DNA of 64,000 nucleotides. It comes from Thelephora terrestris. Taxonomy: Eukaryota; Basidiomycota; Agaricomycetes; Thelephorales; Thelephoraceae. The translations under genes were made by a program, and so were the position numbers. The DNA lies in contig WIUZ02000011.1 of NCBI GenBank assembly GCA_015956445.1, forward strand, positions 496,001 to 560,000. Reading direction: 5' to 3'. Below, piece by piece: positions 1 through 64,000 of this stretch (within the stretch, counting starts at the first letter, position 1; the number at the start of each line of letters is the position of its first letter). The notes beneath the pieces were generated by a model. That model was given only the letters and a program-made list of their open reading frames with translations, was not told where the DNA came from and made no database searches.

Positions 1-1
1 G

Positions 2-804
2 CTTCCATCCATTACCGCTGAAGCCAAAGCAGCGGAGCTCAGGAAGCTCTTCAACATGGTCGAGGCCCGGCATGACTACTTCGTCGGGAAGGTACTTCCC
101 AAGATACCATCCACTTGCGCGAAAGATTTCACAGGAGTCGAATGTACGACCACCCTACTGGAGACGTAAGTAAACCGTACCATTCCTCAATTGGATTCAC
201 CTGATGCTTGTGCACAGTTTGGGTTCGCGGCTGAACGAAGTAGAGGGGACCGTGTCTTGTTCGGGGGTATACCGTTGGTCCCCGACGTTTATGAGCACCG
301 AGATGAAGCACCTCTACGATGACCTGGCAGAGCTCGACTTTAATACCACGGTTCGTTCTTCGCTTCCCGCGTGCAGCTCGCATTGTATCAACTCTCTTCC
401 AGAACACGTCGAAGTCAGCGAACATTGTGATCGCTAGCTGTAAGTTATACAGAGAGGCGTGGAGTTTCTTCTAACTCTGGTGCATGTTAGTGACAGACGA
501 CCCGGAAACGCGGCGCATCTTGCTCGGGGGGGAAGTCAAGGAGCGTAACCCCACCAAGAAGCTTGGAGGTGTCAAAGTGAGCTTCAAAGGTTCGTCGGTT
601 GCAACCTCCCCACAGGAGACACGTATTTATTACCTCCGTGGCAGGCAAATCAGGGCAGGAAGGCCTCTGACTTTTAGTTTTATACATCACCGCTTGATAA
701 TATATAGATACATCCCATTCCATAGTGTACCATTTCCTCTCCTTCTCCCATTTGTACCAGGCGGACCAAACTTTACGATTGCCAGCGGAGCGCTTAACAC
801 TTAA
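2..804 (+). CDS. 3' part of an unknown multi-exon gene
   Basis: The 5' end lies outside the window. Proposed exons are 2-165, 218-350, 403-439, 491-576 and 616 onward. Each junction has GT...AG and the frame closes at every one, which is the main reason to believe it is a gene. The spliced product reads ...FNMVEARHDYFVGKVLPKI... then ...MKHLYDDLAELDFN... then ...DDPETRRILLGGEVKERN.... It is soluble-looking and charged, with no membrane segment or known motif. The last intron (577-615, 39 nt) is doubtful, because reading through it also stays open. The stop near 804 is therefore uncertain. I do not recognise the family. Confidence 0.5.
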
Positions 805-1675
805 TCAACATTTCAATCTGGGCCACAATCGTGATCTGTCAGTGGTGGGACCACAAGCGCAAACACACACAAATAGCGGGACGCTGTTCGAGAACGTCCC
901 CGTTCGTCACCCCGCCACTCTGGGTGTCCCTGAGTGCGCTGCCGCGCCCCCCCTGCCGCCACTGGTGGCGTGATGCGATCTTGGCTCGGGAATCCCCAAG
1001 TACGCTTTGAGTTGGAAGGTGTGCTATTGAAGTAGGGTAGGAACGGCTCGCACAGATGTCTGCCCATTACGGTAAGGACCATTCCGCGAGAGATGATGAG
1101 ATCCGACCGTGGGATGAGTTCGAACGGCATGACAAGACGCCAGCGCTTGCACACCAAAAAAGAAGGGTGCAATAGGACTGTGAGATGTCGGTCAGCAGCT
1201 CGTTCGATGATGATTGAATGAAGGATAAAGAGCTGGTCAATTTCCTAAAGACGATGAAGGGGGGCCATATCTTGAGTGTCATCCTGTAAGGGGGATATTT
1301 CCAGTGAGCCTTCGAACTCCTAATCCAGTCCAAGGAACTGACCTGTTAACGCTGAATCCAAGTGCTGCAGATGACCGATGCCCGTAGGTCGTCACGCTTC
1401 CTGACTTTCTACTTGGAGAAATTCTCACTAAGCCCAGTCCCATTCGTACTCGTAGCGATGATCATACGTGTGCTTTGAAAGTTTGGGTAAGCGTTTCTGC
1501 ATTCCGGCTAAAAAAAACGGGAAGGCATTCCATCTCGTCCGAGATGAAAACTTACGATTAAGTGCTAGCCTCTAACCAGAGAGTGATCGACGATTCCTCA
1601 GAATAATTCCCAACATCCATCAACTTGGGTCACTGCGGGTTCACCAGGATGCCCGTTTCACGATGACGACGATTG
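805..1675. other. gene-poor stretch, nothing recognised
   Basis: Only short open frames on both strands. None continues across plausible splice sites or resembles a family I know. No terminal repeats were seen. Confidence 0.4.
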
Positions 1676-2057
1676 CTAGGGGTGGCTGTCAAAGTTTAGC
1701 GGGCTTCGGGAAAGCGACCTCTGACGGCGGCTCGGGCCGGCCCCGTGATTAGTTTCGAAATGTAATTTCTTCACAAACGATCGCAAATGCAAACTCAAGG
1801 CGCCTGGGGCTAGCGGATCCAATTTATTAATTTGACCCTCCAAGCTTGTGATATAAGCCTCGAGCATTTTGAAGTACGACCCAAGTTGGTGGGGGTGTTC
1901 CGATATTGTGGCCTTCCTCCTCGAGCTGGTCCCGGACCTCCTGCGAGAGATCATGATACATTATCCACAACATCCCCAGCCAGGGGGATGCTTTCTCGGC
2001 GTCCATGAGCGGGTTGAGGAATGGGGATATCTTTGGGTCTCTGAGACACCGTTGCAT
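1676..2057 (-). pseudogene. decayed C-terminal fragment of a DUF6535 subfamily A gene
   Basis: Two minus-strand frames together resemble the last ~110 residues of the DUF6535 protein at 16.0-19.3 kb. The shared segments are QRCLRDPKISPFLNPLMD and MYHDLSQEVRDQLEEE in one frame. The second frame carries EAYITSLEGQINKLDPL, matching DGYIKNLDGQLSKSNPL. The switch between frames implies at least one indel, near 1870-1900. Neither the membrane domain nor the rest of the gene is present nearby, so this is a 5'-truncated relic. It shows that the family once extended further left than the present array. Confidence 0.75.
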
Positions 2058-2464
2058 CAGGACGAGTGAAAAAAACTTTTCTTCGCCTTATTCACACTTT
2101 TCTGCACTTTTCTGACTTTTTCCCATCCGTGTGCGTAGGCGATGAATATCTAACGCTTGTCAGTGGCGTCCGCGCGGCCGTCTCAGCGGATAGCCATTCA
2201 GTACCGTTATCAGGAAAATCAATTGTAAATGTACGATCTTCCTTCCGCGTAGGTATGTACCAAAGTTGATTGGTATTGGGCACCTGTTCAAGGAGATCTT
2301 TTAGCGAGCTATGCTGTAACTCCACGATGAAATTGGTATCGTCTGGGGCTAACCAGAGTCAAAAGAGTGGCTAATTTCCACGAGCCCTTCTACAGAACGC
2401 TGCTTGAGAAAGCGCATGCCAAGCTGCCTGACCAAGCAGCGGTCGTGAAGCATCGTTACCATGC

Positions 2465-2715
2465 CCAACGTTCGCAGATACTGATCAGTCAGCACTCAAC
2501 ACTGAATGTTCACCCGTATCATTCTTGCGCACCCTTCAAGTTGCGCCGACAATTCAAGCTCACAAGCTCGGTTTTGGTTTTGAGCCAGACATTTCAGATC
2601 CTAAACACGCGATCGTGCGTTATGATGCCAGTCGTTCGCTAAAAATCTGGTGAGCTGGTGTGATGTTTCCTCCTATGGTACAGGGATTTCAGGGGATGTC
2701 TGGGACCAACTCCCC
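2465..2715 (+). repeat. dispersed gene-like fragment, copy 1 (copy 2 at 14945-15180)
   Basis: Diverged direct repeat of 14945-15180. Shared landmarks are a CAGTCAGCACTC-type start, the string GAGCCAGACAT, and a terminal motif TGCGTTATGATGCC. One frame gives coding-like text (GFGFEPDISDPKHAIVRYD). The other copy keeps the same frame for part of the way (SLEPDISSLS). This pattern suggests two relics of one protein-coding sequence of unknown family. Confidence 0.6.
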
Positions 2716-3197
2716 GCAGAGCCACACAAGATCCGAAATTGAGATCTTGGCAGTGGGTGATCGAATCGCCGACAATTTCGACTCCCGCTGGCCGTCTCCG
2801 TTCAGCGAGTGAGGAGAAACCGTCCCAAACGTCCCGTGTCAAGGCTATAGGGCTGCCCTTGATCAACATTCCCATCATGCCCACAGAAACCCCAGTGTTC
2901 GTCAAAGCGGGATTTTACTGTTACCGGATACATAACTCGCCACTCTCCAAACGCGGACAAAAGGGCTCGACCACTCATCAAGCCACACCAGAGATGGGTG
3001 AAAGGCGATGATGCCCAAGAATTGATGCTTAAACGTAAATCTGGATGTGCGCTCCGACTTGTACATATCCTGTGTGGGACTTTCAGTGGTTCCATGTAAT
3101 ACGTACTCAAGTATCAAATGCCCGTCCCTTTGACTTGTCGAGCTGGTCGTCAGGTGACGAAACGTTCAAGTTCGCGATAGAAGTAAAGTACTTACAA

Positions 3198-3278
3198 CAG
3201 TTTGCATCGGGACGTGAACACACAGGATTGGGTGGAGGCCGGTGGAATGATGTTGATGTGACAGTAATATAACGCTTA
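3198..3278 (-). repeat. 81-bp repeat, inverted copy of 13646-13726 (empty-site copy)
   Basis: The reverse complement is identical over 81 bp to 13646-13726. Similarity continues weakly to about 3305. Beyond 3278 this copy runs directly into CATCAGCC, whereas the partner is interrupted at that point by the Tc1-like element. This copy therefore shows the unoccupied target, with a single TA. Confidence 0.85.
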
Positions 3279-3438
3279 CATCAGCCAATCGTGAAAAGTC
3301 CCGCAATAAATTGTAGCGCGGTAAAAGAAATGTAATCACCCATCAGCCTTGCGATTACTGGACCGAGGATTATAACGCATTAGAATGGAAGAAATTGGTC
3401 AGCCACTTTCGAAATACTGATGGTACGTCACAAGCTGT

Positions 3439-4105
3439 GGGGACCGGCAACCCTCTGCCAAATTTTGGCTCCACGCGGAATTCCCACACACTCAGCTCTG
3501 CCCGCATTTTTCGAAACCAGTTTGCTCTGGACTGTTGCATACTACACTCAATTAAAAAACATGTAGCGTGAGGGGGTACCTTAGGCTTCGATTTGGTGAC
3601 GGGATTTTTTGTGAAGGTTTCTCAAACGGCGGAATTTGAGGTTTTTCCCAAAATCTCAGTGATCGAACTGGGTGAAGCGGCTCCACAGGACAGGGTCTGC
3701 GCCACAGCCCTCCCTTGAACGCAACGGCTGTAACCCGGGTATAAGGGACCATGGGGATAGAGAGCCCGTCCCTTGGGCCTGGCGTGAGATGCGCCATATG
3801 TTGGTAAACACAGTGTCAAGTGTAACACCCAACGAACCAGAATGCGGCAAAACTCGAGGATTGTAACACCCCGACTGCTGAGCAAGGTTACTCCTTTTAT
3901 AACCACCAGAATGGACATTTCATGCTGGGTATTTCATACTAAATAAATTCCCGTCACCGATAGGTGCACAATGACGCCATGTATTATTTCCGTGTATCTA
4001 GTCCGATGTGCTCACCTTTGGTGTGCTGGAAAACAGGCCATGGTACTCTTCACTAAAAATGAATTTCACATCAGAACGCGCGCCCAAGGCGGGTTGCCGG
4101 TCCCC
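3439..4105. mobile_element. 667-bp non-autonomous DNA transposon, 15-bp TIRs, 9-bp target duplication
   Basis: The left end GGGGACCGGCAACCC (3439-3453) is the exact reverse complement of the right end (4091-4105). The ends are flanked by a perfect 9-bp direct repeat, ACAAGCTGT, at 3430-3438 and 4106-4114. No transposase-like frame lies inside. A 9-bp duplication is usual for Mutator-like elements, while hAT and KDZ elements usually make 8 bp, so a MULE origin is favoured but not proven. The clean ends suggest a fairly recent insertion. It was probably moved by an enzyme encoded elsewhere. Confidence 0.85.
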
Positions 4106-4114
4106 ACAAGCTGT

Positions 4115-4512
4115 CGTCAGCTCATAACACGTTTCCAGGTACAATAATCCTTATACCGGTCCGTCAGGGGCGCAATCACTCAGCGAGGGAATATCACGCG
4201 TTGTAGCCAAGTATATTGGCCTACGACTTTCGCAACACCGGTAATGTCTCATAAACAGCCATTGCTATATTACACGAAACCCATTGTGATATAATTTGGT
4301 GCGCCTTCTTATGAGTTTCACAAACCTTACAAGGCTCTCGCTTTCGAGATATGGAATGGTAAAACCGGTCAAGCCTTGTAAGTGCTATACTGACCCTACA
4401 TCCACATGGGGGGTTTTGGCGATACATGCTCGAATCTCTCGGTTCATGCGTTGCACCATATTGGGTTCTTCGAGAAACGATGGTATTGATATCGACGGAA
4501 CAGACGTAGTAA
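4115..4512. other. spacer downstream of the DUF6698 gene
   Basis: About 400 bp between the 667-bp transposon and the stop codon of the DUF6698 gene. It presumably carries that gene's 3' UTR. I found no terminal repeat here that pairs with sequence right of the transposase gene. Confidence 0.4.
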
Positions 4513-6092
4513 CTATTTTGAAAGTAGCCAGGAGGGTATGCGGGATAAGCGAGCCCGGCGCTGTTCTCGTAGCACTGTGAGAGACGACTGCCGCGCCGAG
4601 ATAGACAAGGCTGCTCGAGTAGCAGCAGACCTTGGGAACACTTGTCTGGAGAGGCGTTAATGATGAATAATAACATAGAACCAGGGACTTACATGTTCCA
4701 CCAGTTCAAAAGCTCCGTCGAAGCCGCCTTCCCTTCCGGTGTTTGGTCCGCTTCGAAAAAGTCAATTATGAACTCGTAGAATTCTTCATAATTAAACCCA
4801 TTGTAATGATTCATCCAGTGGGTGGCATCGCAAAGGGCAAAATGTAACTAGAGACGTGTAAGCTGGGAAGGACAACGAAGAGAATGACATACCTGCACAG
4901 CAACATAAGCTATCGAGCGTGTGGTCACTTGGCCGTCCATCCTCAGTTGTTCTGCAACAGGCGGACACTTTGAGGGTGCTTTCTTCCTTCTTTCTCGACG
5001 CTCTGGGACCGGCTCTGCATCGAGATTCCCTCGCGCAGATGATGGCGATGTAAAAATCATCTGGAACGTCTGCCCGACGAGCGATCAGCCATCCGTGGTG
5101 TAGGAGATTGTCACAAGAGGTACTCATACCTTCACAAGGAGTGCGCTCTTGAGGAATCCCTTTTCGACGTCCTCTGGATCACCTTTTTCCCCTTCATACA
5201 GGCACCGTAACCAATAATCGTCAGATGCGTTGTGTCCATCGACACAATCACGGATTTTCGCCCGAACACTGATGACTAGGGTTGAGGCGAGGGTTACGAG
5301 CGGTAAGATTATACTCACACCGGATCCTCCCAGTCATACTTGATCGGACAAATAAGTCGACCAGTGAAATTGTTTTGCAGCCCACGTGTGTCTCTTGTTT
5401 CTAGGTCCAAGGGTGGGCTGGCAGGGTTGTTTGCCCGGTTGTTCAAGAGGTTGGCAATGTTGGGCTTCACTCTGGCTGTGTCGTCGCTTCGGGCGTTGTT
5501 CGCACAGTCAAGTAGCTGAAGAAAACCGCAGTGAGTTGGAGTTCACGATTGATCTGAGAGACAAGTAACCCGAGCATAATATAGCATCCTTGCCTCTTGG
5601 TGTGGATTCGTGATCCTAACCTTCAGTGCCAGAACTAACTTTGCCAGCTCAAGGTATGATTGGTAATCACGATCACGACGGCTGATATACCAACCGTGAG
5701 AAGTATGTATCGTTGATATGTTTGGAAAAACTTACCTTCGTACCTCTTCCCTCTTTTCAGGGGGTATGTCTTCATCGTCCTCATCGCTGTTGCCATCATC
5801 GCCGTTGGTGTTGTTGTTGTCAGACTCGGGCCTTAGGAGTCGGCGGTCATACTCAGCTACAAGCTGAGTCACTGTCCCACACAATGTGACAAGTCGGCGG
5901 ATACCACGCCCACATCTTCTAAGTTCTTTCTGGTCGATGATGCTGCGGACGTATGGTTACTGCTTGTGAGCTTTGAAAATGTATGACTCACTCTTTCTCA
6001 GCCTGTCCGCAGTCGTCGTTGGAGCTTGGAGGGGGAATATTATCGCCGGCGTCGCCTGGTCCAGCACTGTTGCCACGGTCAGGGGGAGGCAT
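4513..6092 (-). CDS. DUF6698 domain protein
   Basis: Eight exons on the minus strand: 5992-6092, 5736-5942, 5621-5681, 5319-5515, 5130-5268, 4893-5069, 4693-4847 and 4513-4645. The sum is 389 codons plus stop. DUF6698 is a family of basidiomycete proteins of unknown function. Family-like segments in order are RDYQSYLELAKLVLALK, FTGRLICPIKYDWEDP, DPEDVEKGFLKSALLVK, QMIFTSPSSARGN, TTRSIAYVAVQLHFALCDA and YEFIIDFFEA...LLNWWN. The C-terminus is basic and Ala/Arg/Ser-rich. One weak spot is the proposed 105-nt intron 5516-5620. It is long for this genome, and about 15-20 family residues would fall in it. The alternative is a 65-nt intron followed by a one-base frameshift in a lengthened exon. The gene diverges from the transposase gene across 242 bp and could travel with it. 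Confidence 0.75.
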
Positions 6093-6334
6093 GAGGGTGA
6101 AGGGGAGTTATGTTTCCTGCAGCCGATATTCCCAGTAGGTATTTATACCGTGGAACTGTGCCAAAAATATTGATTTAGCAGCTTGGGACACTCCCTTCGC
6201 TATAGTCACACCGCCTACGGCACCCAAGCCATTACCCAGTAACCTGAGTGGTGTAAGATGCCACGGTATTTGCAATCGGGATCGCCGCAAAGGTACCCGT
6301 CGCCTTACCACCCCCTTGACAGGACACTACCACC
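6093..6334. promoter_or_regulatory. shared divergent promoter region, DUF6698 / transposase
   Basis: Only 242 bp separate the two divergent start codons. A TATA-like string (TATTTATACC, near 6140-6149) reads as GGTATAAATA on the minus strand, about 50 bp before the DUF6698 ATG. Function is inferred from position only. Confidence 0.4.
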
Positions 6335-9300
6335 ATGGAAGCCCGGTATTCCTGTGTGTCGCCATGCCAGGGAAAGTGGGCAAAGCCAGGGCCCCTTGGC
6401 AAACACCAGAGAACATGCAGACATTGGCAGGCCCATGAGGTGAAGATGCGACGACTACGGATGGAGGCGGCGGCAGCGGCAGCGGCACGGCCACCCAGAA
6501 AACGAAGGAAGGTTCTAGCCGAGGAGGTGCCGTACCTTTTGTTTCACTTGGTCAGCCCGCTGAACGGTTCATAGGCAAACGAAGGGCGGGGTGTAATACA
6601 GGTTCCACCTGAGGCAGACGCTGACTTCGATGACCCGGATGTCCACATCCCAGGAGCGTATATAGAAGAGTCCGCCTCAGACCCACTGCCGGACGCTACT
6701 TCAGTGCCTGCAGAGTCCACCAGCCGGCCTCGACGAACGCGGCGCATTCCAACACAGTTTTGAGATGTCCTTCCTGAACCACCAGCCCCGATATCTGTGC
6801 CGCAACTACAGCTCCCTATGGTGTACCTAATGGTCACGAACCCCTTGAAGACTGCCATCAACAGCTTTGGGTTATTCCGCCAATATCTTTTCCACCCATC
6901 GTATGACCCCGACGCACTCGTCAAACCTAGTGACCTCTCAAACCTTGCAACCCATACACTCCCCCCTCTTCCCTCAAAAACAAATGAGAGAAAACGCGAA
7001 CCCCCATGGCCATTTCCTACTATGTCTATTTGGCGGCTTATGCATTGGATGAACTCCGGGAGCAATACTAAGTCCGAAGGCGAGGTCGATCGTTTGGTCA
7101 ATAATGTCCTTAACGCCGAAGACTTTCGTGTCGAGGACCTCCAAAACTTTAATTCCCATCGCGAGAACGGCCGCCTTGATGCCACCGACACCACTAGTCT
7201 CCTCGAAGACGGATTTCAGGTCACCTCCATCACGATCAATGTTCCCACTGGTAAACCAGGCGATTCTTTGGCATCCCGCACTTACTCGATCCCGGGGCTC
7301 CACTATCGAAAGCTTCTCAATGTTATCAAGGCTGCTTTTCAGGAACCTCTCTCACGCCAATTTCACCTCACTCCATTTTTCCTCATGCACCAGTCACCAA
7401 AAACAAAAGAGGAGCAACGGGTGTACGGCGAACTCTACAACTCGGACACATTCATCGAGGAACATAAACGAGTCCAAAACTGCTCGCCTCCTCCACACGA
7501 TGACCCCAAATGTAAACTCGAGAAGGTTATTGCGGCACTTATGTTCTGGTCTGATGCGACTCATCTCGCCAACTTCGGGACAGCAAAACTCTGGCCGATC
7601 TACTTGTTTTTCGGCAATCTCTCAAAGTACATTCGCTCGTGGCCAGCTTCCAGTGCTTGCAACCACCTCGCTTATATTCCTTCGGTGGGTGCTGCAAAAT
7701 CCCGGAGTACATGTTCTCACCTACGTGTTCTACAGCTACCTGACTCGTTTGAAAGCTGGATCTCAAGCTGGCATCCACACTGGGATACCCAGCGAAGTCA
7801 GTTGATGGCTCACTCGAGACGTGAACTCGTGCAAGCTGTCTGGAAATTTATTCTGGATGATGATTTTATCCATGCCATGTGGTACGGGGTCGTCATCACA
7901 TGTCATGATGGGATAAAGCGTCGAATATATCCACGAATATTTACCTATTCTGCTGACTACCCAGAAAAGTGAGTTTACGTCCACCAAAATTGAGTTATTT
8001 CTGATCGTATCCAGGGTCCTCTTGGCAACAATCCGTGACAACGGACTGTGTCCGTGCCCGCATTGCCTGACACCCAAGATCCACCTTGATCGGATGGGAC
8101 AAATCCCGGACACCAAGTTCAGAACGGCTGCTAAAGGTATCTGCCAATACCTTCACGAGAAGGTCAAAGCTGCACGGGACCTTATATATCGAGTTGGCCA
8201 CTCTGTCGCAGGTGCCCGTGTTAATGGTTTGCTCAAGGTCACGTCCTCAGTGCCAACAATTGTAAGCCAAGCTCCCATCTACAGTTTATTTGTGACCCGA
8301 CTGAGTATGAAACAGAATTCGTTCTGCGAACGGCTTAAATTGCCTCGAAATACTTTCAATGTATCACAAATGATGGTTGTTGACCTCATGCACGAGTTTG
8401 AACTCGGTGTCTGGAAGACGCTGTTCACCCACTTGATTCGGGTTCTCCACGCGGCGTCTAACCGCCCAGGCACTCTGACGGATATTTTAAACACAAGGTA
8501 CGCCTAACTCAACAATTCATACAGGAGTTTGATATCGACACCACGGGGCAGGTTCCGCCAGATTCCAACTTTTGGCCGATTTACAATCCGACGCTTTCAC
8601 AACAATGTCTCGGAGATGAAGAAACTCGCAGCCCGTGATTTTGAGGATATCCTGCAGGTAGGCTGACGGCTTTACTCAATGTGCTTTTCTGATCATTGAC
8701 GCAATGCTACCCTAGTGTTCCATCCCCGTGTTCGAAGGCCTTCTCCCCGAACCATTCAATGGGATGGTACTCCGGCTGTTGTATAAGTCTGCTGAGTGGC
8801 ATGCACTCGCAAAACTTAGATTACACACGGACTCGACCCTGGACCTCCTTGATGAAGTGACGAGGGAATTTGGCCGTCTCATGCGGAAATTCCGTGACAA
8901 AACTTCGGAAAAATTTAACACGGTTGAGCTTCCTCGTGAAGCTGGCGCACGCGCTCGTTCTTCCAAGAAGAAGACATTGAATTTGAATACTTACAAATTC
9001 CATGCACTTGCAGACTACGTTGCCACCATACACCTCTTCGGAACCACCGACTCGTACTCAACACAATTGGTGAGTCCTATATCCTGTTATGTTACTTTGT
9101 ATGTCGGGACCTAACCTCCTGCAGGGTGAACTTGCCCACCGTCTCGTTAAGCGACTCTATGGATTGACAAATAAGAAGGATGCCCCGGAACAAATCGCCC
9201 GTCGGTATCGCCGTGCGCGCCACTTTGAAGCATCGGAATCTTGTGAACATTCCTCCGAAGGCATTTCGTCTGATGGTGACCGTGGATCTGGGCATGACAC

Positions 9301-10432
9301 AGCAAATGATCTGCCTGAGTTGCACCACTCGGTTACAAGTTCTCGGAAAGACCCAGCAGAGCTAGCTTCGTTTTCCGTAATGCAGGATCCGGCTGCAAAG
9401 GTACTTCCACCCGTTTGTGGCATTGACGTTCTGACCTCTCCTATAGAATTTCATTTTCAAACTTCGTGTTCACCTCCTCAGCCGACTTCTTGGGAAAGGC
9501 CTTAACGGTGACGATCCATGCCTGTTCACAGATGAGGAACGAAACTCCGTTCGGATCGTCGACAACATCATCTATTCAGTAAAGCAATTGTCCGTCAACT
9601 ATACAACGTACGACGTCCGCCGTGACCGGGATACAGTAAATACCAGCAGCCATCCCTACATCATGGTTCGGTCGCCCGAATCAGGGGGTACCCACCCATA
9701 CTGGTACGCCCAAGTTCTTGGGATTCATCACACCCTTGTGTCAATGACCCATCCGGCGGCCTTGAAACATTCCGTTCAGCACGTTCAATTTTTGTGGGTC
9801 CGATGGCTTGGCGCTGAGCCGGGATACCGTTCTGGATCGCGGGTGGCTCGCCTTCCAAAGGTCGGCTTTGTTGAGATTGAAGACGATGATGTGTTTGGGT
9901 TTTTAGACCCAGACCTTGTAATCCGAGGCACTCATCTCATTCCTGCGTTTCACTCTGGACGTACGACCAATCTGATGCCATACAATGGACCCACCATTGC
10001 ACGCCTCGCTGGGGAGAAGGATGACTGGGAGAACTTTTATGTGAACATGTAAGGGTTTCTCCTGATCCAATCTTATGTTAATTCTAACTCATCTTCAGCT
10101 TCGTCGACCGTGATATGTTCGTACGGTATCTTGGGGGAGGCATCGGTCATCTTGAACAGTTCCCTGCGGCAAACAATGACAACGAAATTACATACGACTA
10201 TGAAGACAACGAAGGTGATACAGCTAGAGACGACAATGGGGCAGAGGAAGGCAGAGATAATGAAGGAGAGGAGGGTGGTGAGGAGGATGAGGATGGCAAG
10301 GATGAGGACAGCAAGGATGAGGACGGCGAGGATGAGGATGGTGAAGAGAGTGAGGAAAATGAGGAAGATGAGGAGTCCGAAACCGATGATGCTGGGGGTA
10401 GTTCCGACGAGGATATGGGGAACTCGTATTAA
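6335..10432 (+). CDS. Tnp2-like (Plavaka/CMC-type) transposase with seven introns and one in-frame stop
   Basis: Proposed exons are 6335-6526, 6602-7968, 8015-8497, 8525-8657, 8716-9069, 9125-9400, 9447-10048 and 10099-10432. All phases agree, giving 1,247 codons. The N-terminus has a Cys/His finger-like segment (CVSPC...LGKHQRTC). The core carries ALMFWSDATHLANFG, AWPIY-like KLWPIYLFFGNLSKYIRSW, RIYPRIFTYSADYPEK, VVDLMHEFELGVWKTLFTHL, EMKKLAARDFEDILQ and GELAHRLVKRLYGLT. These fit the DDE residues of the fungal Tnp2 lineage as D in SDATH, D in VVDLMHEF and E in GELAH. The tail (FVDRDMFVRYLGGGIGH) ends in a ~90-residue Asp/Glu-rich run. A TGA at 6761-6763 interrupts exon 2, so this copy is probably just inactivated or readthrough-dependent. 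The initiator is uncertain. KDZ is the alternative family. No TIRs were found. Confidence 0.8.
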
Positions 10433-11129
10433 AGTATTTATTGCGCAATATATTGGTCGTCAGAATGTCGAAGGGCGTGATCGGGTTGCTTCTCCCAGTC
10501 AGTCACTCTTGAGCGTCGAGTGATGCCCCATTCCGCACGAGTGACTGGCCCAGAACAAGTTCTCCTCTCTTTCTACTTGCTCCCACGCGCATACAACCCA
10601 GGTTGTTTCTCCAAGCTCAATCCTCCCCCCCAATGCGAGCCCGCACGCAGGTGGTGCCCCACGTTGTCCTCCCTCATCCAGTTCCCACACTTCCAACCAA
10701 ACTCTTCTCACCCATCACAGACAGGAAGAGCTTGGACAGCTGGGATAGTTCCACCCACGAAGATAATTTCGCTACAGAACGGAAGCCAGAACACATCCCA
10801 AAGTCCCGAAGAGTATGCACCCTCCTCCGATTTCTTGCATTTTGAGCCGTGAATTAACCTCCCCCTCCCCTCTATTCTTATCTCACGTTTGGACATTCAT
10901 TGGACATGTTACCATCCCATCTACTCACAGGAGCTCAGATGGCTGGATCCACCCATATACTCGTTGGTCACCATTCGCCGTCACCCGATACCTCGGCTCC
11001 ATCCAGACACTGGTCCCTCTTGAACTCGTTCATCGACGATATCTATTGCCACTGAAGCTCAAGACGCCAATATCTCCAAGCCGCACTACGACTGCTTGAT
11101 TTGTTTGCCCGAATTTGGACGTCAGTGCG
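10433..11129 (+). other. spacer, possibly including the decayed 5' part of the ADIP-like gene
   Basis: Pyrimidine-rich DNA with no solid gene. A short frame from about 10938 (MAGSTHILVGHH...) ends in a stop near 11055 and could be a remnant of the missing N-terminal part of the next gene. This is weak. Confidence 0.3.
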
Positions 11130-12612
11130 ATGCAGGGAAGGTTCGAGAAGGGGTATCTTGATATCGCTTTGGAGGACGCTGAGAACGCGAGGGTGAATCT
11201 CACCGAGGAGAACGATGTGCTGAGGAAGTTGGTTGTGGATTGTGCGAATGGAGCTCGAGTTGTTGCATAGGATCAAATATCGTGGTGACGAACGACATAT
11301 GGTCGACGAGGTACGAGATTCAGCTCGACCGCAACTTTCGGTCACGAAACTGACCCCGTATCAGCCCACTCCTGTGACCGAGGCACAGTTGTTCCCATTG
11401 GCCCCTATGAACGCCACCCGGGAGGCATTCAAGGGAATCTTGCACGCTGTCGGCGACGCGATAGAGAAGCGACTGGATAACATCCCTGATCCCAGCGGTT
11501 CACGTAACGCTGACGTCGCCAAGCTTAACGCTATCGTTCAACATTTGCGAAATGAACCCGGTGAGCTATCACTTCCCTCTGAGATTGTGCTTGATCTAAG
11601 GCGTCGCTCCTTCGCAGATCAAGCGTGATGCCACACCTCTGATCACGCCAGTCAAGCCCGATCACTCGTGGACAAGTTCATAAAGGGCCAGGATTCTTCG
11701 CACGTCCTTTCGAGCTCTCCAGACGTGGACTCAGAGACAACGTCGATAGAGAAGAGGCGGTTGCAGGCTGAGCGTGATGAACTCGATGAGGATCGTCGTA
11801 ACCTCACCGAAGCCGCCTTGAAGCTTGGCCGGGAGAGGGCGGCACTTGAGGTTCAGCGGTTAGAGTTCTTGGAGGATCGACGTGCGTGGGACGTCAAGAA
11901 GATGATTGATGACCTTCCGCCTTCACCCAAAGCCAGGAGCGCCTATGTCGTCCACGGTGGTCAAGTCTGCGTTGAAGAAGAAGCTGGCTTCTCCTTCACG
12001 CAGGAAATCGACACTCTTCCTCCCTTTTTTCTTGCCAGCCCCCGCAACGATCGACGTTCCTCGTTTCTGCCTCGAGGCTTGGGGTTTCAACGGGGATTTC
12101 AAGTTTGGTTCCCCTCCCAAGAAAGTAGCTCCGATGAAGACGTTGGATACCGAGCTAATCCCTTGCGTTCGCCTCAGTCATCACTACCCCCACCTCCGAA
12201 ACTCACAAGCCGTGCCCCCTCCAAACTTTCTGCCCCATCCGTCACCCCCGATTATTCACCGTTGGACCACGCCCCACAGCCTTCTACGAGTGACGCACAT
12301 CAGCTCCCTCCAAAGGCCGCGGCTATCTCAAACTCGTTCGTCAACGACATCTTCGAGCGCATCGCCTCTGAAGCTCGCGACACCGGTATCTCCGACAATG
12401 CGGCGGCTAATCCAAACTCATTCGTCAACGACATCTTTGAACGCGTTGCAGCCAAAGCTTCTGATACCGGTATCTCCAACAAGGCCGTGGGGATCTCAAA
12501 CTCATCCGTCAATGATTTCTTTGAGCGCATCTCCACCGAAGCCTTTGGTACATGTCCCTCTCCAAAGTCCCCATCCGAGAGCGTGTCCAGTTATCACCTC
12601 CTCCTTCCTTAG
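11130..12612 (+). pseudogene. ADIP-type coiled-coil protein, N-terminally truncated and frameshifted
   Basis: Resembles fungal members of the afadin/alpha-actinin-binding protein family (ADIP). The conserved order is present: YLDIALEDAENARVNL...NDVLRKLVV, then LFPLAPMNATREAF, then a coiled coil RRLQAERDELDEDRRNLTEA...AALEVQRLEFLEDRRAWD, then DDLPPSP, then SPPKKVAPMKTLDTELIP. These blocks lie in different frames. There is a switch near 11248 (one extra base after the codon for Asn of DCAN). A stop appears just after the intron starting near 11560. A +1 excursion covers about 11945-12160. The usual N-terminal half is absent. The C-terminus has three 28-residue repeats. Sequencing indels are an alternative, but neighbouring genes read cleanly. 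Confidence 0.65.
12322..12549 (+). repeat. three tandem 84-bp coding repeats
   Basis: Units at 12322-12405, 12406-12489 and 12490-12549 (partial). Each encodes a variant of NSFVNDIFERIASEARDTGI. The first two are close to each other and the third is diverged. They keep the reading frame, so they arose while the gene was under selection or very recently. Confidence 0.8.
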
Positions 12613-13147
12613 TATCCAGGACCTCTTTGGTTTTGTTTTATCGCTTTAGAAACCTACGGGTCCTTCAAACACCTCCATATTTGGCAGCAATTACGCTCTA
12701 TTTTCACCCTTAGACACAGTCATGGGCGCAAGGTCTGCGGCTCGCAGTACATTGATGGGTACAGAATACCGAGCGGCTACCTGTATATCACAAATCTGTG
12801 TAACTACCGGCGTGCAATGGAAAATTTGAGAATTTCGAGAATCATGGTGAAAGCTGTGTGGTTGGATTCTTGGGTGGTTAACAGCGCAGCTATCAAGACC
12901 GTGTTACAACGAATAGAAGTACATGTATGTTATGAATAGCCACCCACTAGAATGTCATGTAATACAACCAAGCACCTGAGCGATGATAAGCAGTTGAATG
13001 CGATGGCATTCCCCAGCAGAAGCGATGCGAGGTGTGAGGACGAGTTATAAGGTCCGGGTGACAAAGTGGCAGGAACATGTAATCAATTATAGCTGCCAAA
13101 CAGGGGTGTTATAATCTGCTACGCGCGTTACCTCAAGTTACTGACAA
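12613..13147. other. spacer without a recognisable gene
   Basis: About 530 bp downstream of the ADIP-like pseudogene. Only short open frames, no terminal repeats. Confidence 0.4.
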
Positions 13148-13171
13148 GGGCTTATAACAAATTATAAGCCC
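13148..13171. other. perfect hairpin, 10-bp arms, 4-nt loop
   Basis: GGGCTTATAA (13148-13157), loop CAAA, then TTATAAGCCC (13162-13171). No T-run follows on either strand, so it is not a classical terminator. It may be a relic of a small TIR element or chance. Confidence 0.6.
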
Positions 13172-13240
13172 CTATCTGGGAAGCGGACCCCTCACCAGCA
13201 TCGCAAGACTATATCGGATTTTTCCCGACTTGCTGATGTA

Positions 13241-13645
13241 CCATATTAGGATAGTTTGTAAGTCGATATTTGAACATATCGACACAGGCGAGCGGACACT
13301 GGCCTCATCTCTTCTCACCCGCTTGGTCATGGTCACCGCATATTCCTCCGACTTGAGAGAAGGAATCGTCTGGTGCTACTGCCAAGGGGAGACCATGAGG
13401 ACAGTTGCTGACATGTTCAACGTCTCGGTTCGATCGGCTTTGTACACCACATCGTTGATCTTCACAGGAGTTATGGCCAGGTGGCGGGGGTCAATACTAG
13501 CCTTGTAGAAGTACGGAATAATAGGGATAAGGAGAAATACAGCGAGGCCATGCGTCGGGAACGGCGAGCCAAACAGGTGAGAAGTGGTGTCCGCTCGCCT
13601 GTGTCGATATGTTCAAATATCGACTTACAAACTATCCTAATATGG
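13241..13645. mobile_element. 405-bp Tc1/mariner deletion derivative, perfect 59-bp TIRs, TA duplication
   Basis: 13241-13299 is the exact reverse complement of 13587-13645. Both ends begin CCATATTAGG and are flanked by TA (13239-13240 and 13646-13647). The interior keeps one piece of transposase, MVTAYSSDLREGIVWCYCQG...TVADMFNVSVRSALY, which is the first helix-turn-helix of Tc1-type transposases. The catalytic domain is missing. It is therefore an internally deleted copy that could be mobilised by a full-length relative. Identical TIRs point to a young insertion. The empty site survives at 3278-3286. Confidence 0.92.
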
Positions 13646-13726
13646 TAAGCGTTATATTACTGTCACATCAACATCATTCCACCGGCCTCCACCCAATCCT
13701 GTGTGTTCACGTCCCGATGCAAACTG
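13646..13726 (+). repeat. 81-bp repeat, occupied-site copy (partner 3198-3278)
   Basis: Identical to the reverse complement of 3198-3278. It immediately follows the right TIR of the Tc1-like element, and the left flank (about 13210-13240) also resembles the partner's continuation. Confidence 0.85.
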
Positions 13727-13901
13727 CTGTATCACCATCAAAGTCCCACCCGTCGACAGGCTCTTTTGTCCACCAGGGGTCATATCAAAGCCATTGATTC
13801 AAAACCAGGCACGCACTTTGTCTGGTCGGAGCTCGCTGACGCTTTGCTCAAAATATTCAACCTCCGCGCCGGGAAGAGTACCTCGAACCGTTTACGCCAT
13901 T

Positions 13902-14008
13902 GTCCCATTTTGGAGAGTCCAATGGCGTCCCATTATTTGACAATGTGGCGTTTAAATTAAACTTGATCAGCTGGAGGGTGGTGGGCCCAAGCTCACGAAG
14001 ATGAAAGC
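13902..14008 (+). repeat. dispersed repeat, copy 1 (copy 2 at 20102-20208)
   Basis: About 107 bp in direct orientation to 20102-20208 with scattered mismatches. Shared blocks include CCAATGGCGTC, CATTATTTGACAATGTGGC and GCTGGAGGGT. The parent element is unknown. Confidence 0.75.
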
Positions 14009-14214
14009 CTATATGAAAGCATGGGATCTATTTGACGCACGGTTGTATTACTAATATGGTAACAATAGGGGTATCAATATAGAACGGTGCCATACACATA
14101 CTGACTACGGTGTAAATACGGAGGTCACTGGTGAATACATCCGGAGAGAAGCATGAGAACGTCCATGCATAGCGAGTCGTTGAGCTTCATCTTTGGAAGC
14201 AAGTTCCGGTTCAT

Positions 14215-14237
14215 CCCCCCCCCCCCCCCCCCCCCCC
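14215..14237. repeat. mononucleotide tract of 23 C
   Basis: Uninterrupted run of C on the plus strand within otherwise mixed sequence. The exact length is likely to be unreliable in reads and variable between strains. Confidence 0.95.
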
Positions 14238-14944
14238 ACGGCCGATGAGCTGTTTGACAGGCGGTCGCGGCTAGCCAGTTTTCCCAGAACGGTCGCGGAA
14301 GTTCCGGCAGCACAAAATTGTCCTTATCTGTGGGAAAGAGAAGTGAGAATCTCACATTGTCTGCGGAGAAATGAAAAGGGGAGACTCATACCTCTTAATC
14401 ACTCGGTCGCGTCACGTCAGATGATTTTTGGCGTTGGTTGCGGGCACCCCACGTCTGGAGGTTCTGTGGGTTAACTCGAGACGAATGTGACGGGGTTCGT
14501 AAATGCCCGCGGTGGAATCGTCGTAAAGTGTTGGTTGGAAAGAGCTTGAGACGCGGGTAGCTGCAAGAGAAGAGTTGGGGCAGTCCCACACCAGGAGGCG
14601 TTCCGCAAGCCCACGGTGTTTGAACTTTTCTTAGCACCAGGGCAGAAGTGCGGGTCGTTCGGCATGGAATAAAGTAGAATGGGTGGTTCGAGAAGAAAAT
14701 ATCTCCTTCACGTCGGCGCAGAGACCGGGGTTCTGGACGAAGGGAGTTGGAACATCGGATCCACATTGCAGTGGTATACATCTCCTTCGATTCCAATTGC
14801 GAGCAATAAGGCTGAATTATTGCCCAGAGTACTTCCTATAAAGCCGCCCAAGTCTTCGCAGGTCTTCCTGCCGACGTTGACCCCCTTCACAAACACGAAG
14901 AGCGAGGCTTTTGTTCAAACGATTGTGTCGCTGGCGTCCGTCAT

Positions 14945-15180
14945 TGATCAATCAGCACTCGATACTGAACACTCACCCGTGTTATTTTTATGCGCTCTTG
15001 CGCCGACCGTTCGAGCTCACAGGCGTGCTTTTAGTCTCGAGCCAGACATATCGAGTCTGAGCACGGCGGGATCAATCGATCATGCGTTATGATGCCCGTT
15101 CGACAGAAAATATGGTGAAATGGTGTGGTCTTTTGCTCCTGTGGTGCGCGGGTTTCATAGGATGTCTATGGTGGTCTAAG
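14945..15180 (+). repeat. dispersed gene-like fragment, copy 2 (copy 1 at 2465-2715)
   Basis: Direct, diverged partner of 2465-2715 (see that entry). The frame DQSALDTEHSPV...AHRRAFSLEPDIS is interrupted by a stop before the common motif TGCGTTATGATGCC. Confidence 0.6.
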
Positions 15181-15240
15181 TGAACTAGAAACCTTTTCAC
15201 GCGCCATGCATTCGCGTCGCACTAAACCTGTTACCCCGCA

Positions 15241-15527
15241 CACTGGGTCCAGGGTAGAATAGGTTTTGGGGGATTATTCTAAACAATATTCTGAATATAA
15301 TTAAAATAGTAAATGTATTATTTTCAAAACAGATTCTGCCCACATTCAAGGAATATGCAAATGCAAATGAACTCTCAGCAGAGTTGGCTCTGGGCATCAG
15401 ATTTGAATAAAATAATCCTAGGATATGGCTAGAATATGTTTAAAATAAGACATGTTTATTATTCTGATTATATTCTGAATATTATTTAGAATAATCCCCA
15501 GAAACCTATTCTATCCTGGACCCAGTG
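15241..15527. mobile_element. 287-bp CACTG-ended MITE (CACTA/CMC-like), 3-bp duplication
   Basis: The ends read CACTGGGTCCAGG... and ...CCTGGACCCAGTG. Inverted similarity extends about 70 bp inward with a few mismatches. The insert is AT-rich and non-coding. It is flanked by GCA on both sides (15238-15240 and 15528-15530). CACTA-superfamily elements have CACTA or CACTG termini and make 3-bp duplications, so the assignment fits. Slightly diverged TIRs suggest moderate age. Confidence 0.88.
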
Positions 15528-16031
15528 GCACGAAACTCCCCAATCACCTCGTACGGAACTCGTTAGTCGCCTCGCACGTGTTGTCTTGCACGTCGCACGA
15601 GCACCTGGAATCCTCGTGGGGGGAATTCTCACCCCCAAAGGCAGGCAGTCTGTTCCGTCGGCTTGCGTGTTATGTGGAGGTAGTTTCGGGGCGATGCGAG
15701 GGCGATGCACAGATTTTTCTGACATTGCGAACGGCCTCGGGATTTTCCGAGAGAGTGATCCGATCAATTCCTCAGTATTCCGCTCACATCAGGCATTGAC
15801 AATTGTATTGCCACTGAGGCACCTGTTATGATGATATTCTCAAGGTTTTCTTTACCCTCTAAGACTTGCGGCAGCCTTTCAATGTTTTTTTCAATGTTTT
15901 TCTTTCGACATATATCATTTTGACACATGTTAGTAGCCATTGCCGGAGTACTGAATACATATCACGCTAACACTCTAGGTAGCACCGATACAACCTTAGG
16001 ACAACGAGATGCCCCGTGCAGACCGTCTGGC
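15528..16031. other. spacer and probable 3' UTR of the minus-strand DUF6535 gene
   Basis: No gene seen. It contains a short tandem TTTCAATGTTTTT duplication near 15877-15903 and T-rich sequence, which on the minus strand would lie downstream of the DUF6535 stop codon. Confidence 0.4.
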
Positions 16032-19000
16032 TCAAAAAGCCGGAATTATCGTTTGAAACGATTGCAAACGCCCCTTCACCTGCATGATCCGTTCCCGCTT
16101 CTTCTGCAGGCTAGAGGTGACTTGATCCAGCGGGTTCGATTTACTGAGTTGTCCATCCAAGTTTTTAATGTACCCATCAACCACTCTGATGTACGATACC
16201 AAATGGTAGGGGTTCTCTCCTACTGCGATCCGTCGTGTTTCCTCCTCGAGCTGTGCCCGGACTTCCTGCGACAGGTCATGGTACATCACCCATAACATCG
16301 CAAGCCAATGGGACGGGTTTCCGTCATCCAGGAGCGAGTTGAGGAATGGGAAAATATTTGGATCTCTGAGGCACCTTTGAAGCGGGGGCGGATTTGCCAC
16401 CATGATGTAGGCGAAATGCTGAAGCAAGATCCACCGCTCCTTGGGTAGGTGCACCCGCAGACAGGGTAGGTGTGCAATGGCCAAGAGAACCTTGATGACG
16501 GCCTTCTCGACCGGGTGCGTATCCTTTTTGACCGGGTGCGTATCCTTTTTGACCGGGTGCGTATCCTTTTTGACCGGGTGCGTAGCCGCCTCGACCTTTT
16601 GGGTAGGGGTAGGATCCGGCAAGAACTCGCGTATGGCGGAGGACCACGCTTTAACGAAGCGTGAGGCTCTCTGCTCGTCTCCAAAGGCCTCTTCTGTGGT
16701 GAACAGATAGTTGTCCAACCTCGGGAGCAGGAAGATGGTCACTTTTCGTAGGTGGGTGGAATAATCGTTCTCCAGGGCCTCGATCGTTGTATCGATGAAC
16801 AGAGGGTCGGTGAAGTCGTAGGCAGCGAGCCCGCGTTTGGTGTCTTCGTCAGAAGCATTGACAAGGGCGAAAAAAGTGAGGTGGATAGGCTGGGTTCCAA
16901 TAGTTGCTCGTTCTCGCATGTGACGGTGTAGGCACTGCAGAAGTTGTTTGGGATCTCCAACCCGTGGCATATCAGTAGAAGCGCCTTGCAGGCAAAGCCG
17001 AGCGGATCGCCACATTTCCTCATCGTCGTTGGCGTGGTCCACGATGATTCGAAAGAGGGAATAGCTCCTCGCGCAGATTTTCGGGTTTCCCCGTGAATTA
17101 ATCACGAGCTCCAGTGCTTCGACGGCCGCAGATGAGGTAACGACGGAAGGAGTGGCTTGCCCGAAAACTCCGTCAAGTCGGTCGAAAATGTCATCGACGA
17201 TCTCCGTGATTTGGTGGCTAATTTATTTGTCAGTTAGGGCCGGTGAAAAGGTCATCGAAGGTCACCAACCTTCGGTCCTTCTCCAGGAGTTCCAGCGGAC
17301 TTGGTTCGTAACCAGCGACCATACGTATGATGAAGAGACAGTCGGCGATAACCCGGGCAGGGAGCTGGGGGCGGCTCAGTGATGCAGCCACAAACCCTCT
17401 CACATCATCTGTAAGCCTTTTCTGCTCTCTGTACAAGACATCAAAGGCACGATATTGAAGGATGTGGCCCAGCCAACATTGATGGGGTTCGGTGAGCTGG
17501 AGGCTGGCCCAGGGGATCGCAGTTTGAACACCAAAAGTCCAGTCGACGATGTAAAACGTGGACTGGAGGTCAAAATCCTGGTTAAACCCATCGTGCCCCA
17601 ATGGTTGGCTCAGGTGGTTTATGAATTTTAATTGGTGTGGAAGAGCTGTGTCGAGAGGATGGAGGCAACGTCGTTGGTTGTAAAGGTGCAACAGGGCCTT
17701 GGCGCTCCAGAATGCTCTGTCTCTCGCTCCCTGGCGCGGGTAGACCTTGCCTTCGGCAGAACACAAGAGTGACTCGCGCAATGCCTGGTAAACTTGTAGC
17801 AGCGGGACCGTCTTGAGACGGTGGTCCCAGACAATTTCTGTGATGTACACCATGATCACCTTGACGGATTCCGGAGCTCTTGTCATATCAAACATCGTCA
17901 AAATGCAAGACAGCTCTGCGCGGGGTTCTTCACATTGACCGTCGATCCCGGAGGCAATCTGGGGAGTAGGGAGTTGTTGGCGGGAGTCAAGGAGTCCCCT
18001 TTGCGATCCATCCGTAGCATCCGCGCATGGACGTTGTGCGTGGAGGTGCAGGAGGGCTCTTATACTTTCGTATGCCTGGGTCCGCATCCCTGGTCGGACA
18101 ATTCCGTCTGTCAGGAATTCAAACGGCTTGCGCAAGCAGTCATATATCTCGAAAAGGGGTACATTGCGGACGTTCGAGGGCCAGTTGATTTCCGGAATGA
18201 ATCGAGCCAGTGCAACGACAGCGTCCGACGTGCTGGCAGACTGAAAAATCGTTGAAATCCAGTTGGTGTCAGAGACACGCGCGCTTTCTGCCTCTTCCGG
18301 GATTGAGAAGGTTTCGACTGGGGTTTGAGGCGGTGGTGCAGGTTCTTCGTCGGTTGGCCTCGCAAGGGTTACTGTGGTAATTGATTGTTGGACCACCTCA
18401 GACAACCGATGTTGATGCTTCTTTACAAGGGAGATGGCATAGCGGAGGGCAACGGATACAGGCGACTGGAACGGGCATGTCTCCCAGATTACGGAGGCGA
18501 ACAATGTGAACAGGTAGAAGAGGACGCCGAAACCGGTGAAAGCGGCGATGACAGTCGAGACTGTCTGACTGAGACCCCACAGATATTGCGCCAGCGCGTA
18601 ACCAAGAAGGAGGACCGAGACTTGCATGACGAGGGGGATACAGTCCATGATGATCCTGAAGCGCCAAGTGGTCATCCCCCTGATTCTGAGTTCCCTCTGA
18701 TGGCCTCGTTCGACGAGAGATCCTTCGACGTGTGGATTGAGCCATTGTTTCCCAAGCATGGCTAGGAATGCGGCAAGCAGTGCGCTCGCCAAAGAGGCGA
18801 ACAAAATGCATTGGACCTGGATCGCGGAAGCGCTTGGACCTGACGGCACTGGAACGTTGGACTGATTCGGGATTCCCGAGGTGGCGTCGAGCAACATCTT
18901 GAGGACGGCGAAGCTCATCTCGTTGTAATCCGGCCGCAATTCCCGTTGGATGTCGATGACAAATGCCCCCACCACTGCTGAGAATAGACTGGCCTGGTTC

Positions 19001-19282
19001 TTTGTCAATCCCGAGATACAGTGCGATCGCATTGAACTCACGAATATCAGCGTGGCGTTGAGATCGTCGCAATGCTTGTTGCGGAGATCTTTTTCATACC
19101 CGTCTGCCTCTCCGTTAAACGTCTCGTAGAAGCGTCTGTGGGGATCTACCTCTGGTGGTTCGTTCGCAGCTGCGAGCCGCTCCAACACACGAAGAAGGGC
19201 GCGCAAGGTTTCATCTAGCCTAGGAACGATGTCATTACCACAGAGCTGGATATTACGGGACTAACCTGTCGGTTTCTGCCAT
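16032..19282 (-). CDS. DUF6535 membrane protein, subfamily A (gene 1)
   Basis: Four exons on the minus strand: 19266-19282 (17 nt), 19042-19219, 17270-18993 and 16032-17217. The frame closes to 1,034 residues. The N-terminal DUF6535 domain starts near residue 20 (FYETFNGEADGYEKDL) and has a hydrophobic segment at LFSAVVGAFVIDI. It continues with ILFASLASALLAAFLAMLGK, IPLVMQVSVLLLGYAL and VIAAFTGFGVLFYLFTLF, and closes with CPFQSPVSV. The long remainder is helical and cytosolic-looking. A THPVKKD run near residue 820 is a fourfold 21-bp tandem repeat. Function is unknown. The 48-nt intron 18994-19041 has no stop and is divisible by three, so retention would add 16 residues. The start at MAETD was chosen because the short exon 1 restores the family's start. 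Confidence 0.88.
16510..16584. repeat. 21-bp tandem repeat, about 3.6 copies, coding
   Basis: Copies begin at 16510, 16531, 16552 and 16573. Unit length 21 keeps frame and encodes THPVKKD on the minus strand inside DUF6535 gene 1. The copies are identical, implying recent expansion. Confidence 0.95.
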
Positions 19283-20739
19283 TTTCAGTAAGCTCAAACT
19301 TGAACCAGGGCACCAAGGAGTTCCTAACGAGCCGGATGCGTGAGTGAAGGGAGAGAGAGATCCACGAGGTGTGCCACTAGAGATAGGCAAGCTCAGTGCT
19401 CGAAGTTAAAAGGGAACACCGAAGGAAGTGAAGAACACAGGCGACATCTTATATCAAGCGAGAACAAAAGGGGAGCAAAGACAAGATGTGGGTGTCTCAG
19501 TGGTAGTGAACGCGAATCGGATAAAACAAGAGCGAATCGGAGTGAAGTGGGTCGATATTTGTCCAAAATCATGACACTTACTGGGAGGTGTGATTCAAGA
19601 AACGGAGGGCTGGCTAGCCAAGAACTGGATTGTTATCGCCTGTTCAGGTCCCCTTCATCGATCATTGAAACGTGTGGCGGGGTGGGGGTAATTTCACGAA
19701 ACCGAGGGAAGATCCGTAAGCCCAAAGGCCACTGCTGCGATAGGCACGTCCCAGGGCCAGCATGCCATTTGGTTCTGTTTGGGGTACATTACAGAACCTG
19801 TGACAACCAAGTGAGTATGGTTTTTGCAACACGGACCTCTGAAAACAGAGCAGTCGTTCGATAACCTCGTCCTCGTCGGCCAACGAGGGAAGTGGCTTGG
19901 GCCAAGGTTGTAAAAGGGAAGCTTAAGGGCCCCATCCACAGTTTTCTTGGTATGCTTCTGGTCCGACTACGTGCGTATGTTCATGTTTTGTGCAAGCAAG
20001 GTTTCCGCCGACTGCGAAGTCGGCATTTGCCTATACGTAGTGACGAAACGTTCACGTTCACGATACGATCACCCTCAACTTGCAATTGAAGGTTCCCATA
20101 AATCCCATTTTCGGAGAGCCCAATGGCGTCTCATTATTTGACAATGTGGCATTTTAGCTGAACATGCTCGGCTGGAGGGTAGTGGGCTCATGTTTAAGAA
20201 CATGAAAGAAGGGGGCGACGATCAGTGCAACGGAGGCAGCGAAGAATCCCAGCCTACCGAGTTTCCAATGACCTCCGTGACAGAAATTTTCTGACAACAT
20301 CCTCCGACTAAGCAACAAACGGTGCCGGGAGCCTCACCATCGAATTCATGGACTTCCCATTAAGGATTCCATTCCCGTTCGACGTTCCTTGGCTCCGGAA
20401 ACGGAATGAGCTGACGGTCCCGGAGGTTGTGTCGCTCTTCAAGGTGGTTGGCGCGACTCGTAGAATGATGAGAGATGGTGTGATGACGTGGTGATCATGG
20501 TTAGACAGCGACGCCCAAGGTTGCAGGCCACCGGGGAAAGGCAAGAACAGGACGAACCTGAATCGCGCCGGGGGGCTTTGGAGACCATGGGTACAACCCA
20601 GCTATCGACAGCCCAGGTACAATACATAGTTGAAAAGCAATAAGTAGTACAACGAGCATAGGACACCAGCGTCGCAACGGTACGTTGTTAAGTTTCTTGC
20701 AAACTGGCAGCCACACCCAGTCGGAACTTTTGAAGCATC
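19283..20739. other. spacer between gene 1 and the conserved gene at 20.7 kb
   Basis: It holds the promoter of DUF6535 gene 1 on its left and repeat copy 2 at 20102-20208. Its right part, about 20313-20490, has a weak plus-strand frame (FMDFPLRIPFPFDVPWLRK...) without clear ends. No known gene recognised. Confidence 0.4.
20102..20208 (+). repeat. dispersed repeat, copy 2 (copy 1 at 13902-14008)
   Basis: Direct, diverged partner of 13902-14008. A further short match just upstream (GTGACGAAACGTTCA, 20040-20054) is shared with 3154-3168, linking three repeat-bearing spots in the window. Confidence 0.7.
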
Positions 20740-22220
20740 ATGAGAAGCGTGGCTGTCTCCGCTCCTCCGCTTCCGTTCCCCGACTCCGTGACCCGGTCTA
20801 CGATGCCTCGCATCCTCCCTCGTCTCATCAAGGCTCTTCAACGACCGCTCGGGCCATTCGAAGACGAGCTCCGCATCGCGCCTGGCCTTCGATCCAAAGC
20901 CCGTCGAAAAACACGCGCTGTGCTCCCTCACAAACAACATATTCCAATACGAGTCACGCGACCTGCCGCAGAATACGCCCAATCTCTGCTATTGGACGAA
21001 GGGAGTCAAGTCAAGCAGAGAAAAGTGCCGCCTCCTATCGTGAAATACCAAGGCCAGGATGGAGCTAGGCTAATGAGCAAGGATGAGCTGCGCTGGTGGT
21101 CGAACCCGTATCGTGCGTACGTCTCTCAAGTTTCCGTCACGGGTCAGTTCTAATGCAAGACACGGAAAGGTAGTTCGGATGATGGCCTCTCCTTTGAGGA
21201 TATGTCAGGCCACTGGTCATTACATGCCCACTGGTGGGTATCGTTCAGAGGCCGACGAAAAGCGGGATTTTTTTATCTCACACGAACTTGTCTAGATCTT
21301 CTCGTACGTGTAGCCCGTCTACGCCTAGCTCCTGAGCTCAGACTAGGAGATGAATCACTCCTTCCAGACGGAATTCAGCATCCGCAATTCCAACCCCGTA
21401 GGGCCGGCAAGGGTCACTATGTCATCTGCAACAAACGTCTCGCCACATTCGAAAGTGAGTCCCATTCACCCCTCCGACTCAATGCTAAACAACGATTCAC
21501 TCGTGTGTAGAAGGAGTCGTTGGACGGGGAGCAGGGGCGTATCTACCCCATCCTCGATTGAAGGAACAAATCGGTCACTTGTTGCGGCTGAGAATTCTCC
21601 AGGAGCTAGACATCCTTGCTCGTCGCGCTATACCCAAAACCAAGGGACTTCACACGCCATTAATCCGTCGACTTACCAGGGCAGAGTGGAAAGAATTTCA
21701 GGAAAGGAAGGCACTGCCAAACCCGGGCGCTGTGGCTGTGCTTGTCGTTCCCCCGGTCAGGAAATCCCTCTTGAATGGCGAGACGCCAGATGCATCGCCA
21801 AGTCCTACACCAGAGATCCGCGATTCGACTATCAGTGCAAAACCCGCACCCCCACTTTCTGTCTTGTATCCAGCATCAAAGAGGGACGCAGCTGAGATAT
21901 CCGAGCTTTCGACAGGCGAGATACCCTTATACAATAGCGTATCCCTTTTTCCTTCCCCCACTCAACGTGCTGCACTCCACCAACGCCTCTGTGCAGTTTT
22001 GAAAGAGGACACAATCACGCGGGGGAACCAAACAGATCGTCCGAAGCCGAAAAGCAAATCTCGATCGACGAGAGACGAGACGAAATCCAGTCATGCTTTC
22101 TTGGTTTACTCTGACGGCTCGACTGTCAAAAGGGCGGATACTGTGCCCCTTGCGATTGCACTATGGAGGTTGCGGATGTGGGAAATGGACCCTCCTGGGA
22201 CAATTCCTACCTGGAGTTGA
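20740..22220 (+). CDS. conserved fungal protein of unknown function
   Basis: Exons 20740-21112, 21174-21233, 21296-21454 and 21511-22220, in frame, 433 residues. The N-terminus is Arg-rich and lacks acids over its first ~25 residues, which could be a mitochondrial targeting signal (inference). Recognisable family text is MSKDELRWWSNPYLRMMASP, DLLVRVARLRL, PDGIQHPQFQPRRAGKGHYV, HLLRLRILQELDILARRA, RRLTRAEWKEFQ, AVAVLVVPPV and SHAFLVYSDGSTVKRADTVP. I recall uncharacterised Agaricomycete proteins with this order. The acceptor GGTAG at 21169-21173 was preferred over an earlier AG because it restores the NPYLRMMASP motif and the frame. Confidence 0.8.
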
Positions 22221-22326
22221 TCAAAACGGACACATTTGCTTGCTATCCTACGGTCTATTCATCACCACGTTCATGATTTTATACATTAATGTATGCCGTA
22301 TATCGTACACCACATGGTTACAATAA

Positions 22327-23279
22327 TCACGCCTCCACAATCATTTCAGCGTCCGTGGGTACCTTTGCCGTCTTTCCAAGCACTTCTTGACCTTGCCAGA
22401 ACTTTGGTAGTTGGTCGCCAGGGACGAAGAGACGTTCAACCCCACTTTCGGTGATCACACACATGCGGATCACACCTCCCGACGAACCGTCACGGGCCAT
22501 GGCGAGAGACAAGGCTACAGACATGCTAATCAGTGGGGCGACACTGATAATTGGGTTTCGTGCACGTACTGTTTTTCACAAACTCGACAGTTTCGTCCTT
22601 TCCCCATCCGTCTTGGTACGTGGCATCACAGTAACCGTAGACGTAGGTCGAACCGCTACCCCCGATTGCCCACGGCTGCCTGAAGATACCACCTCCAAGT
22701 GGGATATTGTACACACTCGGGCCGTCCTCCTCGTCCCACCCGGCGACGATGATTCCTGCGCTTAATGCGTCTTTGTTTTGGTAACAGATATTTTGGAACA
22801 GCGAGGCGGCGGTGTGGACCGAGGGTTGTCTACCCATCTGTTGCCTGTGATAATCGTCATGTCTGAGGACCGGATGCGTTCAGCCTTGTGATCGACGCAC
22901 TTGTACATCTGGAGATAATAGTGAACGATGTCCGCTACCGCTTGGGTATCTGCCGCGGAACCAGAGCGACAGCAGTAGATACGATCGTGGACGTGTGTCA
23001 GTTTGTCCGTTACACGATTGGCCTATTATTGCAGAGTAAGCGTCCCGATGAACTGTTTTGAGTGCGCGTTTTGAGACGCACGATGTATGCACCGGTCGTC
23101 GTTCGACTGTCAGCACCGATGATGACCCCGTCTTTGAACTGCACGGCCATAATGGATGTCTAGATGGCGCCAATTCCGAATCAGCCTGATCCTCCTCACC
23201 ACTTTTTTTGGGGAGAACGCACACCGAGGTTGACCTCGCCAGACTTGAGCCTCCCAACATCGACCGAGAGAGATTCCAT
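22327..23279 (-). CDS. PRE3: 20S proteasome subunit beta-1 (caspase-like)
   Basis: Minus-strand exons 23223-23279, 23082-23159, 22901-23022, 22570-22844 and 22327-22514 give 239 residues, normal for beta-1. It is a catalytic N-terminal-nucleophile Thr protease of the 20S core, cleaving after acidic residues. A 19-residue propeptide ends in Gly, so Thr20 ([12 protein letters not shown]) becomes Thr1 after autocleavage. Other hallmarks are [59 protein letters not shown]...[15 protein letters not shown] and [18 protein letters not shown]. Intron 1 falls exactly between the propeptide Gly and Thr1. The acceptor of intron 4 was placed at 22515 because it restores [12 protein letters not shown]. 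It is head to head with RPN12 across 133 bp. Confidence 0.96.
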
Positions 23280-23412
23280 AGTTCAAAATTCAAAATGTGA
23301 CGGAGTCGAAGAAGGGAGACAACAGATATTACGCGTCCCTCACGATCTCGATCACTCTGAAGATCCCAGCCACTAGCACACACGCGTCCTCTGTCTTTCC
23401 TCGATTTCCAAC
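23280..23412. promoter_or_regulatory. bidirectional promoter region PRE3 / RPN12
   Basis: The two start codons face away from each other across 133 bp, which must hold both 5' UTRs and the shared control region. I do not see the yeast proteasome element GGTGGCAAA, so Rpn4-type control is not supported. No clear TATA box. Confidence 0.6.
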
Positions 23413-24498
23413 ATGGCGACCCCTCATATGGGCTCTCTTTATAAAGAACTCCAACGGGTGTTTGAAGCTCGACCTACTGATCTTGCTAAGACGGGGAAGT
23501 TACTCACGCAACTCAAGGTGCGAGCCATCAAGTCAGCCGTATCAGGGCTCTCTAATGAACATCACGGGAATCTCGCGCTATAGATTGGCCTGGTAGAGGC
23601 TGGGTTATACCCTCCACAAGGGAAGTCAAATCTTCAAGACCTTGTAGTGACTCGTGAGCCTCCTCCCTTTGCCGATACCCCTACTCGCACATGTGAAGAT
23701 CGCAAGCACTGTAGGCGACATTCTCGAAATCGGTGCACTTTGGAGCACACGGGTCAAAGATATCCCCTCGTTCGACCGATACTTCTCGCAACTCCAAGTC
23801 TTCTATACCGACTACAGGTAGGTGATGCGATCGGAGAGCGTGGTCATTTTATCTGACATTCACGGGCATCCCCATAGTTCGGATCTCCCTCCGTCGAAAC
23901 GAGAATACCCCATCCGAGGGCTGAACCTCATCCGTCTTCTCACGCAGAATCGAATCGCTGATTTCCATACGACCCTGGAATCACTCCCGCTCTCTGCAGA
24001 TCAGATCGCCGAGAGCCCGTACATAAGCCACCCGGTCAACCTCGAGCGTTGGCTGATGGAGGGCAGCTACAGCAAAGTTTGGAATGCTAGAGAAGAGGCC
24101 CCGACCGAGGAGTATAAGATTTTTGTTGACAGCCTCGTTGGAACGATACGGTCCGTCTGTAGAATCGCTCGCTTCAATGGCTGCTGACTCCCCCGAGCAC
24201 AGGAACGAGATTGCCAGTTGCGAGGAAGCGGCGTATAATAGCCTACCGCTAAAAGACGCCGCTACCCTCTTGTTCTTCAAGAACCAGACCGAGCTTTTGT
24301 CCTTCGCGAGAGAGGTAAAACTTGCGTGCATACTTTGTTCATCATGCGCTGATGGTTCGGCAGCGCGGGTGGCAGATAGACCTGACGGGCGCGACGATCC
24401 ACTTTACGAAGAAGGGGGAAGAAAAAATCGAGATACTGAAGGAAAAGTTGATAGCGCAAAATCTCGCCTATGCCCGCGAGCTCGAGCAGATCATTTAA
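23413..24498 (+). CDS. RPN12: 26S proteasome regulatory subunit Rpn12 (PSMD8)
   Basis: Exons 23413-23517, 23584-23653, 23715-23817, 23878-24150, 24203-24314 and 24364-24498 code for 265 residues, typical for the family. Rpn12 is a lid subunit with a PCI/CSN8-type domain that completes lid assembly and docking to the base. Family text includes [92 protein letters not shown], and the end RGWQ...[11 protein letters not shown]. Intron 2 was set at 23654-23714 with a GTGAGC donor because it gives the motif [15 protein letters not shown] and closes the frame. Confidence 0.96.
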
Positions 24499-24947
24499 AC
24501 TTAGCGACAAGATATGTATGGTCCGCTCAGTAGCAATTGTATATCTTGTTGAGATCAAGGGAACGGGATTGTACGGAATACGCGCCCTCTCAGACTCAGA
24601 GCGGTATGAGACATCTTGTATGTACAGAGTACTTGCCGCACATTGGCGCGCCTCTCACCGCAGGGAATGGATCACAATGGGGCGGTAAAGCGGCGCTCAT
24701 TGTAAAACCTCCAGCTTCAGTGTTGGTGAACCGATGGCCACATGCGGGTTTAAGTTATGACAGTGCGGTAAGGGCCGTCCTAGGCGGCCGTGGAAGTGGC
24801 CGCGTGGTGGCGGGCCGGCGGCGCGCGATTCAAACGTGTTCTATTAACGTGTTTACCGCGCGTCCCCACTCTCGGTGGACTGCTTTGAACCCACGTTGTA
24901 GGTGCCCTAAGCTCACCTGCTCCCATAACGCCCAAAGTACTTACCAA
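24499..24947. other. spacer: RPN12 3' region and DUF6535 gene 2 promoter
   Basis: No gene. The last ~130 bp resemble the region before gene 4 (a run with AAACG...CGCG..CCCACT), suggesting the duplications carried promoter sequence. Confidence 0.4.
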
Positions 24948-27900
24948 ATGCTCACCGGCACCACGGATGCAACCATCGGTGACCCACCGAAACCAGAGAC
25001 CGAAGTAGAGGTGCTGTCGAGGTTAGTCTGGCGTTTACCAGCACTATCTCCATCTCATTGCAGTAGGCTCATCGCGGATGCGCTCAAACTCACCGTTTCT
25101 GAGCTTCGGGGAGATGACGAGATGAAGATGGCTCGGTACGCCTGCACGTATGTCACTCTCATGGTGGTGCACACTGACCCCCATACGTTATAGGTTCGCT
25201 ACCACCTTTCAAGAGGGATTCGCGGCGTTTCGTGAAGACGAAGAAAACCGGATTGCTCGGTTAGTCTTTCCAAAGCTTGTCACAAACATCGTTAGGACTA
25301 AAGATCCGTGTCACTTCGTTAATCCTCAGATTGGAAAGTGCGATCAAGGAGTTGAAAACCACTCCGACCGATATCGATCCCGCGACCAACTTTTGGACCG
25401 TCTACAAGACAGTCGCTGACGAACATGACGGTGACATGCTCGATAAATACTCTGAAGACTTGGACGCATCCCTGCTATTTGTGAGCACTTTCACCTGCAT
25501 TGTGCGTCTCGCGTTCACTCAGCTTTCATGATGTTAGGCGGGTCTGTTCTCCGCTGTCTCCACAGCTTTCATTATTCAAATCCTTCCATCGCTTCAGTCA
25601 AACCCCTCTGACCTCACCAACGTCCTACTGCTTCGGCTATTGCAACAAAACAATTCGTTCGGTGGATCCGACCCGCTGGCACCCGTCATGAATGTTTCCT
25701 CCAGTGTTGTCAGAGCCCAGTCAATCCTCTTCGCAAGTCTGTCTGTCACTTTATTCGTGGCCTTCATCGCGGTGTTGGGCAAGCAATGGATCCTCTATTA
25801 TAAACGGGCCTCGACCTGGGGGAGCATTGTCGATCGAGGGAAGGAACGCCAGGTCAAATTCGTGGGACTTCGGAAATGGGGACTACACTTCATCATGGAG
25901 TTGCTACCCGTTTTGTTGCAACTCGCGTTCCTCCTTTTCGGCATCGGCCTTATCGTATATCTTTGGAGCATCGACATCTCCGCTGCGGAGGTGATCCTGG
26001 TGGTCACTTGCTTTGGTTGCGCGTTTTACGCATGTATAGCCGTGGCTGCGACGATCAGGAGCGATTGCCCATTCCAGACGCCCTTATCCATTTTACTCCC
26101 GAAGATTTTACCCTGGATGAAGCAGTTTTTCGCACATGTCCGTGTTTGGCTGAGCCAATGGCTCACCGCGGTTCTACTGCGGATCGGACCGGTGGAAGGG
26201 CACAGTTACCTCGTGGCTTCAATCGCAAGTTTGTGCAAGACATTCGGTGCGAAGGTTACCCCAGACGAAGTCGTCGAAACCGTTTACGACAGGAGCTATT
26301 CCATGAAGCTTTCGAACCCCGCGTTTTGGAGGAAAGATCCGCTTTTCACTTCCCCTCTCCCGGAGGGTACTGCCGCCTCTGCGGGTTTCTGGTTGTTAGA
26401 AAACTCTACCGATTTTTCAGCCGCCACCGCAGTTGCCGCGGTGTTTTCTGAATTCCAGTGGCCATCTCACCGTCACTCCGCAACCGCGTTGATTCGACTC
26501 CGTGACACATACATGGAGTGTTTTCGAGCGCCCGAGTTCAACCGATCCGTTAGGCTGGAGGCTCTGCAGTCCGCCGCCGCTTATTACATCCTGTACCACA
26601 CGCGGCTCATATGGAGTATCTCAAAGGGTGGCGAGGTCGAGGTAGAGAAACTCCCTTCTGATTTGCTTCCCGATCTCCTCCTCCTCCACAAAGACAGCGA
26701 CAAATGGGACAGACACGATCTATTCGAGTACCTTTTCCGTATCGAAGACCGCTTAGCACCCGTGGAATCGGCGCGATTCTTATCCTACATCGCTCCCTAC
26801 TGGTTTTGCGGAGACTCGGATTCCGCCATCAGGTTTCGATCGAGCCGTTTGCAACCCTTGGAAGAGTTCATCGCTATGTTGGAAAGCTCCAAGGCGCTGG
26901 TCCCAGCGATTCTTACGGATTGTGTGCTTTGTGTAGGAGCCGCGATGGACTTTCCCTTGCATCCGGAGGATCTCATTCGGGTTGACAAGAGGTATGTTCT
27001 GTTCCTCGATACGATAAGAGCGATATTGATTGAGAATAGTGCTTATCTTGCTCCGACCTTCAAATTGGTGGTTGAGCATATTCATAATATCGTCCTGGCT
27101 AGTAGCCGTCGCCATCACCATGCCGTACAAGCGCTGGAAATACTCCTCACCCTCGTCGGGCATACGAGTCTTCCGCTCGTCGACGCCTCGTGGATAAACG
27201 ACCTTCTAAAACGTCTCGCGGAGGGTGAGATGACCGACAGACAGTTTTCCTTGTTCCTCAGGCTCAGCGCGCGGAGAACGGAAGAGGATGCCACGGTCGA
27301 CGCTGAATTAGGAGATTTTGTGCTCATCCAAGGTTTCGGAGCCGACCCGCACTCTCTCGGGAGAACCATGACCTCACAAGCTCCCACCTCGGACGATGTG
27401 CTTTTCGGGAAGATTATGAAGAACATACGGACCTGTGTCGAAGGCGCCGATGGCTGGAGGGACGAAGCCATTTACGGTGGCCTCATCGCGATCAGAGATA
27501 TCCGCCGACTGGATCCTTCCCTCTTTGACGACGACACCCTCCAGACGTTCCATGATGCAATGAACCATGGCAATCCCTTCCGCGTCAGGCAAGCAGCGTA
27601 CGACGTCATGCTGGTCACGCAAGATCAATGGCTCAAGTCTGAGCGGTTACGCAAGAAGCTCGAAGACCTCAACTTCTTCAGACAAATGCACCGCGTCGTC
27701 GTCGAAATGGCCCGCCCCGACTACCAGCGATCGTTCCTTATGATGATGGACGTTCTATCGGAGGACGTCCACTGGCATTTGTACCTCAGAGAGGCCATGG
27801 AAACTTGGCTCCGTCTCCGGCACGAGGGGCAGAGGCACGCCCTCCACATACTTGATAACATTGGTGGGCTTTTGCTCCCAAGGAGGGACGGTTACAGCGC

Positions 27901-28204
27901 TTCTTCTTTCGACGACCTTTTACAAAAACTGGTGGTGGACGAGTGGACTGCGGTCCCGGGGCGCCAAGTGCAAGATCTCAGCGCTGATCGGCTGAGACCA
28001 CTCGTGGAGGTCACGGAGCGGTTCAAGGAATTGTTGTTCAACGATACCTATCGGAAAGCGGCTCTAAGCGCGGTTCAAGGTGCTATGCAGGATTTGGAGC
28101 GGCGGAGTGAGGATGGTTGTCCAGGGGAAGGTGTTCGTGGTATGGTGAACGATCTTCTGGCACAACTTCGGTTACCACCCAAACGTCGATTCTCTTACGA
28201 TTAA
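24948..28204 (+). CDS. DUF6535 membrane protein, subfamily B (gene 2)
   Basis: Exons 24948-25021, 25064-25135, 25194-25259, 25330-25480 and 25538-28204 close to 1,009 residues. The DUF6535 domain spans roughly residues 90-310. It has FWTVYKTVADEHDGDML, then the intron-split LLF/AGLFSAVSTAFIIQI, a membrane helix ILFASLSVTLFVAFIAVLGK, a helix LLPVLLQLAFLLFGIGLIVY, a helix VILVVTCFGCAFYACIAVAA, and the closing CPFQTPLSILL. The ~700 residues after it are helix-rich with a HEAT/ARM-like look (inference). Landmarks there are WFCGDSDSAIRFRSSRL, VLCVGAAMDFPLHPEDL, LSARRTEEDA, GNPFRVRQAAYDVMLVTQD and RSFLMMMDVLSEDVHW. Function is unknown. It is most similar to gene 3. Confidence 0.9.
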
Positions 28205-30635
28205 GTCTTCATCTTTGTCACAGGTTATACCATGTAGATGTCCACGAGGTGTATTAATGCCACGATGATACCAGTTATTTTGACGAGAGCAGCAGCCGCG
28301 GTCGACGGTGCTATTCATGGTGTAGCTGAGCCCGAGCCTCTATCACAGGTGTCCCCAGACCCGGACCCAATGCTTCTCGTCATGGAGGTTCAGCGTCTTG
28401 GGGTCTACGAACGAACTTATGGGTGGTTGGCGACAGCTAATCGCTCGTTTTAGCCTGGCCTCTTTCTTTGGTGTCTATGTAGTTTTTGTATCCCTTTGCA
28501 AGAAGTATCGCGGTTTTTACTGGAGTCAGGGTGGCGGTTTCTTGCCCGCTTTCTTATTTTTTGTCCAATGTGCCACTCGACGTCTTGAGGTGTATCGTGC
28601 ACGGTGTAAAGCTAATTTTACGCTTATTCTGATGCTTGTAGCCTCAGCCCCAGTAAAAAGTTCGTTGACCGGCACGGATCGGGATGGATCCTGGTTGATC
28701 GCGTAGACCCCAGGCGACCCCGAACGAGGTCCATCGATTTGGCCGCCGTTTTCAACGAGCTTCAACATGCGTCTTTGCACTTCAACGATGTGTGCGCGCC
28801 GCCACAAATAATTATAATATATTTCTAATATATTTTTGAGGCAATACGACCAAAAAAAAATCACATCAAGAAAAACTTCTAAGTCCAACTCCTCTCGATA
28901 TGATCCCCTTATCAGCCTCTGTTCTGCAGAACAAAAATCGGCAGCAGTTGATTATACTGACCCTGGCGATCCTGATCAGAGTATTGCTATTTCCACGGGC
29001 CCTGGCGCACAATAATGATAAATAATTTCACGGACATATCTTTGATGGAGTGCGCTCCCGCAGACAACGAATGGTGCGAGGGTCCGAAACGCTCCTCGTA
29101 AGAAGATTGAAAGAACATTTTACACCTGGGGATACCGGCAATAATTCCATTTGCGTGCGACTTCTCGTAAAGTTGATTTCCGGCCACAATACGATCCTCG
29201 AGGACATCTCTACGTCATCGCGATCGATTTTCCAACATAAATCAAAACAAACGAAACCCGACTGACCCCCCCGAACTCCTTTTGCGCCCCAACCACTTCG
29301 ACGTCGTCAGCCGCTATGTCTGTGCCCCCTCTTCCCCCCTCCCATCCCTACGATTTCAATCAACTGAGTTTCTCCTGATAACTAGCTCCAACAGGCACGA
29401 CCTCCAGGCAACGATATGCATGCCGAGATGCTGCCTGCCTGTGTAAGCAAGTGAGTGCGAGGGAAGCTCGGAAGAGACGAGGCTAAGGTGTGTAAAAGCA
29501 TCACTCGACAAGATATCTCCTCTGATTGGTACCTTACCCTGATTTACTTCGTATGGAGGCCCAGCTGGACGCGAAGGTATGTCATTTTACGAAGTCCTCT
29601 CTCTCGAGTGAAGTTAATCACGTGCCTTCCTCAGAGAACGGGAAGTCGGGAGCCGCCACGCGCCGTGCAAGGATGCAACTGGGATGCAACTCAGAGAGGA
29701 TTTGTATTAATTATTACATTTTGGTCTATTTACATACGAGTCTCTGTATATATACACCAATAAATCCAAGTCATTCCCAATCGATTGCAACCGACGGAAG
29801 CAAGTGGCGGCGCGCATTGCAACAGTAAAAACAAGTCGACAGTAGTCGATAATGGTCGCCCCAGGTCACCCGAAGTCGACCAGAGTCGTTTACATTGCAC
29901 GAAAATAGGCGTAAAAAAATATGCGTTACGCAGGATGCACAAAAAAATCTACGGAGGTAAATGAAATATTCGATTTTTGGACTCCCATAGACCCCGGTCG
30001 ACGGGCGCTTTACCATCGACGGGGATCACCGGAAGTCAACCCACGTCGTGAGAACTTTTTACTGGGCCTCAGCGACCGAGATCTCAACCACTCCCAGTTT
30101 CCGCGAACCAGAGAGTGCGGAATAGTATGCCTGTGGTTTTTATGGGGGGTGGGTAAGGTTCCTGGTGGTTGTTGGTAATTGGGAAACTTTCAATTTCCAT
30201 GACCCATTACATAACCCTGCGTTAACCTTGACGGGTAACTTGGCGGCGGTGTAGACCAGTGTAAACCTGTACGCAGGTATTGCACGGCTTTCAGATATAC
30301 TAGTTCTACTAGAATAGAAGCTGTTCATCTTGCCGTCGCAAACGGGTCACGATGCGATGTCCAGAGTACAACGAGCTTCTGCTTCAAGCATGGAGCTTTG
30401 CCCATCATCAAGCAGGGCATTGTTCAAATTCCCACGGACTTGCCGCACAACAGCCCCAGGTACCCATAGTGCTGATGGGCGCCGGGTGCCAGGGTTATGG
30501 CATGACAGCAGAGTAACCATCCTGGTGTACGAAAGATGCCGCCCAGGATGTCAGTACAAAAGCCAGACTTACTTCGTAGATGCCCTGAGCCCACCTCCCG
30601 CCCACCACCCCTACATTACTCAAACCACTGCTTAG
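28205..30635. other. 2.4-kb spacer between DUF6535 genes 2 and 3
   Basis: No convincing gene. The first ~150 bp share blocks with the region after gene 3 (for example GCGGTCGACGGTG), so the duplicated unit included 3' flank. An AT-rich stretch lies at 28800-28870. Short in-frame starts near 29315 (MSVPPLPPSHPYDFN) and 29553 (MEAQLDAK followed by a splice donor) look like stray gene pieces but cannot be extended. Confidence 0.4.
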
Positions 30636-33600
30636 ATGCTCACCGGCACCACAGACCCAACATTCGATGACCCTTTAAGTCAAGACGACGAAGTAGAGCC
30701 GCTACCAGCCAAACCTGCGTCATGTTGTAGTAGGTTCGTCGCGGATTCGCCCCAATCCGGCGTCTGCGAACTTCGGGAAGACGAGGAGATAAGGCCGTCT
30801 AAGTACGTCCAGAGGTAACCCTCGGGATAACGCGCACTCACTTGCGTTATCACTATAGGCTCTCCACCACCCTTCATGAAGAATTTGCAGCGTTTCGTAG
30901 AGCCGAGGAGGACCGTATCACTCGGTCAGTCGCCCTACGACCCGCAACGAGCCTTGTTGGGACTAAAGACCGGCGTTCCGCCTCAGGTTGGAGAAGGCGA
31001 TCGAAGAGCTGAAAGTCACAACTAATACTCCGACCGATATTGATCCTGCGACCAACTTTTGGGCCGTCTACAAGAAAGTCGCTGACGAACACGACGATGA
31101 CATGCTCAACAAATATGCCGGTGACCTGGACACATCCCTGCTATTTGTGAGCACGTTCACTTCCCATCAGGTTGCACGTCTTTGTCCTCTCAACCCCGTT
31201 CTTGTCTCGTGTTAGGCGGGTCTGTTCTCCGCAGTCTCCACGGCTTTCATTGTCCAGATCATGGCATCGATTCAGCCAAACCCCTCAGATCTCACCAACG
31301 TCCTACTGCTTCGACTATTGCAACACAACGATTCATTCGGTGGATCCAACCCGCTGGCACCCGCCACGAATATTCCCTCCAGTCTGGTCAGAGCTCAGTC
31401 AACTCTCTTCGCAAGTCTATCTGTCACTTTATTCGTGGCCTTTATTGCGGTGTTGGGCAAGCAATGGATCCTGTATTATAAGCGGGCCTCGACGTGGGGG
31501 AGCATTGTCGATCGAGGGAAGGAACGCCAGGTCAAATTTGTGGGACTTCGGAAATGGGGGCTACACTTCATCATGGAGTTCCTACCCGTTTTGTTGCAAC
31601 TCGCATTCCTCCTTTTTGGCATCGGCCTTATCGTATATATCTGGAATATCGACCTCTCCGCTGCAGAGGTGATGCTGATGGTCACTTGCGCCGGCTGCGC
31701 GTTTTACGCCTGTATAGCCGTGGCCGCGACGATCAGGAGCGATTGCCCATTTCAGACGCCCTTGTCCATTTTGCTCCCGAAGATTCTACCATGGACGAGG
31801 GAGTTCTTCGCACACGTTCGTGTTCGGCTGGGGCGATGGTTCACCGCGCTCCTATTGCGGATCGAGCGGGTGGAAGGGCACGTTCGGATGGTGACTCTAA
31901 TCGGACGTTTGTGCAAGACCTTCGGTGGGAAAACCACCACAGGTAAAGTCATCGAAACCGTTTACGACAAACACTACTCCATGAAGCTTTCGAACCCCGC
32001 GTTTTGGAGGCAAGATCCGCTTTTTACTTCCCCTCTTCCAGAGGGCACAGCCGCCTCTGCAGGGTTCTGGCTATTGGAGAACTCAACAGACTTTTCCGCC
32101 GCCACCGCCGCCGCCGCCGCATTTCCTCACTTCCAGTGGCCATCCAATCATCACTCCACTACCGCGCTTATTCGACTCCGGGACGCGTACACTGAGTGCT
32201 TTCGAGCGCCTGTATTTGGCAGATCCGCTCGCCTTAAGGCTCTGCAGTGCGCTTCCGCTTACTACGTCCTATACCACGCTTGGCTCCTTTGGAACACATC
32301 AAATAGCTGCGAGGCTGAGGGAGATAAACTTCCTTCTGACTTACCGCTTGATCTCCTCCTCCTTCACAAAGACAGCGAAGAGTGGCGCGGATACGACCTA
32401 TTTGAATACCTTCTCCGCGCCGAGGATCGCTCAGTACCCGTGACATCCGCTCGGTTCTTATCTTACATCGCCCCCTACTGGTTTTGCGGCGACTCGGATT
32501 CTGCCCTTAGATTTCGGTCGAGTCGTTTGCATACCTTGTGCGAACTCATCGCCGTGTTGGAAACTTCCAAAGCGCTGGTCCCTGCGACCCTTACGGATTG
32601 TCTGCTCTGTGTAGGGGCCGCGATGGACTTTCCCTTGCATCCCGAGGATCTCATCCGGGTTGACAAAAGGTATGTTCTGCGCCTTGGTACGTCATACGTG
32701 GTATTGATTGGGGGCAGCGATTACCTTGTTCCAACCTTCAGAATGGTGGTTGAGCATATTCACGACATCGTCTTGGCTGGCAGTCGTCGCCATCGCCATG
32801 CCGCACAAGCGCTGGAGATCCTCCTCATCCTCGTCAAACATACAACCGTTCCACTTGTCGATTCTGCGTGGATAAACGTGCTGCTGAAACGTGTCGCAGA
32901 GGTTGGCATGGTGGGTGACAAGGCCGATGAAGAGTTTACCTTGCTTCTCCGGCTCAGCGCGCGGAGAACCGAAGAAGATGCCACGGTCGACACGGAGTTG
33001 GGGGGCTTTGTCCTTGTCCAAGGTTTTGGAACAGACCCTCAGTTCCTCGGAACTGCCATTACATCAGCAATTCCCACCGCAGACGATACATTATTCAGAA
33101 AGGTTATGAAGAACATTCGGGTTTGCGTCGAACGGGACTACGACTGGCAGGACGATGCCGTTTATGGCGGCCTCGTCGCGATCAGAGATATCCATCGACT
33201 GGAGCCTTCCCTTTTTGACGACGAGACCCTCCAGACGTTGTACGATGCGATGAACCCGGGCAATCCCTTCCGCGTTAGGCAAGCCGCCTACGATGTTATG
33301 CTGGTCACTCGTGATCAGTGGTTCAAGTCGCAGATGTTACGTCAAAGGCTCGAAGACTTTGGGTTCTTCAAGCAATTGCACTGCGTCGCTGTGGAAACGG
33401 CGCGTTCCGACTACCACCAATCGTTCCTTATGATGATGGGGATCCTATCGGAGGACGTGTACTGGCATTCGTACCTCAGGGAGGCGATGGATCTTTGGCT
33501 GCCTCTCCGTCACGGTGGACCGGATCATGTCATTCGCATACTGGTCAACGTTGGCGGGCTGTTGCTCCCACAATGTGGTGACGGTTACACTTTCCCTTCC

Positions 33601-33903
33601 TTCGACGAGTTTTTGCAGAAAGTGGTGGTGGATGAGTGGGTGGCAGTCCCGGCACGCCCTGTGCACGATCTCACCGCCGATCGGCTGAAGCCGCTCGCGG
33701 AGGTTACGAAGCAGTTCAAGGAGCTGTTGTTCGACGGCGATCACCGGAGGGCAACTCTCGCCGCGGTTCAACAGGTTATCCCTGGTTTGGCGCAGCGACG
33801 CGATAATGGTTATCAGGGACCGGGAGAAGACGTTTGTAATATTGTGGAGGATCTTGTGGCGGAACTGCAGTTGCCGCCCAAGCGTAGATACACTTACGAT
33901 TGA
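30636..33903 (+). CDS. DUF6535 membrane protein, subfamily B (gene 3)
   Basis: Exons 30636-30802, 30859-30924, 30987-31146 and 31216-33903, 1,026 residues. Domain order and motifs match gene 2: FWAVYKKVADEHDDDML, AGLFSAVSTAFIVQI, VTLFVAFIAVLGKQW, CPFQTPLSILL, WFCGDSDSALRFRSSRL, GAAMDFPLHPEDL, NPFRVRQAAYDVMLVTRD. Compared with gene 2, the first intron has no donor left. The old acceptor region TGTTGTAG reads as coding, so exons 1 and 2 are fused and about 14 former intron residues (PAKPASCC...) are translated. Intron 30925-30986 must be removed because retention breaks the frame. It is a tandem duplicate of gene 2. Confidence 0.9.
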
Positions 33904-34635
33904 TACCCTATTGATTCCTTACACCTGTTAGACGCCGTGCGATGTGGTGGTTTCATGTTTTGTATTAATATTAATGTTATAATGATATCTGTGTCATGGC
34001 GAGCGAGAGCTGCAGTCGCGGTCGACGGTGACAATGGGTGTGGTTCTCCGCCAGATAAAACTGGATGCCCTCTTAAGATCTCCGGTCGGTTTCCGTCGCC
34101 ACCTTCGCTGAGAGCTGCAGTCGTCGTGGGCATCGACCAGCGAAACGGTTTCGAGGATATCCAAACCAAGCGCGAGCGCCGAGCTTCCGGGGAAAGTTGT
34201 GCATAGGTTGCAGCTGCTAACCACACCGCCTCAGGCGCGTTTTCGGTAACGTGTTCGTTTGCGTGAGGTGAGGAGGACGGGGTCATCGATATGGGAGAAG
34301 ACGGTGTTTGACGAGTGTGCGCCGATAACGGTCGTACCCTAATCTGTTTCTGGGGGGCTAGCAATTGTCTAATCTCTTGAAGCTGCAGTGTGCCAGCTCG
34401 CAGATGCATCATTCAGTGTCGATGAGCCTTTGACTGGGGTGGGACTAGACAACGTTCACTGCATCCCGCAGGTGATCTCGCGGGGCTTGGGCGGGCCGAA
34501 GAGATGTACTATGATAGCAGGTATATAATGGCCGCTTTCAAACGCGTTTCTCGCGTTTATTCCCACTGCTAAAGCCAAACTCATATCGTTGGTATCCTGC
34601 CCCCACCTTCCCGACAACACTCGAATCACTGTCGA
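33904..34635. other. spacer between genes 3 and 4, with an ambiguous minus-strand frame
   Basis: A 172-codon minus-strand frame (33894-34412) overlaps the gene 3 stop. A second minus frame (33994-34224, ...LALGLDILETVSLVDA...) looks equally coding-like. I could not settle on a gene. The right end is the gene 4 promoter. Confidence 0.35.
34522..34528 (+). promoter_or_regulatory. TATA-box candidate of DUF6535 gene 4
   Basis: TATATAA, 108 bp before the gene 4 ATG, in the sequence AGGTATATAATGG. Position and match are reasonable for a fungal TATA box. The start-less duplicate (gene 5) did not inherit it, because the duplication begins after the ATG. Confidence 0.5.
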
Positions 34636-37600
34636 ATGCTCGCCGGCACTACAGACGCAACCGTCGGCGGCCCTTCAAAACAAGAGGAAAGGTGAGTACG
34701 ACGTTTACTGGCCAGACTTACGTCTTATCGTGGCAGGCTCCTTGTAGATTCGCCCAAACCCGACGTTTCCGAGCTCCCGGGAGACGATAGGACGGAGCTG
34801 CCGAGGTGCGCCCACACGTAACTCTCGGGGTGGCACGCACTGACCCGTCGCCATCGTACTAGGCTCACTCCCACCCTCGACGAACAACTTGCGGCGATCC
34901 GTAGAGACGAAGAGAATCGTTTTACTCGGTTAGCCTTCCCGAAGTTTACCACAAAGCTTATGAGCACTAACGGCCTCAGGTTGGAGAAGGCGATCAGGGA
35001 GTTGAAACCCGCTCCGATCAACAGAGTCGACCCCACGAAAAACTTTTGGACCGTCTACAACCAAGTTGCTGACGAACATGACAATGACCTGCTCAAGAAA
35101 TATTCCGGAGATCTGGACACATCCCTATTATTTGTGAGCGCGCTCACGTCTCTTGCACGTCTGGCACTAAACCCCGTTCTTTCCTGCGTTAGGCGGGTTT
35201 GTTCTCTGCCGTTGCCACAACTTTCATTGCCCAAATCCTTCCATCGCTCCAGTCAAATAGTGGTGGATCATCGTCAAGTACCGGCTCCACCAGTGTTCCC
35301 TCCACTAGGGTCGTCAGGGCTAGTAGTTCGATTCTCTTCGCCAGTTTGGCGGTCACATTATTCGTGGCCTTCATCGCGGTATTGGGGAAACAGTGGATCC
35401 TCCACTACACACGTGCCTCGACGTGGGGGAGCGTCATCGATCGAGGGAAGGAACGCCAGGTGAAGTTCGTGGGACTTCAGAAGTGGGGGCTGCACTTTAT
35501 CATGGAGGCGCTACCCGTTTTATTGCAATTTGCACTCCTCCTTTTCAACATCGGCCTTATCGTCTATCTCTGGGATCTCGACCGTTCGGCTGCAGACGTA
35601 TTACTGGCCGTCACTTGCACCGGCTTCGCGTTTTACGCAGGCATAGCCGTGCTTGCGACAACCTGGGAAGATTGTCCGTTCCAGACACCTTTGTCCCTTG
35701 TGCTTCTGAGGCTCCTGCCCTGGGTGAAGGAAATCAAGACGCGCGTCCAAGCTCGAGCATGGCTGAGGCGACTTTACGCTGCGCTCTCACAGCCGAAACG
35801 GGTTGAAGGGGACGATCACCAGATGACCCCAATCGGCGAAGAAACCACCACAGCTCAACTCTTAGGGAATGTCCGCGAGGATAGTACCCAAGATGACGCT
35901 TACATGAAGCTTTCGAACCCTGTGTTCTGGAGGACAGATCCACTTTTCACTCCCCCTCTTACGATAGATACCGCCGCCGCCGCAGGGTTTTGGTTGATAG
36001 AGAACTCTACCGATTTTTCTGCCGCCGCCGCCGTCGCCGGAGCGTTTCCTGAATTCCAGTGGCCGTCCCATCATCACTCCATCAAAGCGCTGATCCGACT
36101 CCGCGACACGTACACCGAATGTTTTCGAGCGCCGAAGTTGGACAAACCCGCCCGCCTTGAGGCCCTACAATCCGCTGCCGCCTACTACGTCCTCTACCAC
36201 GCTTGGCTCCTTTGGAGCGAATCAAATAGCGGCGAGGTTGAAGTAGAGAAACCTCCTTCTGACTTACCTCTTGATCTCCTCCTTCTCCACAAAGACAGCG
36301 ATGAGTGGCACGGCTACGACCTGTTTGAATATCTTCAACTCCATGTTGAGGATCGCTCAGTACCCGTGACATCGGCGGAATTCTTATCCTACATTGCTCC
36401 ATACTGGTTTTGCGGAGACTCCGATTCTACCGTCAGGTTTCGATCGGGTCGTTTGCAGAGCTTGGAAGGACTTATCACTGTCTTGAAAAGCTCCAAGGCG
36501 CTGGTTCCGACGACCCTCACGAGTTGCGTGCTCTGTGTAGGGGCCGCGATGGACTTTCCCTTGCATCCAGAGGATCTCATTCGGGTTGATAAAAGGTGTG
36601 TCCTGCTCCTCGACACGTTGAGAGTGGTATTGATTGGAGATAGCAAGTTTCTTGTCTCGACATTCAAGATGGTGGTCGAGCATATCCACAACGTTGTCCT
36701 GAATCGTGGTCGTCGGTATCGCCATGCTGCGGAAGCACTGGAAATCCTCCTCACCCTCACGTTCGGACACACAACCCTTCCGCTCGTCGATGCCGCATGG
36801 ATAGACGAGCTCCTGAAACTTGCAGCCGATGGTGACATGCGTGATGAAGTTTTCACCCTGTTCCTACAGCTCAGCGCACGGAGAACGGAAGGGGGTGCCT
36901 CGGTCGACCCCGTCCAACCTCTCAAGCAAGATCCACAGTCTCTCGGAAGAACCGCGACATCGGAAACTCGTACCCCGGATGACACACTTTTTAGCAAGGT
37001 TGTTGCTAATATACAGACCCATGACTGGGAGGACCCCGCCGTTTCCGGTGGTCTGCTTGCGATCAGAAACATTCGCCAACTGGAACCTTCCCTCCTCAAC
37101 GACGACACTCTCCAGACGTTTTATGATGCGATGAATCGTGACAACCCCTTCCGCGTTAGGCAAGCAGCCTACGACGTCATGGTGGTCACTCAAAATCAGT
37201 GGCTCGAGTTGGAGAGGTTACGCCCAAAACTCGAAGACCTCGACTTCTTCAGGCAAATGTATCACGTAGTCTTCGACATGGCTCGTCCCGACTACCAGAA
37301 ATCGTTCCTTGCGATGATGGACGACCTATCGAAGGAAGTCTACTGGCACCCGTACCTTAGGAAGGCCATGGACATCTGGCTGCCGTTCCGCCGCGAGGGA
37401 TGGTCACAAATCTTCAACATCATTGAAAACGTGGGCGGATTGCCACCTGCAAAACGGGACGATCGCAGCTTCTCTTCCCTCAACGATTACTTACAGCAGC
37501 TAATAGTGGACGGGTGGAGGGCGGTTCCGGGACGTCCCGTGCACGATCTCACCGCCGCTCGGCTGAAACCGCTCGCGGAGGTCACGGGGCGGTTCTACTT

Positions 37601-37775
37601 ATTTGATGACGCGCACCGGAAGGAGGTTCTGACCGAGGTCGAACGAGTTATTGACCTTTTGGGGCGACGACATGATAATGGCTACGACGGTCCAGGACAA
37701 GATGTTGTTGCGATTGTCGATGATCTTCTTAAGAAACTACGTTCACCGCTCATACGTAAACCCACTGACGATTGA
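34636..37775 (+). CDS. DUF6535 membrane protein, subfamily B (gene 4)
   Basis: Exons 34636-34691, 34737-34805, 34863-34928, 34980-35133 and 35193-37775, 975 residues. It has the DUF6535 hallmarks FWTVYNQVADEHDNDLL, AGLFSAVATTFIAQI, VTLFVAFIAVLGKQW, LPVLLQFALLLFNIGLIVYL and CPFQTPLSLVLL. The C-terminal motifs are WFCGDSDSTVRFRSGRL, GAAMDFPLHPEDL, LSARRTEGGA, NPFRVRQAAYDVMVVTQN and KSFLAMMDDLSKEVYWHPYL. The third intron (34929-34979) is 51 nt with no stop, so both spliced and retained forms are in frame. This gene is the source of the duplicated block that produced gene 5. Confidence 0.9.
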
Positions 37776-38356
37776 TAGATCGAATCCCCCACCTTCATCA
37801 TAGGTTGTATAATGTAGAGATTCACACTGTTTGCTGATAATGTAATGAAATCGAGATCAATGGTCATGCGATACGGGGTGCTTTCGCCAGCGCAATCCAT
37901 ACTACTGTTCCGGGGGATGGTGTTTTCGATCCCCTCTCAATGAATGTTTGGTCGGACTCTTGGAAGATGAGTGAGCCACGGTACTAGGACCTCACGCCCA
38001 TTCTCTTCCCACAAGGCCGCTCGCGAATGTCGCGGAACAGGAGTTTAAGAGACGATTACTCAACGAAAATGACCAGAGGGCAGTCTGCGCCGTCACCGAA
38101 CGAGTTATTCCGCCTTTGGGGAAGCGACGTGACGGTGATTACGATGAATTGGGAGAAGTTTTTTGCAAAACGTTGGTATATCCTTGTAGAAAAGTCACAG
38201 TTGTCATCGTCCAGACGTCGATCCACGTATAAATTCATAGACTTGGTCATTTTTTACCGTACACAAACTACACGCATGTACGGTTGTTGTGACGACATCT
38301 GTGGTTTTTAGCAAGAGGAAGCGGCCACCGCTGGAGGAAACGGTGATGACGGTCAC
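34651..38356 (+). repeat. segmental duplication, copy 1 (copy 2 at 43737-47406)
   Basis: Begins in exon 1 of gene 4, just after its start codon, covers the rest of the gene, and runs ~580 bp past the stop codon. The high similarity to 43737-47406 continues outside the gene (for example TCAATGAATGTTTGGTCGGA and GTGACGACATCTGTGGTTTT), then stops at GATGACGGTCAC. Confidence 0.9.
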
Positions 38357-38493
38357 GGTGATTAACAGAGCTCTTGCGGGGCTCGTCCCCCAACACTGGG
38401 CGCCATCGTTACTTACTCCTCGTCCCCCGTTTCCCGTAGCCCATCGAGTGCACATTCTTCTTGATTCTTCCCTCCATTCCTTTGTAACACACA
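37776..38493. other. spacer: gene 4 3' flank and gene 6 promoter
   Basis: Up to 38356 this is part of the duplicated block. The rest is the upstream region of gene 6. No gene seen. Confidence 0.5.
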
Positions 38494-41220
38494 ATGGTGG
38501 AGGGGACCGTTAACCAAAAGGCACACGCGGAAGCAACCATCGACCCAAAATCGTGAGTTCAAACCTCCTGACCCCGGCTGTTTGTTGACTGCGTTTTTCG
38601 CTGCCAGTTTGGAGGATGCCATGCACAATGCACTGAGGAATTACTTTCCCTCTCTCGAACCAAGCAGCGACGCCCGCGCCGAGTTTTACAATAAATTCAA
38701 ACGCGAAGCTGATGAATACGACAATGACTTTTTGAAGAAACATGGCGGAGACTTGGATATCACCTTGATCTTCGTGAGCCTTTCCATTTCTTTTCTATCC
38801 ACTTCGGCGGTGATGTTAAACTGCCTTTTGGGGGATAGGCGGGTTTGTTCTCCGCGGTCGCGTCCGCTTTCATCATCCCCATCCAGGCTCAGCTTCAACC
38901 GGATTACACTCAATTGAGCTACGATCTCCTCTGGATGACGGCCAATTCCACCGGCATGAACCCCCCGCCTAAGCCCAGTAGCGATTCCCCGTGGACTGGC
39001 CCAAATCCCACCCTCGTCCACGTTCAAGCCATCCTCTTCTCAAGCTTGGCCGTTTCCCTCCTCGCCGCGTTTGTCGCTATGCTGGGCAAGCAGTGGCTCA
39101 ACCGATACTCTCGGGCCGATATTCGTGGATCTCCTACTGTTCGCAGTCGAGATCGACAGCGCAAGATGGATGGGATGGCTACTTGGCGCTTCAAGTTCGT
39201 CATGGAGAGTCTGCCCATGATGCTCCAGGCCGCTCTTCTTCTTCTCGGTTGCGCCCTCTCCAAATACCTCTTTATCATCGACAATCTGGTTGCCTGGGTT
39301 GTCGTCGGTTTCACCGCATCCGGTTTACTCTTCTACTTGCTCATCGTCGTTGCTGCCACCATATCGTACGAGTCCCCATTCCAGACCCCCCTCTCCCTTA
39401 TCATTCGCTCCATGGTTTGCCTCTCAAGGAGCGCATTGGATAAACTTAACATGTGGCTTCACCGCACGTTTTCTCGAGGGCAGCGGAGGCAAACACCCCG
39501 TCCTTCAACCGGTTCTGGCAGGCCCGACGGGAACAACGGTAATGGACACACCGAGTTGCCTGCCGACCCACCTCATCTCCCATCTGTGCTCTTAACCGAT
39601 AGGGATGGCTACGTGCTGGATTCCAAGTGTATCGCCTGGATGTTCGAAATGTCCATGGATCCGGACGTCATCCTGTATATCATGAAATTCATCCCCGAGA
39701 TCATTTGGCACGACGGTATCCAGAACACTCCGTTAAAAGAACTCTACGAGAACGTCCTCCAATGCCTCGATTATTCGTCTGGAAGTCCGATCGTTGTTCC
39801 CAAGTTCAGGAGCAAGGTCTACCACAGTGCCAGGGCCCTCGTCCACCTCGCTATTCAGCGCAAGTGCTATGGATCCGACAGGAAATTGTTTGACGCCATC
39901 TCACCCCAGCACCGGATCATCGGATCCGGACACTACAAGGGAGACTCAGACCTCGAATATACTCTGGGCATGATAGATTGCGTTTTTGGCGGCGGTTATC
40001 ACGGACCGATGTGCTGGGATAGATTCTCCTTCACTAATCCTCACCATGCTTGGATGAGTCACATCCTCTTATACCGTGCATGCGACGCCTTCAGGGAAAA
40101 CCGTACTTTGACCGATGACATTGAGGAGTTCGTCAAGCATTCCCTCCAGCTGGTCCCTCTACCCGATCCACCGATCATATTGAACTGCCTGCTGATCATT
40201 GGCCTCGCCCTCGACATCCAATTGGACAGCGATGAACAGCATGTTGACAATAGGTTAGTGGATTCTGCACGAGTTACTCCAGATAAGGCTTGATCGTCTT
40301 GTCGCAGTCGAAAGTATTACTCTCAAATCAAGAAAATTCACACGAAACTTCTTGAGACATTCGAGAACGTCAGATCTACCTTCCTTCAAGTCGACCGCGC
40401 CTTTCAAATCATGAACCATATCGCTCCACTCTCCGAGAATTCCATGGCCACGGAGAGTTATGAACTCTTCTGCGCCATCATGCGGGCTCCTCTCTCTCCT
40501 GCCCACCTCAATGAGAAGTGGAAGGCGTCTCGTCTCGCCTTGCACTGGGCTTACAAGTGGGACGAGGGGTTGCCGCAGGTCGAGGCCCCTGAAGCGATCC
40601 TCGATTTCCTAAGCCACCACTTTGAGTTGGCTAACAAAGGCGATGTCCAGGACGAGGCAATTCAGAATGCTCTATGCGCACTGGCTTATGCCTCCACTGA
40701 CAAGTCCATTGAGACCCTCAAGGTTGGATCGATCAAACCCGTTTTTGTCCCCGGCATCTGCTTCGCGTTTCAGTGCACCCGGCCCCGCGAACTTCGCAAG
40801 GCTGCTCTCTTTTTCCTTCCTCTCATTGCCAACAACTGGTTCAATGATTCTGGCTCAACCATGACGCCCGAAGAGATGAAGAGTTTGTGCCAAGATTTAG
40901 CCTCAACTGTCGACGAAGTCTGGGACACCGACCATATCCAGAAGCCAGCTCATGCGGTTCTCCTTGGCATGATCGAATCCCCTCACTGGCGTCCCCACAT
41001 CGACCCGGATAACGCAGCGATAATCAAGGAAATTTCGACCATGGGAAACCCAGATGGTGCAACCCTTCGGTCAGCAATCTCATGGTTGAAACGTAACAAG
41101 CCGGGGGAAGAGGTTCAGAGGCAGTTGGAGTTGGAGGTGGCCACACGTAACGAAGGTCACTCGAGGGAAGGCCATCGGTGCATACCTGCCAGTGATGGAG
41201 TCGGAGCCGGAGGAAGTTGA
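38494..41220 (+). CDS. DUF6535 membrane protein, subfamily A (gene 6)
   Basis: Exons 38494-38552, 38608-38773, 38839-40253 and 40308-41220, 850 residues. Domain: FYNKFKREADEYDNDFLKK, LIF/AGLFSAVASAFIIPI, a helix ILFSSLAVSLLAAFVAMLGK, a helix LPMMLQAALLLLGCAL, a helix VVVGFTASGLLFYLLIVVAA, and FQTPLSLII. It shares its intron positions and text (ATWRFKFVMES, AMLGKQWLN) with gene 1 rather than with its neighbours, so two subfamilies are interleaved in the array. The C-terminal region has CIAWMFEMSMDPDVILYIMK and LDIQLDSDEQHVDNR, the latter next to intron 3 as in gene 1. The last ~40 residues are unlike the family, so the end is less certain. Confidence 0.88.
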
Positions 41221-42077
41221 GAGAAGTTGTTGGGGGTGTGTGGTATGAGGCCCCCCGGGCCTGACCCGAAAGCGATCGCTCTCGGGCACACACCGACAAT
41301 CCCAAAGGAGCCAGGGGATCTTAGAGGAGTTACTGGTCTCTTTGCTGACGGCATATGCTTTCCCGCTTACCCCTCTGCCTGCTTCTGTGTGTTCTGGTCG
41401 TGTGACACATGTATACACTATCGTTACCACGCATTCGGGGGAGAAAACCGGCACGTCAGATCTGTTTACATGAGGGGACAAGAATATGGACTCTTTGCTT
41501 TGCACGGACGCGACAGAAAGTCCCACCATATAGAATACCAGAAGGCCTACCACGTTCCAGAACATACGTTCTGCACGAACGCAACGGAAAGTGCTAGTGA
41601 CCTTTTACAAAAGTTCCTATGTACAATACCAGAAGGTCTACCACATTCCAGAATATACCTTCTGGGTATGGCTTGCAGGCGACCAGTGTCTCCCCTCCCC
41701 CTCCCACAAATTCCATAGAGGCAACAATCGTGCTCGTTTTGGGTGGCTTCCAGGCGGCGTCGCTGTCTCCCCTCCCCCTCCCATAGAGGCGATCATTGTA
41801 CACTCTGTGGGAGTATAGCGTTCTCCGTTCGATTCGGAGCTCAAGCGGGGAGAGCGGCATACGCGTCGAGCCAGAACTGAGCCAGGAAATAAGAGACACG
41901 GGAGCCAGACTGAGAAATGGATCGTGGGGAAAGCATTTCAAATGGACGCGGGTGTTCAGCCAACTTTTGATCGAACGAACACCAAGACCCCCTCCCTTTC
42001 GCCGGTCGTGAGGATAATCGATTGTCAATCGTCACCCCGGGTCTCACAACAACATCTCACCCACTGACGATTGCTCC
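41221..42077. other. spacer without a recognised gene
   Basis: Low-complexity C-rich stretches (CTCCCCTCCCCCTCC, twice) and the tandem repeat listed separately. No gene could be assembled. Confidence 0.45.
41501..41663. repeat. imperfect tandem duplication, units of about 70 and 92 bp
   Basis: Unit 1 (41501-41570) and unit 2 (41572-41663) both run TGCACG(G/A)ACGC(G/A)AC(A/G)GAAAGT ... AATACCAGAAGG(C/T)CTACCAC(G/A)TTCCAGAA(C/T)AT. Unit 2 has an extra ~20 bp in the middle. Non-coding. Confidence 0.75.
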
Positions 42078-43692
42078 ATGGCCCCCAAGCGTCCGCCACA
42101 CTGGGACCTATACCGGGAGTAAGTTCGAGCATTGTTTCCACTCAAACTCGACGCCGACCTGTCTCAGCCAAATGTCTCTGTTTGACAACGGACATGCCTT
42201 ATGGTCCGTTGCCCAGTTTTTCCTTTTATGTTCTATCTGAGAGTATGTAATTACCAGGCAGACCATCCCGGTTGCAGACTCCAAACGCATTCAACCAGGA
42301 GACGTGGGTTACGTTCGCAAAGGCCGTTTCCATTTGCTGTTCTCTGCTAGCCTCTCGCCCGACAAAGCATGCGATGCCCCTCAGCCGTTTAAGATACTCA
42401 CTGTTAGGAGGATCGTATGTGACCAACCCCTACCAGCATGTCCCCTCAACACAGCAACCGTCCGAGTAATCGGAGAGCGTCTTATACCCATACAATCTCC
42501 AACTCCAGCATCTTCACCACCCTTGTCTTCTCCGTATGTCCATCCTGTTTTCTTCTTTGCCTCCAACACCTCAGACCTAGACTCTAGGACGACTGGATCC
42601 GCTTCCTGTACTTCGTTCCAACTCAAAGGGGGGGAAGGCGCCCTCCTTCTGACTAAGTATCCAACGTACAGAGAGGATGTGGAACTAGAGGGCGACTTTA
42701 AAGAATATACAAGAAAAAACTACGACTCTTGGGTGGAGTTCGCCCGCCAGAACGGTCACGGCGGCGGCGGCGACCTCAATCCAGTCCTCGTCACCGGTGT
42801 CGACAGGACCAGGGATTTCGTGATGCTGTGTTATTCAAAGGACGACGACGACGTCGTGGATTGCGAGTTCACCACTCCCATTCCCGGGGTCACCGATTAT
42901 GGGAAATGGAACAAACCGGGATTGGTACATACGAATCACAGTCCCCAGACGCTACGCCGCCCCCTTCCCACGGACCCAACACAAGTCACAGACCCGACAC
43001 TAGCCATGGACCCGACATCCTCTGGCAACAACGATCCGGAAACTATTTCGGATCAGCATGTCTTCATCCGGTACTTTACCGTACGGAAAAGGTTCTGGGT
43101 CCCTAGGGTCATAAAAGCCTCCGCAGGTCCACATGAGCTCGATGGAGGAGGGTATGATAGTGACGGGTCGCCTCTCGAGGCGCCCTGTGGCTCAGACCCG
43201 GATCCGGATCCGGCAACCCCGCCTAGTTTGTCTGATGGTGATGGGTGCCCAGCCATCAGCCTCGATACTGAATCTGACGTTGTGGTGCACAACATCAGGG
43301 CTGTGGGTTGTTTTTCTCGTTTCCCGCCCGTCCGTTCTGATCGGCCCCCTCTAGGGTGGAAGGGATGATTTTGATGTAATCGCGGATTATGTTTTCCAGG
43401 TGCGTTGGAAACGACGGTGTCAAAAATGTCGAGGCATCCCAAATTCTCCGATTCTAGAATTCCAATGCAGAGTCTGTGCTTCTTCATCATAAAGACATCG
43501 CACTGCTCCGCAAGGTGAGGCGCGTAACCACAGGAAGTCCCCCTTACTCAACTTTGCACGCAGCTTGGAAGCAGTACAGACTTGTCCACTCTGGTGTTTG
43601 AGATGCGACCACGGATCGTTGTGGATACAGACGGTGGTCTGTTCTTTTTTTATTGTGTGGGCAGGTCATTCGGTAGCTCACACTCTGAATAG
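42078..43692 (+). CDS. Agaricomycete-specific hypothetical protein
   Basis: Exons 42078-42118, 42168-42215, 42258-43302, 43355-43399, 43458-43514 and 43564-43692 close to 454 residues. I recall uncharacterised mushroom-forming-fungus proteins with the same blocks, present here as IQPGDVGYVRKGRFHLLFSA, ALLLTKYPTYREDVELEGDF, NYDSWVEFARQNGHG, PVLVTGVDRTRDFVMLCYS, KPGLVHTN, QHVFIRYFTVRKRFWVPRVI, SAGPHELDGG, DDFDVIADYVFQNSNAESVL and HHKDIALLRK. Function is unknown. The last exon is least secure: it could end at TAG 43690-43692 or splice again within 43636-43664. It lies 45 bp upstream of the edge of the segmental duplication, so its terminator region may have been replaced. Confidence 0.75.
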
Positions 43693-43736
43693 TTGGAACA
43701 ATCGAGCCCAAGACGGATCTTTCAGCAGGAACGTCC

Positions 43737-46700
43737 ACAGACGCAAACATCGGCGGCCCTCCAAAACAAGAGAAAAGGTTAGTACGATGGTTACTAGCCA
43801 GACTTGCGTCTTATCGTGGCAGGCTCCTTGCATATTCGCCCAAACCCAAAGTTCTCAAGCTTCCGGAAGATGATGGGACGGGGCTGCCGAAGTGCGCCCA
43901 CACGTAACTCACGGGGTGGCACGCACTGACACATCGCCATCGTACTAGACTCACTCCCACCCTCGAGGAAGAATCTGTGGCGTTCCGTAGAGACGAAGAG
44001 GATCGTTTTACTCGGTTAGCCTTCCCGATGTTTACCACAAAGCTTATGAGCACTAAAGGCCTCAGGTTGGAGAAGGCGATCAGGGAGTTGAAACCCGCTC
44101 CGATCAACATTGACCCCACGAAAAACTTTTGGACCATCTACAACCAAGTCGCTGACGAACATGACAACAACCTGCTCAAGAAATATTCCGGAGATCTGGA
44201 CACATCCCTATTATTTGTGAGCGCGCTCACGTCTCTTGCACGTCTGGTATCAAACCCGATTCTTTCCTGCATAGGCGACTTTGTTCTTTGCCGTCGACAC
44301 AACTATCATTTTCCAAACCCTTCCATCGCATACCGGTGGATCCAGTACTCCCTTTAATCTCGTCCCATTTAAGGTCGTCAGAGCTCGTTCGATTTTCTTC
44401 GCCAGTTTGGCGGTCACATCATTCGTGGCCTTCATCGCGTTATTGGGGAAACAATGGATCCTCCACTACACACGTGTCTCGACGTGGGGGAGCATCATCG
44501 ATCGAGGGAAGGAACGCCAGGTGAAGTTCGTGGGACTTCAGAAGTGGGGGCTGCACTTTATCATGGAGGCGCTACCCGTTTTATTGCAACTTGCACTCCT
44601 CCTTCTCAACATCGGCCTTATCGTCTATTTCTGGGATCTCGATCGTTCGGCCGCAGATGTATTACTGGCCGTCACTTGCACAGGCTTCGCGTTTTACGTC
44701 GGCATGGCTGTGCTTGCAACAATCTGGAAAGATTGTCCGTTCCAGACACCTTTGTCCCTCGTGCTTCTGAGGCTCTTGCCCTGGGTGAAGGAGATCAAGA
44801 CGCGCGTTCAACCTCGAGCATGGCTGAGGCGACTTTACGCTGCGCTCTTACAGCCGAAACGGGTTGAAGGGGACGGTCGCCAGATGACTCCAATCGGACC
44901 TTCGCACAGGGCCTCAATCGGCGAGGAAACCACCACATTTCAACTCGTAGGGAATGTCCGCGAGAAGAGTATCCACAACGACGCTTACATGAGGCTTTCG
45001 AACCCTGTGTTCTGGAGGACAGATCCACTTTTCACTCCCCCTCTTACACTGGATACCGCCGCCGCTGCAGGGTTCTGGTTGATAGAGAACTCTACCGATT
45101 TTTCTGCCGCCGCCGCTGTTGCCGCCGCTTTCCCCGAATTCCAGTGGCCGGTCCATCACCACTCTATTAAAGCATTGATTCGACTCCGCGACACGTACAC
45201 CGAATGTTTTCGAGCGCCGAAGGTCGACGAACCCGCCCGTCTCCAGGCCCTACAATCCGCTGCCGCTTACTACGTCCTCTACCACGCTTGGCTCCTTTGG
45301 AGCGAATCAAATAGCGGCGAGGTTGAAGTAGAGAAACCTCCTTCTGACTTACCTCTTGATCTCCTCCTCCTCCACAAAGACAGCGATGAGTGGCACGGCT
45401 GCGACCTGTTCGAATATCTTCTCCGCGCCCATGATCGCTCAGTACCCGTGAAATCGGCGGAATTCTTATCCTACATTGCTCCCTACTGGTGTTGCGGAGA
45501 CTCCGATTCTACCGTCAGGTTTCGATCGGGTCATTTGCAGAGCTTAGACGAACTTATCACCGTCCTGGAAGTCTCCAAGGCGCTGATTCCGACGACCCTC
45601 ACGAATTGCGTGCTCTGTGTAGGGGCCGCGATGGACTTTCCCTTGCATCCAGAAGATCTCATCCGGGTTGATAAAAGGTGTGTCCTGCTCCTCGACACGT
45701 TGAGAGTGGTATTGATTGGAGATAGCAAGTATCTTGTCTCGACATTCAAGATGGCGGTCGAGCATATCCACTACGTTGTCCTGAATCGTGGTCGTCGGTA
45801 TCGCCATGCTGCGGAAGCACTGGAAATTCTCCTCACCCTCGTCGGACACACAACCCTTCCGCTCGTCGATGCCGCATGGATAGACGAGCTCCTGAAACTT
45901 GCAGCCGACGGTGACATGGCTGATGAAGTTTTCACCCTGTTCCTAGAGCTCAGCGCACGGAGGGACTCGGTCGACCCCGTCCAACCTCTCAAGCAAGATC
46001 CACAGTCTCTCGGAAGAACCGCCACATCGGAAACTCATACCCCGGATGACACACTTTTTAGCAAGGTTGTTGATAATATACAGACCCGTGACTGGGAGGA
46101 CCCCGCCGTTTCCGGTGGTCTGCTTGCGATCAGAAACATTCGCCAACTGGAACCTTCCCTCCTCAACGACGACACTCTCCAGACGTTTTATGATGCGATG
46201 AATCGTGACAACCCCTTCCGCGTTAGGCAAGCAGCCTACGACGTCATGGTGGTCACTCAAAATCAGTGGCTCGAGTTGGAGAGGTTACGCCCAAAACTCG
46301 AAGACCTCGACTTCTTCAGGCAAATGTATCACGTCGTCGACGACACGAATCTTTCCGACTACCAGCGATCGTTCCTCACGATGATGGAAGTCCTATCGAA
46401 GGAAGTCTACTGGCATCCGTACCTTAGGAAGGCCATGGACATTTGGCTGCCGTTCCGCCGCGAGGGATGGTCACAAATCTTCAACATCATTGAAAACGTG
46501 GGCGGATTGCCATCTGGAAAGCGGGCAGATCACAGCTCCTCTTCCCTCGACGATTCCTTACAGCAGCTAATAGTGGACGGGTGGAGGGAGGCTTCGGGAA
46601 GTCTCGTGCCACGTGGCATCTTTGACACCAATTTCCTCAAACCACTCGCGGAGGTCACGGAACGGTTCAACTTGTTCGACGACGGGCACCGGGAAGAGGT

Positions 46701-46848
46701 TCTGACCGAGGTCGAAAACGTTATTTACGCTTTGGGGCGGCGAGAAGATTATGGCTTCGAGAGTCCACCAAAAGATGTTGTTGCGATTGTCGATGCTCTT
46801 CAGGAGAAACTACGTTCACCGCCCAAACGTAAACCTACTGACGATTGA
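43737..46848 (+). pseudogene. DUF6535 subfamily B (gene 5), start codon lost by duplication
   Basis: Near-copy of gene 4. Homologous exons are 43737-43777, 43823-43891, 43949-44014, 44066-44216 and 44275-46848. All splice sites are present, and the large exon is open for 857 codons. Motifs are intact: FWTIYNQVADEHDNNLL, ATLFFAVDTTIIFQT, VTSFVAFIALLGKQW, CPFQTPLSLVLL, GAAMDFPLHPEDL, NPFRVRQAAYDVMVVTQN. However, similarity to gene 4 begins just inside exon 1. The ATG is absent, and upstream the frame meets a TGA near 43683 with no ATG in between. It is either an unexpressed recent pseudogene or uses an upstream exon I cannot see. Reading-frame preservation means loss of function, if real, is recent. 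Confidence 0.8.
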
Positions 46849-47406
46849 TAGATCGAATCCCCCACCTTCGTCATACGTTGTATAATATAGAGATTCACAC
46901 TTTTTGCTTATAATGTAATGAAATCAAGATCAATGATCATGCGATATGAGGTCCTTTCGCCAGCGCAATCCATACTACCGTTGCCGAGACGCTAGCGCTG
47001 TTCCGGTGGATGGTGTTTTCGATCCCCTCTCAATGAATGTTTGGTCGGACTCTTGGAAGATGAGTGAGCCACGAGTCTAGGACCTCACGTCCATTCTCTT
47101 CACACAAGGCCGCTCGCGAATTTCGCGGAACAGGAGTTCAAGAGACGATTACTCAACGAAAACGACCAGAGACGTGACGGCGGTTACGAATGATTGGGAA
47201 AAGTTTTTCGTAGTATTCTTGGTAGCCTTTTGTCATCGTCCAGACGTCGATCCACGGATAAATACATAGACCAGGTTGTGATTCTCACCGCAAACGATGG
47301 GGCAAAACCAAGGTAAACTACATGCATGTACGGTTGTTGTGACGACATCTGTGGTTTTTAGAAAGTGAAGGCGGCCACCGCTGGAGAGAATGGTGATGAC
47401 GGTCAC
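43737..47406 (+). repeat. segmental duplication, copy 2 (copy 1 at 34651-38356)
   Basis: The left edge lies at the ACAGACGCAA shared with gene 4 exon 1. The right edge is after GATGACGGTCAC, one base before the PUS7 stop codon at 47408. Small indels separate the copies, for example extra bases near 46980-47000 and a missing segment near 47165-47180. Confidence 0.9.
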
Positions 47407-47407
47407 A

Positions 47408-50272
47408 TCAACTTTCCGAAGGATCCACATCCATGAGTGAATTCTCCGGTTTTTTGAATTTCTGGTCTTCCGAGGCTCGCGTCAAAGCCGACTGAAAATG
47501 CGAACTAGTCTCCGTCTTGGTCACCTCCCGCAAAGCCATCGTTGCATATGCGGCAGTTCCCAGACTTAGGCTGATTTGCAGAGCCATGAACATTCCATCC
47601 TCGACCACCGCCGGGGGATCGAAGCCGAGGAGCTTGTCCTCGTCGGCCTGGGCGAGGGGAACATCTGGATCCGTGTACCGGAGAACGGACCACGAGAGTT
47701 CCTTGGGGAGGTGGAGTATGTGCCGGTAGGATCCGCCCAGACAGTAATCCCTATCGTGAAAGCACGTCAAACTACGAACAACTTAAGAAACCAGACAGAT
47801 CCTCGCCTTTGTTTCCTGTTGAAATCGTTGGGATCGAGACCATCCGCTATCAGGAATTCACGATACCGATCCCCCAATGCGCCCCCAGGGAAGGCCACAT
47901 CGATACCAGGGAGGGGCATGATCACATCGAATATTGTATGTTTGTCCAAGTCCTCTTCAGTAAGAATCTTAACCTTTGGCGCTACCCATGGCTTTTTTGC
48001 CGGCGGACCTCCGGGTTCATCTAGAGAGCATTGAGCACACGGTCATCTAGCAATTATCAAAATATTTGAACCTAGGTCATCAGCACCCTCGACTTCCTCC
48101 TGATCCACGGCTTCCTCTCGTGTCTTCTTTGGAGGTTCATCGTATACCAGATCTCCGATGACAGGTTTTCCAGCACCATACATCTTGATACGCTCAGAAA
48201 CAATTGCGTTCCAAACGTACGACTGGTACGCGTGGATGTACATAAGTCGCAAGTTCCGTGGGATCTATCGTTGCGTTGATAAAGAAAGGAGAAGTTCTGC
48301 ACATCACAGAGAACGAACCGTCGACAATGCTCCCATAGCATTCCGAGTGTCGCCTTTTTGTTTCTGGTAACTCTCCAATATCGCGCGCTCCGCGACGAGC
48401 CGCCTTGGCATGAGTTGAAGCGCCTTATCGAGATCCTGTTCATCCAGCCATGCCCTCCGAGCAGCAAAGACCTCAGGGTGTTCACCATGCCTCGGCTGGA
48501 GAATCAATGCGATGGCTTTATGCCAGTCTGACTGGAGCAACGCCAGACCAATTAAGTGAGTTGGGATGGAGGCAGTTCCGAACCTCTGCATTCCTGAGAT
48601 TTATGAGCCCGAGAGCTCACGGCTAGAAAAGCACGCTATGACTCACCATAGTAGTTGATGAACCCTCCACATTTCATCGTATTCATAGCCTTTTCAAGGG
48701 CTTCCATAGATTCGACTTGGACGTTTCTGAACTCTCGAATCAGCGTTTCCCCGCACCGAATTGCTACGAACTTACCGCAAGGTAATGACGAACTGATTAC
48801 CTTTCAGCATACCAAGTTCCAGAGGCACCTTCCGATAATTGAAATCCGCAATGCGTACCCCGTGGTCTCCGCGCCGCTTGGTGCTATCATCGGGGAGATT
48901 TCGGCTATTTTGGCTATTCGCGAACCTCCAGACATCTTCGACGGTTCGGCTGCCGCGCTTGAGAGAGACGCGCTGAACTGTAACTCCGCGTTTGTCCTTA
49001 GTTCCCGCAACTCCCAGGTCCTTAACATTGGCACGAAGGAACCTCGCAATGTACGAGAGGGCATCATGCGTATCACGATTTGTTTTTTGGAGTGTGAAAT
49101 GAATGTACGGTGGAAAATTCCCTCTGGATGGCCGGTTGCCACGACTACCTGTGCATATGTTCCTGTTACTTCTAAGAGGGCAGTGATGAATAGAGGCCTA
49201 CCTTTCCCAGCATGATTACTACCACGGCGGCTGCCACCGCTTACCCATTTTATAGAAATCCGTGACCCGTCGGCCTCATTTGCAGAAGTGGTATCAGTTT
49301 CGCTGTCGAGATTTCCCTTGAAAAGCTGACGGATAGCTCTATGCAGCTCAGTGCGCACGGCTTTATCTGCAATAGGCTGAGCGCCCTACTTAGCAACGCG
49401 AATGCAGAGGTGGAAGGTACGAACCTCTGTAACGACCCTCCTGCTATCTTCCCTTTTCCCGGCACGGACGCCTCTGTTTCCGCCCCGACCTCCGCGACCC
49501 CCACGACCCCTTCCTCGGCCACGTTTTGAAGTCGTTTCCGCAGGCGTTTCTGTGACCTCAGCTTCTTCGTTTTTTGATTGGCGGCCACCCCACCCTGAGT
49601 CGCTGACGTATGGTGGTTCAGGCCCTTCCTCGTACATTTGCTTCAACTTGTCCATCACAGGCGGGGAGAGGAACTTCTCGAGCACCACCGTGTAATCTTC
49701 GGACCATGAATATCCTTCCTGCGCCTCAATGGGCGTAGACGCTTTCTCAGTATCCACCGAGGCGGGAGCTGGGTCAGGCGGAGGAGCAGATTGAGGTTGG
49801 ACAGTGGAGGATGTGCTCTCCTGTGGCGAGACGCCATTTGAAGCATCAAAATCTGTGGATGGTTCGGGTGACTCGAGCGATTTCAAATGGATCACTCTGT
49901 CGTTTTGGTCGATTTCGAAGACCAAAAAGTCCGTAAACCTGAGATGCAAAATATGAGTCCCATGCGAAGTCGATTGGAAGACCGCGTGCACCTCTGCTTT
50001 ATGACCCCTTGTACGGGGGGAATATCCCGGCCAACATATTCAGAAATCCCTACATCGGTCTCAAGCATTTGCGTGAACCCATCTTCGTCGGGTTCTCCAC
50101 GTCGGGTCACCTCGAGCAGGGAGTGACTTGGTGGCAAGAGAGGAGCCTTCACGACCTCTGCCGGGTTTTTGGCTTGAGTTTCATCGACTTTCTGCCTTTT
50201 CGTTGGCGGCTGGTCTGCGGCCGGAGTATCGTCGTCGCGAGGACGGTGGAGAACAGCGGTATCGTCGGTCAT
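47408..50272 (-). CDS. PUS7: tRNA/RNA pseudouridine synthase, TruD family
   Basis: Nine exons: 49992-50272, 49425-49938, 49202-49376, 48776-49148, 48647-48726, 48319-48593, 48072-48264, 47807-48020 and 47408-47750. They sum to 815 residues, within the eukaryotic Pus7 range. It isomerises uridine in tRNA, U2 snRNA and mRNA. Hallmarks: DVGISEYVG...[12 protein letters not shown] near the N-terminus, [15 protein letters not shown] with the catalytic Asp, [53 protein letters not shown] and [15 protein letters not shown]. An Arg/Gly-rich linker ([12 protein letters not shown]) sits near residue 240. The last intron (47751-47806) seems to use a GC donor, because that gives [13 protein letters not shown]. 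The GT alternative would be only 32 nt. It is divergent from URA3. Its stop codon adjoins the DUF6535 duplication. Confidence 0.95.
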
Positions 50273-50501
50273 TAGCGAAAAGTGATCGAACGATCACCCG
50301 CTGGTAGCACTTTCAGAGCTTCCCTCACAGCCAGAGAATTGGAGACTATACCGCCAATATGTAGTAGCGAAAACGAGAAAAGCCTCTGAACGATTTCATG
50401 TTACGGGTCGGTACCATAGGCTCGTTTCCGGTGCTGTCTGACGTCAAGCTGCACTCCGATAAGATAAGATTGCAACCCGTCAATTTTCTTAACAATCCGT
50501 C
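50273..50501. promoter_or_regulatory. divergent promoter region PUS7 / URA3
   Basis: 229 bp between divergent start codons. No TATA box or named motif was identified. Confidence 0.5.
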
Positions 50502-51448
50502 ATGACATTGCCCGACTTTGCTCGACAAACATACGCCCAGCGGGCAGGAAACTTTTCAAATGCGGCAGCCAAACAGCTTCTAGATACCATGGAGCGCAAA
50601 CAGTCGAATCTTTGCGTCAGCGTCGATGTGACCAAAAGTTCTGACTTCATCTCTGTGATTGAGGCAGTTGGTCCATACGTCGCATTGATCAAGGTTCGTC
50701 TGCCCATCTTCATGTGCATAACCGAGATCTCATTCGCCAATCAAGACTCACATTGATGTCCTCGATGACTTTCAGCCGTCCGTTATTGATGCCTTGACCG
50801 CGTTGGGTGAGAAACACGATTTCCTCATCTTTGAGGATCGAAAGTTCGCAGATATCGGTCAGTCCCCGAAGTTTCCTGGTCCTCGCCTGGATCTGAGCCA
50901 TGATTTTTAATCATACAGGAAACACCGTCGGTTTACAGTACTCAAGTGGGATCTACAAAATCGCGAGTTGGTCACACATTACCAATGCCCATACTGTACC
51001 TGGTCCATCTGTGGTGACTGGTCTCGCATCCGTGGGCCTACCGCTTGGAAGGGGTCTACTCTTGCTCGCGGAAATGAGCACAAAAGGTAGTCTGGCTACC
51101 GGAGACTACACGAAGTCATCAGTACGAATGGCGTTGGACCACCCAGAGTTTGTTATCGGCTTTATTGCCCAGAGCAGGATGGATAGTGCCGCCGCCCAGT
51201 TAGGATACGCTGGAAAGGATCTTCTGGTCCTCACCCCTGGGGTAGGACTCGACTCACGAGGGGATGGGAAAGGACAACAATACCGAACCCCGAAGGAGGT
51301 CGTCGAAGAGTCAGGATGTGATGTGATCATTGTGGGCAGGGGTATTTATGGAGACGGGAGAAACCTTGACGTTGCCGATGTTCGTGCCAAGGCAGAACGA
51401 TATCGGACTAAAGGCTGGCTGGCGTATAGGAACAGAATCGCTCCATAA
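50502..51448 (+). CDS. URA3: orotidine-5'-phosphate decarboxylase
   Basis: Exons 50502-50693, 50746-50857 and 50919-51448 give 277 residues. It catalyses the last step of UMP synthesis, OMP to UMP, in the cytosol. The signature [16 protein letters not shown] carries the catalytic Asp-Lys pair (Lys97, equivalent to yeast Lys93). It is preceded by [12 protein letters not shown] and THIDVLDDF, and followed by [11 protein letters not shown]-like text ([12 protein letters not shown]), [40 protein letters not shown] and [13 protein letters not shown]. The second intron interrupts the Gly of DIG/NTV. It appears complete and functional. Confidence 0.97.
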
Positions 51449-51591
51449 GCACGGAATGTACAACAATCCTAGTAACCCGGCCTCGGGCTGTGACAAATCC
51501 TAGTAAACACTGCGGAGGTTGACAGTCACACTCACTTGTAGTCTGCCACTTTCTACCATCTTTTCTCTCACCCCACATCTCGACCTCAATC

Positions 51592-54500
51592 ATGGCATCC
51601 AACGCTGCAGCCGCCATGGACATTGACGAGGCCGCTATCGATGAGGGCTTATATTCTCGCCAACTGTAGGTCTCCCGGCTAGATCTCGTTGATTTCAAAG
51701 CCTAATCGCGAACAAACAGTTATGTCCTGGGCCACGAAGGTTCGTGTAACCATTCCAGAATCTTATCAAACTTAACCAGGGCGCAGCCATGAAGCGCATG
51801 TCTGTTTCAAACGTGCTGATCGTTGGCTTGGATGGTCTTGGAATCGAGATTGGTGAGTGAGGGCCGCCCACCTCCACTCCTACAAAATTTGATTGCATCT
51901 ACAGCAAAGAATATTGCCCTTGCCGGTGTCAAATCGTTAACGATTTTCGATTCCCAACCGGTAACAATCAAAGATCTCGGCACACAAGTTCGTCCTTACT
52001 CCGCCATGGAATGCGGAGTCCTAACGGATACCTAGTTCTTCCTTCGCGAATCAGACATAGGAAAACCGCGAGCGGAGGCCACGCTCTCCAGGCTAGCCGA
52101 GCTGAATGCTTATGTGCCAGTCCGTCTCCTCCCCAGCTCTCCAGGGCAGGAAATCTCGCCCGATTTGATCAAGGGCTTCCAGGCGCGTCCCTCTCTGACA
52201 CGAACGATCACGTGGGATTGACACATCACAGGTGGTCGTCCTCTCCGGCATTCCCCTCAGCAAGCAACTCGAGATCAACGAATGGACACACGCTAATGGG
52301 GTTCACTTCATCGCTGCAGAGACCCGTGGTTTGTTTGGGTAAGCAGCCGCTAACGCCACTGTCCTCGTATCCTGAGCCACTCCCTCAGCTCCGTTTTCAA
52401 TGACTTCGGCCCCAAGTTCACCATTGTCGATCCCACTGGCGAAGAACCTCTAACTGGAATGATCGTGTCTGTAGAAAAGGTATAAAGTTCACACACCAGA
52501 TCCAAAGCACACGCGTTGATCAGCTACCGCAGGACAATGAAGGTATCGTGACCTGCTTGGACGAAACTCGGCACGGACTGGAGGATGGCAATTTTGTTAC
52601 CTTCAGGGAAGTGCAAGGGATGGAGGAGTTGAACGGCTGTGAACCTTTGAAGGTGTCTGTGAAAGGCCCATACACATTCTCAATTGGGGACACGACTGGG
52701 TTCGGCGAATACAAGACCGGAGGCATTTTCACTCAGGTGAAGATGCCAAAGATCATCGACTTCGTGAGTTTTAGAATCAGTTTGATGTGCAACGCGTTAT
52801 TGATGATCACACAGAAATCGCTGAAAGATTCCCTGGCCTCCCCGGAGTTCTTCGTCACCGACTTCGCTAAATTCGACCGTCCAGCCGCTCTTCATGCAGG
52901 TTTCCAGGCACTCTCTCAATTCTGGGATCAACATGAGAGACTCCCGCGGCCACGAAACGCGGAGGATGCCGCAGAAATCGTATCCATTGCCAAAAGTATT
53001 GACGCTGATATCGATGAGAAGACGGTCCAGGAGTTGTCCTTCCAAGCTACCGGAGAACTTTCGCCTGTCAATGCTGTGATCGGTGGGTTTGTTGCCCAGG
53101 AAGCCCTCAAGGCCATATCTGGCAAATTCACCCCTGCCGTCCAACACCTCTATTTCGACTCTCTTGAATCTCTGCCCGATGAATTGCCCACCGAGGCGGA
53201 CACTCGACCCCTAAACTCGCGGTATGATGGCCAGATTGCGGTATTTGGAAGGAAGTTCCAAGACAAGATCGCCAATCACAGACAGTTCTTGGTTGGTGCT
53301 GGTGCAATCGGGTGCGAGATGCTCAAAAACTGGAGTTTGATGGGCGTTGCTACTGGACCCAATGGCGTTATACACGTTACGGACCTGGATACCATCGAGA
53401 AGAGTAACCTCAACCGGCAGTTCTTGTTTAGGGCAAAGGACTTGGGCAACTTCAAGTCCGAAGTTGCTGCCGCCGCTGTTTCGGATATGAACCCTGAGTT
53501 GAGGGGTCACGTTTTCACTAAGCAGGAAGCCGTGGGCGTAGCCACTGAGAGTACGTCTGTGAATGTAAAAAATGGCATAGACTAACACTTCTCCAGACGT
53601 CTACAACGACGAGTTCTTCTCTGGTGTTGATGGCGTTACGAACGCGCTTGACAACGTTGCTGCCCGTAAGCTGAGCTCAACTGTATCTGTTGCTGACCGC
53701 CTCACATTTTTCAGGGCAATACATGGATAGGAGGTGCATCATCTACGAGAAGCCCCTGTTAGAATCAGGGACCCTCGGAACCAAGGGAAACACGCAAGTC
53801 GTACTTCCGTACCTCACAGAGTCCTACTCTTCGTCTCAGGATCCTCCCGAGAAACAAGCTCCATCGTGTACCGTCAAGAGTTTCCCCAACGCCATCGCCC
53901 ACACAATCGAGGTATATTGCTTTAACAACCCTCAAACCGAATTAAGCTTACAGGAAGTAATACAGTGGGCGCGTACACTGTTTGACACTTTGTTCGTAAA
54001 GCCACCGCAACTGGTCAACTCATACCTCAGCGAGCCGAACTTTTTGGAAAGCAGCCTGAAGTACTCGGGACAACAGGCTGAACAGGCTGAGCAAATATTG
54101 GCGTCTCTGGTCACCCATAAGCCACTGTCGTTCAACGAGTGTATCGTTTGGGCGAGGTTGTTGTTCGAGGACAAATACAACAACGCGATTCAACAACTTC
54201 TGTTCAGCTTACCGAAAGATGCCACGACTACCACTGGTCAACCGTTCTGGAGTGGACCTAAACGTGCCCCCGACCCCCTCGCTTTCGACTCTGGTGACGT
54301 AAGCAATGATCATACAGTATAACCGACAGTGCACTGAATGCGCTGTTCAGCCAACCCACCTCTCATTTGTCATCGCCGCCGCGAATTTGCGTGCGTTCAT
54401 CTATGGGTTGAAGGGAACAAGCGATGAAAGCTATTACAGGAAGGTTGCCGATGCTGCCGAGGTTCCCAAGTTCACCCCAAGGAGCGGTATACAGATTCAG

Positions 54501-55347
54501 GTGAACGAAAACGAGGCAGATCCTGAAGCTGCCGCAGGTAATCGAGACGCCTCGACGATTATCGAAACACTCCCCGCCCCATCTTCCCTAGCCGGGTATC
54601 GGTTGAATCCAGTCGAGTTTGAGAAGGATGACGATACCAACTTCCACATTGATTTCATCACCGCCGCCTCGAATCTGCGAGCCACCAACTACAAGATCCC
54701 TATTGCCGATCGTCACGCGACCAAGCAGATCGCGGGAAAAATCATTCCCGCGATTGCTACCACGACATCACTCGTCACAGGCCTGGTCTGTTTGGAGCTT
54801 TACAAGGTCATCGATGCCAAGAAGGACATCGAGGCCTACAAAAACGGATTTGTCAACTTGGCACTTCCTTTCTTCGGGTTTTCCGAGCCCATCGCCGCAC
54901 CCAAGAAGAAATACGGAGAAAAGGAATGGACGCTGTGGGACAGGATCGAGTTCAAGGGGGATCCTACTCTCAAGGAATTCCTTGGGTGGTTCAAGAGGGA
55001 GTTGAATTTGGACATCGTGATGGTTTCTGAGGGCGTCAGTATGCTTTGGAGCTCTTTCGTTGGAAAGAAGAAGGTTCGTGGGATTTTAATCAAGTCAAGC
55101 CAGCTCCTTCACCTCACAAAACTTTCCAGAGCGAGGAAAGGCTGCCTATGAATTTCACGCGGCTTATCGAACATGTGAGCAAGAAACAGGTCCCTGCCCA
55201 TGCCACCTTCTTTATCGTGGAGGTCATGGCTTGCGATGATGATGGCGAAGATGTAGAGGTACCGTGTTAATTTCCCCAACCAACCGCTTTTAATAGTACT
55301 GACCCTCCGGGTCACAGCTTCCATTCATTGTCGTCCACCGCAAGTAA
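51592..55347 (+). CDS. UBA1: ubiquitin-activating enzyme E1
   Basis: Fifteen exons, first 51592-51665, last 55318-55347. Intermediate ones include 51720-51739, 51787-51852, 52815-53550 and 54351-55073. The frame closes at 1,011 residues, normal for Uba1. It adenylates ubiquitin with ATP and carries it as a thioester to E2 enzymes. The inactive adenylation half has YSRQLYVLGHEAMKRM and [16 protein letters not shown]. The active half has [18 protein letters not shown] and [16 protein letters not shown]. The catalytic Cys is residue 593 in [18 protein letters not shown] (yeast Cys600). The C-terminal ubiquitin-fold domain ends near the short last exon. The intron at 52183-52231 begins GC (CAG/GCGCGT), the only placement giving KGFQVVVLSG. 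The acceptor at 51786 was preferred because it restores GHEAMKRM. Confidence 0.96.
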
Positions 55348-55922
55348 TCCGAGAGTGAGGCAGGAAGATACAACACCCGTTAGATGTATGAAAGACAGAA
55401 TGTATAACACGCTGATTGTACACCGTCCGATTGTCACAGACTAATGACAAGACCTTTCACAAGTTTGAGGCCAAGGTTCTGGTCTAGAACGTTGCCAGAA
55501 CGCGGCCCCCCAACTGGACGGGTGCAGATCATAATCAAACTCCCGCTCCGATTGCCTGCTTGTTCGGAGCTCATCGATATCGCTGGCTCAATCGACCCGT
55601 GCGAAGGAACATGTTACTCTCGACTGGGGCATCTAAATGGGGCAGAGCCTACCGGATCCACACTAAACTTGGGGCGTGTCAGGCTTCCATTTTCTAGAAA
55701 GAATTTTCCTCATGAAGCAGTTTCCAAACCACGAGAGGAATGAAACGTATTTGACAGGTACCCTAAATTACGTGCATTGAGCCTTCCACCCCGGGCCGAA
55801 CAAAGCCGGGTGCATGGACGAATATTATTAAAGATGATCTTCGGCTACTCAACAGATACGGTACCAGATACAGTAGTTTAATGTGCCATGAAGCCGTGGG
55901 TTTTCTGCAAAGAAAAAACGGC
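55348..55922. other. convergent spacer UBA1 / CCDC47
   Basis: 575 bp between the two stop codons. It must hold both 3' ends. No gene or repeat seen. Confidence 0.5.
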
Positions 55923-57374
55923 TCATTTTTTGACCACCTTTTGGGCCTTGCGCATCGAACGCTTGCGGTCTCGTTCCATGATCTACGACTGCCTGTCAAC
56001 AAAGGCCAGAGATAAGCCATGCTGCACACGTTACCTTGTGTTGTTCGGCAGCGCTGAGTCGCGAGACGCGTTCTTGTTCCCGGCGGAGCTTTGCAGCACG
56101 CTTTGCCTCCTCAGCCTAAACGGGGAGTCTCTCAGCGGACGCACAACCTCGAAAAGGAAGCAACAAACCTCCTCCTTCTGCTCTTTTGTGGATTCGACCT
56201 TCAACTGCTGATTCAAGTCCTCTCGGATCTTCCTCAACTTGCTCTTCGTATCCGGTCTGAGCGCACTTCCGAATTTTGTGCCCACGATGTCAACGAGTTG
56301 GAACAGGGACGTAACGAATCCCTTGGTGTCGTTGACCTGTGAACCGGAGGGGATCGAGAATTTGACGATGAGGTGCCTCCCGCGTTCTTCCGGAAGTAGT
56401 GGTACCGTTGGACGCTCAGCAGGTTGATCGGTGATTGAAAGCGAGATGAGGTATGGGAGGACCTTGGCATCGTTCAGGACCTTGATCAGCGAAAAGTTGC
56501 CAAACTCCTTGAAGATGGTTTCAGAAATGTCCGCAAACTCTGTTAGAGGACCGTGTGAAATGAAGACATTGACAGGGGCGCAGGATTACGACGCACCCGA
56601 CATCACGGAAAAAGCGGCAGGAAGAGCTTTATGTTCAGTAGTTTTAGTGAAGGTCTGACAAAGGACAAGTTTAGCCAGAGTGTGCAATCCCGGTTTGTTG
56701 CTTACCAGATCCCACCGCTCGCGCTTGATTGTTTTGAGTTGTTCTTTGCGCACGACAGCAAAGACACCTTCTGGAGCGCTCGTGTTGGCATGAAGTTTGA
56801 AGTCCAACGTGATGATATCAGAAGGCTCATAGGTGAAGTCGTAGAAACCATAAAGGAACTGGAAGATAACCTGGAAAGGATCGTGGCGCGGTCGGAGAGT
56901 GAACACGGTGTGTAAGGAGGCCACGACGCGTCGGCCGGTAGAGAAGTTGAAAAGGTCGCTGTAGCCATCCCGAGTGAGACCGCCGTTTGTAGGTCTTGAA
57001 AACTGAGCTGCCAGGATGTCGGCATGCGCATCATACCTTGAATCGATCGGACGCAGACTTGTGAGCTGGAACGACCAAACAGCCTCTGTGAAGAGTATCT
57101 TACCAGTCTTTGGCAATCTTTATATTAGCCGCCTTTCCAATGTACCAGCCAAGGACGTAAAGAATGATCGCGAGGGTCAGCAATGCTTCCATCTTGAATA
57201 CTAGCACACGGATAAGCCCAGAGATGAGGTGGAACAGATTGGGCACTCACACGCTGGCCTGAAGACGAATATTGTCCACCTGAACTCGAGGCCATCGTAC
57301 TCGTAGTCGGTGAATGGCGGTGGAGGGGTGAGTAACTTTCCCAGTGACCCGAGAGCGGTGGTGAACGTGGCCAT
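55923..57374 (-). CDS. CCDC47-like (DUF1682) ER membrane protein
   Basis: Minus-strand exons 57251-57374, 57104-57200, 56706-57036, 56597-56654, 56169-56539, 56035-56109 and 55923-55982, 371 residues. CCDC47 proteins are ER membrane partners in multipass membrane-protein biogenesis (PAT complex in animals). The fungal members are shorter. One membrane helix lies near residue 45 (LLTLAIILYVLGWYIGKA). Conserved text is LTRDGYSDLFNFSTGRRVVA, FTYEPSDIITLDFKL, RWDLTFTKTTE, ADISETIFKEFGNFSLI and HLIVKFSIPSGSQVND. The C-terminus is a basic coiled coil (AAKLRREQERVSRL...RKRSMRKAQKVVKK). It is divergent from the next gene across 148 bp. Confidence 0.9.
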
Positions 57375-57522
57375 GATTTAAGCAGCAAGGTCACGTGTGA
57401 CGCAGATCGTCTCTTTCTGCCGCATCATCAGTACATGCGCTCGATCTTGGCCCTGGGGGGGATATGAGGGAACACGAATCGGTGTGCACCATCCATCTCA
57501 TTTCCCCCTCACCCACTTAGCT

Positions 57523-58012
57523 ATGGTGAGTAAGGGTCGCTCAACCTCATCGCATGTTTCACATCCCTTTGCATTTACAGCAGGCTGCTCCCATTCCACC
57601 GCAGGAGCTAACGCCCCCGACCGATTACGGTCAATACGTTGTAGACATCCTGGCCAAGCAGAATCAGTTGACAGGGAACGTGGACCAGACAGTGCTCAGA
57701 AACTGTCTCGGTCTCTCCTCTTCGTTCCTCATGACCGACGTGACCATGAACCCCACCACTGGTCTTGCGTCCTGGAACGCTGGATTCAATAGGCTTGTCG
57801 ACGTTATGGTCGCATTACACAGGAAGGGTCAGCTCGAGCTCTCCACGGTTAATGCCGCTTCAAAGGCTTGCTCGGAGTGCTGGACCGTCGCAGGGTCCTG
57901 GCGGAATATGGAAGAAGTTCGTCAGTGCGTGAAGGAGGTCGCTGCAAAGTTACAGGGTTTGTTGGATGAGAACGGGAGGACATATGGGGGCAATAAGGTG
58001 TACACCCCGTAG
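57523..58012 (+). CDS. small conserved protein of unknown function, 3-nt first exon
   Basis: Exon 1 appears to be only the ATG (57523-57525), followed directly by GTGAGT. Intron 57526-57580 ends TTTACAG, and exon 2 is 57581-58012, giving 144 residues. The text starts MQAAPIPPQELTPPTDYGQY and continues with DQTVLRNCLGLSSSFLMTDV and KACSECWTVAGSWRNMEEVR. It ends NGRTYGGNKVYTP. I remember similar uncharacterised basidiomycete proteins but no function. The alternative start is an in-frame ATG inside the intron (57554), which would make the gene intronless with nine extra residues (MFHIPLHLQ). The splice signals and the short N-terminus favour the split form. Confidence 0.7.
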
Positions 58013-58161
58013 ATTCTGTTTCGAAAATGTTATCGTTAAACTTCGTCCGCTCGACCTTAGTCCCAGATTGCGTCATGTGACTGACATCACCTGCGGAACC
58101 CCGGCTTCACGCCCGGTCCATGATCGTTTCCATCCTTGACCAAGAACCAGCAAGAGAGTAC

Positions 58162-61100
58162 ATGTCTTCTGGCGACACAGATCCTCAAATCCTGGTCCGT
58201 CAACCTTCACTTCGTCCAAGACGGCCAACGAGGACCTTGCCACCAGAGCCAGTCCAGACCAGTGCGCCACACCCAGAACCAGACGCTGCCTCCTCTCCGA
58301 TCGCTGCGGATCCCGCACCTTCCAATCAGAATGTCGCCGACGTCGAAGTAGCTGCTATGGATACTTCAGAAGATACGAAGGACCCCAATTCCCTCACTCC
58401 TGTACGGGCACATTATCTCAAGAAGACCCTGATACAACTCCAATTCAGCAAGGAACTCGATATCATCACCTCGCCTGCGCATGGTGCAGTATCGCCGTTA
58501 TCGTATCTGGGGTCACCATTCAAACCACCCCCAAAGGATGCGCCACCCATAAACCTACCCTTCTTGCGCTACATTTTCCGTCAATTCGTCCTAACCTTTC
58601 CCTTCCTGGACGAGGCCCCCAAGAACTTTTTCCCAGATAAACTTCAGCCCTTCGCTGCTTCAGTCCTCGCAAAGAACTTGTCTCCGACATCAATCATGGA
58701 AGATGATGTTGAACAAACAGGAGAGGCGTCCACGAGGAAAAAGCTCATGGTCAAGTCCGAGAGATCCCTCTCCATCCTCGTCAGCTCCGGAATCAAGCTT
58801 GTCGAACCGGAGCAGGTTGTACGTTTGTCTCAAGCGGACTTGAACCGTCTCGAGGCGATTGCCAAGAATCGGACCGCTCGGGAGCGCAAGTCCAAGGATG
58901 CCCTCGACGTAAATATCGTGTGTGTCAGGACGGTGATATCGAAAGGCCGAGTCAGGAGTAGAGCTCATGACGTGTGTATCTTATCTCATGATCAGATCCC
59001 TGGGGCTGAGGGTCCCATTTATAGGAATTCATTATTCGAACGCGAAGAAGGGGGCGACCCGAAGTTTTCGTCGGCCGCAGATACGGTGACTTTAAGACCC
59101 TTGCAAACGAGGTTCGTAGACAAGACAAACACGGTCTCCTGGGGTGCTCATGTTCGCTTAGCTACGCAAAGCCTACCCAGAGGCAGAAATCCGCTCGCCA
59201 CCAGCCAAAGACCATGGCTCTGTCAACGCTGGAGTGGCTCCCAAATCGCCGACCTCAACAGATTACTATGGCCCTGGAGATAGCAGCGAATATCTACCGG
59301 TGTCGCCAAGTGGTGGAAGCCTCTCACCATCTGCTCGTCTCGGTCGCGAGAAGAATCGGTTAACCCTTAGAGCGTATCTCCGTTCCCTCATTTCAACTTC
59401 CGTAACTGCGCACTCCCCGGTCCTTTTGTCCTTTCTGCTCTCCGGTCCGACGACGCTCACTCAGACCGAAGTTGAGGACTCCCAGAGGCGAGAAGAAGCT
59501 GATAGGACGAGAGAAGACGGTCGAAAGAAGTTCGCGCGGGAGATCGCGAGCAGAGTTGATGGCCTCAGGGAGGCCGTTCATAGCGTAAAGGGTGACCTCA
59601 TGGGAAAAGGTAGGAAATTTCTCCCGCGCCGTCGCAGATCTGGGGCTGAGGGTTTTACCCAAGATGGCCTAACGAAAGTCTTTGGGACGATCAAGGTCAC
59701 ACCGGACATAAGGCAACTGCCATCCAATTACCAGGCGGTGATCGAATGGGCGAGGATGTCGTACGCTCCGCTCTACTTCCACAATATTACTAGGCTGCTG
59801 ACTAACGGGAGTGTATGTCAGCCTTGCATCTACGATTTTCCACCATTTCGTCGCCTCAGACGACGCCTCTGAGAGTTTTGCTGCCATGAAGAGGATCCAC
59901 GGGATGATGCCGTACTTCATGATGAAAGCTGCCCTTAAGATTAGCAACCCTGTCGCAATGATTCGAAGTTAGTGGCGTCGAAATGCCAAGGGAGGTCGAC
60001 TTCTAATTCTCCATAACAGCTATTTTAGATTTATTCCTTGCCCAGCCTTTTGGCGGAAAGAGCCTTCTCCAACGGCGAGTTGACACCCCACCTGATTTTA
60101 ACCTCCTGGAATTCATTTTTTCCTCTCCAGGATGTTCACGAGTTCGTTGATGGAAGAATCCAAACTGCTGGAAGAAGAAATCGAGGCGGTGAAGGAGAAA
60201 GTAGATGACCCCATGATGTGCGAGAAGGTTCGGCTGTTCATCTATGCTCCCCCGGAGATCCAACAGTTCTACAAGGCAGAAGCATGTGAGTTGCCCTGTC
60301 TTTCCGGGACAGTCAGACCGATGAGAAACTTTTTAGCGGCAGAGGAAATGCATCTTATCGCAATCGTGCTGAGGAGTTCGGAGCACCCAGTCCTTTCCAG
60401 ACCACAGATGCATAGGGTTGCCAAGGCATGGGATAAGTATCGACAATATCTCAAATATAAGAAGGAGCTTGATGATCCAGAAGACGACGAGGGTCCGGCG
60501 CATGAGGAAGCGTGGCTGTTCGAAGACCTCCAGCTGCTTGGAAAATTATATTCGAGATTGAGGGATCGAGAACAATTGATCTCTTTGATATACGAGGTCG
60601 GTCCATTTCCTTGGTTCGATGCCGAGCTCACAAAACGACCACTTTAGGGAAACACCGCGGAACTGTTGAAAGATATTATCACGATATTCTACTCGCCGCT
60701 TGCCCAGGTGTACAAGGCGGCGAACATCGGAGACTCTCTAGGGGACTTCCAGGCGTTCATGAACGATATAATCAGGATAGTTGAGCAAACGGAACAACGT
60801 ACGTTCATCTCCATCCGAGGTCCCAAAAGTGCCTATCGGCTGATGTTGCCGCATGCGCAGTGAGCCAGGAGGATCCACACCAGACCGTACAAGCATTCGT
60901 CGACCTCGTGAAGCGACACGAACAGATGTTCTACAACTTCGTTTACAAGGTACACTCGCGGGGTGGAACCCTCTTCGACAACCTGATGAAGTGGATCGAA
61001 CTCTTCCTCACAATCGTTAGAGATGGCATCGGGGACAAAACCAGTGTCGAGTTCCTCCTTCCACATGTTGGCGAGGAACGGGAGGCGATCATGAAGGAGA

Positions 61101-62237
61101 TCGATGAGGTCGCGATATACCACTACAAACTCAAGCTCGCTCACGAGGACAAACTTCGGAGACGGTTTGGAAGGACGCAGAAGCAGGGCGACGCCGATGC
61201 GGAGGATGAGGCAGCCGCTGCACTCGTACAGGGCGTCGTCAACGATATCAGTTTCGGGGACCTGATTGATGGAGACGCAGAAGACCTGGCTGCAGAGGCC
61301 TCTGCAAGCGACGATTCCTCGGATTATTCGTCCTCAGATGAGCACGATTCCGACGAAGAGTCTGACGACGACGACGATTCTGAACAGAGCAATGGGGCAG
61401 ATAAACCCCCGCCTCCTCCACCAAAGCCACCACGTTCTGAGCGGCCCCGCGGCACTCACGGTACCGGACACAAATCGAATCATGTGGGCCCCCTTCCCAG
61501 GACACGGGCTATTACCATGAAGAGTTCTCACTCTGACGCGACCGGCTCGAGCGTTTCGTTGGACCTTGGGGACAAGGAACGTCTCAGCGTTGCTCAACGT
61601 TTGAGGAACTCCAAGTCTATGGAGATGCTCCGCAGGGGTAAATCTCTTGATTTACCACCTCCACCCCCGCTCCCACCACAACCCCAACCGTACCAACCGT
61701 ACCGCCCCAAACGAGGCGCTACGGCTCGCAGCAAAAGCCCTCTGCCGCCATCACCACAACCACCATCTGGATCCCTGCAACGTCCGCCCCAAAGTTCACC
61801 AGGCAAAAGTACTGTAACCGCGACAGACACGACTCCCATAAACCGCTCCAAGTCCATCTCGAACTCCACTAGCACCATCGACCTACGAACCCCTACAACT
61901 CCCACGACTGGTGAAGGATCGAGCTCAATTCAGAACCCCAGAGCCAGTTTGGAATCGGATAAGAATAAACCCTTGCCGGATCCGAAGGCGAGGGCGGAGT
62001 TGGACAACGATAGAGCCGCGAATGGAGCGACGAAACCTGGGCAGAAGAAACCGAAGCTGAAGAAAGTAAACGAGCAGATCAAACCCCCCGAGTTGACGTA
62101 TATCCCGAGGCTGTTGCCTATTTTCGTAGAATTGGTTCGCTGTGCCCATTCCTTTCGGATTTGGATGATCCCTCACACCTCTTTCTGATGGGTTGTAGGT
62201 CTCGGATAACATTTCTCAGGTCATCAAGCGTGGTTGA
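58162..62237 (+). CDS. PX domain protein with DUF3818 (PXB), Ypr097w-like
   Basis: Eleven exons from 58162-58971 to 62199-62237, 1,173 residues. The N-terminal conserved block is FLRYIFRQFVLTFPFLDEAP. The PX domain starts at about residue 255 (DVNIVCVRTVISKGRVR, then RPEVFVGRRYGDFKTLANEL, RKAYPEAEIRSPPAKDH). The DUF3818/PXB helical region follows with KNRLTLRAYLRSLISTSV, FKVFGTIKVTPDIRQLP-like text, RIHGMMPYFMMKAALKISNP, FLAQPFGGKSLLQRMFTSSL and RRRFGRTQKQGDADAEDEA. It ends with an acidic run and a Pro-rich tail. Such proteins bind phosphoinositides; the yeast member Ypr097w is linked to lipid transport. The intron 60075-60130 starts GC (GCGAGT), the only placement giving LLQRMFTSS. The final splice (62135-62198) is uncertain. 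Confidence 0.9.
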
Positions 62238-62930
62238 TTCAAGTTACGATGGGTAACGTCGCTACCATCAAGGTGTGCGTCGGCGAACCTGCCTCTGTTG
62301 GTAGGACGCTAATCCACTTCACAGACCCTCCTCTTCCCTAGTCTCCCTTACGACCCACAATGCTCGCACCTCTGTCTTATGTCCACCCACAGCGCGAATA
62401 ATCTGATCCAGAAATTAGATCTTATCGTTTGTATCACCTCCCCAGAAATGTATCAACATGCATACGTAGTATTCGTTCATTTAATCTTTCTATACACGGA
62501 ATTCCCCATGCCATTCCCTTGCTCCGAGCCTCGACGTAAAGATTGGGGCCTCAACATCGCTCACGATAGAAGGAAACACACTTCCGTATAGGTTTCCATC
62601 TATGAAAAAAACGTGATCCGATTGCTTTTGCGTTTTCGTCGACTCTACTACATGTTACACCGAATGGGGGAGAGAGAAAAGATACTGGTGAAGGGGGGAA
62701 AAACTATCCGATAGCATCTTGCAGTCGTAAGAGATGGGATGAAAGGCGGCTTCAATGAGGAAAAAAAAGAGCTCTGAGAGGTCCGGGGGACACGACCAAG
62801 CCTGCGGTCGCAATGTCTGGGATCACGTCACGTATTCGTAGAATGGAACGATGGCGTAACGAACTCCGTACCGCTGGACGTAAGGACGTCCTACAGGTAA
62901 GAGAAAAACGTGACCTTCGACCGACAGGGA
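62238..62930. other. convergent spacer PX gene / NDR kinase
   Basis: About 690 bp with both genes' 3' ends. A purine-rich stretch lies at 62660-62770. No gene recognised. Confidence 0.5.

Positions 62931-64000
<1,070 letters not shown>

What the first reader, a model, noticed from the sequence alone, without database searches (positions are those of the whole stretch)
16032..46848. Six-gene DUF6535 array made of two interleaved subfamilies
Six large membrane proteins of one uncharacterised family lie within 31 kb, and a seventh decayed tail lies at 1.7-2.1 kb. Subfamily A (genes 1 and 6) and subfamily B (genes 2, 3, 4, 5) differ in intron number and C-terminal region. All share the N-terminal four-helix domain and the intron splitting LF/AGLFSAV. 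In subfamily B, ~700 helix-rich residues follow the membrane domain and contain strings conserved across paralogs (GAAMDFPLHPEDL, NPFRVRQAAYDVM). This is the best candidate for an undescribed system: a fast-duplicating membrane-anchored helical-repeat family.
Basis: partly seen in the sequence, partly recalled or inferred. Interest (0 to 1): 0.8.

Follow-up and report, generated by a model that had tools for sequence, protein, structure and literature searches.

The report
Duplicated fungal DUF6535 membrane-protein gene array
A stretch of fungal DNA holds six related genes for large membrane-anchored proteins of a known but almost unstudied family, which appear to have multiplied by ordinary duplication; the array is real, but what the proteins do is still unknown.

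Summary
The array is real: six DUF6535 (Pfam PF20153) genes at 16032-46848 plus three decayed tails. In map order they are A, B, B, B, A, B, so subfamily A is genes 1 and 5, not 1 and 6. All share four membrane-type helices, an intron in the L-x-F|A motif and one conserved hydrophobic helix in the C-terminal part; A and B are probably distant, collinear relatives. The four B genes show purifying selection (pairwise dN/dS 0.29-0.54). Gene 6 is a 5'-truncated copy of gene 4: it lost that gene's start codon, kept its frame and evolves faster. Best reading: N-in/C-in membrane anchors with a cytosolic all-helical domain, maintained by birth-and-death duplication. HEAT/ARM is not shown: no Pfam repeat hit, a sequence repeat in one of six proteins only, a failed whole-exon model (pLDDT 42), and a 270-residue model (pLDDT 68) that is all-helical but has no Foldseek match at E <= 0.001. 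The family is known to Pfam; one paper in the searched library names it, in a table. Partner and function are open. Interest is modest.

The parts
16032..19282 (-). Gene 1 (subfamily A), exons 19266-19282, 19042-19219, 17270-18993, 16032-17217; 1034 aa
   Evidence: Model, tail intron; PF20153 E 1.3e-33
24948..28204 (+). Gene 2 (subfamily B), exons 24948-25021, 25067-25135, 25194-25259, 25330-25480, 25538-28204; 1008 aa
   Evidence: PF20153 E 5.1e-37. First intron uncertain: a read-through model also fits
30636..33903 (+). Gene 3 (subfamily B), exons 30636-30802, 30859-30924, 30987-31146, 31216-33903; 1026 aa
   Evidence: PF20153 E 2.4e-36. 5' exon borders have alternatives
34636..37775 (+). 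Gene 4 (subfamily B), exons 34636-34691, 34737-34805, 34863-34928, 34980-35133, 35193-37775; 975 aa
   Evidence: PF20153 E 1.3e-27
38494..41220 (+). Gene 5 (subfamily A), exons 38494-38552, 38608-38773, 38839-40253, 40308-41220; 850 aa
   Evidence: PF20153 E 2.2e-33
43737..46848 (+). Gene 6 (subfamily B), 5'-truncated copy of gene 4; exons recognised by homology at 43823-43891, 43949-44014, 44066-44216, 44275-46848; start codon not identified
   Evidence: PF20153 E 2e-20
1811..2057 (-). Decayed tail of an A-type gene, in two frames
   Evidence: tblastn with gene 1, E 2.4e-22
37906..38166 (+). Decayed B-type C-terminal tail directly behind gene 4
   Evidence: tblastn with gene 3 residues 918-1005, 36.7%, E 1.4e-7
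46998..47171 (+). Copy of that relic behind gene 6 (95% identical DNA)
   Evidence: Repeat family D15
34651..38356 (+). Source of the segmental duplication that gave gene 6 (homologous to 43737-47406, in pieces)
   Evidence: blastn 89.7% over 3482 columns for 34651-38078, further pieces to 38356; repeats D9, D10, D15, D19

Best explanation
The array is a birth-and-death cluster of DUF6535 genes. Each product is most likely an integral membrane protein with a short acidic cytosolic N-terminus, four transmembrane helices (N-in, C-in) and a cytosolic, all-helical C-terminal region of about 590-790 residues that binds a partner, so that the protein acts as a membrane-tethered docking scaffold. Shown here: the six genes and their relatedness, four hydrophobic segments, duplication of gene 4 into gene 6, purifying selection in the B genes. 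Inferred: topology, cytosolic side, the all-helical fold. Not shown: the partner and the process it serves.
For: DUF6535 in all six. Hydropathy gives at least four peaks in the domain of each; in genes 1-3 the loop between helices 2 and 3 has 7, 9 and 9 K+R against 3, 2 and 2 in the first loop, and the first loop carries N-x-S/T sequons in genes 1, 2, 3 and 5. The C-terminal 270 residues of gene 2 are predicted all-helical, pLDDT 67.6. dN/dS for the six B pairs: 0.29, 0.29, 0.31, 0.31, 0.32, 0.54. Gene 4 and 6 exon 5: 8 of 8 indels are multiples of three, against 2 of 8 gaps in the 3' flank; with 90-120 random substitutions a stop-free exon is expected in 4.2-1.8% of 2000 simulations each. 79 of 83 informative silent sites support the pairing (2,3)(4,6).
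Against: The N-terminal flank is acidic, so the topology rests on loop 2; the script split the loops wrongly in genes 4-6 and those were read by eye from its output. A fifth hydrophobic helix in the C-terminal part (mean hydropathy 1.38-1.87, above 1.5 in 3 of 6) might also enter the membrane. The model of gene 2's whole main exon failed, pLDDT 42.2. Nothing here shows a partner, a localisation or expression.
Confidence: 0.45

Rival explanations
1. The array is an allorecognition or innate-immunity cluster: the helical region senses a non-self ligand and the membrane domain executes or signals, in the manner of NLR/HeLo or gasdermin systems of ascomycetes.
For: Multi-copy cluster with relics and a recent duplicate evolving faster in amino acids (47 against 20 changes, p 0.0013 with gene 2 as outgroup); membrane domain plus helical region recalls sensor-executor layouts described in reviews of which passages were seen (PMC10197012; PMC12881547).
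Against: Purifying selection in all six B pairs with no segment clearly above 1; no NLR, NACHT, HeLo, gasdermin or TIR family among the Pfam hits of the tested ORFs; no PADLOC family at E <= 0.1 (a prokaryotic library); no strain data.
Confidence: 0.15
2. The C-terminal region is a HEAT/ARM-type solenoid acting in trafficking, like adaptor or retromer-type helical scaffolds.
For: Regular helices in the 270-residue model; the 50 listed Foldseek matches of 584 include armadillo proteins, importin alpha, VPS35, SARM1 ARM and designed helical repeats.
Against: Best Foldseek E 0.024, none at or below 0.001, TM-scores 0.08-0.39 in the listed rows; 14-3-3 and designed bundles are listed too. No HEAT/ARM Pfam hit. 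Five of six proteins have no internal sequence repeat above shuffles.
Confidence: 0.25
3. Much of the array is drifting dead weight: surplus copies of a family held by a few functional genes elsewhere.
For: Three relics; gene 6 lacks gene 4's start codon and 5' flank.
Against: Open frames over 850-1034 residues in genes 1-5, dN/dS about 0.3, frame-preserving indels even in gene 6.
Confidence: 0.12

Closest known systems
DUF6535 (Pfam PF20153, InterPro IPR045338)
   Same: All six main exons match above Pfam's cut-off of 23.9 bits (73.8-127.9 bits).
   Different: The Pfam model covers about 177 positions (membrane domain); the 590-790-residue C-terminal part has no Pfam family.
NLR/HeLo and gasdermin cell-death systems of fungi
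   Same: Possible logic only: membrane-active part plus large sensing part, multi-copy genes.
   Different: No family match in the tested ORFs; four stable-looking hydrophobic helices rather than an amphipathic N-terminal helix (inference).
ARM/HEAT solenoid proteins
   Same: All-helical C-terminal model; such proteins appear among weak Foldseek matches.
   Different: No significant fold or sequence match.

Membership tests
DUF6535 (PF20153) | Match above the curated cut-off | tested here: met
   6 of 6 genes, 73.8-127.9 bits against 23.9
DUF6535 (PF20153) | Four hydrophobic helices in the domain | tested here: met
ARM/HEAT repeat proteins | Family match or internal repeats of about 40 residues | tested here: not met
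   No Pfam match; only gene 1 has an internal repeat, one duplication of about 105 residues (score 138, highest of 40 shuffles 52)
ARM/HEAT repeat proteins | Solenoid fold | tested here: inconclusive
   270-residue model at pLDDT 67.6; no Foldseek match at E <= 0.001 of 584 at E <= 10
Fungal NLR / HeLo / gasdermin systems | NACHT/NB-ARC, HeLo/HELL or gasdermin domain in the genes or neighbours | tested here: not met
   None among the Pfam hits of the ORFs tested; these were unspliced ORFs of 150 aa or more, so small or split genes could be missed
Allorecognition genes | Balanced polymorphism among strains, incompatibility phenotype | not testable with these tools
   No genome is held for the window, no strain data

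The most novel reading that the evidence does not exclude
DUF6535 proteins are a basidiomycete class of membrane-tethered helical receptors for non-self or stress signals, built unlike NLRs: the sensor is fused to a four-helix membrane anchor, and the repertoire is renewed by duplications in which truncated copies such as gene 6 take over new 5' ends.
Probability: 0.08. Interest if true: 0.7.

Novelty: new member of a known kind. Interest (0 to 1): 0.3.

Why it matters
A multi-copy family of proteins of about 1000 residues has no studied function in the papers found. The array gives clean gene models, a family-wide conserved hydrophobic helix outside the Pfam domain, and a dated-by-divergence duplicate pair (genes 4 and 6) for testing function. 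If the receptor reading were true it would supply candidates for recognition genes in basidiomycetes, whose somatic incompatibility is described as poorly understood (abstract start of PMC8229728 in the listing).

Tried and rejected
Whole-genome search: no genome is held for this window, so copy number elsewhere was not measured. Relatives: two scans of viral contigs (80 and 38 pattern matches) and one of prokaryote genome contigs (34 pattern matches) gave no relative by tblastn; no positive control was run, and no collection of fungal genomes was on hand. Solved structures by sequence: nothing at E <= 1 for the B main exon; best 0.41, 0.25 and 0.52 for the C-terminal B part, the A tail and the membrane domain, taken as chance. 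NCBIfam and PADLOC: no hit at E <= 0.1. VIA-align was not available.

Gene conversion: run tests on silent sites were not significant for any of six B pairs (p 0.11-0.99); genes 2 and 3 are more alike at silent sites in the membrane domain (34 of 52 against 70 of 165, Fisher p 0.004, uncorrected, one region chosen after seeing the windows). Not claimed.

Profile comparison of A and B C-termini was weak: global hhalign failed (E 0.87), local matches E 0.021, 0.025 and 0.57. Pairwise: 0, 2, 6, 8, 10 and 13 of 200 shuffles reached the score for the six A-B pairs tried; gene 6 was not tried. Homology of the C-termini is therefore called probable, not proven.

Literature: DUF6535, PF20153 and IPR045338 gave one paper, seen as one table passage: one Flammulina velutipes transcript isoform, FPKM 0.00 at 10,000 ppm CO2 against 81.14 at 1000 ppm. 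Five wider searches listed no paper on this family.

Assembly artefact: genes 4 and 6 differ by about 9% in exon 5, with different 5' flanks and a unique gene between them, which speaks against a collapsed haplotype, but reads were not available.

Full report
What is there. Six genes with a DUF6535 domain lie between 16032 and 46848. Gene 1 is on the minus strand, genes 2-6 on the plus strand. Gene models with GT-AG introns of 42-70 bases give proteins of 1034, 1008, 1026, 975 and 850 residues for genes 1-5; gene 6 is open for 907 residues from its fourth exon on, but its start was not found. Alternative 5' models exist for genes 2-4 (6, 6 and 10 models), and for gene 6 the search returned 7125 possible models, which is no evidence for any one.

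Subfamilies. Genes 2, 3, 4 and 6 form B (61.9-86.6% identity), genes 1 and 5 form A (34.4%), and A-B identity is 21.3-26.9% over the alignable length; in the membrane domain alone genes 5 and 1 are 43% and 36% identical to gene 2. A and B C-termini look unlike at first sight but show weak collinear matches and share, at corresponding places, a hydrophobic helix with a D/S/N-C-V/L-L/F core (19-residue mean hydropathy 1.38-1.87).

How the array grew. A stretch of 34651-38356 reappears at 43737-47406, about 9.1 kb further on. The copy begins inside gene 4's first exon: upstream flanks are 42.3% identical, which is no homology, and gene 4's ATG has no counterpart. It carried along a decayed B-type tail that already stood behind gene 4 (37906-38166). 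Exon 5 of the pair is 91.4% identical, introns 92.4%, 3' flank 83.1%. Gene 6 has nevertheless kept an open frame: 8 of 8 indels in exon 5 are multiples of three, and simulated neutral drift leaves exon 5 without a stop in 12.4, 4.2, 1.8, 0.9 and 0.3% of 2000 trials at 60, 90, 120, 150 and 180 substitutions; the pair differs at 218 of 2544 compared sites, of which about half should lie on the gene 6 branch. Gene 6 has changed faster in amino acids than gene 4 (47 against 20, 44 against 22, 36 against 15 with gene 2, gene 3 or both as outgroup; p 0.0013, 0.0092, 0.0046), but not in synonymous codons (16 against 19, 21 against 19, 13 against 14). So gene 6 is neither a plain pseudogene nor an unchanged copy: relaxed constraint or a new role, with a 5' end that must come from new sequence if it is expressed.

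Selection. Nei-Gojobori dN/dS over the six B pairs is 0.29-0.32 for five and 0.54 for genes 4 and 6. This is purifying selection on average. A window of genes 4 and 6 reaches dN 0.046 with dS 0.031, but on 1.5 synonymous changes, so it shows nothing. There is no sign here of an arms race, which weakens but does not exclude a recognition role.

Protein anatomy. At least four hydrophobic segments lie in the DUF6535 region of all six. In gene 2 they are 118-136, 183-201, 242-260 and 272-290; the first loop has 2 K+R and two N-x-S/T sites, the second 9 K+R, the third none. By the positive-inside rule (established knowledge) this gives N-in/C-in, with the large C-terminal part in the cytosol. AlphaFold2 with four sequences failed on the whole main exon of gene 2 (pLDDT 42.2, pTM 0.28). 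On its last 270 residues it gave pLDDT 67.6 and pTM 0.52, but for the best of five models only, the others lying at 45.7-51.9; the model has 13 helices of four or more residues and no strand. Foldseek found 584 matches at E <= 10 and none at E <= 0.001; the best (E 0.024) is a designed protein, and the 50 listed are a mix of designed helical repeats, armadillo proteins, 14-3-3 and others. An all-helical domain is thus likely, a HEAT/ARM fold open. Sequence repeats: gene 1 holds one duplicated unit of about 105 residues (score 138, shuffles at most 52); in genes 2-6 6, 40, 22, 13 and 37 of 40 shuffles reached the best self-match.

Surroundings. To the right stand genes with orotidine-5'-phosphate decarboxylase, ubiquitin-activating E1, CCDC47 and PX/DUF3818 domains; to the left a Plavaka transposase ORF. 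With DUF6535 this suggests an agaricomycete fungus (recalled knowledge of where these families occur; no taxonomic test was possible).

Literature. One paper in the library names DUF6535, in a table (passage): a Flammulina velutipes transcript isoform lower under high CO2. That is the only expression datum found. The statement that the function is unstudied is limited to these searches.

Verdict. A real, well-formed gene array of a known Pfam family without known function. The best-supported mechanism is a membrane-tethered helical docking protein, with birth-and-death evolution; the partner is unknown.

Noticed in passing
6764-7972 and 11629-12612, flanked by 3193-3279 and 13645-13731: A Plavaka transposase ORF (PF18759, E 3.4e-20) and an ORF that ends in three tandem 28-residue copies resembling a histone H2B helix (histone family E 4.5e-5, 24.1 bits, below the cut-off of 26.4) lie between 87-base inverted repeats of 99% complementarity. 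Whether these are the element's ends was not tested; the sequences just outside differ.
   Followed up: partly
42241-43368: An ORF of 375 codons between genes 5 and 6, without Pfam match or second copy in the window. Gene 6's truncated 5' end lies 0.4 kb behind it.
   Followed up: partly
16502-16584: A near-perfect tandem repeat in gene 1 coding for repeated DTHPVKK units.
   Followed up: no
15241-15527: A 116-base inverted repeat, 80% complementary, 55 bases between the arms, just behind gene 1.
   Followed up: no
13908-14007 and 20109-20208: A dispersed non-coding repeat of 100 bases, 82% identical, on either side of gene 1.
   Followed up: no
24057-24533: Sub-cutoff match to CSN8/PSMD8/eIF3K (E 0.002, 18.5 bits against 23.7) directly upstream of gene 2.
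   Followed up: no
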